A DNA stretch of 64,000 nt from Echinostoma caproni (lineage: Eukaryota > Platyhelminthes > Trematoda > Plagiorchiida > Echinostomatidae). Shown here piece by piece: positions 1 through 64,000 of the stretch. Location: NCBI GenBank assembly GCA_900618425.1, contig UZAN01039518.1, positions 58,132-122,131 on the forward strand, in the 5' to 3' direction. Every line of letters starts with the position of its first letter. Positions within the stretch are counted from its first letter, which is position 1. A program made the position numbers and the translations under genes. The notes under the pieces are model-generated. The model was not told the origin of the DNA and searched no databases. It saw only the letters and a list, made by a program, of their open reading frames with translations.

Positions 1-1170
1 TATATGGAATGTGTCTACGGTACATGTTCTTCCGAATATTAATCTGGTATAGCTAGACAACCTGCGATGAGTATTGATAGTTAACTGTTCTTCGCCTACA
101 CTTAGCACTTCTTTTATCCCGTATGTTTACAAGCGGGGTATAGCTGAACGCAGTGGCTCTCCGTGGAGGAAATGAGTAGTAACTCAGCTTGTACCTTACA
201 CGTAGAAAATGGATCCCTTGACAAGATCCATTTTTTGCACATATCCGGATTGGTGGATATTGCCAGTAAAACACTTCCTCATTCGGTATTACGACCCGAA
301 ACATCCTCGTATGTACTTTAAGGAACTATTTTAGGATAAACAAACTGTTGATTGGATAATTGTCAACTCAGAAAGGTGGACATTCAAGCGGATACTCCAT
401 GGTGCTTTTTAGCATTAGTACATGTGTGACTGGAAATAAATCCTTACAACATAAAACCGCCCTAACGCTTTTTAATATTTCGCATATCCCTTACTGGTCA
501 TCGACATCTCCATTTGGTTTTTTACCAGCAGTATTAAAATTATATTTTTCGCTGCAGCAGATATGAACTAAAATTTACCTTTGTAAGCTGTAATTTTGAA
601 AACACAACGATGTCGGTACAGGTGAGAATAAACTGGCGCTTCGGTTTCCTAACTTGCATCCAACAATTGTTCAATGTGGAATGCCAACGAAAATGTTGAC
701 GGAACATCTCTTATTAGAATGTTAGATTAAGTGTAAAACCCGAAACAACCTTTCGGATAACATGTGGGGGACCTAATCCTTGTCTACTGGAGTTTCCCGC
801 TGAGTTTTAATGTAATCTGTGCAAAAGATTGAAACTTGTGATTAGTTTTGTTCTAATGTGATAGGACTGACGGTCTCTGCCACTTGCGCACTGGCCTTGG
901 TTGACTGCAATTGTTCATGTAACCCCTGATCCTCTTTCCGCTTTATTCATTTTTGATCGATGCACTTGACGTGCTCATTTACTCGATGCACTGTCCTTCA
1001 TCTTTGCTATTTTTCAAGCTTGATGGGTTGTAGATGACAAGTGGTGTAGAATGTTGACGTTGGTGTTCATATGTCCTTTGAGTATGAGGTTCGTGCCTCG
1101 ACATCTTCGCACCATTTTGGTTCACTTCTGCCAGTACTTTGGATGCTCATTGTTGTGAATAAATAGACCT
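1..1170. other. Unassigned DNA upstream of PLE-A
   Basis: No open frame here has a recognisable domain; the longest are an 83-codon minus frame (53-304) and a 68-codon plus frame (360-566), both within chance expectation. No tRNA, rRNA or clear splice-flanked exon was seen. The last 100 bases may belong to the 5' part of the PLE that follows, but no conserved motif shows it. Confidence 0.4.
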
Positions 1171-1172
1171 TT

Positions 1173-1987
1173 GTGGTTATTGAATTTTTTTCTTCTGCAG
1201 TTCAGCACGCAATAATAAAAATAAGATGCATGCATGTGGGTTTTTCAGAGTTCCACTCAAGTTTTTTTGCTCTGATAAAATGTGAGTTGCTTTCACCGGG
1301 TTCGTATCAAGGGAACTGTGTTGCCCGCATTCTACCGACTACTGAACTACAGAGCGAAGAATTTGCTGTTAGCTTTGATGTGGTATTCTTGTACACGAGT
1401 ATTCCCATTATAAACAGATTAAATGTTTTACGTTCCACATTGATTTCTGAAGCATCTTTAACACAACGTTGTTTATTAACCCCAAATTAAATCATTATTG
1501 GTGTAGAACTATACCTCACTTCCACATATTTTATGTTCAAACACACATTGTACAAACAGACTGATGGTTTTGCGATGGGTTCTCCTGCTTCACCAATTAC
1601 CAACCGTTTTATGCACTTTAGAGAATCAGGAGCTCTCTGCCTTCCTCGGGTCTATATATCAGATACGTCGATGATACTTTGGCAGTCTTCAGGTCAGATC
1701 AAACGACAGATTTTCTTCATTGCCTGAAAAATCAGTGTAACTCGATAAGATTCTCGACAGAAACAGAGAATTCCGAGAGAGTCATCAACTTTCTAGATTT
1801 TTGTGTGAAAATCAGTGAATCTCATACACTTCAAACAGGCATTCATAGAAAACCAACCCACTCAGACAGATATTTGAATTTTGATTCTGCGCATTCGCAA
1901 TGCGTAAAACGTTCACTTATCTTGTCACTAGCAAACAGGGATGAAAACCTCTGCACCGAGGAGACAACACGAAGAGAAGAACTGTGA
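1173..1987 (+). pseudogene. PLE-A reverse transcriptase (frameshifted)
   Basis: Three successive frames carry PLE RT motifs in the right order. SFDVVFLYTSIPI at 1371-1409 contains the first catalytic Asp region. AMGSPASPI at 1572-1598 follows YKQTDGF and matches the Penelope (V/I)AMGSP block. YVDD at 1664-1675 is the catalytic box and is followed by NFLDFCVKI and HRKPTHSDRYL, which match the thumb-side blocks of PLE RTs. A stop near 1488 and a frame change between 1598 and 1664 break the protein, so no functional RT is made. The plus strand continues into the linker and endonuclease. The assignment to PLE rather than LINE rests on the combination of motif spacing and the downstream GIY-YIG domain. 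Confidence 0.85.
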
Positions 1988-2103
1988 CGCTTGAACCGGT
2001 TACTCCAGGACAACAACTACCCACAGCGGTTTGTACAACACGAGCTTGCCAAACCCAAAACAAACACGGAAAGTAGGGTCCAACTGACTGGCTGGCATCC
2101 ACT

Positions 2104-2600
2104 GGTATACCCTACAGATCGGGGACATCTGAGGCAATCAGAAATATCCTCGGTAGTTGCAACATCCGGGTTTTCTTCCGGATAGACAACACTTCAACAC
2201 AAGCTGTCCAAGGTTAAAGATCCAATTCAGATGCAGGAACAAAGCAATTGCATTTGCCAGATCAGTTGCAAGGTGTGCCCAGCAGAATATATTGGACAAA
2301 CATGCAGACAGCTTAGAGTGAGAATCCCGGAACATCGAAGAGAAGAAAAATTGAGACTAACTAATGCCACCCAGCTCAACAAACTCGAACGAGATTCTGC
2401 AATCGCACTTCATGCCAGTGTCGAGGGACACCATATCGACTATGGAAACACGAAAATTTCTCCGAGGTTTTCGAACAAACACCGAGTGCCTATACACCGG
2501 GGATTTGGCAATTGGTGCCCATCCTGGGTGTGTAAACCGAAACGAAGGGGAGGTGGTTTCGAGCACCTGGACAGCGTTAGTGTCACTTGCCAGCACTAAT
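2104..2600 (+). pseudogene. PLE-A linker and GIY-YIG endonuclease (frameshifted)
   Basis: The linker motif SGTSEAIRNIL is followed by a zinc-ligand-like CICQISCKVC and the endonuclease signature EYIGQTCRQLRVRIPEH (from 2285). This is the GIY-YIG nuclease of PLEs, which nicks the target to prime reverse transcription. Y2288, the IG of 2291-2296, and an Arg and His of the helix (RIPEH) are present. SAIALHASVEGHHIDY matches the later part of the domain. At about 2455 the reading frame changes, and the C-terminal block HPGCVNRNEG is read in another frame, so the gene is broken. Its position directly after the RT supports the call. Confidence 0.85.
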
Positions 2601-2684
2601 ACTGATTTGAACTCAGATAACCCCGATCCCACAGATAAACACTGCATAAACGGATGGGCCCAACGCCCGATCCGGATCGGTGAC

Positions 2685-2744
2685 ATTCACACAGACACTG
2701 ACACAGACTTACATACAAATGCACACACACACATACACACACCG
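2685..2744. repeat. CA-rich low-complexity tract
   Basis: Imperfect CA/ACAGAC repeats immediately after the PLE-A endonuclease. The tract probably belongs to the 3' untranslated part of that element. Confidence 0.7.
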
Positions 2745-2798
2745 TGCGTGCGAATTACGTTGGCACACTATTCCTGACTCACTCGATTGAAAAATCCC

Positions 2799-2836
2799 CT
2801 TGATAGAGGTCACTCACGGTAGCCAAAACGTTGGCT
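2799..2836 (+). ncRNA. Possible degenerate hammerhead at PLE-A 3' end
   Basis: The order CTTGATAGA, then a GG...GCC pairing segment, then AAAACGTTGGC resembles CUGAUGA - stem II - GAAA-CG with insertions and G-to-A change. PLEs are known to carry hammerhead motifs in their terminal repeats, which makes the position sensible. Pairing is poor and the core is damaged, so activity is unlikely. Confidence 0.25.
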
Positions 2837-2859
2837 TACTTTCACCTGTACCGACATCA

Positions 2860-3600
2860 CTGTTTTCAAAACTATAACTTATGCAGAACTGCGTATATTC
2901 AAATACCCAAATGCTCACGATGGTTTCCATCTTCATCCGTGCAAATCACACGACATAAGGAATACAATGATCAAAAATGCTATTTTCTCAGTCGCTCAGA
3001 GGATGCGATTATGAGAAAGGGCACTACGGAATAGAGGTGGAGCGTGAGGAGTAATGGATATTGTAAGCGATAGCTGAAGTGATTAGTGCGTGGTAAGGCC
3101 TTAGCTATGACATTTCAGCACCAGTCACATTAAAGAACATCAGGAGTCGCTTTTATGACCGACCTCTTGCACGTCAATGCAGTTTTGACTGCCGACAAAC
3201 TCAGTGTTATTTTGATGGATTTCGTTCAATTCAGCTTCTCGTCCTCTGAAAGATCTGTGGTCAGGATCTGGCATTTCCCAGGTAATGAACAACATTAGTA
3301 AAATTTGGCAGGCTTTCTTCATCATTGATTGAATAGTTTTTAGTACTGGAAGAAATTCCGGGTAGGACCATCACATCCCACAATTGTAGAAAATCCTAAA
3401 TAGTTTTTTCCGTTCGTAGTTTGCGTTTCGAATTGATCTGACATTCATAAGTTTGTATCATTTTCGGTTTAGTAATTTTCACTGGCTGACATTTGTCAGG
3501 CAAAAAGGTGATATCTGCATCAGCTGCATCAGCTGCTTTCATGGCTTTCTGATTATTTAACTGAAACAACCCAGTGCACAAAGCTGGGAAGGAATACCTC
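2860..3600. other. Unassigned DNA between PLE-A and LINE-1
   Basis: Only short frames of 60-70 codons on both strands; none has a recognisable motif. The right end may contain LINE RT sequence too decayed to recognise. Confidence 0.35.
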
Positions 3601-3605
3601 AAGTC

Positions 3606-4423
3606 CTCTATTCAATAATTCTGGTGTGCTTCCAGGTGCTGTCCTCTCTACGTATCTTTTCTCTGCTTTCATTAGTGATCTTTCAGTCCCACAGCCTGCT
3701 CATATCCATAAGTATGCTGACGATGTCGCCTTATGTCAGACCGTTTCTTCTTGTTCGGAGTTTTCTTCCCTCACTGAAAATCTGACCCGAATCGAACGGT
3801 TTTCAAACCAGTCTGGCCTTAATCTCAACACATCCAAGTGCTTGGAGTGCCTTTTTAGTTCTTCCCGCTTTACATTCCCGTCAGACTCTGTAACATTTAA
3901 TGGTAACCTTTAGTCTAGAGTGACCTCAGCCAAATATCTGGGTGTTACTATCGATAATAATCTTCGGTGGTCGACACACATTCGGAACTCTATGGGAAAA
4001 CTTCGGCGCCTCTCCTTTCAGCTCCGAAAGCTCAGACAATTTCGCACTCCCCAACAAGTTTAGTTCTCTTTTGGTAAACAATGCGTTCTCCCTATTTTAC
4101 TTTACTGCTCCCATACAGTGTTTCCCGGTCTATTGAATCGAGACTTTAAAACTATGCGTGGTGGATTATTGATAATAAGCCGTGCATCTTTAATTTCTGC
4201 CGAGTCATCAATTACAGAACTTATTAATGGTCATACGAAGTCTTGCATGACCTTTGCCAATAAGATTCCAAACGACCCCACCCATCCTTTGCATTTTGAC
4301 TTATCTTCTTGTCGTTCCCACTCGATCAATCGTTCTTCCTATCTGTACCTACCCTCCCGAATAAACATTTATAAAAACTCCACCGCACCGTATCTGGCTC
4401 GCATCTTGACTAACAAGGAATGA
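3606..4423 (+). pseudogene. CR1-like LINE reverse transcriptase, 3' half
   Basis: The RT block SGVLPGAVLST is followed by the catalytic YADD at 3713-3724. AKYLGVTIDNNLRWSTHI lies at 3929-3980 with an in-frame TAG just before it (3911-3913). A further frame reaches the C-terminal LINE segment (NDPTHPLHFDLSSCRSHS, 4268-4323) and ends ILTNKE-stop at 4421-4423. This is the RT of a non-LTR retrotransposon of the CR1 group, judged by the YLGV block and the C-terminal pattern. The endonuclease domain and the first RT blocks are absent, so the copy is 5'-truncated. At least one stop and frameshifts make it non-functional. Clade placement is tentative. Confidence 0.85.
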
Positions 4424-4593
4424 GTCACAAATGAATTACGTCAATATTTAATTGGATGAATGAAACTTTAGAGACATTTATTTTTTTACACAGCACTCTA
4501 TTGAATTTGTTTATACTTCCATATTTTCTCCGGTGTGACGACCAATGTACAATTTTTAACTGAAATGTAAGCATATCTCAGCTTGCAAAATTT
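4424..4593 (+). repeat. LINE 3' UTR with terminal stem-loop
   Basis: AT-rich untranslated region after the LINE stop codon. It ends in a stem-loop, GTAAGC (4567-4572) pairing with GCTTGC (4581-4586), followed by a short tandem-repeat tail. The same arrangement recurs at 5372-5391 and, on the other strand, at 52900-52916. LINE RTs of several clades recognise a 3' RNA hairpin; that role here is inferred. Confidence 0.75.
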
Positions 4594-4647
4594 ATACAAA
4601 TACAAATACAAATACAAATACAAATGCAAATACAAATACAAATACAA
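4594..4647 (+). repeat. (TACAAA)n LINE tail
   Basis: About nine copies of a hexamer with one variant unit (TGCAAA). It directly follows the LINE terminal stem-loop, as expected of the microsatellite tails of CR1-type elements. Confidence 0.9.
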
Positions 4648-4649
4648 CT

Positions 4650-5030
4650 CAATAAACAGGCACATCTAATTGGATCACATTTACACACCAACAGAACTCA
4701 AGATCAAATGACGCAACAAAAGTGGTCACACCGTGACCTGAGGACGAACCGAAACGGCAATCATTTCGAAGGGACAACCACCTGCGCTACCAAACTTATG
4801 CCCATGTTTAAAGGCGAACCGAGTCGAACACAAGGAGAACAAGAGACAAAAATGGTCGGGGGAGGAGAACACATATATAAATGAACGGAGACAAGCCGAA
4901 GACTGCCACTTCACTAGCTCTGATGATGTCACCTCGGCTGGTGACGAAATGTTTGCAAACAAAGTGCCAAGCTTGAAGAACAGGCGAAATAGATTTCAGT
5001 TCACCCGAGCTACGAAAACCAATTTTCAAT
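4650..5030 (+). repeat. Interspersed repeat R1, copy 1
   Basis: This segment recurs at 9225-9483 (minus) and 10055-10330 (plus). Shared landmarks include AACTCAAGATCAAATGA near the start, GTGGTCAC...GTGACC, GAACGGA...CACTTCACTAG/CACCCCACAAG, and the terminal TGGTGACGAAATGTTTGC. It contains no coding motif; the minus-strand open frames over it are shadows. The end carries a hammerhead-like core. It could be a short non-autonomous element or the terminal repeat of an unseen PLE. Confidence 0.75.
4912..4975 (+). ncRNA. Hammerhead-like ribozyme core in R1
   Basis: CTGATGA (4920-4926), then a perfect six-pair stem II GTCACC (4928-4933) / GGTGAC (4940-4945), then GAAA (4946-4949), then a hairpin TGTTT-GC-AAACA (4950-4961). 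This order is that of a type I hammerhead. Two departures argue against full activity: an extra U at 4927 between the core and stem II, and A instead of U at the position pairing with the last A of GAAA. Stem I is weak (CACT 4912-4915 with AGTG). It is either a decayed ribozyme or a derived structure of a mobile element. Confidence 0.45.
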
Positions 5031-5032
5031 GA

Positions 5033-5405
5033 TTTATCAATCACAGAACTTAATAATACTCATATCAAGTGATGTGTGACCTTTGCCAATAAGATTCTAA
5101 ACGACCTTATCTTCTTGTCGCCCCCAGTCGATCACTCGTTCCTCTTATCAATATTTACACGCTCGAATAAACATGTATGAAACTCCATTGTACCGTATCC
5201 GGCTGGAATCTTGACGAACAAGGAACGAGTTATAAATAAATTACGTCAATATTTAATTGGATGAATGAAACTTTAGAGACATTTATTTTTTTACACAGCA
5301 CTCTATTGAATTTGTTTATACTTCCATATTTTCTCCGGTGTGACGACCAATGTACAATTTTTAACTGAAATGTAAGCATATCTCAGCTTGCAAAAGTTAT
5401 ACAAA
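5033..5405 (+). mobile_element. Second CR1-like LINE 3' end
   Basis: 5033-5230 is a diverged copy of 4207-4425: the ITELNNTHIK and CVTFANKILND blocks are still readable, with stops and deletions. From 5239 to 5395 it matches 4434-4590 without a visible difference. The terminal stem-loop (5372-5377 / 5386-5391) and a degenerate ACAAA/ACAGA tail are present. The abrupt switch from diverged to identical sequence is unusual. Confidence 0.8.
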
Positions 5406-7430
5406 AACAGAAATACAGATACAAAATTTAATCGTTAGCACGATTTCGCTCAGCAAGCTCTTTTGGGTGTTCTCATTTGACATGTTGGATTACCGGCCCC
5501 TAACAATAATGTGCACTGGCTTTGGGATGAAAATAGGCGCGTATTGGACGATAGCTGGGTTGGGTGGAAACAAAACGCGGAATTTTTCTGCAAGATTTCT
5601 TATTATTTTCAATACATGAAAACATCAAATGAGTTCATCCTTGATAGAATTGGACGGAATGAAGAACGCAATCGGAGAGCATAGATGTGTGGCTAAAATA
5701 CCCCTCTGGTTTTTGGCATACACCATGTATCGCCAAAGCTTTTTACGCCTGTAGAGCAGTGACAAAGTTTCTTTGTATGCTTCCTCAAGATCCATCAGCT
5801 TTGTTCCTCCATGTCACTTGCGAGAAGTTAGGGAAAACTACAGACAGTCAACTTCTACAATCAAAGTAGTTAGGACTACTGGGGTATGAGTAGAAATTTA
5901 GCACTGTGTCATTCGTAGATAGCATCGTTCCCATCACCCGGGGTTTTGCCATCTTCAGGAATTGCGGCTGTTCAAAAATTTGTCCTTTTTTAAATTCAAA
6001 CAAATAACAAGAGTGATTAATGGACGAATTATATTAATTCATCCAACTTTGCAAAGTGTCTGTGCGTCTAAGCCATTTCGCTCACCGGATTACAGACCGA
6101 TTACGAGTTTACACACAACAAATACACAATTTACAGATCACAGCGTGTTACTATTTCTTTACTTGGCTGAAACACAACATTTGGTGTTTCAGACGGCTTA
6201 TTTGCACGTAGTAATATGTGGTCTATAATAAGTAAGTTAAATACGCAAGAAGCCAAGAATGTACCTATCTAACATTTCGGTTCGGGCGATCTTAGCAGCC
6301 ATGCTAACTCGTATCAATTCAGACAAGGAAACCGTTAAGTAGATTCGAAACCTCGACGCCATTGTTTTCACATCGGATATTGGATCATACGAATACATAT
6401 TTGCAATAGTCTGTAATCCAATACTGTCGTGTTTTAATGCGTGTTCGATTCTTCAATGAATGATTTTGCTAAATGAGGCTGTACATGCAGTTTCTTATTC
6501 AAAATGACTCAAAAGGTTCCACTGGAAATCTAGCATTATCCAATATCCGGTAATTACGTATGATATGTGTGTGCACTTCTGATACAGTTTTCTATTTGAA
6601 TACACATGTATTTGTATGCGCAATCAAAATGTAGTTCGTCACTGAAAAGCCTTGGAAGCCCTGCACGATTTGTGGGGAATCAGTAGCCTTACGCATTTCC
6701 ACCGACTCACTTGTGATTCAATCCTGCGCATGGTGAACCGACGAGTCAACCACACAGGCTAATCAGGTAAGATCCCAACATGTCAAATCTGCATGAGATA
6801 GCCTTTATACGTCACTGTCTTGGAAATTAACGGAACTTACTATTGCATACCTGCCTGTGGTTTAAGTGCGCATGTTCTACCAACCTGCGCATCGGTAATT
6901 TGCTTGTTTCGGAGATGTGTTTGAATAATATCTATTTAGATCGATGAATATCACGCACCTGTCCAATACCGACATGTGCCCCATCATGATTGGCTGTTAG
7001 TTCCATTGCGGCTTTGTTGATCCTACGCTCGATGCGATTAATTTTGAATGAGTCATAATAAACCTATTATACTCTGTGTACGGTTTTTCTACTTTGCTAG
7101 TGGGCTACGTGTCCGAGACTACACTGTTTGAAATACAAACGTAACACTTAGCAGACAGCGATAAGTATCCAATGCGTGATTTCGCAGTAAGTTCCCTTGT
7201 AATACCGAACCGAAAGTAACCACTTATTTGTAGATATTGAATGGTTTATACGAAACCGTTCTAGAAGTAATCCAACATTTGTCAGATTATGAAACCATCG
7301 TGACCAGGTTCCAATCGCAGCAGACTGAGTAAATATACTCTGTTAATGATTCCTGACACGCAACGTGAAACAGCTACACAGTTCAGATGCGATGGAAATA
7401 TTTGTGATAATCGACAAAGAGCACTAGATA
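5406..7430. other. Unassigned DNA
   Basis: Short frames only (for example 60 codons at 5687-5869 and 88 codons at 5962-6228), with no domain, and no convincing splice-flanked exon. A weak B-box-like GATTCAATCC occurs near 6715, but no A box is evident. Confidence 0.35.
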
Positions 7431-7439
7431 GCTAATTCG

Positions 7440-7440
7440 N
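7440..7440. other. Single-N contig join
   Basis: The N is flanked on both sides by CTAATTCG, which suggests that two contig ends overlapped by eight bases and were joined with a placeholder. Confidence 0.7.
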
Positions 7441-7560
7441 CTAATTCGTCCTGTTTGAGACGCGTTAGCAGTGGGTACATTTTTGTGTCCCTAGCAGGAC
7501 TCAAACCGCGAACATATGGGTCGGGACTTCAAACCGTTACCCCTGAGCTACACAGTTCTT
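7441..7560 (-). mobile_element. tRNA-derived SINE with hammerhead, copy 1
   Basis: On the minus strand a tRNA-like head has an A box (TAGCTCAGGGG, 7550-7540) and a B box (GGTTTGAGTCC, about 7507-7497). About 30 nt on come CTAACGC (7468-7462), GTCT / GGAC stem II (7461-7458 / 7451-7448) and GAATT. This is the Smalpha layout: a Pol III promoter followed by a hammerhead. Core changes (G5 to A, A9 to C, GAAA to GAAT) make cleavage improbable. CACT before the core and AGTG beyond the single N at 7440 could form part of stem I. Confidence 0.65.
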
Positions 7561-9224
7561 CCAAAGTTTTCAGTAGTAAACCACACATTCAATCTGCATG
7601 ATGAAAGCAATTTCGCGAAGAAATGAAATACCCCGATTTAGTTCACATAGATGTCTTTTCCAGTTGCTCACGGTCACTGGTTCCGGTTTCCATCAGTGTC
7701 ATTTTCTCTATCTCTTCAAAAGTATCCCTGTCTTGTTCTATTCGGTCAGTACATTATCGCCACCGTGATTCCAATACAAGACATGGGTACTTGGAGTGAA
7801 ATTATATGTGCTGTTTTTTTTCTCATCCATAATTAATATCTTTTCCTCCGGCAAACTGTTTTCTTCTGTGTCAATTTTCCACTCCGAAAACAGGGCACGA
7901 TTAGTAGCTAAGTGTTGCCGCAAGCTTGAAAGAAGCTTCTTCGGCTGGTGGAATTTTTGCGGTAATGTTTACTGGGTTTTCATTGTTCAAGATTGGTGAT
8001 TGTTATACCGACACTTATTGTTCGGATAAACGCGTGTTCTGGCAGTGTTCGGCTTGCTATTCCACATATACCACATTCCTGTTTGTGACACAAATAATAT
8101 TCAATTGTTTGTACCGTCTAAATGAAAGTGCTCACGTGATTGTCGTGGTATGCATTATTTACAAGTAGTTTCGAACAATCGTTCCGATACCACAATATCA
8201 CGATTTGGAGTGTCTCGTTCATGCTATCTTGTGGGACACGTAACAGTTGCTGATAGAGCTCCATGCTGAGAAATATGAAATACTAGTTAGGGTTTCAAAC
8301 CCGTTTTATTCAGGTCATTCAGTTTGTGTATAATCACACAAAGACTACTACAGTTCTCTGTTGCCTTCGTGCTCAACTTTTGCTTTAAATACGTGAATGA
8401 TGTAATACTTAGCGCGCTCTACTCAAACTCTTCATCCCATGGGACTATGCGTGTTAAATAGTTGATAATTACCGATTGATCGTTACATTGGAATCCAATA
8501 CAAACCCCCAGGATATCATTTTATCCTTTGTGAGTGACTTCAGTTATGCGATTATGTGAAATCCCTACACCTTTTGTTGTTTTTCTGTAGTGGTCCGATG
8601 AACCACCAACCTTTCATTATGTGTGTCGAAGACATCTTCGATCAAAACCTCTCGTAACCTGTTCACGTGGTAAATGCATTCCAGAAGGTTTACGAAGCTT
8701 CATTTTCATTCATTGCTCTTCAAATTGTTTTAGTCCCCATTCATCTAACAAAACTTTTATTTCGGTCAGTGGGTTTACCTCGTTGGACTTATGAGTATTG
8801 TTTTATTTTCTTTTGGTGGATTCAATAAATACACTGAACTATTCTCCAGATTGTTTAATTTTTACTTTCATCTACAACCGTGTAACTGATGAGAATGCTG
8901 CATGTTGCAGTTTAACATTCCGAAGCCCGTAAAATATCTCCTCTGAGATTGCATTTCACAGTTCTCATCTCGTGCATGCGGATCTCTTCTCGCTGCATGC
9001 TCTATTATCCACACTCTGAGGAATACAAAAGTTCAATTGTCCACTGTTTGACTGGATCCATCAGTCGGATGTGAGCACATTGTTTTGGCAAACAGATTAT
9101 TACCAACCTTGTAATTTATACTATTTTTCTAGTCTTATTTTCTTTTACTAGTTTTTCTTATTATATTACATCTTATTTGATTTATAATGATCACTGATCA
9201 AGTATTGAACGCCAAATGTGGTAA
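7561..9224. other. Unassigned DNA
   Basis: Short plus and minus frames of 60-80 codons without motifs. Pyrimidine-rich and AT-rich tracts occur, but no supported gene or repeat was recognised. Confidence 0.35.
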
Positions 9225-9483
9225 CTTATTTGTAAATGTTTGTTCACCAGCCAAAGTGAAATCTTTAGTGCCTGTGTAGTGATGGTGTTCTACTTCTTTC
9301 CGTTCGTCTATATAGGATTTTATTCAGCAAAATTCCCGTCCCACGTCCCCGCGTTTATCGGCCTAGTTTGGACTAGCACTGGAGGGATATTGTGTTTGGG
9401 TCTCCGTCCGGATTCAAATTCTCAGGTTTATTCTCGGATCACGACGTGACCTCTTTAGTTGTATCATTTGATCCTTGAGTTTC
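9225..9483 (-). repeat. Interspersed repeat R1, copy 2
   Basis: The reverse complement aligns with 4680-4965, beginning ACTCAAGGATCAAATGAT and passing GAGGTCACGTCGTGATCC, GACGAACGG and CACTACACAGGCACT. It ends at TTGGCTGGTGAACAAACATT, where the hammerhead-like core is degraded. The 69-codon plus-strand frame over it is a shadow also seen, antisense, over the other two copies. Confidence 0.7.
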
Positions 9484-10054
9484 ATTAACGTGGGCATCTG
9501 ATGGAGTTCAATTCACTTGTATAGTACGTTGATCGAAAAGTGCCACTCCTCAAATGATTCTCTGGTTTGTTTTGAGGGTCAGTGATTCTCGCTGAATCGA
9601 AGTCAACTTCATTGAGTGGAATGTTCGAGAGTGGGTCATGCTTCCTAACCGTCAGTCGTAATCTAGGAATACTTATCGACAATTTTTCCATTCTATTCAA
9701 TATAATTTGCAGTTAATTCTATAACTAGCCTTGATCTTGTTTTTTCATTGTTTTCTTATTTGGTTTTGAAAAGTTTCTTCATACGAACGCGGTCTTTTTG
9801 TGGGTTGACATGAATTCAGTATGGTCTGAGCTGTGTTGCAGTCGTTCTCAAAACTTCTTTGATAAACTGTAAACTTTTCGTTCCATCCGTTGTTTGTTAC
9901 ATTATTTGGGTTATACTTTGTTTCATCAATTTATTATTACAACCCGATAATAGTCAGTAACATGAAGATATATGTTTCTTCCGCTTCTCTGAGTGTATAT
10001 GGACCCTTCTGATACAAGAACTTTTGTGTCTTTGCGCATGATTTCTTTTGAAGT
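9484..10054. other. Unassigned DNA between R1 copies
   Basis: Nothing recognised. One 71-codon minus frame (9485-9700) has no known motif. Confidence 0.35.
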
Positions 10055-10330
10055 AGAAAATGACGCAATAAAAGTGATTGCGCCGTGATCCTAAAACGGA
10101 ATAAGAAGACCGTAATACAGACGAAAGTGCGCCTCCTCTTTCTGTTGGTTTAACAGTGAATCAGGGTGAAAACAACTACAAATCAGGGACAGAAATTTTA
10201 GCGAAGAAAAAGCTATATCAGTGAACGGATAGAAGCAGAACACCGCCACCCCACAAGCACTAAAAATATCATCTCGTCTGGTGATGAGATATTTGCGCAA
10301 GAAGTATCAAGCTCGGGAACTGAAGGCAAG
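10055..10330 (+). repeat. Interspersed repeat R1, copy 3
   Basis: Aligns with copy 1 from AAATGACGCAATAAAAGTG through GTGAACGGATAGAAGCAGAA to TCTGGTGATGAGATATTTGC and AAGCTCGGGAACTGAA. The hammerhead-like part is decayed (CTAAAAATATCATC for CTGATGATGTCACC). Confidence 0.7.
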
Positions 10331-11000
10331 AATGTGATCGATGGTTGTACATAAAGCGATTAGTTGAGTTGCAAAAAATTCCATATTAGATTAACGCGGA
10401 TACGCACTGATTCGAAATCGGTAAGCGCTATAGATAGATAACGATCGGTTCTGCACAGTATACTCCGTCAGTCGGCATACACTGTCATCTTTATCCAACN
10501 TCGATGTTTTACTGTGCCATGGGCTGACAGTAAAACCTCCAATTATTGACTGAGGTAATCACGTCAAAACCAGTCATTTGTTTGAATACTTTTGAAACAC
10601 GGTCTTCCAGTTTTTCTGTTTGTGTTACATTGATCTCTCACCATTGGCACACGCGCGGGTCTGCGACATTTTGTATTTCGGAACCGAGTTGTTAAGAGTG
10701 ATTAGCGGATGAACTTGGGCCGAATGGAAATGTGGTCCGCATTTGTTTTCTCATTCAACGGGTCGAAAGGTGGTTCTAAAACGTGCATAAGAGAGAAGTG
10801 GTGAATTAACAAGTAGAACTTTCGATTGAATTCAAACAAACAAACAAATAGTACAAATTTTATTTACTTCACACTGCAACCGCGTTCAAGCACAACATTA
10901 GAGTCTCCCGGAAGTCCCGTGTTGCAACTCCTCGACCGCTTCGGGTCGATCCCAGCTCCATTCCTGAAAAAGGATCGTTTAATAACATGGACTAGTTTAA
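10331..11000. other. Unassigned DNA
   Basis: Nothing recognised except a single-base N at 10500 and a B-box-like GGGTCGATCCC near 10945 with no clear A box. Confidence 0.35.
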
Positions 11001-11002
11001 TT

Positions 11003-11031
11003 TATTATTTTATTATTATTATTATATACCA
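11003..11031. repeat. (TTA)n microsatellite
   Basis: Imperfect TTA repeats. A related ATA/AAT tract lies at 11340-11376. Confidence 0.8.
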
Positions 11032-11376
11032 TTCTGATAAAATATACAATAAATACAGAAGGAAGGAAATTATCATCATTATGTTATTATATAGGGTACC
11101 TCATTACGGTCGGGGGTGAGCATCTTGGTATTGGCTGGTAACCTTCCATTATAACTCAAAAAATGCTCCTTGGTTAACCAAATGCTTCGGTTATGGTTTC
11201 CCCAAGCAAGTCTTTCTACTCTGGTCTGGATGATCCGGCAGTATTCCGACCACGGGCAGGTCATAAACTCATTCATTTGCTATACAGATTTTGTACCGGG
11301 TCTCCAACATGTTTGCAATATAACGATTACCTAGGACTCTAATTATAATAATAATACCACCAATAATAATAATGAT

Positions 11377-14300
11377 CAAAATTGAATTAGGAATCAAGTC
11401 GATCAACTGAGTTGTTTTATGGAATAAGGTTGAAGAAACTCAAATCTTTTTTAAGTGATTGTACCGTATTTTGAATAACATATATAAGTTGATAAACGCT
11501 AAATTTGCCAGAAGTCACGCTTTTAACCCAATGACTCTATCTTCGTGTCTCATGTTACACCGTAGTATGGTGGTTATGGAAACCAGTAGTCTTAGTACTG
11601 GAGCTTAGAAGGCAAATTGATGTAGGGCTTGAAAAAGGGGATCCTGTGACCAAACACGGCAGTGGAAAGTTCGTCTACTACCAAATTCAAGCAACTGCAT
11701 TCATTGTGTTCGGTACTCAAAAATATCACTACCGAGGATTATGACATGATTCGCTCGACCATACAGAAATGACGAAACTATACGTTCTCCTAAAGCAGTC
11801 TTTAAAAATAATTTCTCGATGATTTTTACCGAAATCCCTAAAACCTCATAAATCGTTCGGATTCGCTGTGCATAGAACCGCACAGTGTTTCTCTCAACTT
11901 CATTAAGTGCATGGAACTTTTTGGTTTCTTTGGTGTATCACTAAACATTTGTTAGAATTTCTAGGGTGCCACTGGAATCTTGACGTCATTTTGCTCCGAC
12001 AACCGGAAAGTAGTAAAGGCGCTAGATTGTCGTACCTCGTTATGTTCAACACACACCATCTGTGCTGTCGTGAAGGTCAGATACTGAACAGACGGGCAGA
12101 TTAAGGTCTGTCTCAGTGAAGATAATGTCCAACATTAGAGCCCGATGAACATTAAATCATGTGGTGTTGCCACGAAGCGCCACGGACGATCGGAGCCAGT
12201 CCACACAGACACGAGATAGTGCACTCCACCTTATCCGGATTTGAGTGTGTTGACCGCCGGTTAGCAATGTGTCATGGACAATGCAGAGGAAGTCAGATCG
12301 TTTAGTTTTATAAAACTTTTGAGTTTGACAAGTTAATATGCAGCAAAAGTAATATTTAGTCAGTTCACACCTTAGAAAATCGTACTGGTAAAACGGAGAC
12401 GGTTGAACAGCTCGGTTTTTCCGACATTTAGAGGAACAAAACCACTAATGCATTAGATGTGCAGAAAACCCAAATGAATTTAAGTGAAGAACAATTTCAG
12501 TTTTATACCAGTTGAAATAATGTATCAGTATTCGAGTGAAGTAACACTATTGTGCCGTATTTATATGCGTATAAAGCTGTGCAGGGAGAACAGCTTCTGA
12601 CCATCGGTTTCTAACATTGATTTGATGATGTTTCGCCTGAGACGCCTGAGTGATCAATATGCTTAGCCGGATGAGAACTAACAGAAGAGTCTGAAGCGGT
12701 AGTTATTGACTAAGTTACCTTCTAGTACATTTTTTGACAGAATTGTGTTACGTCTATGTGGTTTGTGCGATGTTGACCAATATCTTAGAAGAACAGTTCG
12801 TACCAAATTAAAAGAATGTTTTTCGATGGTGAAATCCACTAATGTGGATTTATAACATCCTTCAGTACTCGATAAAATCTCTATAAACCCGGATAAAATG
12901 CGGTTATTTCCCCAAATTTGTACAGATTACGAGGAAGAGCTGTAGCTAATGGGATACGAAAAGCGAAAAATAACTATTAGAGAAGCTGTATATGTCCTTT
13001 GGATCAGATCATTATAGTGAGGAAACAATATGTACTGTGGAACGATGAAGACAAAGGCGATTGGTGGGTCGCAAGAGAGTGGAAACGGCAGCAGCACAGC
13101 AGGAGGAGAACAATTGTGGCTGTATCCGACTGACACAGGGGACAATGGCATCGGTGCGTAAGTTCGGTTAATCAGAGCCCTTCATTACCAGTTCACAGTG
13201 TCACTTCTGTCAATTGACACCGATGGTTAGTATGGGTGCGTATTCTATTTCATGAAAAAAAAATATATATATGAAGCAGAATTATCAAATATACAATATG
13301 GAGCTGATTATCCCCTCTATGAAATCGGGAGAACTAGTTACTCACTTAGATTTAGGCCACTGAAGCTATGCATTTTGGTCGAATCAAGACAAAAGGAACA
13401 TATCAAATTTAAACAAAGAAGAAATTCCTTTGTGGCGGGTAGAAGGTGACCACGCTGGTACACATTCGGGTAACAGAGAGCCCAATTTAAACAAGTTTGG
13501 ACAAGAAAAACATGACAAGATTTGATCTATGTTGGCGAGCTGTTATCGAGGCTTCAGACAGACTGTTTACTCACTCTGTTCCTTTGTCTTGATATATCGA
13601 CGGGGTCCACAAGCGAACATCAAGCAGTACCACATGTTAATGCACTGGGCGAGTTACAAACGATTGTCAATTGTCAACCGTGGGCACACGTGTCTTTGTG
13701 CTTTCAGGCACGATGCAATGGTGACATCCGTTTGGCCACCACTCACTTCCTAATATGTAGATTTATTCCTCTGTTATGCTTTAAACCTATGGCCATTGGA
13801 TGTCAGTAAATCAAGGTTCAATTTATATTATCCGTTATACAGATTTGTTAGAGGTAACATTTAAAATAAATACTGCCGAGGCCTAATGAGAGAGTCCAGT
13901 TCTTTGTACCTGCATTATTAACTGGATGAAAGGATTGCATAAATAAGGAAACATTGTAGCCGTACTACATCTTTGAGTAAAAAAGTACCTTTAAAATGTT
14001 CCACAAAGCATTGAAAACCGTCAAAACAACTTGAATTTTGAATTTTGAGCTAAATAGCAGTCGATTACAAAATGTTTCCTCGTCGTTCTTATTATTGTCG
14101 TTGGTAATGATGATGACGGTGGGGAGGTGATTACGATGGCTTTTCGTGTGGAGCTCATGTATGCAATATCTGCGACTGAAAACGAACCATCATCGTTTTA
14201 TCAAGTGATTCTTGTACTTTCAGCAATGCACTTAGTTAAAACTTCGTGTGTTCCTTCAGAAGAATCGGATATTACTTTCAAACAGTACAATGAGTTTGGA

Positions 14301-15100
14301 GTTCACTCATTTCAGGTGCAATCATGTTTTCAATACTGAATTAGAATTACTTCGATCTTAAACAGTCCTATAGTTACCACCAAATCGAGAAATACCTCTA
14401 ACCCGTTTTCATATTGTCCATTTGCCCTAAGCAAAAATATTCTACACGTCGTATTTTGCCTAACCCGCGATTGGATTTAGGTCACATGTAAGTAGCCGAT
14501 GGTTGAGTATACAATGAAAGTTTACTCATATGATCTTTGCTTATCCGTATTGGTGGCCTGAAGTTGGGACTCCTCGCGTGTTATAACTTGCACGTGCACA
14601 GCCGCACACCCAAAATAAACAACACCATCACTGTGGGATCTCACCTTTGCTGGTTTTATGCGTGTTCTTGTTTGGATTGTGACTACCTTTGAATTACCGA
14701 TCTCTCAGTTCAGGAAACCTATCATACACAAGTAAGGCTGGTTGAGACCCCTTTTCATTCCGCCCTAGATTGGTTGAAATAAATTCTCATCTAGATTTAT
14801 ACCATTCGGATAGGGGACAAAGTGAACTTTCCTATCCCAAAAAGCACTATACTGCATGAACATTCTCCACATGGTTCGTATTACTTGGTTGATTCGAAAG
14901 TAAGAAATATATTTTTGAAAGGACCAAAATGGGTTACGCAATTTTATCCGTAGCCGTAAGTTCCATTTTTCTTGAACCTTTTTTATTCATTCTCTTCACC
15001 AAGTAATTTATAAACCGGAGGGAGTTCTTCCGTGGGACTCTGACCACAACGTTTGCGTATCGGTTCAAGTTAAATATCACAACCCGCCTCCCTTAACCCT
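11377..15100. other. Unassigned DNA
   Basis: Short frames only, none with a known domain. A 70-codon plus frame (14127-14339) contains a pyrimidine-rich acceptor-like TTGTACTTTCAG at its middle, but the possible donor (GTGCAA) is weak, so I do not call an exon. No tRNA-like or LINE motif was seen. Confidence 0.35.
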
Positions 15101-15123
15101 GTAACTGGAGCAATCGCGCGTAT

Positions 15124-15190
15124 ACTCAGCGGGGCTGAGTTTTGTTGGACATTCTGTCCTCGTAACTAGGGGCCGGTTTCGAATTCAAGG
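15124..15190 (-). repeat. Possible SINE fragment with paired hairpins
   Basis: On the minus strand a B-box-like ATTCGAAAC is followed by TTACGA, a GGAC-AGAAT-GTCC hairpin, AACAAA and a second hairpin ACTCAG-CCCCG-CTGAGT. The order B box, CUNACGA-like, stem II, A-rich, stem III recalls the hammerhead SINEs elsewhere in the window. The bases between the two hairpins do not match GAAA, and no stem I is seen. Confidence 0.3.
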
Positions 15191-15199
15191 GCAGTTCTT

Positions 15200-16330
15200 C
15201 TTGATGAAATTGGCAAAAGATGCTCTGTCGGATTGTAAAAAACATTGATGTTTCTTTGCAAGGGAGAATATAATAATTATCTTTCCGTTCGCAATGTGAT
15301 CGGGTGAATGATGATTCCTTGGTGCAACACAGTGTTGTGTGTGTGTGGGGGGGAGCACTTTTGATTGACCTTATACCTATGGTGGGTTCCTATCAATATA
15401 AACAGACCAGATCAGGGGAATAAACATGCATTCAAAAATTCTTAATCATATGAATTTTATATGCATGTGTAACCATCTTTCATAAAACTGGCTCTCATAA
15501 ACTTCACTTCGATGTTCACAAAACTGGTCACCAATAAGATCACCACTATTCACGATCAGTGAATCTGCCGGATTTGTAACCCAAATGAATTGGTCTGCTA
15601 CTCCAAACAAACTATACCTCATAGCTCCTAATTCACATAGTTTTGAGACAGCATGGACGAAAATAATAAGCATACAAGCATTCCTGAGCATATTTCCTGC
15701 AGTTGGGGATGCCAGTAAATTTCTATCTTTCGATACATTATCGTCAGTTACAACTCGGGAAGGTATTTGGGGTCGAACAGACCCAAATAAAAAACTCCAC
15801 AATTCTTTCGCAATATCCGGTGGTCTAGATTGTACATTAGGTTAACAAAACTAGAGACGGCAGCCCGTTTCTAAGGCTTCTAACACTATAAAAAGCAGCA
15901 CGCAGGGAACTTCATAAGATTTCCCTGAATAATAGAATCGGTTTCAGGAGTTTGGTATCAGATAGGTTTCTGTAAAGCCATAATAACTGGTCAGATGTTA
16001 CCATAGAATTTTCGCATCGGTTTTCCGAGACGATTTCCTCTCCAAACCCCTGCAAGGTATATAAATGACGATATTGGGACGTAGAACAAATGGTTGACAG
16101 GATCAGCTTGGAATTCTAATCAATCGCCCGAATTAGGAGTCCCGAAACTAAGCCGTTTTTAGGAAGTTCGCTGAATTCCTGACGAAAAGAATATTCGTCC
16201 GTCACTTTTTCGTAACTCACATGTGAAAACTTAACAATTAGTATTCTTTTGTGCTTTTCATTTTCACTCCCTTTCCTTTGGAAGTTGTGCGATGAAACAA
16301 GCAATCATCAGGAAGGAGAAAGCGTCAACC
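15200..16330. other. Unassigned DNA
   Basis: Includes overlapping frames of 118 codons (minus, 15446-15802) and 86 codons (plus, 15585-15845); neither shows a recognisable domain and they cannot both be real. A GT/G-rich run lies at 15336-15354. Confidence 0.35.
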
Positions 16331-16364
16331 AAAAGACTGCCAAATAGAGAGAGAAAATAAGTGG

Positions 16365-16440
16365 CTGAGAGGGGATTCGAGCGCGCATCCACTGATGACC
16401 TTGACTAACTGTAGACGCGATTGGTTTACGATGTTCATGA
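16365..16440 (-). repeat. tRNA-like SINE head
   Basis: On the minus strand CGCTCGAATCCCC is a close match to a tRNA B box, with an A-box-like AGTTAGTCAAGG about 30 nt upstream. No hammerhead follows. The call rests on two short boxes and needs copies elsewhere to confirm. Confidence 0.35.
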
Positions 16441-16699
16441 AGTGAAAAACAGTATCTTTGTGCGGTCCAGTTTGAAGTCACATATGCTAGACAATGCATA
16501 TGCGCTAGTCGGTTTGTTGTCGTGGGTTTCCCTCGTTGAAGGTCTTTCATTCCTCATACGCGAGATGTACTTGAATGCGTCTGAATGAAAAATACAACTC
16601 TTGCCTGTATATTTGAATGGATTTATTTAATTAGAACACTCTCAGCATACTTCTGTCTCATGCAAAGTTTTGGACATCAGGATCCACTTATTCGCGTTT

Positions 16700-16830
16700 G
16701 GCGCCCAATCTGTAGAGTTGCATTTCGAGTCTCAGCCTGTAAACATACAGACAACCAGTGCTTACGAGTCCCAACAAGGACGAAACAGGTAGTCAATGAT
16801 CTTCATGGACCTGAACACACGATTAATCTA
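16700..16830 (+). mobile_element. tRNA-derived SINE with hammerhead, copy 2
   Basis: A B-box-like TTTCGAGTCTC (16723-16733) precedes the ribozyme segment by about 30 nt, as in copy 1. The core reads CTTACGA (16761-16767), GTCC / GGAC stem II (16768-16771 / 16778-16781) with loop CAACAA, then GAAAC (16782-16786) and AGGTAGTC. It differs at only three places from the Smalpha-type block CTGACGAGTCCC...GGACGAAAC. G5 is changed to U, and stem I is not preserved, so it should be inactive. The 123-codon open frame over it is a shadow. Confidence 0.7.
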
Positions 16831-17093
16831 CAGTTAAACAGGCCGGGAGCACACTCTATTGATAATGGTGCATTGAGCTACGTCGGAAAAATGCTAAATC
16901 AAATTGTTACCCTTCACAGCAGATTTTATGCTCCAACAAACAATTTCAAATCCTGAACATAAAATCTAATCCATAGGCAATTTGTTCAATCTGCACAGAA
17001 TCAATTGATTCAAATCTTTTTTTCTTTCAAACTGTTCCTCTGTTTTCTATTGTAAATTGTAAATTATTTGAATCCATGCCAGTAATCTGTTAT

Positions 17094-17193
17094 TTATTCG
17101 AGCTGGCTTAGGACAGATTCGATTGTTCTGATGAAATCATAAAACAGCTCTGTAGCTTGAACTGCTGTTTCGCAGCATCGTCTGACATCATCG
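17094..17193 (-). CDS. Candidate terminal exon, unrecognised protein
   Basis: On the minus strand a pyrimidine-rich acceptor (TTCTTCTTTATCGTTACTTGTTAG) ends just before 17193. The exon is open for 33 codons after one leading base and ends at TAA (17096-17094); an AATAAA overlaps the stop. The peptide begins DDVRRCCETAVQATELFYDF and continues IRTIESVLSQLE, with the charged, amphipathic composition of a helical C-terminus. I do not recognise the family, and no upstream exon with a matching donor was found. The frame is also open upstream of the acceptor, which weakens the evidence for splicing. Confidence 0.3.
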
Positions 17194-17199
17194 CTAACA

Positions 17200-19400
17200 A
17201 GTAACGATAAAGAAGAAGGGGAAATGGGGAGAAGTTGCAACCCACACATGACCAAAGATGAGTGATTTTGATACAATTCGCTCATATATGTAGCAGGGAA
17301 GGTAAAGTGTCTAGTGCAGAATATAAAGCTGATCTTATGCGCAATACAAGAGGAGGCCAAATAAATATCGGGTGATAATTGAGGCGAATAAGATAAAGAT
17401 AGACCGCTACTGTTTGTCACGATAAACTTTCGTAAGCTGATCTACGTTAAAAATTGAATGAGTTTTAGATCATGATAGGCTCAATAGCCTACTTTCGATG
17501 ACATATGTATGTCGTGATTTACTCATAAGTATGCTATTTGAATGGCCTGGCACGAACACGCAAGTTCACATCTCGAATGCGCGCCCGCAGAAACACACAA
17601 ACCCGTCATCCCTCACCCACCCATACGCCCGCATATCTTAAAGCTCACTTTTCATCATAGAAACCATGGTGAGATCCATATACGTGATGCATCTCGGCAC
17701 CTCATCGGGCGACCCACGATGAGTTTGTTTCAGTACTTGCAAACCTGTTCGCACATAACGGTTTGCAAATCTGTGAGTACATGCTTGAGTGCGGGCATGC
17801 GCTTGAGTGTATTTGAGGATCTGTTGATGCATGTTTTAGGTGGAGCCCAGAGTAGCAACGGGACGCAATACTAGGCGGGCATTGGTTCTGAGTTTTCTCA
17901 CGGACAGATACGAATCATGCAAGATTCATTCGACATTTTTTTTACTCTTCTGACAGACATTTCGTCTGTGGTTTAGTTCTGCGTATAATGATCATCTGTA
18001 CCCCCGAATAACTTATTTCTTTCTCCCAGAAGGGAGTCAACTTCTGCCTGGGGATACAAATAGAAGGAGAAAAGTAGAACTCCCAGCCGATTTGATGGCC
18101 GCCTTCACGACTTGACACCCACCTAGCCAAAGCGCTTAGTGCTTTCAGTTCCTTTTATTCTTCATTCTAGGTATGTTTTTTGATCATGGTGCGGATAATG
18201 GTTGTGGTGTTCCTGTGAATTCTGAGTGACCCTGAGACTCATACAACTACAGTGGTGGATTTCTAATGAATAGGTAAGGTATATTTTGCAGATTACTTCC
18301 AGTACTTGTTTAGGTCGAGTGCCTAATCATAGCAGATAACAATCATTGCACACTCGATGCTCATCGGGTGTTTTCTTCTTAGTTTACTGTTGTTGATCTG
18401 CCCATATCTTTTATATTCATCGTTCGAGGGTTTTCCTGTATCCCAATCATCATCCCGGACCAAACCCCACCCGAGTGTTGTGAATTCAGTCACTTTAACC
18501 ATGTGGTGGAATAAGTTCTTTCGTTTGATTGTCCCTGTTTGTCCTGTTCCTGCCATGGTTAAATTTCCTGTTTGCATTCACTCTGGTGCCCGTGTGACAT
18601 GTCTCCTTTTTGTTCTGACCAAACAACCGACAACTAATATCAGACTTAACGGTAATATGTTGACTGCATGGGCCTGTAGTTTCTCACTTTATTCATATTT
18701 GCAACCGCTTTCTCCGTACGAATTCGCGAACTCATATAAATTCGCCATTTGGGTTGGTTGAGCTTGTTGTGTCTAACGGGGTTGCACATAGTGTGAATAT
18801 TTCTGGAATAAAAATACGACAGTACCGATGAAGATAATGGACAAACCATATTGTCGTATTCTGTCCGTTACTGTGGCTCACACGGATCCAATAGCATCGA
18901 GAAAACGTCGAAACTTTCCCACGATGGTGACTGGTTCAAATCAATTTCAATTTGGTACCGTGGGCATTCTCAAGTGAATGTTAGATTTCCCCGGTCATCT
19001 CCTCCTTCAAGATGTACCTTCGTGTTTTCGGATCGACTTACGGTTTTTCGGCTTGCGTCCGTCTCTTGTTTGTCCGTCGTCTTGACAAAATTGACGTTTT
19101 AGAATTCAGCATGTTTCATTGTGCTTCATTTGACTATGATGACGTCAACAAACTAAAGGTCTCCGATAGTCTATCGAGGAATAGTCGTGGACTATGAATC
19201 CTTTCTCCCTGACATTTTATTCGCCTTAACTGGTTTGCTTGAAACAAGCATACTTCTAACCGGGCCTGTACTTCACACGGTACAGCTGGAAAGATTCTGC
19301 CAGTCACCCAGTGGAAACCATCCGTAGCATAGCCTCGTAATAATACAGATTGACTTGGGGTGAAGGAAGGTTGTCACCTGAATTCCGCCATATTCCGGTT
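17200..19400. other. Unassigned DNA
   Basis: The longest uninterrupted plus frame outside TEs in this part is 18357-18761 (134 codons), with a hydrophobic start (MLIGCFLLSLLLLICPYLLY). It has no recognisable domain, no homologue I can name and a dense minus-strand counterpart, so I do not call it a gene. A single N is at 19414, just right of this span. Confidence 0.35.
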
Positions 19401-19409
19401 CACGTTGGT

Positions 19410-19870
19410 GTTTNATAGCTGGACTAAACGGCATTCATAACTTTCTTTTCGTCAAAGCCTCTGCTGGGGAAAATCCGTTTGGTGAGTTTGGCTTTGTAGT
19501 GCACCGATACAGAAACATAAAGCTTTCGGTTACTTCTACAATTTTTCCTTCCTTACTGTCCGCTTGAAGTTATCCTCAAATATCTCCACTTGGTCTTTCG
19601 ATTGCTGATGGAAAGTGGACAGAGTATGTGAACTGTGTACCGTTGTGACTGAGTAGTATTTCAGGGACAGTAAGTGACCGAAAAGTTGGCGAAGATTGTG
19701 GATTCCTGAGGTTAACGTGGAGCTATCCATTAGGGAAATTTCGGTTAATCTGCAGAATGCAGCGAGAACAACTAGGTTCGTTGATTGGTCCTGCAAAGTC
19801 AACGACCAGGTGTGATGATCCTGGCCTACGAGATGACGCATACCCTGGAGCGACACGTTACTGTTTTCGG
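19410..19870 (-). pseudogene. Ty3/Gypsy integrase remnant
   Basis: On the minus strand the block VVDFAGPINEPS contains the first catalytic Asp of an rve integrase core (codon 19800-19798). Further on, in other frames, FHQQSKDQVEIFEDNFKRT matches the conserved HPQSNGxxERFxxTFK region that carries the catalytic Glu, here E to I/F-shifted. TKPNSPNGFSPAEAL near 19450 matches the block after the core. The integrase would insert LTR-retrotransposon cDNA. Frameshifts break it throughout, and neither RT nor RNase H was found nearby. The order of the three blocks on one strand is the main support. Confidence 0.75.
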
Positions 19871-19899
19871 ATAACTGTAATCAATCGAGCTTTACGGGT

Positions 19900-20160
19900 G
19901 ACGTCAGCAATTCGTGTACGTGTCACAGCTTCTGGGGTACAAACCATAGGTCTATTGTACCAACCAATCAGAAACCGTGGGGCTCAGACAGAAGCTGAAC
20001 AACGCCAGACATAAAAGCAGGCGATAAACAGAGGCTGGGACGATCAATGAACTTAATTGCACATATTATATAATTCCCCTTATTTCTCTCAATAAACGAA
20101 CTGCTATTCCTATGGTCTTTTCCTCGCCTCTCGGTTACTTGGAATACGGTCGTGATAGCA
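19900..20160 (+). repeat. Possible LTR fragment
   Basis: Contains a TATA-like ACATAAAAGC near 20010 and AATAAA near 20090, about 80 nt apart, next to the Gypsy integrase remnant but on the opposite strand. That is compatible with an LTR promoter and polyadenylation region. No TG...CA ends or second copy were found. Confidence 0.2.
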
Positions 20161-20639
20161 CCAGTGTGATTCAGTGCTCACGTGATGTCCGTGGTTTCTA
20201 CTCCGAGATTCACATTTTGTGATCAGCGCATACTAACAAATTTCTAGGAATTGTCAGGAATTGTCCAAGTGCAAACGTTCACTTTTGTTAGCATCTCAGA
20301 CGCAGAAGCGCATTAATAACAGTTTTGGACGAGTTGTTCCAGTTGTTTGTCCATAAACGGCAAAAAAATATAACTATGGACGAATGACAGCTAGATTTCC
20401 TCTGACAGGGCTGCTCTTCGTTCGCATTCCCTGTTTAGTGCTGTGCTGAATCCATTTGCGACCAATCAGCTCTGAGTGCGTTGATTCACTGATTGCTCAT
20501 GGGACACGAACGTGTTACACTAATTGGAACAGTTAATTTCTCATCGCCATGAATATAGCGGACATTTTGTTAGAACCAAGTAAATACATCAATGTTAGGA
20601 TTATACAGTGAATTACATCGTGTACAGGCGTGCAGTGAA

Positions 20640-20790
20640 AATCCGGGAAACACTGCACAGCTGTTTTGACCTGGTCGGGTCTCATCAGCAGTGTGAATCC
20701 AGTGAACCAATTCGGGATCGAACTTGGAATCTCAAAGATAGAACCCAAGTATACCACCCACCTAACTTTCGGGCGGCTGACCAAACCGCT
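20640..20790 (-). mobile_element. tRNA-derived SINE with hammerhead, copy 3
   Basis: On the minus strand the tRNA-like head has an A-box-like region (GGTGGTATACTTGGG, about 20758-20744) and a clear B box GTTCGATCCC (20723-20714). The hammerhead spans 20694-20650: stem I ACACTG / CAGTGT (six pairs), core CTGATGA, stem II GACC / GGTC with loop CGACCA, AAAA in place of GAAA, and a small stem III AC-AGCT-GT. It is a complete type I layout. Two lesions, G12 to A (20667) and G at the cleavage position (20656), should abolish cleavage. Continuing similarity past the ribozyme with copies 4 and 5 supports one family. Confidence 0.8.
20650..20694 (-). ncRNA. Hammerhead ribozyme, near-complete but mutated
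   Basis: See the SINE entry for its context. All three helices can form with perfect Watson-Crick stems I and II. CUGAUGA is intact; the second core strand reads AAAA. The two-pair stem III is typical of minimal retrozyme-like and SINE hammerheads, which are thought to work as dimers or with loop-loop support. Confidence 0.7.
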
Positions 20791-20869
20791 TTTCACTTTT
20801 CTGTACACACAGTATGGCATAACCCATCTTTGCAAGTTTATTGAGTGCATCACACCTCGCTCATCTCAG

Positions 20870-23800
20870 CACTAGTCTGCGGGACTATCATTCGGATTAC
20901 TCGGGATTATTACTCGTATGATAACTCGAAGCAAATCCTCCTCTAAGCTCAAATCAAATAACTACTGATGGCTTAATGGTCACAACTAGGCTTACTAATA
21001 GGACCGATAGTTGTTTGTCTCACTTCCTGACATCAGTCGTTATTGATTCAAACCACACCGTTGGTAATATGCCACAAATTTTAACTAGATGCCTCTGTGG
21101 GTAATTCCACCTGAAGCTGTCGACATAAGACTGACACCGAGATTTGGGCTAACAACCCATATTGATTTTTCGCCATATTTAATCGATGCTCTAGTCGCAT
21201 GTCTTAATGATGCACATTCCAAAAAAGTTGTGTAATTTTCTCAGAGGATTTCTTTTAATCTACCTCAAGTAGCTAAACTGAAAATATTTATCTGCCATTC
21301 ACAGCTTTGTAATAAATAGGTTCAGACTCCAAAGTGAAAATTGAATGACTTTGTAATGTTTTTGTGTTCCGTTTTGGATCATCTACGAATTTCTTGCAGA
21401 GCTTTCGAAAATTCAACAGCAATCGCGCTATGCGGAATGGAGGCAGCTGGCAGCAGAATGCACATCTTGAGTTTTGTTTACAAACTTTTGGACAGCCCTA
21501 AGCTGCCGCGATTGTATCAAGTGATATAACCAATTTGAGGTTAAACCGACATAACGAACGACAGCGAAATGTGGTTACGTGAACAGCCGATCTGTCCAAA
21601 GCATTTAACTGCTCCCTAGTCCACATACACCCGTAGATTAGAACATTGAAGTGCCCTTTTTAATTTTTGCTCTTGTTAAAAATTAGGGTCGAGGATTTCC
21701 TCCAGTTTTGACTGGGATTTTACTTTTCTTTAGTGTAACTGGTCAAACCCATTGCAGCGTTTTGTTCTACCCATTCAAATGATCAACTAAGAACGTTCAC
21801 CTATGCGTTTTCGATCTGCCACCTATCAGAACTGAAAGTGACATTATCCATTCTCCAAGTAGCAAACAGATTTTGCATTTCTCTTAGGCCTGAGTTGCAC
21901 CAGTTACTTTGCACAGATAAAAACGTGAAAGTCTGCAAAAGCAAAGCAGTTGATTACAAGGGGTTTTCATGCCACAATGAAGACTTAGATGCTCCGGATT
22001 GACTGTTTTGCGAAGGATTGTAGCTATGCCCGGGATTAGGGTCATGATCAACGGCGAAGTAACATATATCAATTGAGCTGATTTCTGCTTAAAGCGTTGA
22101 AAGGCAATCGATTCTCTTCTGGACCATTGCTGCACAAGATATACCGTTGCTCTGCTTCATTTAGAACTTCACTCGAGCTCCAAGGAAACAGGTTTTCGTA
22201 GGGAACTGGACTGTCTGTGGTAAATGATCTATCCCAATGAGACCAGGTTCACTTGGAGACTTCTTGGTGCAAAAATGGGTTGATGATGATTATGCAAACC
22301 TTGTATGAATGATGATGCAATCCATCCGATTATATAAGAAGGTGGTGTTCTCTTTCAGGTTTCTGAGTGAGGAGAAGGTAAACGCGATCGATTAAAGAAG
22401 GTAGGAATTCTTCACTTTATTTGGTCTTCTCAACGTCTTCAACATTAACTCCTGTACCCAGGAGTCTCACGATTCCATCGGTTGTCACAAGCCTAGGCTA
22501 GATGTATCTCATCTAACAGCTTTGGTCCAAGTCGTACACATTTGACAGATCAAATCTATCTAGATTCAAACCATTTTACAAACAGCTGGGTTTATTTGTC
22601 AAGCTATACAAAAGCTTGGTTTATTGCACATCACACCAGATGCTCTCCAGAAAAACAGTGGACACCTGGTGCTGTGAGTGAAACATAAAATGTAAGGTAT
22701 AGATTCACATGCCACTAGGAAAATAAAACTCATTAGATGAATGACAATTCATGCCATGAAGTGATCTGTATCCGTCGCTCTTGTGTAGCGAATTCGATTG
22801 CATAAATCATATGAAAATGAAGTTGAATTGCAAACGGGGTATTAGTTGAAACATGCTCTTGAATGGTAAGTAATTTCAGTGTGGAATGGGTTCACTCCCA
22901 ATTAATCATAAATTGTGTGCAACTGAAGTCCCGTTTTGCATGGCACCTAATTAATGGGGGGCTTTTCGTTAAGTCTTACTTCAACCAGTAACATATTCAG
23001 AACATTTTATAACACATTTCGACTGGTTACCAGTTAAATGGATAGAAAGTATCATGAAGCTGTTCCAACCTTGCTAGCTATTATCCACGATACAAAACCT
23101 TCCGCTCGCTGAGAATCTAACGCAGGATATCGCCGGTTTATGAGTGACCAGTGTTGTGTCCCGTTTAAGTAAGCAATTAATCATGTAATGAATTAGGTTG
23201 TTTGTTCCATCTCAGCATGTGCATATCTGCCCGTTCTATAGGCTAGTGAGCAAATGAGGGTGTCAACGAGTAAGCAGGTAGGTAGACCAACAGTAGGTAC
23301 ACGTGTTACATGACGTCAAAATGCAGTTACGCTGAATATTCAGACAGTCAACGAACTAATCAGTGTGAACAGTTAATACGCAAATAAATAGGGATGTGTT
23401 TTGCAAGAAGAAAAATCACGAACACAACTCTGGTATTGGCGCTGATAGACGGGCGATATACTCTGAAATTAATCGGGTATCGCGTTTGCATTTTGCTGGT
23501 GACCTTCATCTCAGGGTCGGTTTAGAGTTGAATTGATATGCTGGCATAAGGGATGAGTTCCCAACAAGTTGAAACCCGCTGTGCACAGTGCCTCCCACGA
23601 TTGTGCTATAGGTTTTCTTTTGTCCTAGAAGCCTGAAACCAGTTGAGAGATTTATCAAAATGTATTCACCTAGCAGAATCAGTGTATCATTCCTTCCTCA
23701 AAAAGAGTGTAAAATCACTGTGCAGCTATTTCATTCGACTTGCTAAACATCACGAATATTAGGTAAACCAAAAATCTACTGGTATTAAAATCGAGGCTCG

Positions 23801-26600
23801 AGGGAGAACTTAGCTGATGTACCAACTGTTTATATCTGTAGACCACTAATCCCATTCTCCTGTGATATCGAGATCCATATTACTTCAGAGTTGTGGCATT
23901 GATTAATAGTGACACGTTGGATCTGTAAAAGGGAGAGGAGCTCATTTTTAGTGTGCAGAACGAATGTACCAAACCAAACTTTCTGTACACTGTGTGTGGA
24001 TAAACGCATGCGGTTGAACGTATATGTATCAGAACTCGAGGGAGACTAGTATGATCAAACGAAACGATAAACGCTTCCTAAGCACACATATACTGCGATT
24101 TTTGACCAATCCATACATCTTTTGAGCTCGTAGGTTTTTTGATGACGCATCCAACGCTTCTTTGATAAGAGTATGCTAATGAGTCATCCCACACCTCGTC
24201 TGTAATTATCTTTCCCATATTTGCATTCCTGTGTGGGCGTTGCGTTGAACACGATGGTACTGGGGCTTTAAAGTATACCGCCCTGGGAAACATACGGAAA
24301 TGATAAAGAGAACTGGTGGTGACGAGGTGGCCGAAGACATTTTGCTGGAGAACCAAAAGTAGAACCGGTCACACACGAACTATATGGAAACCTAATAAAT
24401 GATGAAAGGAATGTTTTATCAGGAACGTTTCTTTTTCTTAAATAGTGAACGTATTGTCATCGATTACTAACACAAAACCTATATCCATGACCTTGAACAA
24501 GCTACTTTTATGGATTACATCTGATTAATAGGAATATCCCGGGACAAATTGTCATGCGTTATCCGGGTTCGATGATTTCGAACGAGGAGTATACCACGCT
24601 TGTTATTTTCTCTCATCAATTCTCTCCAAGTCCTACAATCTACTCCGCCAAAGCGGTCATAATCGGAATTTGAAATACGAAATCATACTGGTACTCGTCT
24701 ACCGAGATCTTTCGACACCGGGATGTAGGAACGAGGCCGTTGTGCAATAATTTACAATATCGGAGTTATCAGGTCTAGTACAATCCCGCCAGCATACCTG
24801 CGTTCACAGGTGCAATGAAAACCGCATAGTACGATTTCAGCTGACCATGAGTGGTATTGCGTCCTTTCTCTTATTTGACGGAACACGGGCGATCTCCAGG
24901 ATAAAACCAATTTGACTGCCCAGTAATTTCAGTTTACCGACGATGCCAATCAGATTCTAATGGTGGATTAAACACTATGCTACCTGTAATGCAGGGACAT
25001 GGAAATAATTTCAGGAGTAATGTTGGACTTTGGGCTTACAGATCTTTTCTATTAGGTTAGATGGTCTCGCATCCACTGAGGTTCGTTTGAAAATCTCTGC
25101 AGCACTGGAGCTTCTGGATTGGTACTGTTTCTAATCTGCTGTGCATATGCATGGAAATAGGCATTGAACACTTTTGGGGGCTATCCTTTGGCTAAGGAAA
25201 TACCTGTTTGGTTTATGGGTAACGGTAATGAAGATCCACCAAGCGGCGCGAAAACTATGGCAGCAATGATTCGTGTTGTTTTGGGTGCTGCATATGCCTA
25301 CAACATCTTACCCGTGACGCCATACTGTTCTTTTCTACGACATGCCATTCAGTAATAGAAACATTGCATCCTAAATCAGAAACCGTAATCCCTGATATTA
25401 ATATGCAGAAAGAGAGCCACTAATGCAAACAGTCATTTCGTGGGGGTGAAGTCCTAACCGAATAAATGATGTGCACAAAGAAGGATCATTTGGTTTTATC
25501 CTTATTATTTAATCACCGCTAGCTTTCCTGATAGCGTAAGACGTCTAAATGCTACAAAAGTAACAAATCCACTGTTTCACCTTTGGAAATGCTTTTATTA
25601 TCCTAGAGAGTTTTGGTTAAAACAAATCAATTGTCCGGACAGATTGAAATGATAAATGTTGTGTATATTCTCGCGTATTAGAGATATCACATGCTTTCAG
25701 TATATTTTTATGGAAGGAAAAGTGGGAGACACACCAAAGATTCATCCAGTCTCCGCTTGAAATATTCAGCCATGGGCGCAAAACAACGTGAGATTGTGGG
25801 AAATTCCTAATTCCTTCGGGACAAATAATTAGGGCTGAAATTCTAGTCGGTAGTTTTGGAGCATTAACATAAATGGATGCCCCATCTTACGCGAATGTTT
25901 GGCGAGAGCATGAGCAGTGGACGGCATGGATGGTTTGGGCTCCGCAGTATTTGATAAACCAATAGGAAAGCCCTTTCGAATTCGGCAGGACTGAATGGAG
26001 TATAACCTTAATGATTGCCGTTTTCCCGCATTGGGACGCATTCTTTTTAAATTTGCCAAAATCTTGCTATCTGTTTGTGACTATGGATTCAAGGGTTTAA
26101 AGGACACACTCCCGGTGAGGTCATGCGTAGCCTGTTCACAAAACGGGGAACGGTGTAGGCTCCCGTTTGGTTAAGACACGCTTAAGTGAACTGACACACT
26201 ACAGCGGCATACAATAACCTGAAGCAGTTATTCGGATAATAGATTGTCTTAAACCAGGACACCAAGATCATAGTCGGTCGAGGCATGACCAAGTTGCTGA
26301 TATTCAAGGAAGCACCTAAATCGATTTTTTGGCGAATAGGTATGACCATACCTTTCTATGTATTAAATTCGGTGACACTTGATTCACCATTGGTGATCTA
26401 CGCTGAGTATTCACTGAAGCCCAAGTGATCCCTCAGATTTCGTCCAGATATACACGTCACCTGTAAACATTAATGGTTGTGGTCGCAAAAAAAACAGCTG
26501 GTCGTTTCTAAAAGTGTAAAAACATAAACACTAAATCCGTATCCACACGGATCCCCACGAGTCATGTTCATAACACCAGACAGTGACATCGTTTATCTGC
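20870..26600. other. Unassigned DNA
   Basis: Nearly 6 kb with frames below 95 codons and no TE motif recognised. A TATA-like TATATAAG lies near 22334 beside short ATGATG repeats, but no LTR structure could be shown. The 63-codon frame at 25164-25355 (GGYPLAKEIPVWFMG...) has no recognised family and no good splice sites. Confidence 0.35.
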
Positions 26601-26627
26601 AATTCTGGATTCCTTTTTTCTTTCCAG

Positions 26628-26711
26628 CTGACTGTAGTGCATAGCTTCCGAGCTTACGCTACCTCCCGGAGTAGAATCATCACAACCGTGGAGGCTGACA
26701 AATTAGCATTA
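26628..26711 (+). CDS. Candidate internal exon, unrecognised protein
   Basis: A strong acceptor (CCTTTTTTCTTTCCAG) precedes 26628 and GTAAGC follows 26711. The 84-nt exon is open in one frame only (28 codons, phase 0 at both ends), beginning LTVVHSFRAYATSRSRI and ending EADKLAL. A second open stretch follows at 26738-26883. Family unknown. An 84-base open window is not rare by chance; the splice context is what lifts it. Confidence 0.3.
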
Positions 26712-26737
26712 GTAAGCATTTGGACCAAGTGCATCAG

Positions 26738-26883
26738 ACATGTGTCCGAGTTTTCCATCTAATACGTCTGTGCATGAAATAACCAAAGAAACTAGGTTGA
26801 CCAAAAGATCACGAATCCATCAGCATAGTCCTTCCAGTGTAGCGAAGACACCTGAAGATAACAGGACCCAGGAAATCTTGCTC
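26738..26883 (+). CDS. Candidate exon, unrecognised protein
   Basis: An open frame of polar composition (NTSVHEITKETRLTKRSR, then HQHSPSSVAKTPEDNRTQ) ends at 26883 directly before GTGAGT. A candidate acceptor CATCAG ends at 26737, which would leave only a 26-nt intron after the previous exon and would put the two exons out of frame. A later AG at 26822-26823 restores the frame but has a weak pyrimidine tract. The two exons may not belong together. Confidence 0.25.
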
Positions 26884-26889
26884 GTGAGT

Positions 26890-27490
26890 TTCTGTGTGCT
26901 TAGCTGCATACATCTCCCAGGTTGGTGACAATGTTCTTACAGTTTGGCAGCCAGGTCAACTTGAATCAACGAGGAGTAGGCTTTATCGTAATCTGCTCTG
27001 TAGCGTTTTCATCTAATGTCAAGACAACATTGTTAAGTAGCTTTCACTCATCGGAAGATCAATGATCACTTAACAGTTAAATGCAGTTAAATGCGATGCA
27101 AATCTGTGTGGTGGCCTACTAAGAGCATCGGGCAGTTGTGCATTTTGTCTGTCATTGCAAAGATTCCCACCGCATTCATAATTAGCCATCTTTTTATCCA
27201 AAATACAAAATCACACTTTTATGATCTGTTTATACCACTTCTACACCTTTCTTCTAAAAACCTTCAGCCAAATGTGCAATATTTTACCCTCGATACATGA
27301 TACTTTACCTGAAACCGGGAGCTATTTAGCCGCAACCCGTATTCCGTCAGCCTCAACACAAACTTTAGCCATGCCCCCCTGAGAGAGCCAGATCAAACAA
27401 TATACGGAACTAAAACAGCGTTGAAAATTTTGATTTCCTACAAAAATCGATATTGCAAAGCTTACTGAACGAATGAGAAGCACATGCGAA
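26890..27490. other. Unassigned DNA left of the gap
   Basis: Nothing recognised. A 69-codon plus frame (27091-27300) has no motif. Confidence 0.35.
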
Positions 27491-27491
27491 C

Positions 27492-27546
27492 CCATGGTGC
27501 ATAGGTGTGGTTAGAGAAAGCACATCTAGTCGTTGGTATGCAAGTC
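27492..27546 (+). repeat. Gap-flanking direct repeat, left copy
   Basis: Fifty-five bases starting CCATGGTGCATAGGTG and ending at the gap. They recur at 28054-28108 with one difference (CACATC versus CAAATC). Confidence 0.95.
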
Positions 27547-28053
27547 NNNNNNNNNNNNNNNNNNNNNNNNNNNNNNNNNNNNNNNNNNNNNNNNNNNNNN
27601 NNNNNNNNNNNNNNNNNNNNNNNNNNNNNNNNNNNNNNNNNNNNNNNNNNNNNNNNNNNNNNNNNNNNNNNNNNNNNNNNNNNNNNNNNNNNNNNNNNNN
27701 NNNNNNNNNNNNNNNNNNNNNNNNNNNNNNNNNNNNNNNNNNNNNNNNNNNNNNNNNNNNNNNNNNNNNNNNNNNNNNNNNNNNNNNNNNNNNNNNNNNN
27801 NNNNNNNNNNNNNNNNNNNNNNNNNNNNNNNNNNNNNNNNNNNNNNNNNNNNNNNNNNNNNNNNNNNNNNNNNNNNNNNNNNNNNNNNNNNNNNNNNNNN
27901 NNNNNNNNNNNNNNNNNNNNNNNNNNNNNNNNNNNNNNNNNNNNNNNNNNNNNNNNNNNNNNNNNNNNNNNNNNNNNNNNNNNNNNNNNNNNNNNNNNNN
28001 NNNNNNNNNNNNNNNNNNNNNNNNNNNNNNNNNNNNNNNNNNNNNNNNNNNNN
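27547..28053. other. Assembly gap (507 N)
   Basis: Unknown sequence. Because identical sequence stands on both sides, its true length could be very different, including zero or negative. Open frames drawn across it are meaningless. Confidence 0.99.
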
Positions 28054-28108
28054 CCATGGTGCATAGGTGTGGTTAGAGAAAGCAAATCTAGTCGTTGGTA
28101 TGCAAGTC
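28054..28108 (+). repeat. Gap-flanking direct repeat, right copy
   Basis: Second copy of the 55-base sequence to the left of the gap, one base different. Confidence 0.95.
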
Positions 28109-28314
28109 TGCCTGCAACGTCCTTCGATGTCGTCGATTGTAAGAAAATAGAATCTCCTGGAAACCTGGTTGCTCATTAGCGAACGACAAGGAAGAGCTTG
28201 AAAGAAACCCATTAAAAATATGACAAATTATCTTTGTGTAACGTTCTTTCTTAGAAATACCCGTGACAGATGAATACGCTTTCATATTTTAGTTAGGTTA
28301 TTTACTGGACGGGA

Positions 28315-28365
28315 GGCTTCGAACCGCTTTGCAGCCTACCCTTGAATGTTCATAGCCGCGACAGC
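28315..28365 (-). repeat. tRNA-like SINE head
   Basis: On the minus strand GCGGTTCGAAGCC is a good B-box match, and CGCGGCTATGAAC about 30 nt upstream is a possible A box. CCCGTCCAGTAAATAACC follows. No hammerhead is seen downstream. Confidence 0.35.
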
Positions 28366-28369
28366 ACCG

Positions 28370-30370
28370 TACGTTATACTTGATCTACACAACATTCAAA
28401 CTCAAGGTTGTGTCGAAAGATGGGTTTTGTCACTCGGCGAATGCTGCTCCTTTGGATTCGTTGCTCTCCTAGTTTCTTGCCACAGGTTTCAGGGTCAGAT
28501 TTTCACCAAATAGTGATGCTTATACAACACTCGATTTCTTGCTGATCGATGAACCTACGAAGTCTTTTACCAGCCCTCCTTTCAAGGGCTCACTGTATTT
28601 ATTTGCTTATTGTCAGCGAAATTACATAGATGTTTTATGAACTCACCACTGAATTTAATCTTGCAAGGTCTAGGTTTGAGAGCTAGGGCCTCACCCCTTA
28701 ATGCCATAGCACAACATGTGTTGATCCTAATTCCGAGGTATTTAGCAGTTGTGTTTAGATATATCACCTCTGTAAGCACATTTGATTACTCTCCACCTAT
28801 CCTCCGCAGTGCTGAAACGATAGGGTTCATTCATTCCATCCAATTTAACGCTATGTTTATCGTAGATGTGTAGATGTGTCAATGTGATTGGTGGTAGGTT
28901 TGGTACAACGAATATCACTGCCACCTGCCGCAGTGTGCGTGCAAAACCACATTGGCGACGAAACAAATACTATATGACGACACTGCAAAGAAAACAGTAC
29001 ATAAAATGCGCTACTTTTGTAAGTAAATATATCCAGTTTAACATAAACGGTATATTGTTTTGCATTTAGAAGCCCTGGTAGAATTTTTTTAAAAGTGGAA
29101 CAATACAAAATAGATGCTCGCCGTTCCTTAGCTCCATTCAAAGTGGACTCTGTTTAAAGAAGTGGTCCGCGAACAATAGACGCAGATGAAGCAAGTAAAC
29201 GCCCATTACTGTCAGTAGCTTAGTCATGTTAAAACATCTGATACAACCGAAACAAAAATTGCGTAGTACGCGCTCGTCATTCTTTCTCATTTGTTCCCCA
29301 AACTTTGCAAAATCAGTCATTGTAGGAAATAAAAGCATCTCAGACTGACCTCGGTCCTATTTGATATCACCCCAATTTCTCTCGATCTGAAGGAAATACA
29401 TTTTCCTCAAAGGTTTATACGTGAACGAATGGAAGATAATCGATGGCAGATAAACCGGTCAGTCAGTGTCATTTTCTTTCTTATTCGAGGGGATCACAGG
29501 CTGGTTTTACTTACAGTTGCTTTCCTCAACGAACTCATCAAAAGGAGTGTGTTGTGAGAAACATCATTTTTTACCTGATTCCGTTTGTGCGATTATTGCA
29601 CGTGATTTGATGTTGAATAAATGGTTTGTCATTTCTTTTTAGTTAATGAGTATGTAAGTTTACAACCAGTGTTTAGGAAGCAGACGACGATTACCTAGGT
29701 AAATACAGAGAAAGATTGGCGGCCGTTGCGGGATTCGAATTTAGGATCGCAAAGATAATGATGAATGAATTTTCAGTCTTCTCCCATAAATTCAGTGGAC
29801 GAATTTTTCGCTAGCGTCATCCTTAATCGGAAGGTGATTACGTCACTAGTTAATTTTCATTCGTTCACATAAGTCGATTTTCTCAGTTTTCAGTGGCTGC
29901 CAATTGGTTTTGAATTGGTACTAAACGGTAGAAAGATATTGAGATAAGTGGCTTGGTAAAACCCTTCACGAATCAGTAATGACGATTTTTTTCTCCATGG
30001 CCCACGGTTTTTATGTGATCGAAAGGCTAAGCCTACCCTCCGTAAGGTTAACATGAATCACCTCAATGTAACTGAGATACATATTCACATTACCTGTCCC
30101 ACATATTCCTTGTTTTAATGATATGTAGACCCCTTCCCTAAGGTAGACTGATGACAATGAATCCCGATCACGACGCGGAAACGGCAATGCTATGGGCCCG
30201 AAACCCAATAGATGAGATGGGAACACAGGACAAAGTGTTGATCAGATCCGGGCAAAAGATTTAATTTTTTGTGAAAGTGATCGATCAATTAAACGACGGT
30301 CTAAACTTAAGTCTAGATGGCTCATGGACAAACAGCCTGGAAAAGTGTTGATCAGATTTTATCAGGCACA
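28370..30370. other. Unassigned DNA
   Basis: Short frames only. A minus-strand AKYLGIRIN near 28740 recalls the LINE YLGV block but has no supporting neighbours. A B-box match (AATTCGAATCCCGC, minus, near 29740) has no clear A box. Confidence 0.35.
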
Positions 30371-30379
30371 GGTGTATCA

Positions 30380-30840
30380 TACAATTGTACGATCAATATG
30401 AACGGTTGGATGAATGTGTATGTAGCACAGATTATACGCTATCTGCTGTTGGTCTTGATAGCCTCTCGATCGCAATTCTCACACGTGGTGCTGTTCACCT
30501 TATGCCACCCATAACTGGTTTGTTAAATCGAACTCTTCCTGTATACTTGGTACTTGAACTTTTGTGTCCCGTTTTTTAATGATCGAATTTACACACGTCT
30601 CAGTCGATCTGGGAAAGCGGAGTGGTTTCGCAGAAAAAGGTTCGCATATTGCTGCGTTTGAAGGGATTCTGAAGATTGTTCTTAGTCGTCTTCAAATGCA
30701 TCAGTCTGAATTATCCACTCTAGATGATTTCTCCTGTCCAACTCAATTCAGTGCTGAAAGTTTGCACAAATCTGGTCAATTTGTCTGCAGCATGTTTATC
30801 GGCTTTTCCGCAACCTTTGATTCTGTACCCACCTGAAAAC
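30380..30840 (+). pseudogene. Decayed non-LTR reverse transcriptase fragment
   Basis: Successive frames read GAVHLMPPITGLLNRTL, then IVLSRLQMHQSEL, then SMFIGFSATFDSVP. These correspond to the N-terminal RT region of LINEs (HLLxxLFNxxL; then the RL block before the first catalytic motif; then DFSAAFDSV). The first catalytic Asp appears changed (GFSATFD for DFSAAFD). No YADD or endonuclease was found nearby, so this would be an internal fragment. Assignment to RTE or CR1 is not possible from this alone. Confidence 0.45.
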
Positions 30841-30849
30841 ATTATTGTT

Positions 30850-33800
30850 TCCACCTATCCCACGCCTGACGTTTTGCTTGACCACTTAACTGTTTCCTAT
30901 TAAAATGAAAAGCGATAGAAAAGGTAGGGCTCAGATTCTCTGAACATTTTATTTTAAACAACTCTAGATTACTCGTCTCCTTTTCAATTCCCATCATACC
31001 GATGATTTTTCGGAATCCTTTCATTTCGAAATTTTTAAAGAACCTGATGATGTTGTCCTAAATCAGGTAATTTGTAATATTTCTGATCTAAGACAAATTA
31101 TTGATAATATATCTTAAATATAAGATTTATCAGTCCAGCTTGGTCTAACGTTAAATTGGAATTTTGCTTATGTCTTCTAATCCTTTGTGCAACGTCGTTA
31201 CATTCCACGGTCATATAAAGTCTTTTCAATTATTTGGATATTGACCTGGGTGAGGATTGAAGAAGATATCTCATGTTCAGTATGGTGTTAGAAAATACTA
31301 CATTTGTTGTTTCAAGTTCGCATACTAAGAGAAGACTGGAGAATTCCATATATACTTATGCATTCTGCAATGCGCATAAAACTGGAGGTCGATGATAGAG
31401 GGATGAGTGAGCACATCGTTGCAGTAGAAGATTGTCCTAACAGTTATGCTCAACCGGAGCACCGTGTCGGATCCCCAAATACATGTGATCATCGATGATA
31501 CTTATCGGAATTACCAACTCATAGGTACCTTCCAACTAGACGGCTCCCCAGACGTACACTGAACTTCTTTTGTGCTGCATTGTGGCTGGCATCATATCAT
31601 CGCCATTAGCTTCCACAATACGAATACAACTCGCGTATGATAGGCATACTTGAGTATCGGTATACTGAATCCTCGGTTTGATCGATCGATCGCAACTGTC
31701 AAATCCTCCCAAAAGTGACCTCGTTAAACGCGAATTCCGGTGACATTCATCTTACCACAATAAGCCTCAATGATCGAAATCTGTGTTCATTGAATTGACG
31801 AGATAGTCTAAATACGGGTCAGCGTGATAGGGAATGAATCACCGCTTCTAATAAACAACCGACTCAAATTGAGAGATCTAAATAAACATCTGAGAGCTTC
31901 AGCATCCATTTTGATTGGTTATCTACTCCTTGGGTGTCTTTCGTATTGGCCTGTGCTTTTGAACCGATGGATTTCTCCGCTTACCATTCGTCTCGTAAAA
32001 GCAATTTACTTGATAATCTTGTGGCGTGAGCATACTGATTCCCACATTACGGTTACATATCAGTCAATCCCGAAATTTTCGGGCATCGCATGAACTTGAA
32101 AAAAAATATGCAAACGATGAGTGATAGGTAGACAGATAGCACATGTCCTTCCTGCCTTCCGGATGAATTTTAAATTTTCCACTCATGCACAACAGACCGT
32201 ATCAGCTAAGGCTACCAGTGAATTAGGCTATATTATTTTCATTGATGAGGTTGTGGATCCATATTCTTTCTAGGTGGAGGAGGCTCTGTTTAATGGAAGA
32301 AGCGGTCAATACTTCACACTTCCACTAGCTTGTATAAATAAAACCAAAATTCAGCGTTCTAACATCCCTACATAATGTACAGGGATCGGTTGGAGGATGA
32401 CGCCTTGAGAACACACTTACCCGCGCAATTCTTCTATTGAAGCTGTCAGGGTAATTCACTTATTACTACATTGCAGCAGGGTGCTCGTGCAACTTTCTTG
32501 GCCCTCGATGCATGGTCTGAACAACTTACGCGGCAGTTGTGCAATTATTGGTAAAGTTGTCCCCCTCTCACTGTACGGTACAATCTCTTTAGTGGATCAC
32601 TGTACTAATTACCAATTTGCCATGTTACACAAGACAACTCTAGATCATACGCAGTCTTTAGGCAATGACCTGTCTTATTTTCGCTGCTTTTCATCGTCGG
32701 AATTTCGGAGCCATTCCGATCAAATGAGCTTGTACAAAATCTCCCTCGGTATCCTAGTTGGTCTGAGTTCTTCTGAGCTCAGACAAGGTGACGACAGAAT
32801 TCCTTAAAAGTGGAACTTCTCCGTACAGCGTCGCCTGATTACTTTTGAAGTTGATTGTTCCCGTGAATTGACTTTTATTTTTGACATTACCTCTGACTGG
32901 AATGTAAGCTATTTGCTCGTCGAAGACTGCTACACAAATGAAATTGCTACTAATGAGCATTTTGAATCGCGCCCCCCGAAGTTCTCGAATTCTCTATTTG
33001 ATCACTCTTTCACGATGACTATAAACTGATATTGTGAGTTAAATCAAGTTAAAAATTCTCTGTTCTTGTCTCTCTACTTCAAGGGTCAAACTTTATGCTC
33101 CTGAAGAACGAAAAAATATGTCGCAATCTTTCCCAATTTCCCAATAGTCCAAGTGCACAGCAGGGGAAAACCGATACATGGTTTGAACAAAAGATGAACG
33201 TTGAAACACAAAAGTTGGAAACACTGCGAAAGTGCAAACGTTTGAAGGCATCATCAAGACAGAGCCAAAAGGAACACAATGATAAAAAAACGAAAACTTG
33301 TCGCTAAACATATTCGGAAGGTACCTCAAACACAGTCGCTGTAGAGGGGCTCACGAAAAATAAAATATGCTTTACTATACCACTGTTGAATGCTCCATGC
33401 GGGAAAGAGGTGTATAAGAGGCAATTATTAACGGATGCTCTCAGCTGTCTTTCATAAAAAATAGAACTAAACGACAGAATCACTTGAAGTGTGCGGATGT
33501 GAATAAAACTTTCAACAAATGCCATGGATGGGATGAGCTATACGATCACAAGACCCACATGGTCAATGTTGATATCACTCCGAAGTTTTGTGCCGGGAAT
33601 TCTGGGTCTTAAAATGCACACAATACCTGGGACAGATGATGATGAAGTTCGGAGCCACGCATGTTAAACTTCTGCATTATGAAGTCCCCACACCATCGAA
33701 AACTTATCCTGAATAATGTAATAAAAATGCACCATTCCGTAATGAAAATGCAATAAAAGTCACAAACACTTTCTTTCTGGTATACCCAGCCTACGAGCAA

Positions 33801-35070
33801 CACCTAGATTGGATAATCTTTATTGATTCAAGTTGTTTCAATATAAGTCATTTCAAGTCAAACATCTTAAAACCAAAATATTTCAGCAAAATGGACGATC
33901 TGGGATACACAGACCAGGAAATCGTTTCCTGGACGAGAATGAGAGTTCACTCATCCACGGAAGTACTGGAGTTTTCTTGTTATCAGAATATCTAACCTAT
34001 CTGCGGCTATTCCATCGAAACGTTCACTTCTAGCAATAGTTCGTTTATATTGCTTGTTCTATGGCATGTGACATATCTTGTAGGAAAAGTGAGGTCAAAA
34101 ATAGAAAAGTCATCTGGGAGATATCTAATAGCCTAAGGTAAGATAGAGAACCTTATTGATGGATTTCACCGTTACTGAATCTATCGTGTTGATTCCGGAA
34201 TATAGTTTCCTCAAATCCACGAATCCGTTAATTGATCCCTTCGTAAGGTGTCATGTTTTTAAAGAATAAGTGAACAGTACAAGCTTATATTTGGAGAATT
34301 CATTTCGGATACATGAATTTTGTCATAAACAGAGCACAGAATGCCTACACCAAAAGGCTGGTAAACATTGCGCAGCTGATTCAACTTTGTTGCATCTATA
34401 AACCACAGAACAAACCCATCAAGCCACTTGAAGACTGAAAAACGGAACTAACAGATCAAACAAATATGTACTACTCGCTGGACTACCGGCAGACTTAGCA
34501 AACTGTATCACTTCATTCATAAGTGATACAGTACCCTCCCAAGCTTGTTTTTAATGAAACAATATACGTCGTGTTTTACGGTCTCCACACGGTTTCAATA
34601 AAAGTGTGCATCAAGCCTTCCACGTATATGGAGTTTGGTGATTTCTTTCATCTGCTGGTTAATCGTAATTTGTTCTTCACTCATTGTGCTATTCAATAGG
34701 CTTCCTATTTGTCCTGTATCGAACGGCTTACCGGTATGACATTTAATCGCACATATAATATTTAACTTTGCCCCTTTTCCAATAGTTATCTCGCGATAAT
34801 GGATAAGGATGGTGTTAAGTTGTGTACCATCTTTATTTCACGTTTCTGAAGAACTTGTGCCGCCATGGTTCAAACTTCTTTAATTCAGCATCAGATTTAA
34901 TCTGTTGTTGTTACCGATTTTCTTTTTCTGTTCAAAATTTGGGTGAAAGAAACTGTCAATTAAAATTTTCGGGCGGCTACTGGGAAGAATCAAAGGAAAC
35001 GAAAGTTCTTTTATTATATGATGAATTCCGTCGTATAAAGGCTAATTGAAGGATGAACTGAAAAGCTTAG
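30850..35070. other. Unassigned DNA
   Basis: The longest plus frame (32481-32807, 108 codons) shows no known domain. A GATCGATCGATC run lies near 31680. No supported exon, TE motif or RNA gene was seen. Confidence 0.35.
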
Positions 35071-35079
35071 AGGCTGGGT

Positions 35080-35190
35080 ACGGCTTTTTCGACCGGATTG
35101 GGTCTCATTAACCGTGCGCCAGTCCATTGGTCCAACTGAGGATCGAGCCAGGGTAATCACGAGTAGAATGCAAGCATACTAACCACGCGA
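35080..35190 (-). mobile_element. tRNA-derived SINE with hammerhead, copy 4
   Basis: On the minus strand GTGGTTAGTATGC (35186-35174) is a strong A box and GGCTCGATCC (35149-35140) a strong B box. The hammerhead segment follows at 35115-35080: stem I ACGG / CCGT, TTAATGA, stem II GACC / GGTC with loop CAATCC, then GAAA. Stem III and the cleavage site are deleted, and C3 and G5 of the core are changed. The spacing from B box to ribozyme and the flanking CCAATGGACTGG match copy 3. Confidence 0.75.
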
Positions 35191-35199
35191 ACACCGGAC

Positions 35200-37440
35200 A
35201 ACTGATTAGAATGCTGTTCATTTTGCGTACACGCGGTACAACATAACCCTCTAAGTGCTTATGAACAATGAAGTAAGTCCAACAAAAAGCAATTGTTTGA
35301 AGAACGCAGAGTCAGCACAGATCCCGTGGTTATTTTCATCGTTTCAATAAATAAATTCGAGCCTAAAAATTAGGCTAGTGGTAGTACTTACGCCTATCGT
35401 AACAAACAAGTGACAGTCAATGTGATGTGTCCGTCATAGAATTATATCGATCGACATAATCTTGTATGAATCATTCCGACGAAACGGACGAAACACGTCC
35501 GTCCACGACCATGGTAGTTGTTGTCGCTCGGCTAAGGTCACGCTGTATCTGCTTTGTTCAAGCGAGAAGTGTGCTTTCCGCCTCCTGTGTATACTGCATT
35601 GGGTGATATGCTTTTCTCTGGTATGTGCAAATTTTGCGCTGTGCACACATTTTGCACCCCAGAGAATACACCATGCCAAACCAATGTTACAATCCGAATC
35701 ACCAAGAGCCTCGGCTCGATGCGGTTCTGGAACCCCAAAATTGAACATGGAGAATGGAATTCCGGTGAAAATCAAGTCGGAAATGTTTGGAAACGTTTTG
35801 TGTCAACTTTGGTATTTGTAGACTTTATACGAAATGATCAGTGTGCATTTGCTTCAATTCAAGGTAAAACACATCTTAGCTACCACAAATGAGATGTTGA
35901 CCAAAAGGACAAAAAAGTAAAAGCTGGTGCTAAAAAATAAATACAAATAAAGTGTATGCTTAGAATAGAACCTGACTGACTCAACCTCTTTTTCCAGATC
36001 TCTACCAAATACGGAAAACAAGAGATCCTAAAGACTATAAAGCAGGATACATCGGTGCGTCGGGAAAACAGCTCATCATTACCTAATGCAGGTAAGAACC
36101 ACTGAAACTTGTTTAGACAAACTTGCATTGGAGGATTTGTGTTGACCAGTAAGTTTTCCGATTAAATCGTTAATTGAGATTAAAGATGTATGACCAATCA
36201 ATAACGTGTCTTTTTTTGCTAACCTTTCAGAAATTTTCTACAATACTGAAATGTTGGCAGGACAACGGTGAAGTAAAATTTGAAGATTGCACTGCTCGAT
36301 TAATGTGGAAATTTTTCTTTGCAGAGTTAGGAACTTTAGTTAAGTTTGTGAGTATGGGAAGATAAGTTCGTCAGTTTTCCCACAGAAAGACCACTTAGGA
36401 TTGTTGTCTCACTTCAATGCCTACGTATTTCTCTGAATTCATTCTACATGAAGGCGCATTTTGACACTAATCTTGAGAAAGGAATGCAAGAAAAAAGCAC
36501 TCCGCAAATTTGATTAGGTTAGTGATGAGTGCAGATTGAGAGGAACAGATGCGACATTGGCGATAAACTATTTGCAGATCACAAACAACCACGCACAGCG
36601 TACGTGATGTTTCGAAACGTGCAGGCGCAATCTTTTCCTCCGCGCTATCTTCGATGATGAAGAAGACAATCTACCAGTGTGCATGTATGACGTTTTGACC
36701 GGACATCAGTGATCAACAACGGAAATCTTTTTCTCGGTGAGCAGTTCAATGCAGTGCCCAAACGACTTGTACGAGAGAAACCATGAAACACAACACCGTT
36801 GCAGTAAGCCGCAGTAAGTTTAGAAACGTTCGGGAGTCCTATCCCAATTCGGGAGTAGATGGGACTTGAATTAAAGCGCGAGAAGATTCGGAGGATTGAT
36901 TATGACTCTATTTAGAACTTATTTGTATCCTGTGTGGGTATAGCACGAATTGAATAAACCACGAGATAGAAGTCAACATGTACTCAGATGGTGAAGTTTC
37001 CCCAAAACTCCATGGAAATTTTCGTCCAATGAAACCGAAAGACGCAAAATGCACGAGCCAAAAACAAGGTAAAATCTGACTGATCGCTAAACGAGGCCAC
37101 ATATAAATTGGTTATGATGGTGTTTCCAGACTGCACACAGCAGGAATGCCATTATTACAGGCTAGACACCAGGCAAGAACAAGAATATCACAAATATTAG
37201 AAACCGGTGTCAGATTGATAGTTTGCCTATTGCGCCAATCACGGAAAATTATCCAATCAGGTCACAATGATGATCGGACGGAAATTTTACTGTGTGATCG
37301 ATCGGAAGAGGGTAAGACACTCTGAAACAAGAAAGCAATCGCACTTCAGTAGAACGTGTTTATTTCTGCATTTACTACTCTTCTAAATCAGTTCCCCGAT
37401 GACAGATAGAGAATCAGGCGGCAATAAAGATGACCTCTTG
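35200..37440. other. Unassigned DNA with one weak exon-like segment
   Basis: Overlapping frames of 112-119 codons lie on both strands at 35434-35892 without recognised motifs. At 35998-36091 an acceptor (CTCTTTTTCCAG) and a donor (GGTAAGA) bound a 94-nt segment that is open in one frame, and a strong acceptor (TTGCTAACCTTTCAG) lies near 36230. No family is recognised, so no gene is called. Confidence 0.35.
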
Positions 37441-37447
37441 CTGTAAT

Positions 37448-37680
37448 TATCAGTTTATTTGCTCCTGGGGTGCTCGTTATTTTGGTTACCTCACCGACCG
37501 AAATAAAAAAAGCCACCAAGCTTTAGTCATTCGAGGACTGACAAGGGCAGGTATGAGCGTTGTAGCAATCAACTTGGCTGCGGGTGTACGGTAATGGCTT
37601 CGTGTAATCGGTTCAATTACAAGGGTTCGGTCTAAAGATGCCAAAGCCCGATTTTACCTACAACAGAGATGATAACAAGT
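37448..37680 (+). pseudogene. PLE GIY-YIG endonuclease fragment
   Basis: YQFICSWGARYFGYLTDR followed by HQALVIRGLTRAG aligns with the CSCGAxYxGRTTxRL...H block of PLE-B (42026-42000) and with 44630-44760. The second Cys of the CSC pair and the Arg after the YxG are replaced. RVRSKDAKARFYL occurs further on in another frame, and 44850 onward shows a similar continuation. RT sequence was not found upstream, so this is a 3' fragment. Confidence 0.6.
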
Positions 37681-37689
37681 ATACTAAAC

Positions 37690-40220
37690 AACCACCCATT
37701 ATGCGTGCAGAAACAGTTCGCTAAGTCCGGTATACTTCCGTGGCTTGAATTGCTCTCCATGGATTATGCACACTCCGTAAATATCCACACTGATGCGGTC
37801 AGTGTTTAAACATTCACATACCAACTCCCCATCTCCCTTTTGTGTCTACATTGGTCCCGGAATTATATGATACATTGTAATTAACCGGTAAGTGAGGCAC
37901 TGAAAGCACACATGCTCGTCACAGTGGTAGTCCTCCAGTGATGCCGTAGAGATAGATCATTTGCACATTTGAGAAAGGTATTTGTGTATTCAAAATTGTA
38001 GCAGCAAGAAGCATGAGCGTAGTCAACAACACAGTTACAGAGCAATTCATTGCTCGATTCATTGCGGGAGCGATAAACTACTTCCCAATGATGCCGCATT
38101 CATTGGTCTATGAAGTCTCTTGTGCCGACAGTACGTCACGCACAGAGCGCTAAGGCTCAAAGATAGTTGTATGGCTAGGCTAGCGCCGAGAATCGCACAG
38201 AAGAGGCCAAAATTTGAACAAACCAGATTGTAGTTTAATTTGGGAATTTGATGGATGTGATTAGATCAAATTTCAATTAGGCTGGCATTCACCAATTAGG
38301 AAGGAAAGAGGGAAAACATAGAAATTCGTTCAGTCGGTTTGTCGAATTCCGTTGCGCAGCATAACCAGGACGATCAGGTCACCTAGAACAATGTGTAATA
38401 TGATACTTTGGAGTTCGGGGCCCATTCAGACTTTTGATGTTGACCAAAGAATACAGACATCCTTAATCTTATTTCTTCCGCTGGTTTGACTCAGAACGAT
38501 TATACGATTAATGCTCAATGAGGGCGATACCTGAACAAACTTGAACCGGCTTACTGTGCTGTCACACTCCTTTCAAACGTCCACGAATGAGCTCCAAAAA
38601 GAGCAATATTCCAGTCCAATGTTTCCTCGGTGATCGGATAAGCTGAGGCTTGTGCTTAAGCATAGAATCTTTTCAAACCGATATTATTAATCCTGGCTAT
38701 CTTCTAATAGGTGCATGTAAGGAATGTGTGAATTAATATTCAAGAAGGATGTCACCGCTGTCGAACAACAAATGATACTCTATGGATATGTTCGGATAAA
38801 CCAACTACGAGGGTAAGTGCGGATCGTCTGGACCGCGCGATCAACGTTGTCCAAAGCAAGTCAAGAATTCATTTAAGAGTGTTATCTCGTAGTTTTGCAA
38901 CGAACGTGAACAGTACTTTATATTTTTGAAGAAAAAACCTCTTGGGATTTTATTATACGTGAGCGTAGTAACCAAATTACACGTGAATCGGGAATCAGGA
39001 ATTATAATCGCAATCGAATCCCAGAATCACACCAGTAATCGTCCGCCAAAATCTACCGACAAAGAGACGCAGGAAAAGATTACAGAATTAACAGGTCGTT
39101 TATTGAGGGAAATTATTGGAATTCAATAATCAATGAAAAAATGGCGTTACATATTTACCCAACGGCTGTTCGTATTCTCTCCGTTGAAGGACTTCTGCTT
39201 GAGCCGAATGACTCTTGATTCATTCAGTTTTGGCTTCTGCTTCGTTGCCCTGAAACTGTAACGCTTAGCTCCTTGTCTGGCGTTATCCGGAGGGTCGGAT
39301 CATCCTAGCAAACTGGTGACGGATAAAATCAAGTTGAATGATTCAGTCAGAGAAGCGAGATAAGTTGTTATTATATCGATCCGCATGCTGTTTATTCGAC
39401 TCTTTTCACTTCGATACAAACTCATCCGTGCAGCTTTGCTCCAGCTAAAGCCATTATCCAAGTTGTGATTTTGCAATAAGAGGGTGTTAAACAATGGTCT
39501 ACTCTACATCAGTGGATGAGTATAAGGTTGCTCCGATGCACAGCAAGGACAGCAATTAAAGATGAGACATATCGGTTCCCCTATTACAGGTTAACACTTC
39601 TCGTTGATTGCTAAGCTTCTTGGAATTAAGTGAAACTGCTATTCTTTCAGTGATTTCTCATTGGGTACGTCTCAGTTCACTAAGAGTACACGAACTTTAT
39701 TGAATCAGACAAATGTAAACTGAACCTAATTTTAAATCATGATGATGAGTGTCTAAGACTGCCAAACACTGTATGATCGAGCTAGTGTGGAACGAACTGT
39801 CTAATAAAGCCCTCTAAAAGCCAATAGATTCTCTGGAATCAAGATGTCCGTGAGCAGGTTGAAGTCGTTAATAACGTAACGTTGTTCCTCCCTCTCTCTA
39901 TTATCACGCTTCATGGTTTTTTTAAACACTCCCGCAGAGTTCATTATGATAATTTAAATTGGCAAACAAGCTCGTTTTCAGTGTCCTAATCAGGCCATTG
40001 CAACACAATAAATACGACTAGTAAAAAAGGGGAAAGTAATTGAAGCATTCAACGGTTTGTGTCACAATCGGTCCCCGATTATGATTTACTCCGATGTTTC
40101 ATGAAAGGTCGGTAATCCGGCCACGGGAGCTCTGAGTTCTGGCACAAATTGTTTCTGAGTTCACAAAGGGGAGTTTTGAAGACAAATGGAAACTGCCTCC
40201 GATCTGGCTAGAACGCGAAG
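37690..40220. other. Unassigned DNA
   Basis: Only frames under 73 codons with no motif. A 64-codon minus frame (39300-39494) is rich in Ser and Leu but not recognisable. Confidence 0.35.
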
Positions 40221-40239
40221 TCGCATACCTATACCTTTT

Positions 40240-40673
40240 CAACTTCAAGTGAATCCGCCGTGGCTTCAACTGAATCCAACCAATCACACTCCATTGGTGT
40301 TTCGGCCGTCAAATGTCACCGATTGGACCGGGTCTGTCTAAACCCCGTCCAGTCCGAATGAACTAACCTCTCTGCAACCAAACAAAAGTACTTTTTGAGT
40401 GAGTTACCGAGCGAGGATGAATGTTTCGGGGGGTGAGTGGGTGGATGAGGTGGGCCGTTTCTCCCCGCCCCCGACACACCCGTTCCAACTGGGAACGTTA
40501 TGTTCATGATGGTTGATCGAGTGTGCGTCATAGATACGAATGAACGAACCCGGAGTTAATGGACCTCTGTCGGTCAGGTAAGGAAGCGAATCACATCAAG
40601 ATGGATCGATAAGTCGGTCACCATGCCCAGACGTGAATGTATTGCATGAGTGGAGTCAGTCCAAGCACTCAAT
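40240..40673 (-). repeat. Large inverted repeat, left arm (PLE-B 3' terminal repeat)
   Basis: The reverse complement matches 41372-41800. Over the 216 bases 40316-40531 the predicted translation is identical to that of 41515-41730 and I see no base difference. Indels occur on both sides (AAGGAAGCGAAT against CA at about 40580; a 20-nt insertion beyond 41745). The outer part matches the sequence that trails the PLE-B endonuclease. Paired terminal repeats in inverted orientation are known for PLEs. Confidence 0.85.
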
Positions 40674-41371
40674 AATGTGAAGTGTCTACACAACCACCCA
40701 GATCAGTTCAGATTAGAAAAATGTCACTGCTTTCCACCTTTATGATAGGTAACTCGTTTACACAATCTTTCGTGGTAACACATATGGGAAATGTACTGCA
40801 AAGTGGCATCCACGGTGCCACTGAACCTTTTCTCTTACTCGACATTCAGTATTAAGACAACCATGGATAGAGTATTTAATCGACCTCTACTTACCACCTC
40901 ACGGAGCACCCGGTACAGAGTTATCGTCGCTTGTGAGATCATGGATAACAGCAACTCATTCGTATCACCACCGGTCTCATTCACTAAACTATATGTGATC
41001 GCACAGATGTAATCAGTATGTGAAAAAATTCGACGGGTTGAGCAATGTTATAATAAACATAAGAACCTATGCGATAAAGCTGAGTAACGAAGAGAGAGGC
41101 CGCAGGTTTCAGATCGTTGTCATTGGCATTGCAGATTGAGTGTATCAATCAGCCAAGGCATGACAGAAAAATATGATTTCTGTTAGCTAGTGAATAGGTC
41201 CGAATTTGATCTTATAATTCAGGTGAAATACTATTACTTTTTTCACTATTGTTTCCATTGTTAAGTATCTTGTCAAGTGTGCATTTCAATGTCAGAAATA
41301 CGTAGGCAATTGCATTTCATTCAAAGGAATCGGTTTTATTCGAGAGAAACTCGGCCTCAATGGAATTGGGT
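40674..41371. other. Spacer between inverted arms
   Basis: About 700 bases with no recognised gene. The 73-codon frame at 40791-41012 has no motif. Confidence 0.4.
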
Positions 41372-41800
41372 AATTGAGTGCTTGGACTGACTCCACTCAT
41401 GCAATGAATCATGCTCACATTCACGTCTGGGCATGGTGACCGACTTATCGATCCATCTTGATGTGTGCCTGACCGACAGAGGTCCATTAACTCCGGGTTC
41501 GTTCATTCGTATCTATGACGCACACTCGATCAACCATCATGAACATAACGTTCCCAGTTGGAACGGGTGTGTCGGGGGCGGGGAGAAACGGCCCACCTCA
41601 TCCACCCACTCACCCCCCGAAACATTCATCCTCGCTCGGTAACTCACTCAAAAAGTACTTTTGTTTGGTTGCAGAGAGGTTAGTTCATTCGGACTGGACG
41701 GGGTTTAGACAGACCCGGTCCAATCGGTGACATTTGACGGCCGAAACACTAATAATCTTGTGGGGTTTCTAATGGAGTGTGATTGGTTGGATTCACTTGG
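41372..41800 (+). repeat. Large inverted repeat, right arm (PLE-B 3' terminal repeat)
   Basis: Second arm. On the minus strand it follows directly after the PLE-B GIY-YIG frame, which ties the repeat to that element. It contains a GC-rich stretch (GGGGGCGGGG near 41573) unlike the AT-rich surroundings. Confidence 0.85.
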
Positions 41801-41802
41801 AG

Positions 41803-42393
41803 TTATGGAGCATTTACTTGAATTTTAAAAGGCATAGACTGTCCCGTTTTAAATCTATACAGGGGTTGGAAAGCTCCGGTCACTTTTACAATGTGATTAG
41901 TGTCGACAATGTACGACACGGCTTCACTTGTGATTGTCTTAATTTCTCTACTTCGCAACCACGCGGGGTGATGCTCACGGATGCACTGGGACAAACGCTT
42001 TGTCGTGCGGCCAACATACTTTGCTCCACAGGAGCAAGTGAAAGAATAAATACAGAAAGAGGCATCAGAGTCGGGCACGGTATTCTTCAACCGTATATGT
42101 ACCAACGGGCTAGATGTGAATCGAGTTTGAAGCTTAGCCTCGTAGAACGTTTTGTTGATGGCATTTGATAACCTTGTATGCACAGCCTCTGTCATGGTGT
42201 CGCCTATAAATGGTAAAGAAATGTACAGAGACATCTTCTCAGCAATACCCTCTTGGTAAACGCTTCTTACCTTTGCATCACAGATTCCACGAAGCGCTCC
42301 GGGTATCCATTCTTGGATAAAGATATTCCCTTCATTCTGGGGTTCTTCAGCCAGCATGTCTTTGGCCAAACAGAGCATGAGGTTCTTCTTCAT
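41803..42393 (-). pseudogene. PLE-B linker and GIY-YIG endonuclease
   Basis: A 196-codon open frame, the longest real coding segment of the window. It holds a linker (SLYISLPFIGDTMTEAVHTR), a conserved Cys pair and the GIY-YIG signature SCGAKYVGRTTKRLSQCI (about 42030-41977) followed by REHHPAWL. It ends FKTGQSMPFKIQVNAP. The usual C-terminal helix block (PPLCVQKEFVK in the copy at 55505-56130) is missing, replaced by the terminal repeat, so the domain is shortened. It would nick target DNA if intact. The frame may be open only because it is recently derived. Confidence 0.85.
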
Positions 42394-42429
42394 ACTGAAT
42401 GGTACAAAGCTACGGAAATGAATGTACTG

Positions 42430-43200
42430 CCCATTCCAAGTCGCCTTCTTGTGTACTGACCGCCGGATAGACCCGGCATCATAACGAGTTAGGCAAACAC
42501 CTAAATATGCTAGTTGATTGTTTACTTCATTTTCTTGAATTTCTTGAATTTCAAATTCCGATGCGCAGCATCAATTTTCATTGAAATGATCTGGCAATAT
42601 GGTGACAGTCCGTTGTAGAATCGACCACACACAAAATATCGTCTACGTAAGGTTTGTACAATACGCATTGTTCGATGTGTTTTAAGCGGACCGTTTTGTA
42701 TTTTAGACGTGAAAACATCGACAAACAAGCGTCTTAGCGGGGATCTCATTGCTACACCGTCCTTCTGGCGATAGATTTCCTCATGGAACTTGAATTGCAC
42801 ATTGTGAGTGCAGAAGAGAAACAATTGTTTCAGGTCATCCGTTAGTAGGCTTACCTTGATCCCGTTACTTCCAAAATAGATACACAAATAATCAATTGTT
42901 TCGCCGATTGGAACATTCGTGAACAGAGATGTAACATCTAGCGAAAATATGTGGCGACCTTAAAGCCACTCAAGGCGTCAATGAGATTGATTGTACCCTT
43001 AGGGTTCCAGTAGACGAGCCAGCCATTTGGTTACCGCTTGGTAAGGAGAGTTGCAAAGTTCTAGGATTGGCCTGAGGGGAACTCCACTCTTATGTACTTT
43101 AGGCAGCCCATACAACCGTGAAATCCTAGTCCCTGTTGGACGAATCCGTTCAAAAGTGGCGCTGTCTATTGAGCCCTGTTGTTTAAGTTTTCGTTATGTG
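42430..43200 (-). pseudogene. PLE-B reverse transcriptase (frameshifted)
   Basis: In order on the minus strand: YGLPKVHKSGVPLRPIL (about 43112-43062), SPYQAVTKWLARLLEP, FSLDVTSLFTNVPIG (42949-42904), IYRQKDGVAMRSP (AMRSP at 42752-42738, G to R in the usual AMGSP) and the catalytic YVDDILCVVD (YVDD 42649-42638). Every block is diagnostic for PLE RTs. Frame changes occur near 42965 and between AMRSP and YVDD, so the protein is broken. It leads into the endonuclease frame. Confidence 0.9.
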
Positions 43201-43209
43201 GTAGTACGA

Positions 43210-44620
43210 GTCTTCTCCATTTAAGGTGGGCCATTTTTTTTAATTTCGAATCATCATTTAGAATTATCGCTAAATTCCGAAAGTAATCTGATTTACAGTG
43301 CGATTGCCCCATCGTTTACCATCGCCTCGTCCCTCACCCGTGATCTTAAACAAGTAAATTCCCTCTGACCCTAATGCGATCTCATTGGATCATATTCGGC
43401 GATCTGTGACGCTTAAAATCCCTCACTCCAACACGAGACGGTCTGATTACCGACTTGTACGTTTTGTAATGCTTTTGTTGTTACCTCCAGTCCATCCGTG
43501 TGCTGATCGCACTCCTGCTGCACATTTGAAGTTCACTAGGCCTGTCTGAGACTCACGGCAGGTATGGTTTCTCTCTCGGGTTACCTGGGCAAGCACCAGG
43601 TCTCCTGTTGCGGCTGAACCATTCGACCGAACGATAAATGAACCCGATCGGTCGTGTGATTTTTGAGCAGGCACAGGTTCCGAATCCGATGCTACCCAAG
43701 TGTTGGAAGAGAATCAATTGTGGAGCGATGCGCCATGTGGGAAATTGGGAATGGAAAGTGCTCAAGCGATGATGACACTGGGCCAACGCTTGATTCGTCT
43801 AAGATACACGCATTATTTTTCGAAGCGGGTTCGGTAAACAGATAATCATAATAAAACTTCGAACTGGTCTTAATAACGGACAACAATATCCTCTAATGTA
43901 GGCCCACGCAAAACTCTTCTTGTTTTTTCCCAACTGATTGTTTTCGCGTTGAACAATCTCGCTAATCACGTCGGAGATAGAATTCCGAATGAAAGAAACA
44001 ACGGATGTTAAGAAAAAATTATATTCTTATTATGAATGTTGTTCCATCTGTTTTCCATTCTACTGTTTGCATGGCAAAATCCGGTGAAGATAGTTTTCTT
44101 CCACCTTCAGAATGGTAGCAGTTGGAATACTTTTGCACTGCACCACAATACTCTGTTTAAGCTCCTCGATCGTTCTCGGAGATTACTACTACTGTTGCTG
44201 AATTTGCTCCTCAGAGCATTGCCCTGATTTCGAGCTAATTTCGGGGCATTTAAGAAAATTCAGGTTTCACTAGGAGATACGTTATTTGAGTACAGTTGTT
44301 ATGATAAATGGAAATGGAAATGAAGTTGGAAAAACACCAGTGTGTCGAACAAGCTTGCTTTCAGCACTTCATCCACTGACCAGCCGGTTGCAGTTCATAA
44401 TACAACTTAGGAAACAACGGAAGGAGAGAGAGAGTGAGGTTGCCTTGGAGATCATTGTTAAAATACTGTCCGCCAAACTGATAACTTATTTGCTAAAACA
44501 ATGAGTAAGTGACTGAGTGGTGTAGCGGAAGATTCGCGTTTATCAACAGCTTCTTGGATTGTCTACTCCTCTAAAGCAGTTTTCTCATTACACACAAAGA
44601 ACATGCAAACGATAGGGAAG
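43210..44620. other. Unassigned DNA
   Basis: Short overlapping frames on both strands at 43447-43886 and 44036-44227, none with a recognised domain. GAGTGGTGTAGCGG near 44515 recalls an A box, but no B box follows. Confidence 0.35.
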
Positions 44621-44629
44621 ACGCCTCTC

Positions 44630-44760
44630 TGTGCTCACCAGTTTATTTGTTCCTGTGGCACAAGTTACTTTCGTCGCACCACCAGGTGCCTGACTGACAA
44701 TGTGGGAAAACACCACCCAGCTTGTCTTAGTCAAGGAAAGTTGACGAAGGGTAGGCGCGA
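44630..44760 (+). pseudogene. PLE GIY-YIG endonuclease fragment
   Basis: CAHQFICSCGTSYFRRTTRC followed by HHPACLSQGKLTKG matches the PLE-B signature closely, with the Gly of YxG replaced by Arg. Homology to 37448-37680 continues downstream to about 44890. No RT is recognisable upstream. Confidence 0.65.
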
Positions 44761-45489
44761 GCATGGTCGTGATTAACTTGACCTGAACGAATCATGCCTT
44801 TGTTTTTGGAAATATTTCCGTTTAATCTATTCTATCAAAGAATTTCGGTCTACGGATGTCAAAGTTCGGCAGCGGAGGCAATGGCAATTTAAATAAACAG
44901 CCAGCCCCAACCTCGCAGAAACAGTTTGATAGATACTTTCTGCTTCTTTAGCCATTTGTCTTTATTGTTTCATCTAAGATTCACACCCCGCGAATAATCA
45001 TCGCAAATATGCGGTCAGAATTTGAATGCTCACCTCCCAACCTCCCAGCCTCCAAATTTGCATTAACAAGCAATCTGATTTTTCTATCTCCCTGCGTTAT
45101 TCAATGAGTTAGCTGATGTGTCACAATTGGTCAGTAGATAAATCAATGCAGGTGGCATAGGCTTTCATCAAACAAGCGCCAAAATTCCTGATCCTAAACC
45201 AAGGTTCTTCCGGAGCTTTGAATTCTTGTTGTCTGTTTCGCTACAGCAGATTTATTCTTCCAGAATTGCTCCTCATTAGAGTTTGCTTCTGCAAGGCAGA
45301 TTAATCGAAATTAAGAAACATACAATTCTGACTGCTAACAGTAGGGATCCTAAAAGATTTCCGGGTAGAGCCTGATGCAGACCCCATCGTCTGGTCTCCG
45401 AAAATTGTTGACTGTCCTACAGTCTCACAGAAAAGGTGGTGAGGAAGTTGGGCTTCATTAGAATCAGAGGATTTCTTCCTGTGAACTAA

Positions 45490-46700
45490 AGTGATACTTG
45501 GGTGTGCAAGTTTTCTGACTCTAGCTCTTTCAAACCCTTTCTTTTTTTGTAGGTCTCCACAGGGTCGCCCATTAGTCTTCTTCTCTCCACAGAGTAAAGC
45601 ACTACGGTTCCCTAAATCTCCTTATATGGTTTTCCCTCTTGCAGTGGTCATCCTAATGACTAACCTTTGCACCTTCTTAATGCAATAAATATCTTTCCTT
45701 AGATAAGGCAACCAAGATTGCAGGTAGCACTTCAACTGTGGTTTGATTAGAGCCTAATGTAGAAGAATAAAGATCTCCGCCTTTCGCAATAAAAGAGCTG
45801 CCTTCAGATGGAATAGATGCTCTCCCCCCTTGCCTGTTGTGCAGAGGCGTGCTGTTGGTCACTGGGCCTTAACCCTTCATTAACTAAAAACCCTATGTCC
45901 ATCATTCGATCAAATCCGGTGGATCCTGTAGATTCCGCCGTAGTGGTGTCTGGAATGTGATACTTGGCGGCGTTTAGCTTCAGATTTCAGAAATGTGTTA
46001 ACTGGGCAACCCTGGCCAAATCAACTTCTAGTTGGTCCAGTGGTCCGCAACCCACCAGTTGTACTTCAACCACAAAGATGAAGCCTGCAATTGCAAGATC
46101 CAGGATAAGGTTTGTAATATGCGGTATAAAGTGCACTGGGTCTAACACTGAGCCCTGAGATACTCCACTGGATACATTGCCGACGGTGAATAGAGAGTCG
46201 CCCACCCGAACTCTATAGGCCATCTAAAGAGAGCTACGGGAAGACCAAACTGCCCGAGTTTGGGAGCATGAGTCGATGATTTACAGTTGTGGGATTTCTT
46301 GAAGTTCAGGTAGCACGCGTCCACCTTCTTTCCATCGTCAAACCTTACAACTTCGTCTGGGATCATAGAAGACTGTTCAAACAGGACCTTAAACCTAGGT
46401 TTACCTGTTTAACCAAAGTCGACAGACAGTAATCCTGACTGAAGTTCCTAAATCCTTACACAGTACGCTGTTAAACTAGAGAGTCTGTAGTTGCCATGTT
46501 ACTTTCTATTATCCATGTAGGTGGTTACAACAGTGATTGTTATCCAATATGTAGATGGTCTTCCAACTCTTAGGGACTCCAGGTATAGCGCGAGCACGGC
46601 TAAGGTGAATGCGTTAGATGGAGGTTTGATAACGACTGAGTGAAGACCATATCTGTCAGCAGTCTTGTTGACCTCTAAGCTCTCCGAGACCTTCAAGACA
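45490..46700 (-). pseudogene. LINE reverse transcriptase (decayed)
   Basis: Blocks in order on the minus strand: GLHSVVIKPPSNAF (46640 region), VDACYLNFKKSHN (about 46330-46290; the usual DFKKAFD block), SSGVSQGSVLDPVHFIPHI (46180-46120; SSGVPQGSVLGP), and late RRLMGDPVETYKK (45580 region; RRLRGDLIETYK). The first catalytic Asp (DFKKAFD) reads NFKKSHN, and no YADD is readable, so the enzyme is dead. The RRLRGDLIETYK tail block is common in CR1/jockey-type LINEs. Confidence 0.8.
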
Positions 46701-47189
46701 ATGTCATTGGTGGCGTATCAATCACCATTTGGAGGGCTGGTATGATGCTGTCTGTATTCCTCGTTCGTCATCTTTATTGCAGAAGTTCTCTAAGTAACTT
46801 CTTAGAGTTTCACACTTTTCTGGGCAGGGGACCGAGAGTCTTCCGTTAGGGTCCTCCGATTGCTTCGGTGCAGCCTTCGACTACACGTAGACGTAGTATA
46901 TTTTAGAACTAATGCGCGTTTTTCAAGCAATTTTGATTTCGAACTTCAATCTAGACTGTTTTGCCACCTTTTTTCTCGGTTGGGTGCCTTATTAAATAGC
47001 AACAACTTTTCCTACCCTCTTGTGAGCGTAACTGATTTCATCTTCGAGCCCCTTCCTCTATGGTGTATTTGATGATGGTCTACCTGCAATCTCCGGGGTC
47101 GCATAGTAGCAGGTTTATCCCTCAGTTCTAATGGTTGGTCTGCGATTAAGGCTCACCTTCGACGTACGGACAATCTCGATTCCTGAGGG

Positions 47190-47800
47190 AAACACGCTAT
47201 GGCTTGTGCCTCAAGTTATTGTCGAAAGTGCGTCCCAACCTGATGGGTCGATTTTTTCTTAACAATTGAAGTTTGGAACTAGAGTTCATTGTAGTCACGT
47301 TTACCCGGAGGTACCTCTTGTCATAGGTCACTAATCTCACTCTCGTGCTGCACGAAACCAGATCTAAGAGGGAATGGAGTTGTCCCAAGCAATTGATTTT
47401 CGGGTCACAAACATTTTTATGAAGCACTGGCGCGTGAAAGCAGTTCATGAACTCATGCGCTGTTTGATCATCAGCTTCGTTCTCCTTTGGATATTCTTAT
47501 CAGGAAAAGTAAAATCTTGCGCTAAAATAAGTGGGCGATTCCCCCTACAGATAGTGGCAGAGGTCTATCAGTACCCGATCACTATTGCACTTAATGTTTA
47601 GTGACCGGTAGACCGCTGATACGCAGAAATTACGGCTTCGGTTCCTTAAGGGGCATTCCAAGGTTCGCACAGTTGGCGTGAGGAGCGTAATCTCAGAAAA
47701 TTAGGTGGGGCTTGTAGTTTTACAGACAGGTTTTACAGAGGTTCCCGGTAACCATATTTCGGTCAGAATTACAATATCGCGATCCCAGATCCTAATAGTC
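47190..47800 (-). pseudogene. LINE endonuclease domain (decayed)
   Basis: DIVILTEIWLPGTS (about 47778-47737) matches the TExW block of LINE APE-type endonucleases, which nick target DNA to prime reverse transcription. Further on are CVSAVYRSL (VYRP block) and the late block AHEFMNCFHAPVLHKNVCDP and LLDLVS (47460-47350), which match the region after the DFN motif. Stops and frame changes separate the blocks. The order and strand agree with the RT that follows. Confidence 0.8.
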
Positions 47801-47959
47801 AACTCTCATCATTTGTATCCAACACTGCACACAAAGTATAGCACAACTTTTGGATGTGTCGATATGGTTTTGTTGCTTTAGGGCGTCCCCTGCTCAGCTC
47901 GTCAGTGCCATAGAGAACAACATTAGAGGACCACGGACATCTTTTTAAGAGATGCATTG

Positions 47960-49030
47960 CTATATGAGCTGTGTTAAGCCCGCTTTTTCACCTTAGCGGG
48001 ACTTCACCCTGGTGGAATTCGGTCCTGTTTCTATAACGTTTTCAACGCTTACTGAGCCCCCATGTTATTCTTTTGCCACCGAATTTCGCTAGTGAGGCAC
48101 TTTTACGGGTTGTGGACCTAGTACTCTATTTTGCGTCTTCTAATGTCTGGAGTCTCAGTAGCCCTCTCGATTACGTTTGGTGTCAGTATCCGGTCCTCAT
48201 TTTTCTCAGGAAACTCCAATATGTAGAGGTGGTCTTTGTATAGGTTTCGTCTGTGACGCTATCTAGTTTCGATGCTCTGCCTTTATTGCCACTTTTTTAT
48301 TTGTAGGCTTGTTCGCTTCAAAGACACTTTTGCAATAAATGTGATCTTATTCACCTTCTTGACATATGAATTTGCAATCAGATCTGGGAAATTGGGAAAG
48401 TGATTATTCATCTATGCATCTACTGAAAGGTAGGAGCAGAGAAATGAAATACAGTCAGATCGTTCAATTTAACAAATAGTGAAATAATACAATTTAATTG
48501 GCTTTTGAAGCATCTAATCCGCCTGTTATAGTTCAGGTGAAAAATATGGGTGAAATTGATCTGGGTCAACAAGACACCATCCTGTTTCACCTATTAGCAC
48601 CTTCATTGTTTGAGCACCCTGCATTCGCAGCCCTCTGAATAAATCAGAATATTAATAGTAGTTATAAACAGGTTTCTAGATTGCCTAACCCTTTTAATAA
48701 AAACTTTCCATGCTCCCTTCTAATTACCTCCTCCACATGGGCAAATCGGCATACAACTCTGTCACATTAAGAGCACTCAACATCGATAAGGAACTAAATT
48801 CTATCTACATTATTGCTTTTGCTTTTCTGAGAATTCCCAATATTGTTATCTTTAATTTAATTACCGATTTGATCTGGCACTTGTATTTAGATAAACTAGA
48901 ACATAAACGCTGATCTGGATCCTGCATCATTCGTTCCATCTCATGAAAAAATCAACCTGTGTGCCTGATAGCAGTGACGAGTAAATGCTAGTTATCCGTC
49001 GGTGACTGTACGAAGCAAATTTCTGTGGTC
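47960..49030. other. Unassigned DNA
   Basis: May include the 5' end of the minus-strand LINE (47960-48250), but no motif proves it. A 67-codon frame at 48710-48913 is unrecognised. Confidence 0.35.
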
Positions 49031-49034
49031 AAGT

Positions 49035-49100
49035 TCTAATGCCCCCACGTTGTTAAGGCATTAGCTTCAGGGATACTGGGTGCCTGGGCTCGAATCTTCG
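49035..49100 (+). repeat. tRNA-like SINE head
   Basis: TTGTTAAGGCATTAGC (A-box region) is followed about 25 nt later by GGGCTCGAATC (49085-49095), a good B-box match. It resembles a Ser/Leu-type tRNA internally but has no foldable acceptor stem, so a SINE head is likelier than a tRNA gene. Confidence 0.4.
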
Positions 49101-49109
49101 TTAACACGC

Positions 49110-52100
49110 ATCACTTATTGTTAATAACGAAAATCCACCACTTCAAAGGCTTTTCACTGGCGGTGTGCAAGTCAAAGTTGTCTGGCAAATACTTCTTTTA
49201 TACACACCGTAAACCCCCTAGATTTTGCCTGGATAGTACATCCGGCTACATAAAAGAACTAATGCGTACACGGGATGGCATATCAAATCTCAAACAGCAA
49301 TCATCAAGCGCTTATTCTATGCAACTGTCTGCAAAGTCGCCACAGTTTAGTTCAAACAATGTTATTATTAGACCTGGCGATTTCCATTATCCGAGAGCCT
49401 AAATTCCTGGTGAAATCTGATTAAAATGAACCAATAAAATCCATAGCAGAGTATTTGATTCTTCATTTATTCCGATTGCTTATTTATCCAAAGCGCAAGG
49501 ACTTTTTTATGAATGCTGAAGTTATATGTGCTCGTTATCTGTCTACTGGTATTCTTTGATTTCATTTTGATGCCACTCGGGTGCTCACATACATTAGTAT
49601 TGCTATAACTTTACAGAAATTCATATCCACCATGATCTGCCAAAAACCTAAGCATTATCGGATCCGATCCGATTCAGAGGACACCGCTTCCAACACCTTA
49701 GTCTCCATCACATTTTCATGTAAACAAACCCGTATTCAGTGGGCGCAGTGGAAGAACCCCACTGAGAATCCGTCCGAACGGGAGTTGGATCGATGTCCGA
49801 TGTGGTTCGACGTAGCCGGTGACACGAACGAATAAACGTTCTATATATTACACTGTGCTGACGTGGAGCGGTAGATAAGATTCGAACCGGATCACCAGAT
49901 AAATTTATTTTTTGAATCAAAAATTCTCCATGTAGTGATGGGGACTTTTTCGAGGTTCCTTAAATGTTTACCACGAAAATCAAACAAGCGTTTAGTGACA
50001 AATGACATGATGATGTTCACAAAAATACCTTCAAAACCTTGTAGCCAAATCTTTTTCGACGGGGTCAGTCCAGTTATACAACTACACGACGAGACATACA
50101 GCAATAAATGGGGAATGATTGGAACGAAGATTGGAAAATTCTGTACGTTTGCGGATGGGTCTGACATGTACTTGTTCCCTAGTATGCAGCGGACAGAAGC
50201 GCTTGCCAACTTAACCATAATCAACTATTCTGTTCATCAATAAAGGGAAGGAAATGGGGGTAGATTGTGCTGACGCGTCATCGTGATTGATGAACGCGGT
50301 GGTGCGTGCATGCACACTATTTCAATCAACACATTTTGAGGATGAGTTGGTGACAGTGGAGAGGTTACTTACATGTGTTTTGCTACCAACCAGGGTTTTT
50401 TGGCGGGTGGTGCCTTATGCGAGGTGTGAATTGAGAGAGAGATTATCCAACCAATGTTTATTGGAGATCACAAATCCATGCGTTCCAAAGCGGTGCCAAT
50501 AGAGGAATGATGCATTTATGGAAGTATGGCATTCGTGAAATTTGATCGTGTGTTGAATCGCTCCATTTTCGGTTTCGACATCAAAATTTACCATCAGTTA
50601 TTTCCCTTCTTGGTGTGCAAAGGAGCTAGTTATCTATCCATTCCTTTTAGAATTAATTGAGGCTCTGTAGAGCAGTTTTTCCGGCTTCACTTCTTGTGAG
50701 ATTGATCCCTGGTCTACCAATTTGAGTTCTCAACTCATAGTATTCCGGTGTTATGGCTGTTCGCCATAAATGGTGTGTAATCTAAAACTCGAGAGTACAA
50801 TCACAATGAGTCAAATGTAGTCCTCAATTCAAGCATGCAAATCTTTTCAAGACATGATATTACCGAGCACGGTCAAAAACAAACTAACCTCTGGACGTCC
50901 TCGAAAATGTCCAATCCAGTTTGAATAAAAGAGTGCGGACTGCTCAAGCACATGGTGCAATGTTTTACGGTTAAAAGATCCAACTTCCTCTTAAGTACAA
51001 ACGTGTTAAGGTTTTCCAAATACAGTTTCCAATAGTTTGTGTATTCAAATAGGGATAGAACCATTAACGGAAGGATATCATGAACAGTAATGATGCTGAC
51101 GGGCTTCACATTCGTGTCAACTATGGAATCACAGATCATAGATCATGTGTTCATACTTATTCTCACGTGTCACTCACAAACTTCGGTTTGTTTTCAATGA
51201 TATTTTCTATGTACATGTTATTAGACAGTGTAGCTATCAGCACTACCGTACGAACCCTTCTCGCGATGATGTTTAAAGACAGTATAGAGAAGAAAGAAGC
51301 TCCCAGAATGGATAAAGTAGCATTCATTAAATGATTGGACAAAAAGATTTAGTGGATATTCGGAAATCTTATATATGCTATGTATGTGATGTAGTGATGA
51401 AGGTCATCCACATAGACGGTTGTGACCACAGGCTGTTAGAGTCTTCTCTTAGGTTGCAAGGTTGCGAAGTTCATGTAAAACAATAAATTTTAAAAATATT
51501 TCCAGTCCGCTTCAGTTCTTAATTATTTCTGCTTCCAATCGCCCGAACAGCGCCAAATTTGGGGACCCTGTACAAAGCTTGAACGGAAAGTTCAAATATA
51601 ATAATTCAATTATTGTCCCTCTGCTATAACAAAAATTTACCAAAAAATAATGTAAAAGTGTTTTATCTCCAAATGGATGAGTCATGCGTTGGAGGATATA
51701 TTGGCAGGTGAGTCAGATGTTTGACGAGAATTAGTAAATGGACACGCGAAAATGTAACTTGGATAAAATTCAAGATGAGCAGACAAATGAGTTAAAAGAC
51801 GTCATAAACAGAGTAACCTTATTGATCGACCGATACTCATGTACGATCGAGACACGAATGGATTTTCTTTGTATTGTGACGACTATAAGAAATTCAACTT
51901 GGACGGGGCTAACATGGGGAATTATGACGGGCATGATCTGAAGGAATGCACAAGTAAACGGGTAACCTGTCGAAATTCCGTGATACTATAGGGCACCTTC
52001 GTGATCAGCGATTCAACTAAAAGCGCTGCACTATGTAAGAGATAAAACTCGGATGCATGCATTCGCGCACCGAAATCCTGCCGTCTTACAGAAGAAAAAC

Positions 52101-52860
52101 ATCCGAATCAGCATGATAATCCCGCGTTTGGCAATTCATATGACAAAGTGCTGAATAATACTTCCGACCATCAAAACAATGGTGGGAGTTATGTGCAACG
52201 GACGTGAACCCGGCAGAAAACGTCTATCTCTATCCTTGAATAGAGAATGGAATGATATCGACAGAGACAGCATTCAACACTCCATGCGGAGTATTCTGAG
52301 AACAGATACACAGGTTTCAAGGCGGAACGCACAAACGCTCGGTTGAGTATGCAACTGTAAGGAGACACAGAGTACCGGTAACGCCTTGTCCTAGCATGAG
52401 CAATCACCACAGTATTCACATGAGTACATCTGTGGACACGCAAGTAATCGAGCAGAACGGTCAGTGAATAGAAAACAGCGATCACAGACATTACATGAAA
52501 TAGGCGGACAGTCAAGCCGGTAACGAGTAAGTCATGGTGGAAAGTTCAATACTGAAATCTGATTGGCTAAAACGAATCGATCTCACAATAAAACGAGTTA
52601 GGGTGACGTGTGTGTGTGTTGTTGTTGATACTCTCACGGTGTGCAGCTGTACAAGTGTTTATGTGAATATGGTCCAAATGGGAGGTGGTCTTTCACATGA
52701 TTCACCTTGTGGATAAAACAGAAATCATGACTAATGAGAGAAAATATTTTTTCACTAGTCTTGTTCTCAATGGTGATTTTCTATCGGAATTTCTCTGGCT
52801 ACACCTCAATACAGCTGTAAGTTTGACTTTTATTACTTCGAAATTGCAGATTTCATTCAA
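49110..52860. other. Unassigned DNA
   Basis: Frames up to 110 codons on both strands (for example 49892-50224 minus and 52189-52515 minus) show no recognised domain. Two B-box-like sites occur: CCGGTTCGAATC on the minus strand near 49890, and GAGATTGATCC near 50698 preceded by TGTAGAGCAG; neither is certain. Confidence 0.35.
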
Positions 52861-52868
52861 GGGTTCAT

Positions 52869-52916
52869 TCTTGCAATTGTAATTGTAATTATAACTTTTG
52901 TAGGCGTAAAGCCTAC
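52869..52916 (-). repeat. LINE 3' stem-loop and (TACAAT)n tail
   Basis: Minus strand: GTAGGC / GCCTAC stem (52916-52911 and 52905-52900) with a five-base loop, then AAAAGTTATAAT and about three TACAAT-type units. The stem has different paired bases from the copies at 4567 and 5372. Confidence 0.8.
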
Positions 52917-53139
52917 ATTTCAGTGACAAGTGTACACAGTAGAAGAAGTCATGAAACTTTTAAAAAATCCTGTAAAATCCTGCTGCATGTGATCCAGGAT
53001 GTGATGAAGGTGGTATAGTAGATTTATGACATATATTCATGCGATAGGGAACACATCAATATTAGGACCTCTTTGAAGGATGACAACGAAAGGAAGTTAA
53101 TTTTGCGTACAGTGGATCAGAGAGAGGCATGTCTAACGA

Positions 53140-54680
53140 CGAACAATCTTTCTGTAAGAGATTAGAAAACTACGGCAAATGAGCAATAAAATAAAACGGA
53201 AAAACCGCACTGATACATAAATACGGAGATAAACGACTGTTGATTTCGGAAATGATGAAGTTTACGAATTTTGAACAAAAGCCGTCAAAGTTGGGTGGCG
53301 ATACGTCAAGTGTGAGAGGTCCAATGAATATTTCCATCGATAAAACCCCCAGGTATTTGAGACAGCTTACTGGGAATACCGATTTTAGAGCTAATCAACA
53401 CCGGAGCATATGAAAAAGAAAGTATTAACGTATAAAGTAGAATCAAACGCAAGTAAATGACCAAGAAATACACAACGCACATATTTTGCAGAGTCCTTTC
53501 AAAAGACTTGGTAATTTGATGTGCAAGTGAGGAAACCACATCTAGTGTGCACTCATTTCATTTCTCGGCAAACTGAAGAGGGCCCTACGAGACATGAACA
53601 GAAGACTTGGTGCATGTAAGAATAAGAACACGTTCTGCTAGCTTAAGATCAACAAAAGTTAAAGCGGCAAGACGGGAGTGTTTTGTTAGAACAGTAGAGT
53701 TCGAGGATGTGGGAATGGGAACATTTTATGACGGTCTCTAACAGTCTGATATGGAGCAGAGATTTAGAGAGCGCTTAAGAATGATGCTAATTTCTCAGTA
53801 AAAGAATAGACTCTATGTTTCCAGAGGGACTATGAAAGACCACCGGGACCAACATCAGACGTGATTTTCGTGGCACACAAAAGCTGGAATCTTTCATTTT
53901 TCGATACAGTCGCTACTTAAACGGCATGAGCTAAAGCAAATGTCATAATCGCATTATTTGATTGGCAGATAAATACGGACTTGTCACATTCCAAACCCAT
54001 TGTACAATCCAAAGTTCTTGCTTCGGTCCCCTAAAGCAATTTTGTAACTTGCAAAATTCGCCCACTATTGTCCTAGTGCAAAATCTGGGTGGTGCACAAC
54101 ACAGAAAGGTAATTGACTTCAAATTTCATCAGGTTGAAATCACGGTTAACAACCGCTGAGTCTTTAGAATTGTACGATCGCTCGTTTTCTGATTTAAATC
54201 AAGAAAGGAGGTTCTATTCTACGCTTACAGACAAACAAAATTTCGAAGGGGCATCATAAGTAACAGATGTGGTTGAATGTTTTGTTGAATTAGCTGACTG
54301 CATTACGTAACGAAGGACAGGAGGAAAACAACGAAGAAACAACGTTACTGGAACGCGTAAGAAGAAGAGTGATCCTAGGTGAGGGATTACGAAAGTGAAC
54401 GATGAATTGGTTGGTATTTGTAAGTACATTGTTAAGGGGACGGGAGTATAGTGTGGGTCTTGTGAGGATCAAAACGTGATCATCATCAGAAACAGGTACT
54501 GTGAGTGTAAAGGCAAAATAGTAATTAGTAATCAACTTCACTAAAAATGAATCGCCTCCTGTGATGGATAGGGAAATATCAGTTAGGCCAAACGAGGTTA
54601 TACGATAAGTGAATGGATACTTGATTAAAGTCACCAACAACAATGTGGAGACTATCGTCTAACAGGGGAAACAAAGGATG
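53140..54680 (-). pseudogene. LINE endonuclease-RT remnant
   Basis: LHIVVGDFNQ (GDFN at 54635-54624) is the diagnostic Asp-Phe-Asn block of LINE endonucleases. Later come HVLILTRPTLYSRPLNN, the end of the endonuclease region, and LKYLGVLSMEIF (YLGV 53355-53344) of the RT thumb. DPLYAKLTSFRCHPSKRS near 53130 aligns with DPTHPLHFDLSSCRSHS of the plus-strand LINE (4268 onward). YADD is not readable. Blocks lie in several frames with many stops. Confidence 0.7.
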
Positions 54681-54909
54681 GTATGAATGCATCAACGAAC
54701 GATGAAAGTTGGGACGGAGTAGAAAAAGAATCTATGCAAAAATGAACTATGACGGTGATTCTATATCGCAAAAATATATGAAAACATTGAATAAATAAAC
54801 AGTCGGTGTCCTTTGTCGAATAATCAAAGAAAATCGCAGATTTGTGACTTCTAGAGGAGTTGCTGCAAATGATCACTCCACTCCATTCCTTGTTTAGTCG
54901 GGGGAATAA

Positions 54910-55500
54910 AGATAAATTGCTGATACAGATTGCATCTAAGATAATCTATTCATTCAGAAGTATTTGTGGCCCTTTGGTCGTAAAACTCGGCAAATATCAG
55001 TTCAGGTGAAAGAACGCCATTTACGGTGAATTAGAATCTATCTTTAGTGCAATCAGCACACAACGCACAATACGCCCATCAGTATGGACCCCCCGAAGAC
55101 CACTCAGTTAATCAGCTGATCGAAGAGGTTCTGTACATATCCGTGACGATTCTCTTCAGACATACTGCAGATATGGGTCACCGCCTAGACCTCAATCGAT
55201 CATTTGGGTATTTTTAGCAAGTGTCTCCAAATAGATCTAAACCTGTCGGACAACTGCCAAGGCGATTGGAACAGACCATTTTGATCCTCAGTTCAGGTCC
55301 CCAGCTTCCCACCACAGATATTTTTAATAGAACACAATGAGGCTAACAAGACTTGTTTTTAGTGATTAGCCTCTTATGGCTACTACATCACAATTTATAT
55401 AACTCGGTTAAAATACGGAAGGGCGAAGATATTACTTACAAAGAATAACAATATTAATCAACGTGAAGGAGTATAGATAATGTCTACTGTTTCCAGTCTG
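54910..55500. other. Unassigned DNA
   Basis: Nothing recognised; may hold the 5' remainder of the minus-strand LINE. Confidence 0.35.
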
Positions 55501-55504
55501 GTGT

Positions 55505-56130
55505 TTAGTCCGAATTTGCCCAAGATTGGGTGGGGCGGATGAAAATGGGATGCATGGAAGACCATTGGACACACAATATCTTCACAAATTCTTTTTGAGC
55601 ACACAAGGGTGGATTGTGAATGTGAATTCCCACTGCCAGGATGCGATGTTTAATCCACTTAGATTGTTGTTCACAAACCTGGTATAGGGGACGAAACGCT
55701 CTGGCCAGGTCAACTAAATTATCGTAAAATATTCCCATTGATACATAAGAATAAAGTTATTTTTTCTTATGCATCAAATAAATTACCTGACTCAACAAGG
55801 TGTGAACAGATTGCGCTCGTAATTGACTTTGTCACCCCAGTTTGTAACCAAGTCGGGCGATGCTCACGAACTCAAGTGATTGCTTGTGCGACCAATATAC
55901 CTTGTTCCACAGGAACAAGTGAAGGAGTAAACACAGAATGAGATCCCAGAAATAGAAACTTTATATTTGAGCTGCAGCCTTATGGCCGATTTGGATGCTA
56001 ATGTGACACGTAATTTCGTTGCATGGAAAGTTTGACTGGTCGCTCTTGTCAACATTCAAGTAACTGTTTCCGGCACAGTGTCACCCGTAAATGGCAGTTT
56101 TAAGTAAAGGTATTTCTTTTCTAATCCAAC
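55505..56130 (-). pseudogene. PLE GIY-YIG endonuclease, family B (decayed)
   Basis: On the minus strand a linker remnant precedes FCVYSFTCSCGTRYIGRTSN (about 55945-55886), which has the Cys pair and an intact YIGRT signature. Then, in the next frame, FRPLYQVCEQQ and HNPPLCAQKEFVKIL (55620-55570) form the C-terminal block. The linker side (NVDKSDQ...) aligns with the PLE-B segment between GDTMTEAV and SFTCSCG. RT sequence was not recognised to the right of 56130. Frames change near 55860 and 55740. It is the best copy for the C-terminal block of this family. Confidence 0.8.
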
Positions 56131-56139
56131 AATTTCCCC

Positions 56140-59100
56140 TTTTTTGCCTGGCGTTTTAGTATGCTGCCCATCAACCACAGATATCAACACGACAGGACAA
56201 GAACTGAGTGAGACCAATGATCTTATCACACTGTTTTAGACGACTGCTCCTCATTGTCACCTCGTACACAAACATACACGAACGCAGTTACACCAACCAA
56301 AGATTGCTTTGTGAATTGTCACTTTTGTCCAAGGAGTACCATTTCGAAAACGGTTGTTTGCCCGATTTTGCTCTCCTCCTTTCACTGTGGGTATGTTTCA
56401 TCTGTTACTCAAGGTATATTCACTCATGTATCCTTTTGCTACCTTGACTGACACTGAATTAGTCACATATCATATGTGCAATAAACAAATGGCTTCTTCG
56501 TTTAACCAAAAACCAGTTTAGAACTTACTTTCGAATTAGGTAAATGACTAACACGGAGAAATTCCATTTATCCACCCACGGTAGTCAGGGGTGATCCAAT
56601 TGCGATACCGAGTCCGTAGGGTGATAATCGTAAAGTGTTCACCCTCTCCATCGCCTGATGCATGCTCCGACAAGTCCATCCGGTATGATTTAGCTGTTTC
56701 ACCACATGCTTGAACTAGTTGTACAGTGTGCGCACCTCAAGTGCGAGAAATGAGGAGCACTCATGTGGTGGGTGAGTCATTAAAAACAGTAGCCAAGTTA
56801 CTGGTTGAATTGATCATAGTGGATACATTATTTTCGTCGAATTAACCTAAATCAATCTCAGATAACAGAGTGTGTCAGTTTTGCTAATAAAGATTCACAC
56901 ATAGCTTTTTTAGAGAATGGGCATTGGCTGAACTCATTTGATTATTCATAGACACCAGCCATTGTTCCAATCCTTCGGAGCTCGTTAATTCCCGGTGATA
57001 AATTGACTGAGTCATTTCATCAAGGTGTAACTGTCGATTGTTGTGTTGAGCTCCGACCAGACGGTTTGTTATTCAGGTCGGCTGGGTTAAAAAGGTACTC
57101 CCCAAGGACGAAACAGTTGTCCAGTGCTGCTTGAAGGGAATCACACATATTTCCGTTGAAAACAATCCGCGTGCTGTGCATTCAGAAGCTTACAAAAGTA
57201 GAGGCAAGCCTATGGAATATTCGATGCAATAAGCCCATAAGTCTGGTCCGCGAATATAACACTTAAGATAAACCGTCTAGTACAGACCCAAAACACGTAA
57301 TTTAAAACAAAGTCTGTTCTTCTTTCGAAAGAATCAGAATTGGTCGTCAGAGATCTCAAAATGTTGTTGATATGTTTAGCAAGTATACATGGGATCCAGC
57401 ATTCCGCTATTACTGTGAAACATCGTGAGAAACTGAGGCCATCAATGGACGTGCATCAAAATAATACTCACATATGATACCAATGGTAACGTACCACAAT
57501 ATTATTCTGTGCACCTATTATACAGTTATGCGCAAAAAAGGACATTCGGAAATCCAAACTGCTTATTCCCAATTAAAGTACATATTCAACCATCAAAATT
57601 TTAAGTTGACCTCCAAAACCATGAACGAGACACACCTTAATTGACACTGACTGAGCAAGTACGGCTGCGCTCCCACGTGTATACCCGAGGGATTTGCAAT
57701 AAATACCTCCGAAGAATTCGTTGCAGTGGTAAATATTGATTGAAAGAAGGCTACTGTTGTGGTGTGTACGAGTGAATAGATTAGTAAACAACGAGGTTCA
57801 TCCATGGGAATATTGATTTCGTAAAATCTGCCCGTGTTGTCTGTCTGTGGGCACACAAACACACTTGCTCACTCAGTCTCACTTGAATTGCGTCCGCTCA
57901 TCAACACTAAGAAGCAACACACATTTGCTTTTCCGGTCGACCGCGTACTTTAATCGGGAATACAAAATAATTTCTTAAGAAACTTTCACCCATACCTGTA
58001 CAAACACTTCGATGAATTCCTCTCTTATTTCCGGCCTGTACACACGCATGGACACACACGCAGCCGTACTCAGCAAGTAATTGGGACTTTTTAATCGGGG
58101 CTTGTTCTGCTCCGTAGGACTCGCGACCTACAAACCCCTTGGTCAACGTGCCTCATCTGTGCGGTTTCCATCCCGCTATCCTCCGGTTACATTCGAACCA
58201 ATGTGAACCAATGTAATTAGGTCTTTTGCCGTGGTAGGTTCAAATGCCGTGAATGTAGCCGACGCATAGTCACTTGCGGAGTTTATCTGGGCGAACACAA
58301 CTCAGGACTTATAATCTTTTGTTGTAAACAGTCTTCATTTCATAGCTTCAACCGGTAAGCATATGAGCATGCAAGGGCATCTCGTTTGATGCTCTAATCC
58401 AGGCAATTCCTGAAATTTGTGGGGAATAGTTTACACTTTGCCTTTGCTAATCTTGCCACACCAATTCCACACTTTTGGCCTAGTGACTGCAGGTAAAACC
58501 ACCGTTTCTCATTCCGTTCTCATATCAGTTCACCGAAAGCAGCACCTTAGGCAGAAATAGTCGAATCTGGCTATTATTTGAGACTGGCCTGGAAGGAATA
58601 CAAGCCTGACTGCCCAAGGTTGTGCTTCTACTGAGGCTCTCTGATTGGGGGTGAAGTGGTTTGATCAAAGTGTGAAATGAGGTTCCAGTGATGTTAACAA
58701 ATAATTAAAGTGGAAAGGAGTTGTACCAGGTATTAACACAAAAAATGCCTTAATTTCTCACTGGCGAATCTTTACATCTCACTCCCAACTCAGTATCAAT
58801 AATGTGATTTGTAGCAAACTGATACCAAAAGGCTGAGGATGGCTTATGCAATACAGTACACTATTTTAAAGGAAGAGGGGATATTTTATTGACCTTGAGT
58901 GTATGCCTATATGCAGTTTTACAAAACCTTTCCTGGATTGTTACATATACAGAAATGAGCCGTTCGTGATGCGGTGTCGAACGGTGTGGTTTTCTGGTCG
59001 ATTAAATAGCGCTCGCTTTGTTAAGAATGACTCGTCAAAATAATCGACCTCCATGTCGCATATACGTGCACACAAATACGGGTGTACCTACACAAAGGCT

Positions 59101-60280
59101 GTTTCGACTGCACAGTCATATTGTGGTCTCTATCAATACGTAGCTCGGCACCTCAGCTCCACTCCCCTCAAACACACACACACGACTTTCGATTAACGAA
59201 ATGATTCATGGGCTGTACCATGTAGCACCAAAGCAGTCCAAACGTGCACATGTTGGGACAAACTCTAATCCATTCTGGTCTGTTGTGCGTAGACGTGTCT
59301 AACGAGCCCAGACGTGTTTTTAAACTAGCTCGATGTAAATCTATGGCCCAGGCGGATGCACCAATTATTCGGACACTTGTCGATAACATTGCATCGAATT
59401 ATATCGCCGTACAATTCCTCGTCGGAGGTGCCCGAAAATGAGGATATATGATGGCTGAACCCGATAAATCTACTACCATTTATCTGTGTAATTAATTGAA
59501 GAGGGAATCGGATCGCTCTTGGACTAAACAAGATAGTTTTCACATCGCTAAATCAGATGCAATAGAATGATATTGGCCACAGTCAAATTACCGTTTTTAA
59601 TTTCCAATGAAACGTTTCACGGTTCTCATGATTGAGTCTCACGAACAAGTGACTAAATTCGCTAAAATTTCACCTTTAATTCAACGTGGTTGACCCAAAT
59701 TATGCATGCCCGAAAAATTCATGCGACGGCCAATCGATTGCCTTAGTTATTCCAATAAGCCATGTATGCAAAACATGGTCAATAGGACTTAGACTATTTT
59801 GCATGCATCCGGAAGAAGTGCGTTTTCCAATGCGTTTCTACTGAGGAATTCCTAATAACGGCCTTTGCATGTTGGGACTGTCTTGCTAAAACTAGAGAAT
59901 GAACATTCAATATCTGTGTTTATGGTCAAGTCGATGAGCCGTGGCTACTCAGTTCATCTAAGAGACCTGGAGAAGTGTGATTTTATGGGTTGTCTTCAGA
60001 ATACTCTGCTCTCTAGGATTACCGGTTGAAGCAATGGGATGTACCGGACAGTTTGAATGTGGTCCAATTGACTGGACGTTGGGCCTCAAGACAGTGCAGC
60101 TTTTGCACACCCTGCTCAGTACATCGTTCGGATTTCGTCTGGCCACGGGCTTATGACGTGATTTCTCAAGCAAAAACGCCTGTTTCCAATCGTTCAACCT
60201 CGTTGTGTATCGCCCACGATTCAAACAATCATTTGATTCTTTTATCAGAATTATGTCATAAAAAGATGTCTGAGTCATCC
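56140..60280. other. Unassigned DNA
   Basis: Over 4 kb with frames below 107 codons and no recognised domain. A B-box-like GGTTCAAATGCC occurs near 58238. A decayed LINE may precede the short tail at 60288, but no RT motif was readable. Confidence 0.35.
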
Positions 60281-60287
60281 GGATGTG

Positions 60288-60312
60288 CGTACAATTACAA
60301 TTACAATTACAA
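60288..60312 (+). repeat. (TACAAT)n short tandem repeat
   Basis: About four units of a hexamer that also ends the LINE at 52869. It probably marks the 3' end of another LINE copy on the plus strand, preceded by the palindrome CATCCGGATG. Confidence 0.75.
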
Positions 60313-60319
60313 GTATATA

Positions 60320-61050
60320 GAACGCGTAATATTCTTTACGCTGACGCCTATATCCAAACATGTATACGAGTGATTTTTAACCAGTAGACATGAACAGGGT
60401 TAGAAGGATTTGTGAATACTTCGGTACAGGGAACCTACACGGTATACAAAAATTGAGGCACACCTATTCACTTTGTGAAGGCTTTTGGTGACGGGAAAGT
60501 GAAATATCTGCCCAACCCCTTGCCTACCTGCCGACCCAAATTATTCGTCATATCAATCCAAATCCGCCAATGTACATCGATATCTGCAAGGATGATGAGA
60601 ATCAGGCGTTGTTGTTTAGGCTAAGCTCAGCTCGGAGGTCACGTGTTCATTTTCTAACATCTTATCCTCATTTTCTCACTATTTTGCTACCCTAAGCAAT
60701 CAACCACAGCCATCTTCCTGAAAACTAATTGCGCAGTTTTCACTCTAAATAATAGAATTGCTACCATTAAATGTGATATTCTCTTTACGAAAGTGATTAT
60801 GTGAAAAGTATGAAGTGACTCGGAGAACACATGTTCATTAGATTCCATTGTAATGCGCCAAACCTTTATACTATGGGTACACTTCACTTGCATATGTTGG
60901 TGGCAGTGTTCTGTAAGTGAAATGGTTCCAGTTAAGAAATGCCTAATTTACACCACTGCACTAGGTGTATTTATCTTTCAGTACGCGAAGTGGCCAGCAT
61001 AACCGATTCCTTAAGGTCAGCTCAAGATAACCCAGAGGTTCCAACAGGTG
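60320..61050. other. Unassigned DNA
   Basis: Nothing recognised. Confidence 0.35.
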
Positions 61051-61054
61051 GAGA

Positions 61055-61180
61055 TATTTGTGGACAGCTGTTTCATCCTCTTTGGGACTCTACAGTATTG
61101 CCTACGTTTGTGTCCCTGTCAGGACTCGGGCCAAACTTACTATTCTAAAATGTTCCAACGGTTGCCTTACGATAAGGGAC
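61055..61180 (-). mobile_element. tRNA-derived SINE with hammerhead, copy 5
   Basis: On the minus strand a degraded tRNA-like head (CGTAAGGCAACC, then GGCCCGAGTCCTG at about 61132-61120) is followed by GGGACACAAA, as in copy 1. The ribozyme is CTGTAGA (61095-61089), GTCC / GGAT stem II with loop CAAAGA, GAAA (61074-61071), then AC-AGCT-GT and C (61063). The cleavage triplet GUC and the GAAA strand are intact. A6 of CUGANGA is U, and stem I has lost pairing. The trailing TCTCCACCTGTTGG fits the other copies. Confidence 0.75.
61063..61095 (-). ncRNA. Hammerhead ribozyme, intact GUC and GAAA, damaged stem I
   Basis: Complements the copy at 20650-20694: there stem I is intact but GAAA and the cleavage base are changed, here the reverse. 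Both share the AC-AGCT-GT stem III, which suggests the ancestral SINE ribozyme had it. Confidence 0.65.
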
Positions 61181-61189
61181 CAACGGGAA

Positions 61190-63030
61190 AAGTTTTCTCG
61201 ACAAAATATATTATCGAATAATTAGTTATGGGTCGTTAGACGACTGACGATAAGAGTGATTTAGTTCTTATTAAATTTCAAATCTATTGTGCAGAAGGAC
61301 TAAAGCGGCAAATCACATACTAATCGGGCGAGGACAGAGGAATTTTACTGACAGTGGTGGGGTTCAAAAACACGACTCTCACCTGATTCCTATAAAACTA
61401 TGTTCTTTAATCTTGATATGAACCTCAGAGAGGCCCGAAAAATGAACATAACCATAGGTGATGCTACAATAACTAAGGATCAATTTGCACACAGAACAAA
61501 ATTAACGTGAACCCTTTTGGTCAACAAAAACAAAAACGACAACTATGAGTACTCACTAAATTGTTTACTGGTTGTTGTGAGGCCATGGATATTGATCGCA
61601 ACTAGATCATGCCCTAGTGTGTGACGAGATCACGCGATTCTGCCTCTGACGGACGGAGGCGTTTATATCTGGTTGATTTCACATGGATTTATTGGTTTTG
61701 GCTTCATTTATATCGAGCTATTTGCGGCCGCATTCTCATGTTCGAGACTGTTACGAGAAACAGAGGAGCGCTCAAGACAAATTCACCAAGAATGAACTGA
61801 AAATAATCTTTTTTATGTTTACCAGTATAAAGGATTGGTTTCACATAAAATCATCCAATAACGTTCGATGATGAGTGACCTTTTATCAGTTTTTAATTGT
61901 AACCAAACCCCAATAAGCACTATGATTGATCAAACGGGTCAGATAAATTGATATCATTTTTAATCATGGCATCACCTGATCGGGTTATGTCCGAGCTGTA
62001 CCTCAGAAGACGGGAAATCTCACATTTTATTATTATTATTATCTCCAAGTTAATTTAAATCGTGATCCAAATTATAAGGCGTCTTGTTTTAGCCTTCATT
62101 TTGCATGGCCGGGCTGATGGGCTCCTGTTATTTTCTTTGGTCAGTTTCACGCGCATATTACATTCACTTCTTTCAGCTTTTAGCCGAACACATCATAAGG
62201 ACATAACGCAACAAGTAGCACCGTAAAGCGCTCAAAACCATCATCTTGTAAGATTCCGTGACCATTTCGGTCCCTCTACGTAATAATCTGAGTGATCGTC
62301 TTTGTTGTTCATTCACCCGGTCTACAAAAAAGTATTGCATCAGCGCCGCTAAGTTACTTCACTTATTTCCGTTTCCACCCAAGCCATCAATATCACTTGA
62401 ACACCTGGAAATGTACCAGAAAATAAGCTTGAATATGGTTTCTTATTCCACTTTAACTTATGGAAATGGCTGCATGTCAAAAAGTTATAATTTGTACCGT
62501 ATAAAGGCACTCCACCTCTGAAGGTTTTGCTTATTTAAACCAAGTTATGGTCAACGATCTTCTCGGCAAAGTCCGTAATGAGTGTTGAATACTGTTTATG
62601 TTATTCCACTCCACAGCTAAGGAGGACTGTGATTTGTAATTTTAGGGCAACATCATTCCTTCCTGATAGACCCTTCGGGTAGGCATGAATCAAATGTTTC
62701 TCTTGGGTTTCAGTGTGTGTTGCTTTTGTTTTGCATTTTTTGAAAACACTTTCTCGGACTGTGCTATGAAACTTTATTCTCCTGTAGTTAACGCTTGTTT
62801 TGACGATTGAGTATTCATCCATCGATTACTTGACTTCATGCTTTTTCCCGTGCCAAACAGTCAAAGAGGTAAATCCCCCAGTTACAATGACCTACTGTTC
62901 GGTTGTAGGGACAGGCAACCAAAGCTCTGGGACTTGGATTAGCGAAATACATTACCTTTAATAGAACGGACATGGTATTGAGCCGAAATTCAGCAAAGCT
63001 CTCTGCATATGATGTTTTTCTGGTACCATT
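61190..63030. other. Unassigned DNA
   Basis: Nothing recognised beyond a short ATT microsatellite near 62027-62042. Confidence 0.35.
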
Positions 63031-63040
63031 ATTATTATTG

Positions 63041-63085
63041 GTAGTAGTAGTAGTCGTAGTAGTAGTAGTAGTAGTAGCAGTAGTG

Positions 63086-63143
<58 letters not shown>

Positions 63144-63144
63144 C

Positions 63145-63186
<42 letters not shown>

Positions 63187-63198
63187 TATAGTAGTAGT
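63041..63198 (+). repeat. (TAG)n microsatellite, about 158 bp
   Basis: About fifty TAG/GTA units with a few interruptions (TCG, CAG, GTGG, TAT). The 92-codon poly-Val frame over it is an artefact. It is immediately followed by CAGGTTCGATCCC, a B-box-like sequence. Confidence 0.97.
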
Positions 63199-63219
63199 CA
63201 GGTTCGATCCCTATCCAGA

Positions 63220-64000
63220 CCAGGTGCAGTCGTGGACCGTTGTAAATTGATCTAGAATTTTCTTTTGTGTTAAGTTTAGCCTATTGCAGCTAGGATTGGG
63301 ACATTCGGGTAAAAATTGTATTTCGTTCCCGTTCATCAGATTAAAAGTGCATTTGATCTAGGAAACAAAACAATTATACAGAATGTTTATGTGATACAGG
63401 TTTGCTGGCATTCACGGATAACGTGACCTCCACATAAAGCACTCAGCTGTTGGTATACCAGAGATAGGCCAGTTAGTCAATCATGGTTCGCGTTATTTAC
63501 AGTCTTTCTGTCCTCCACGTCGGAATTGCATACGCGGCATGATACAGTTGTTTCCTTCCCGCAGGAAACAATCAGCAATACATCCTATCGACTAGGTATG
63601 ATGGACTGAGACCCATTTGAACCATTAGTCAAGGTGAATGCTACTTTAGCTGAACAGATTGGCTCACCGCGGATTGCACCACCGGGGAAACTATTTTACA
63701 TGGGCCTTCGACGTCAGTGTATCTACATTCCCCTTTGATCAGTTTGAAATCTTCACTCATATGTAGCTTCACATGAAGTATATTTTCGACCTGGCACAAT
63801 CTTCACGACCTACCGGCTTTTCAGCAGCTCTGCCATGTGAACCAGCAGTTTTGTGTGAATGTGACCGTAGTGGTGGGACCCAGGATTGGAGTTAAACTTC
63901 AAACTATAACTTTGTAGCCCCGAAATAAATGATTCTTGGATTTTGACTGTTTGATAGCACATAAGTTTACTAATCACTGACCAGCTCCTTTTACTCGTTT
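63220..64000. other. Unassigned DNA
   Basis: Nothing recognised. Confidence 0.35.

Follow-up and report, generated by a model that had tools for sequence, protein, structure and literature searches.

Unequal head-to-head pairs in a hammerhead ribozyme SINE family of the trematode Echinostoma caproni

The Sm-alpha repeats of Schistosoma, of which the representative W36.2 measures 335 bp (PMC8490949), have been reported to be of tRNA-Gln origin (PMC2770079). For animal retrozymes, Penelope-like elements have been put forward as a strong candidate for the mobiliser, on the grounds that hammerheads and tandem copies are found in both and that the two share genomes (PMC7229834), and a review from the same group describes retrozyme repeats as showing no conserved motif that reveals the autonomous partner (PMC7761336). 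Penelope of Adineta has been described with an inverted pLTR next to direct pLTRs, a duplication of 9 bp and, optionally, a tail of 31 bp (PMC3846280). A Penelope-like enzyme of Anolis cleaves both strands and extends each of them, beginning at internal positions, of which two were observed (PMC11167929).

Here, a hammerhead family of Echinostoma caproni is compared with these systems, using a window of 64,000 nt (assembly GCA_900618425.1, contig UZAN01039518.1, positions 58,132 to 122,131 of the forward strand) and copies from the rest of the genome. What is new is the anatomy of the insertions, unequal head-to-head pairs of a hammerhead SINE, which was not part of the preliminary description of this DNA; among the literature matches listed, none had hammerhead SINEs in head-to-head arrangement in its title.

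Decayed copies in the window

Five hammerhead sites had been placed in the window by the preliminary description, and all five were found at the positions and on the strands it gave. When each was searched for with an nhmmer profile built from the other four, scores were between 21.7 and 36.2 bits (E = 2.9e-8, 9.1e-6, 2.6e-10, 1.9e-6 and 1.5e-7). The best score among 100 windows simulated with a first-order Markov model was 11.9 bits, and the reversed window reached 6.7 bits. Seeds aside, nothing else in the window was comparable in this search (next best, 13.9 bits). The layout described for the sites (a B-box-like sequence, a short spacer, the core, a four-pair stem II with a loop of six bases, and a turn resembling GAAA) aligned well, but the quoted CUNANGA and GAAA are inexact in some sites and none of the five keeps an undamaged core: site 1 carries CTAACGC and GAAT, site 2 CTTACGA, site 4 TTAATGA and site 5 CTGTAGA, and in site 3 AAA replaces GAA and the cleavage base is G. 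Although core defects in every window copy, only one of which passes Rfam, could point to five chance resemblances, that reading is refuted by the leave-one-out detection, the simulated windows and the intact relatives in the genome, and we regard it as practically negligible. The count of five, all genuine, was nevertheless too low, since the window holds four more relatives. Copies and context features are listed below.

7383–7556 (−): site 1, type A copy, unit ~37–200; 137.9 bits with a unit model from 7 other genome loci
7372–7384 and 7546–7558: perfect direct repeat of 13 nt on the two flanks of site 1, putative target-site duplication
16694–16807 (+): site 2, type A copy, unit ~57–170; 27.4 bits; stem II GTCC/GGAC intact
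20615–20791 (−): site 3, type B copy, part of the profile seed; hammerhead 20650–20694, RF00163 37.2 bits (above cut-off)
23469–23597 (+): additional type B copy, strongly decayed, E = 1.7e-5; weak in the profile search (14.9 bits, E = 3.5e-4)
27035–27139 (−): additional type A fragment, tail part, unit 148–252; 36.5 bits
34319–34501 (−): additional type B copy, decayed; 35.4 bits; aligns to sites 3 and 4
35028–35215 (−): site 4, type B copy, part of the profile seed; hammerhead region ~35075–35110
56911–56993 (−): two-armed type A copy, left inverted arm, unit 217–320; 22.6 bits, E = 8.4e-7
57003–57165 (+): two-armed type A copy, right arm, unit 2–200; 37.9 bits; hammerhead half decayed
61061–61132 (−): site 5, type A copy, unit 86–158; 52.3 bits; hammerhead 61054–61098, Rfam 27.5 bits (below cut-off)
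41806–42956 (−): decayed Penelope-like element ORFs, a reverse transcriptase part and a C-terminal part; candidate kind of partner machinery
3512–3910: non-LTR-type reverse transcriptase ORF, Pfam RVT_1

The hammerhead part of site 1 (~7426–7478) scored 18.0 bits with Rfam on the sub-region, which is under the cut-off. Sites 3 and 4 are homologous over ~270 nt, with 62.7% identity. The window copies are best explained as the decayed remains of one family of non-autonomous retrotransposons. A core remnant was detectable in the right arm at 57003–57165, and a weak inverted fragment lies near site 2 (16501–16580(−), 12.7 bits). The repeat copy at 7546–7558 resembles the element's own tRNA start, and part of it may belong to the element. 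A CTGATGA-hairpin-GAAA arrangement at 4920(+) was rejected as a hammerhead, as an extra base precedes stem II and its fold was no better than that of shuffles; the large inverted repeat beside the Penelope ORFs of the window was likewise dismissed as a hammerhead location, none being listed there by the pattern scan. The closest named matches of the ORFs at 41806–42956 were from Echinostoma caproni itself (73% over 83% of the query) and Paragonimus westermani (45%). These ORFs gave no Pfam match above cut-off, and their GIY-YIG reading was made by eye. A protein search with ORF 3512–3910 gave no match.

Genomic relatives, stem II and the tRNA-like half

Many genomic copies, some with intact cores, had been anticipated, and this was largely borne out. 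In the genome searched (426.5 Mb in 12,689 contigs; 65,728 of 200,000 sampled bases were N), a loose first look returned 66,429 hammerhead candidates, and all 74 that were scored exceeded the gathering score of RF00163. The core was complete in each of the 30 fetched loci, which carry CTGACGA, GTCC/GGAC, GAAAC and GTC at the cut; these 30 type A loci had been selected for intact hammerheads. Judged by sequence, the genomic elements are type I hammerheads, with the core (CUGANGA, GAAA), an NUH cleavage site and three helices, stem I being open. The unit of ~322 nt consists, in order, of a tRNA-like half with A and B boxes, the type I hammerhead ribozyme and a tail, and no ORF was seen in it. 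An exact-pattern search of viral contigs gave 0 matches.

The stem II sub-types GUCC/GGAC and GACC/GGUC, each complementary within itself, represent two subfamilies that hold in the 27 copies counted, but the swap of base pairs is in effect one historical double change between them and not repeated covariation. At pair 2, all 13 type A copies have U-A, and 11 of the 14 type B copies have A-U, types having been assigned by the better-scoring profile, which itself includes the stem II columns. Stem II was fully paired in 10/13 type A and 6/14 type B copies (27 in all, the five sites included); in the five sites, originally chosen with pairing in view, 20/20 cells were paired. Loss of the cleavage base was rejected as a property of type B, as the base is G in site 3, but C, T or A in other type B copies.

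The tRNA-like half is likely present, but weak as a structure. The label "tRNA-derived" is based on the A and B boxes together with a sub-threshold full-length match to RF00005 (17.1 bits against a cut-off of 29, in the one copy scanned, L014). An exact B box core lies upstream of the ribozyme in 15 of the 30 loci. At a relaxed setting, ARAGORN proposed cloverleaf candidates in register in 5/8 window copies; at its default setting, it detected a tRNA neither in the window nor in any of 18 loci.

Insertion anatomy and mobilisation

In 18 of the 30 type A loci, the element formed a head-to-head inverted pair, with the inverted arm on the 5′ side; an inverted arm adjacent on the 3′ side was seen in one (L030). 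In 15 of these 18 pairs, the outer ends were unequal, one lying at unit positions (u) 186–209 and the other at u313–322. The exceptions were L017, L022 and L024, and ends of the same class occurred in none of the 18. Three pairs beyond the 30 ranked copies (the second copy of L004, L038 from a random sample, and 56911–57165 in the window) agree in their ends, and a fourth, L051, disagrees (u320/u158). The type B pair at L028 looks symmetric, a point against the mechanism preferred below, and the end-site pattern applies to type A copies. The idea that a single motif recurs at both outer end sites was rejected: of seven loci, only L018 and L027 gave a post hoc hint of it (31 and 39 of 1,000 shuffles), and L028 (95 of 1,000 shuffles) and the other four gave none.

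Flanking direct repeats with a score of at least 8 were found in 11 of the 30 loci, among them 8 of the 18 pairs, compared with 1.9% in mismatched-locus controls. Those outside pairs are about 8–15 nt long. Ten of the 18 main pairs had no clear repeat (score below 8), and three other pairs also scored below 8 (L038, 4; 56911–57165, 5; L051, 6). As a sizeable share of the pairs is bracketed by direct repeats, the most suitable reading of a pair of this kind is a single insertion, and with 15/18 unequal-end pairs and repeats around 8/18, the layout resembles that of a Penelope-type insertion. In the 13 of 18 loci with enough overlap, arm identity averaged 0.87 within a locus and 0.81 to other loci, although L023 and L029 showed no such excess. 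In L006, L015 (a direct tandem), L018, L027 and L028, an arm exceeds the length of one unit, which shows the copied RNA to have been tandem or circular. The 5′ starts clustered at u235–273 (21/57 arms against 6.9 expected, p = 1.5e-6, for an interval picked post hoc). Starts at the ribozyme cleavage site (u150–195) were not enriched (8/57 arms, 8.1 expected); the idea that 5′ starts mark this site was therefore dropped, and self-cleaved monomers are not the visible template.

We consider it somewhat probable (roughly 0.58) that the hammerhead SINE is moved by a Penelope-type enzyme, its inferred partner, which primes on both target strands. RNA would be transcribed from the element, likely by Pol III, and the Penelope-like enzyme would cut both target strands. 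cDNA synthesis would begin from each cut strand at an internal RNA site, near position 200 on one and near 320 on the other; each cDNA would extend to a favoured 5′ stop around position 250, or finish at another point, and the two would be joined head to head. With the hammerhead still inside the copied template, the ribozyme would trim or circularise the transcript and not set the insertion ends, and the insertion anatomy likewise suggests that it does not define them. A Penelope-type partner would be at hand: Penelope-like elements are abundant in the genome (2,925 candidates, 150 scored relatives). The single Penelope-like locus read (L051, with 1,210 bases of gap) showed no sequence homology to the SINE unit; SINE models matched only a separate SINE copy there, in which the best hammerhead match also lies, and a target-site duplication could not be assigned to this locus.

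Whether hammerhead SINEs of the Sm-alpha or retrozyme kind are in general passengers of Penelope-like elements, with an RNA holding two internal start sites, one per cut strand, is close to an even bet, tipping slightly towards doubt. If they are, use of one start site per cut strand would make the unequal head-to-head pair the normal insertion. The Anolis start sites showed no apparent difference between top and bottom strand (PMC11167929), which counts against the assignment of one start site to each strand.

The same SINE could instead be mobilised by an ordinary LINE, its inverted arms arising by L1-style twin priming (5′ inversion). Twin priming copies different parts of one RNA, whereas L009 and L011 hold the same part (about u252–322) in both arms; the far end of one arm near a single site in most pairs, and inverted pairs as the majority of the 30 loci, also speak against it. 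Direct repeats of 8–15 nt and variable 5′ starts are equally compatible with a LINE-type insertion, the non-LTR-type reverse transcriptase of ORF 3512–3910 (Pfam RVT_1) fits one, and 5′-inverted L1 copies and trans-mobilised retrocopies have been described (PMC2912911), so that this origin is unlikely but deserves some weight. Self-priming (snap-back) at a palindrome near unit position 250 would account for the clustering of 5′ starts at u235–273 (21/57 arms, with the post hoc interval), and palindromes at head-to-head junctions led the authors of the Adineta Penelope study to infer self-priming (PMC3846280). It leaves unexplained both the unequal far ends (inverted arm at u313–322, other arm at u186–209) and the mirror-image cases L018, L019, L027 and L028, and appears rather improbable.

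It is very improbable that the pairs came about by chance proximity, by nested insertion or by misassembly of a gappy draft. The family is dense, a clear flanking repeat is lacking in 10 of the 18 pairs and the assembly is N-rich and spread over 12,689 contigs, all of which would favour such origins; the bias towards head-to-head orientation (18 versus 1), the unequal pairing of ends and the repeats outside whole pairs argue against them. The arms differ in sequence (identity 0.72–0.97 in 13 loci), which is unlike an assembly mirror.

The insertion anatomy described here is genomic evidence on the identity of the animal retrozyme mobiliser; if mobilisation by a Penelope-type enzyme, the preferred reading, is true and general, the head-to-head footprint would identify this long-sought partner. 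Mapping where inverted pairs end, together with the repeats that flank them, offers a simple test, usable on the copies of Schistosoma, axolotl and mussel.

Relation to known systems

An inverted 5′ part within one insertion is shared with L1-type 5′ inversions, from which the present pairs differ by a recurrent second-start site and by the overlap of both arms. With Penelope-like elements, the family shares inverted and direct repeats placed head to head inside a single target-site duplication, a tail that lengthens one of the ends, and hammerheads, which occur there in pLTRs (PMC3846280, PMC11167929). It differs from them in a unit without visible ORF, a canonical hammerhead and no homology to the copy read, and the end sites lie ~122 nt apart, compared with 30–40 nt for known Penelope tails, which counts against the Penelope reading. 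Since the ~322-nt unit is too short for a Penelope ORF and shows no homology to L051, the one Penelope copy read, the family is not filed as a Penelope element.

Metazoan non-LTR retrozymes, as described in PMC7229834, have in common with it a unit of ~300 nt that contains a type I hammerhead and continues in tandem, target-site duplications of more than 4 bp and Penelope-like elements in the same genome; as read from the bases, a tandem unit of this size and ribozyme type is present here as well. The tRNA-like half and the head-to-head pairs set the present family apart. Unlike the long arrays of retrozymes, its copies lie scattered for the most part; the loci read include a single direct tandem (L015) and no long array. 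Dispersal and the flanking repeats at 11/30 loci would be compatible with a tRNA-derived SINE.

The passages on Sm-alpha do not mention two stem II subfamilies or head-to-head pairs, both of which are seen here. Shared with Sm-alpha and Sj-alpha, as characterised in PMC2770079 and PMC8490949, are short, dispersed copies, tRNA-type sequence, a type I hammerhead and very high copy number, and loop II of the present copies (CAAACA or CAAATA) resembles the Rfam consensus CAAAUA. Detection of the sites, genomic copies, intact cores, two subfamilies and the likely tRNA-like half support placing the window family, with Sm-alpha compared by description, among the Sm-alpha-like hammerhead SINEs or non-LTR retrozymes, a known kind of element.

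Genuine sites, genomic copies, and two stem II types

The five hammerhead/B-box sites of the window (sites 1–5, at ~7441 [−], 16700 [+], 20640 [−], 35080 [−], and 61055 [−]) were read on their own strands and then aligned. A leave-one-out profile from any four recovered the fifth, with no other non-seed place coming near. Since the scores (21.7–36.2 bits) exceeded the best from 100 simulated windows (11.9) and from the reversed window (6.7), the five-site observation made in the preliminary description is real and far above chance. The core is damaged in every window copy; one site passes the Rfam hammerhead cut-off and a second is listed below it. Sites 1, 2, and 5 are type A (stem II GUCC/GGAC; unit model built from loci outside the window) and sites 3 and 4, homologous across ~270 nt in pairwise comparison, are type B (GACC/GGUC); the type B profile scores of the latter two are not independent because both sites are profile seeds. 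Pairwise comparison/profile added further relatives:

34319–34501 (−), further relative
57003–57165 (+), further relative
27035–27139 (−), further relative
23469–23597 (+), further relative, weak

At 63040–63232 (+), a (TAG)n microsatellite runs straight into a B-box-like GTTCGATCCC; the B-box half of the model is matched weakly there (16.5 bits) and a hammerhead is absent. At 4920–4960 (+), CTGATGA, a hairpin of six pairs, GAAA, and a palindrome of 12 nt follow in series, a hammerhead look-alike with one extra base whose fold was no better than that of shuffles.

Intact copies, anticipated for the rest of the genome, were found in the assembly (426,516,399 bases, 12,689 contigs). All 74 scored hammerhead candidates, among at least 66,429 loose first-look candidates, passed the Rfam cut-off (top 60.6 bits); these counts are lower bounds. 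Each of the 30 loci fetched as best-scoring hammerhead matches (L numbers) carried CTGACGA, stem II GTCC/GGAC, GAAAC, and a GTC cleavage site. Six insertions at E ≤ 1e-3 in 134,272 non-N bases (20 fetched stretches) and eight in the window, with 0 matches in the reversed-sequence control, suggest by rough extrapolation a copy number on the order of ten thousand.

The proposed swap of stem II base pairs with pairing kept was assessed on 40 matches besides the Rfam-ranked ones, of which 27 with a complete core region were counted and 13 excluded for gaps; the 27 include all five sites of the window as well as several of the profile seeds, and each copy was given the type whose profile scored it higher. 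Pair 2 was U-A in 13/13 type A and A-U in 11/14 type B copies (the remaining three A-G, U-U, and A-C). Two subfamilies, each with an internally complementary stem II, are upheld; the swap reduces in effect to a single compensatory change between them. Stem II was fully paired in 10/13 type A and 6/14 type B copies, and CTGANGA plus GAA intact in 4/13 and 5/14. In the five sites alone, picked partly for stem II, it was paired in 20/20 cells, and 8 of 500 shuffles matched their whole-structure covariation score.

The ~322-nt unit and its tRNA-like half

Long copies reveal a unit of ~322 nt with approximate borders (positions on the type A unit are prefixed u):

Unit start, leader of 35 nt
u35–105, tRNA-like part
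Core from u122, cut near u155, hammerhead
To u200, first tail
To u322, second tail

A tRNA origin of the upstream half is likely. In 15 of the 30 loci, an exact B-box core precedes the ribozyme by ~35–40 nt. In L014, the only young copy scanned, the sequence immediately before the ribozyme matched a tRNA over its full length, at 17.1 bits and below the cut-off of 29. With the same library, four window sites scanned singly yielded no tRNA at E ≤ 5, and default ARAGORN called no tRNA in the window or in 18/18 loci. Relaxed ARAGORN proposed cloverleaves at the expected register for 5/8 window copies tested, the register being fixed post hoc and 385 cloverleaves being called window-wide.

Head-to-head insertions with unequal ends

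In 18/30 loci, the copy has an inverted fragment of the unit directly against its 5′ side, and an adjacent 3′ inverted piece occurs in 1/30 (sign test, 7.6e-5). By eye, the 5′ junctions of L001, L004, L012, and L016 include the u322 end in inverted orientation (8–20 nt), which would raise the former count to 22/30. In 15 of the 18 pairs (exceptions L017, L022, and L024), one outer end falls at u186–209 and the other at u313–322, as placed by local alignments accurate to some nucleotides; none of the 18 had both outer ends of the same class. L018, L019, L027, and L028 mirror the others: their ranked intact ribozyme belongs to the arm whose end is near u320. Fitting ends recurred in pairs outside the 18, namely, a second copy in L004 (322/205), L038 (318/206), and window 56911–57165 (320/200); those of the L051 copy (320/158) do not fit. 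The 12 one-armed loci end at u186–209 (7), u313–322 (2), or elsewhere (3). Type B head-to-head pairs with diverged arms were seen in L028 (362–705, 77.7%), L029 (2216–2646, ~69%), and L034 (2–267, ~64%); that of L028 looks symmetric, unlike type A.

Each pair is best taken as one insertion, not two. Direct repeats scoring ≥8 within ~25 nt of the outer ends flank 11/30 loci and 8/18 pairs, vs 1.9% of controls (mismatched loci); examples are L017 and L020 (12/12) and L028 (14/15). A clear repeat is absent in 10/18 pairs and in three extra pairs (L038, score 4; 56911–57165, score 5; L051, score 6). The single copy at site 1 has an exact 13-nt flanking repeat, one copy of which resembles the element's own sequence. 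Mean arm identity was 0.87 within vs 0.81 between loci (13/18 loci with enough overlap), as expected with both arms from one or closely related RNAs; the within-locus value was highest of all in 2/13, and L023 and L029 showed no excess.

Arms in L006, L015, L018, L027, and L028 cross u322 back into u1 and exceed one unit; the RNA template was therefore tandem or circular. Arm 5′ starts cluster at u235–273, an interval chosen afterwards (21/57, expected 6.9, p 1.5e-6), and are not enriched at the ribozyme cut (8/57, expected 8.1). Near the start of many arms, type A u~213–250 (e.g., L019 and L015) holds a GGGGAATTAACGATCTCCC hairpin and, after it, AC-rich sequence. For Anolis Penelope, the start site has been described as a stem loop that is AC-rich (PMC11167929).

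A Penelope-type enzyme as the putative agent

The insertion anatomy and flanking repeats, both directly observed, are best read as the product of a Penelope-type enzyme that would prime both target strands on SINE RNA. The SINE would be transcribed by Pol III, two start sites would serve one strand each, and the ribozyme would act in trimming or circularizing the transcript. It is possible that the pairs are made by LINE-type twin priming instead, or by self-priming. For a Penelope-type enzyme, the purified Anolis protein provides the precedent: it cleaves both strands, extends each of them, and begins reverse transcription at internal positions of the RNA, and the Anolis Penelope tail spans the interval from one observed start site to the other; ribozyme mutants leave insertion in vitro unchanged (PMC11167929). 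That study saw no strand difference in start site, which the one-site-per-strand reading would not predict (PMC11167929). Also against the Penelope reading, no sequence shared with the unit was detected in the one readable Penelope locus, L051 (1,210 N inside, ends unset), outside a neighboring SINE copy.

The Penelope ORF at 42525–42956 shares 73% identity with a protein of Echinostoma caproni, which makes a trematode source likely. An inverted repeat at 40229–41837 (arms ~400 nt, largest stretch 286 nt at 100%, spacer ~780 nt) directly adjoins the Penelope ORFs. In L051, a perfect 110-nt palindrome (604–713), possibly the head-to-head junction of that Penelope element, is closely followed downstream by a 63-nt direct repeat flanking a Penelope ORF. 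ORF pieces at 1622–2599 (+), without a Pfam match, resemble on visual reading a second element of Penelope type (YVDD-like motif, then GIY-YIG-like stretch). A decayed non-LTR-type reverse transcriptase (Pfam RVT_1) occupies 3512–5409 (+), and around 4202–5409 stretches of 76–230 nt are present twice, ~805–829 nt apart.

The element class itself is already known from accounts of Sm-alpha and animal retrozymes (PMC2770079, PMC8490949, PMC7229834), and a Penelope partner was earlier proposed from co-occurrence (PMC7229834). The unequal head-to-head insertion layout appears new: no description of such hammerhead SINE insertions was found in the literature searched, mostly titles and passages. The ~122 nt between the SINE end sites counts against the Penelope reading; the SINE resembles the Penelope plan in its two outer-end classes, head-to-head arms, flanking repeats, and a ribozyme kept in the template.
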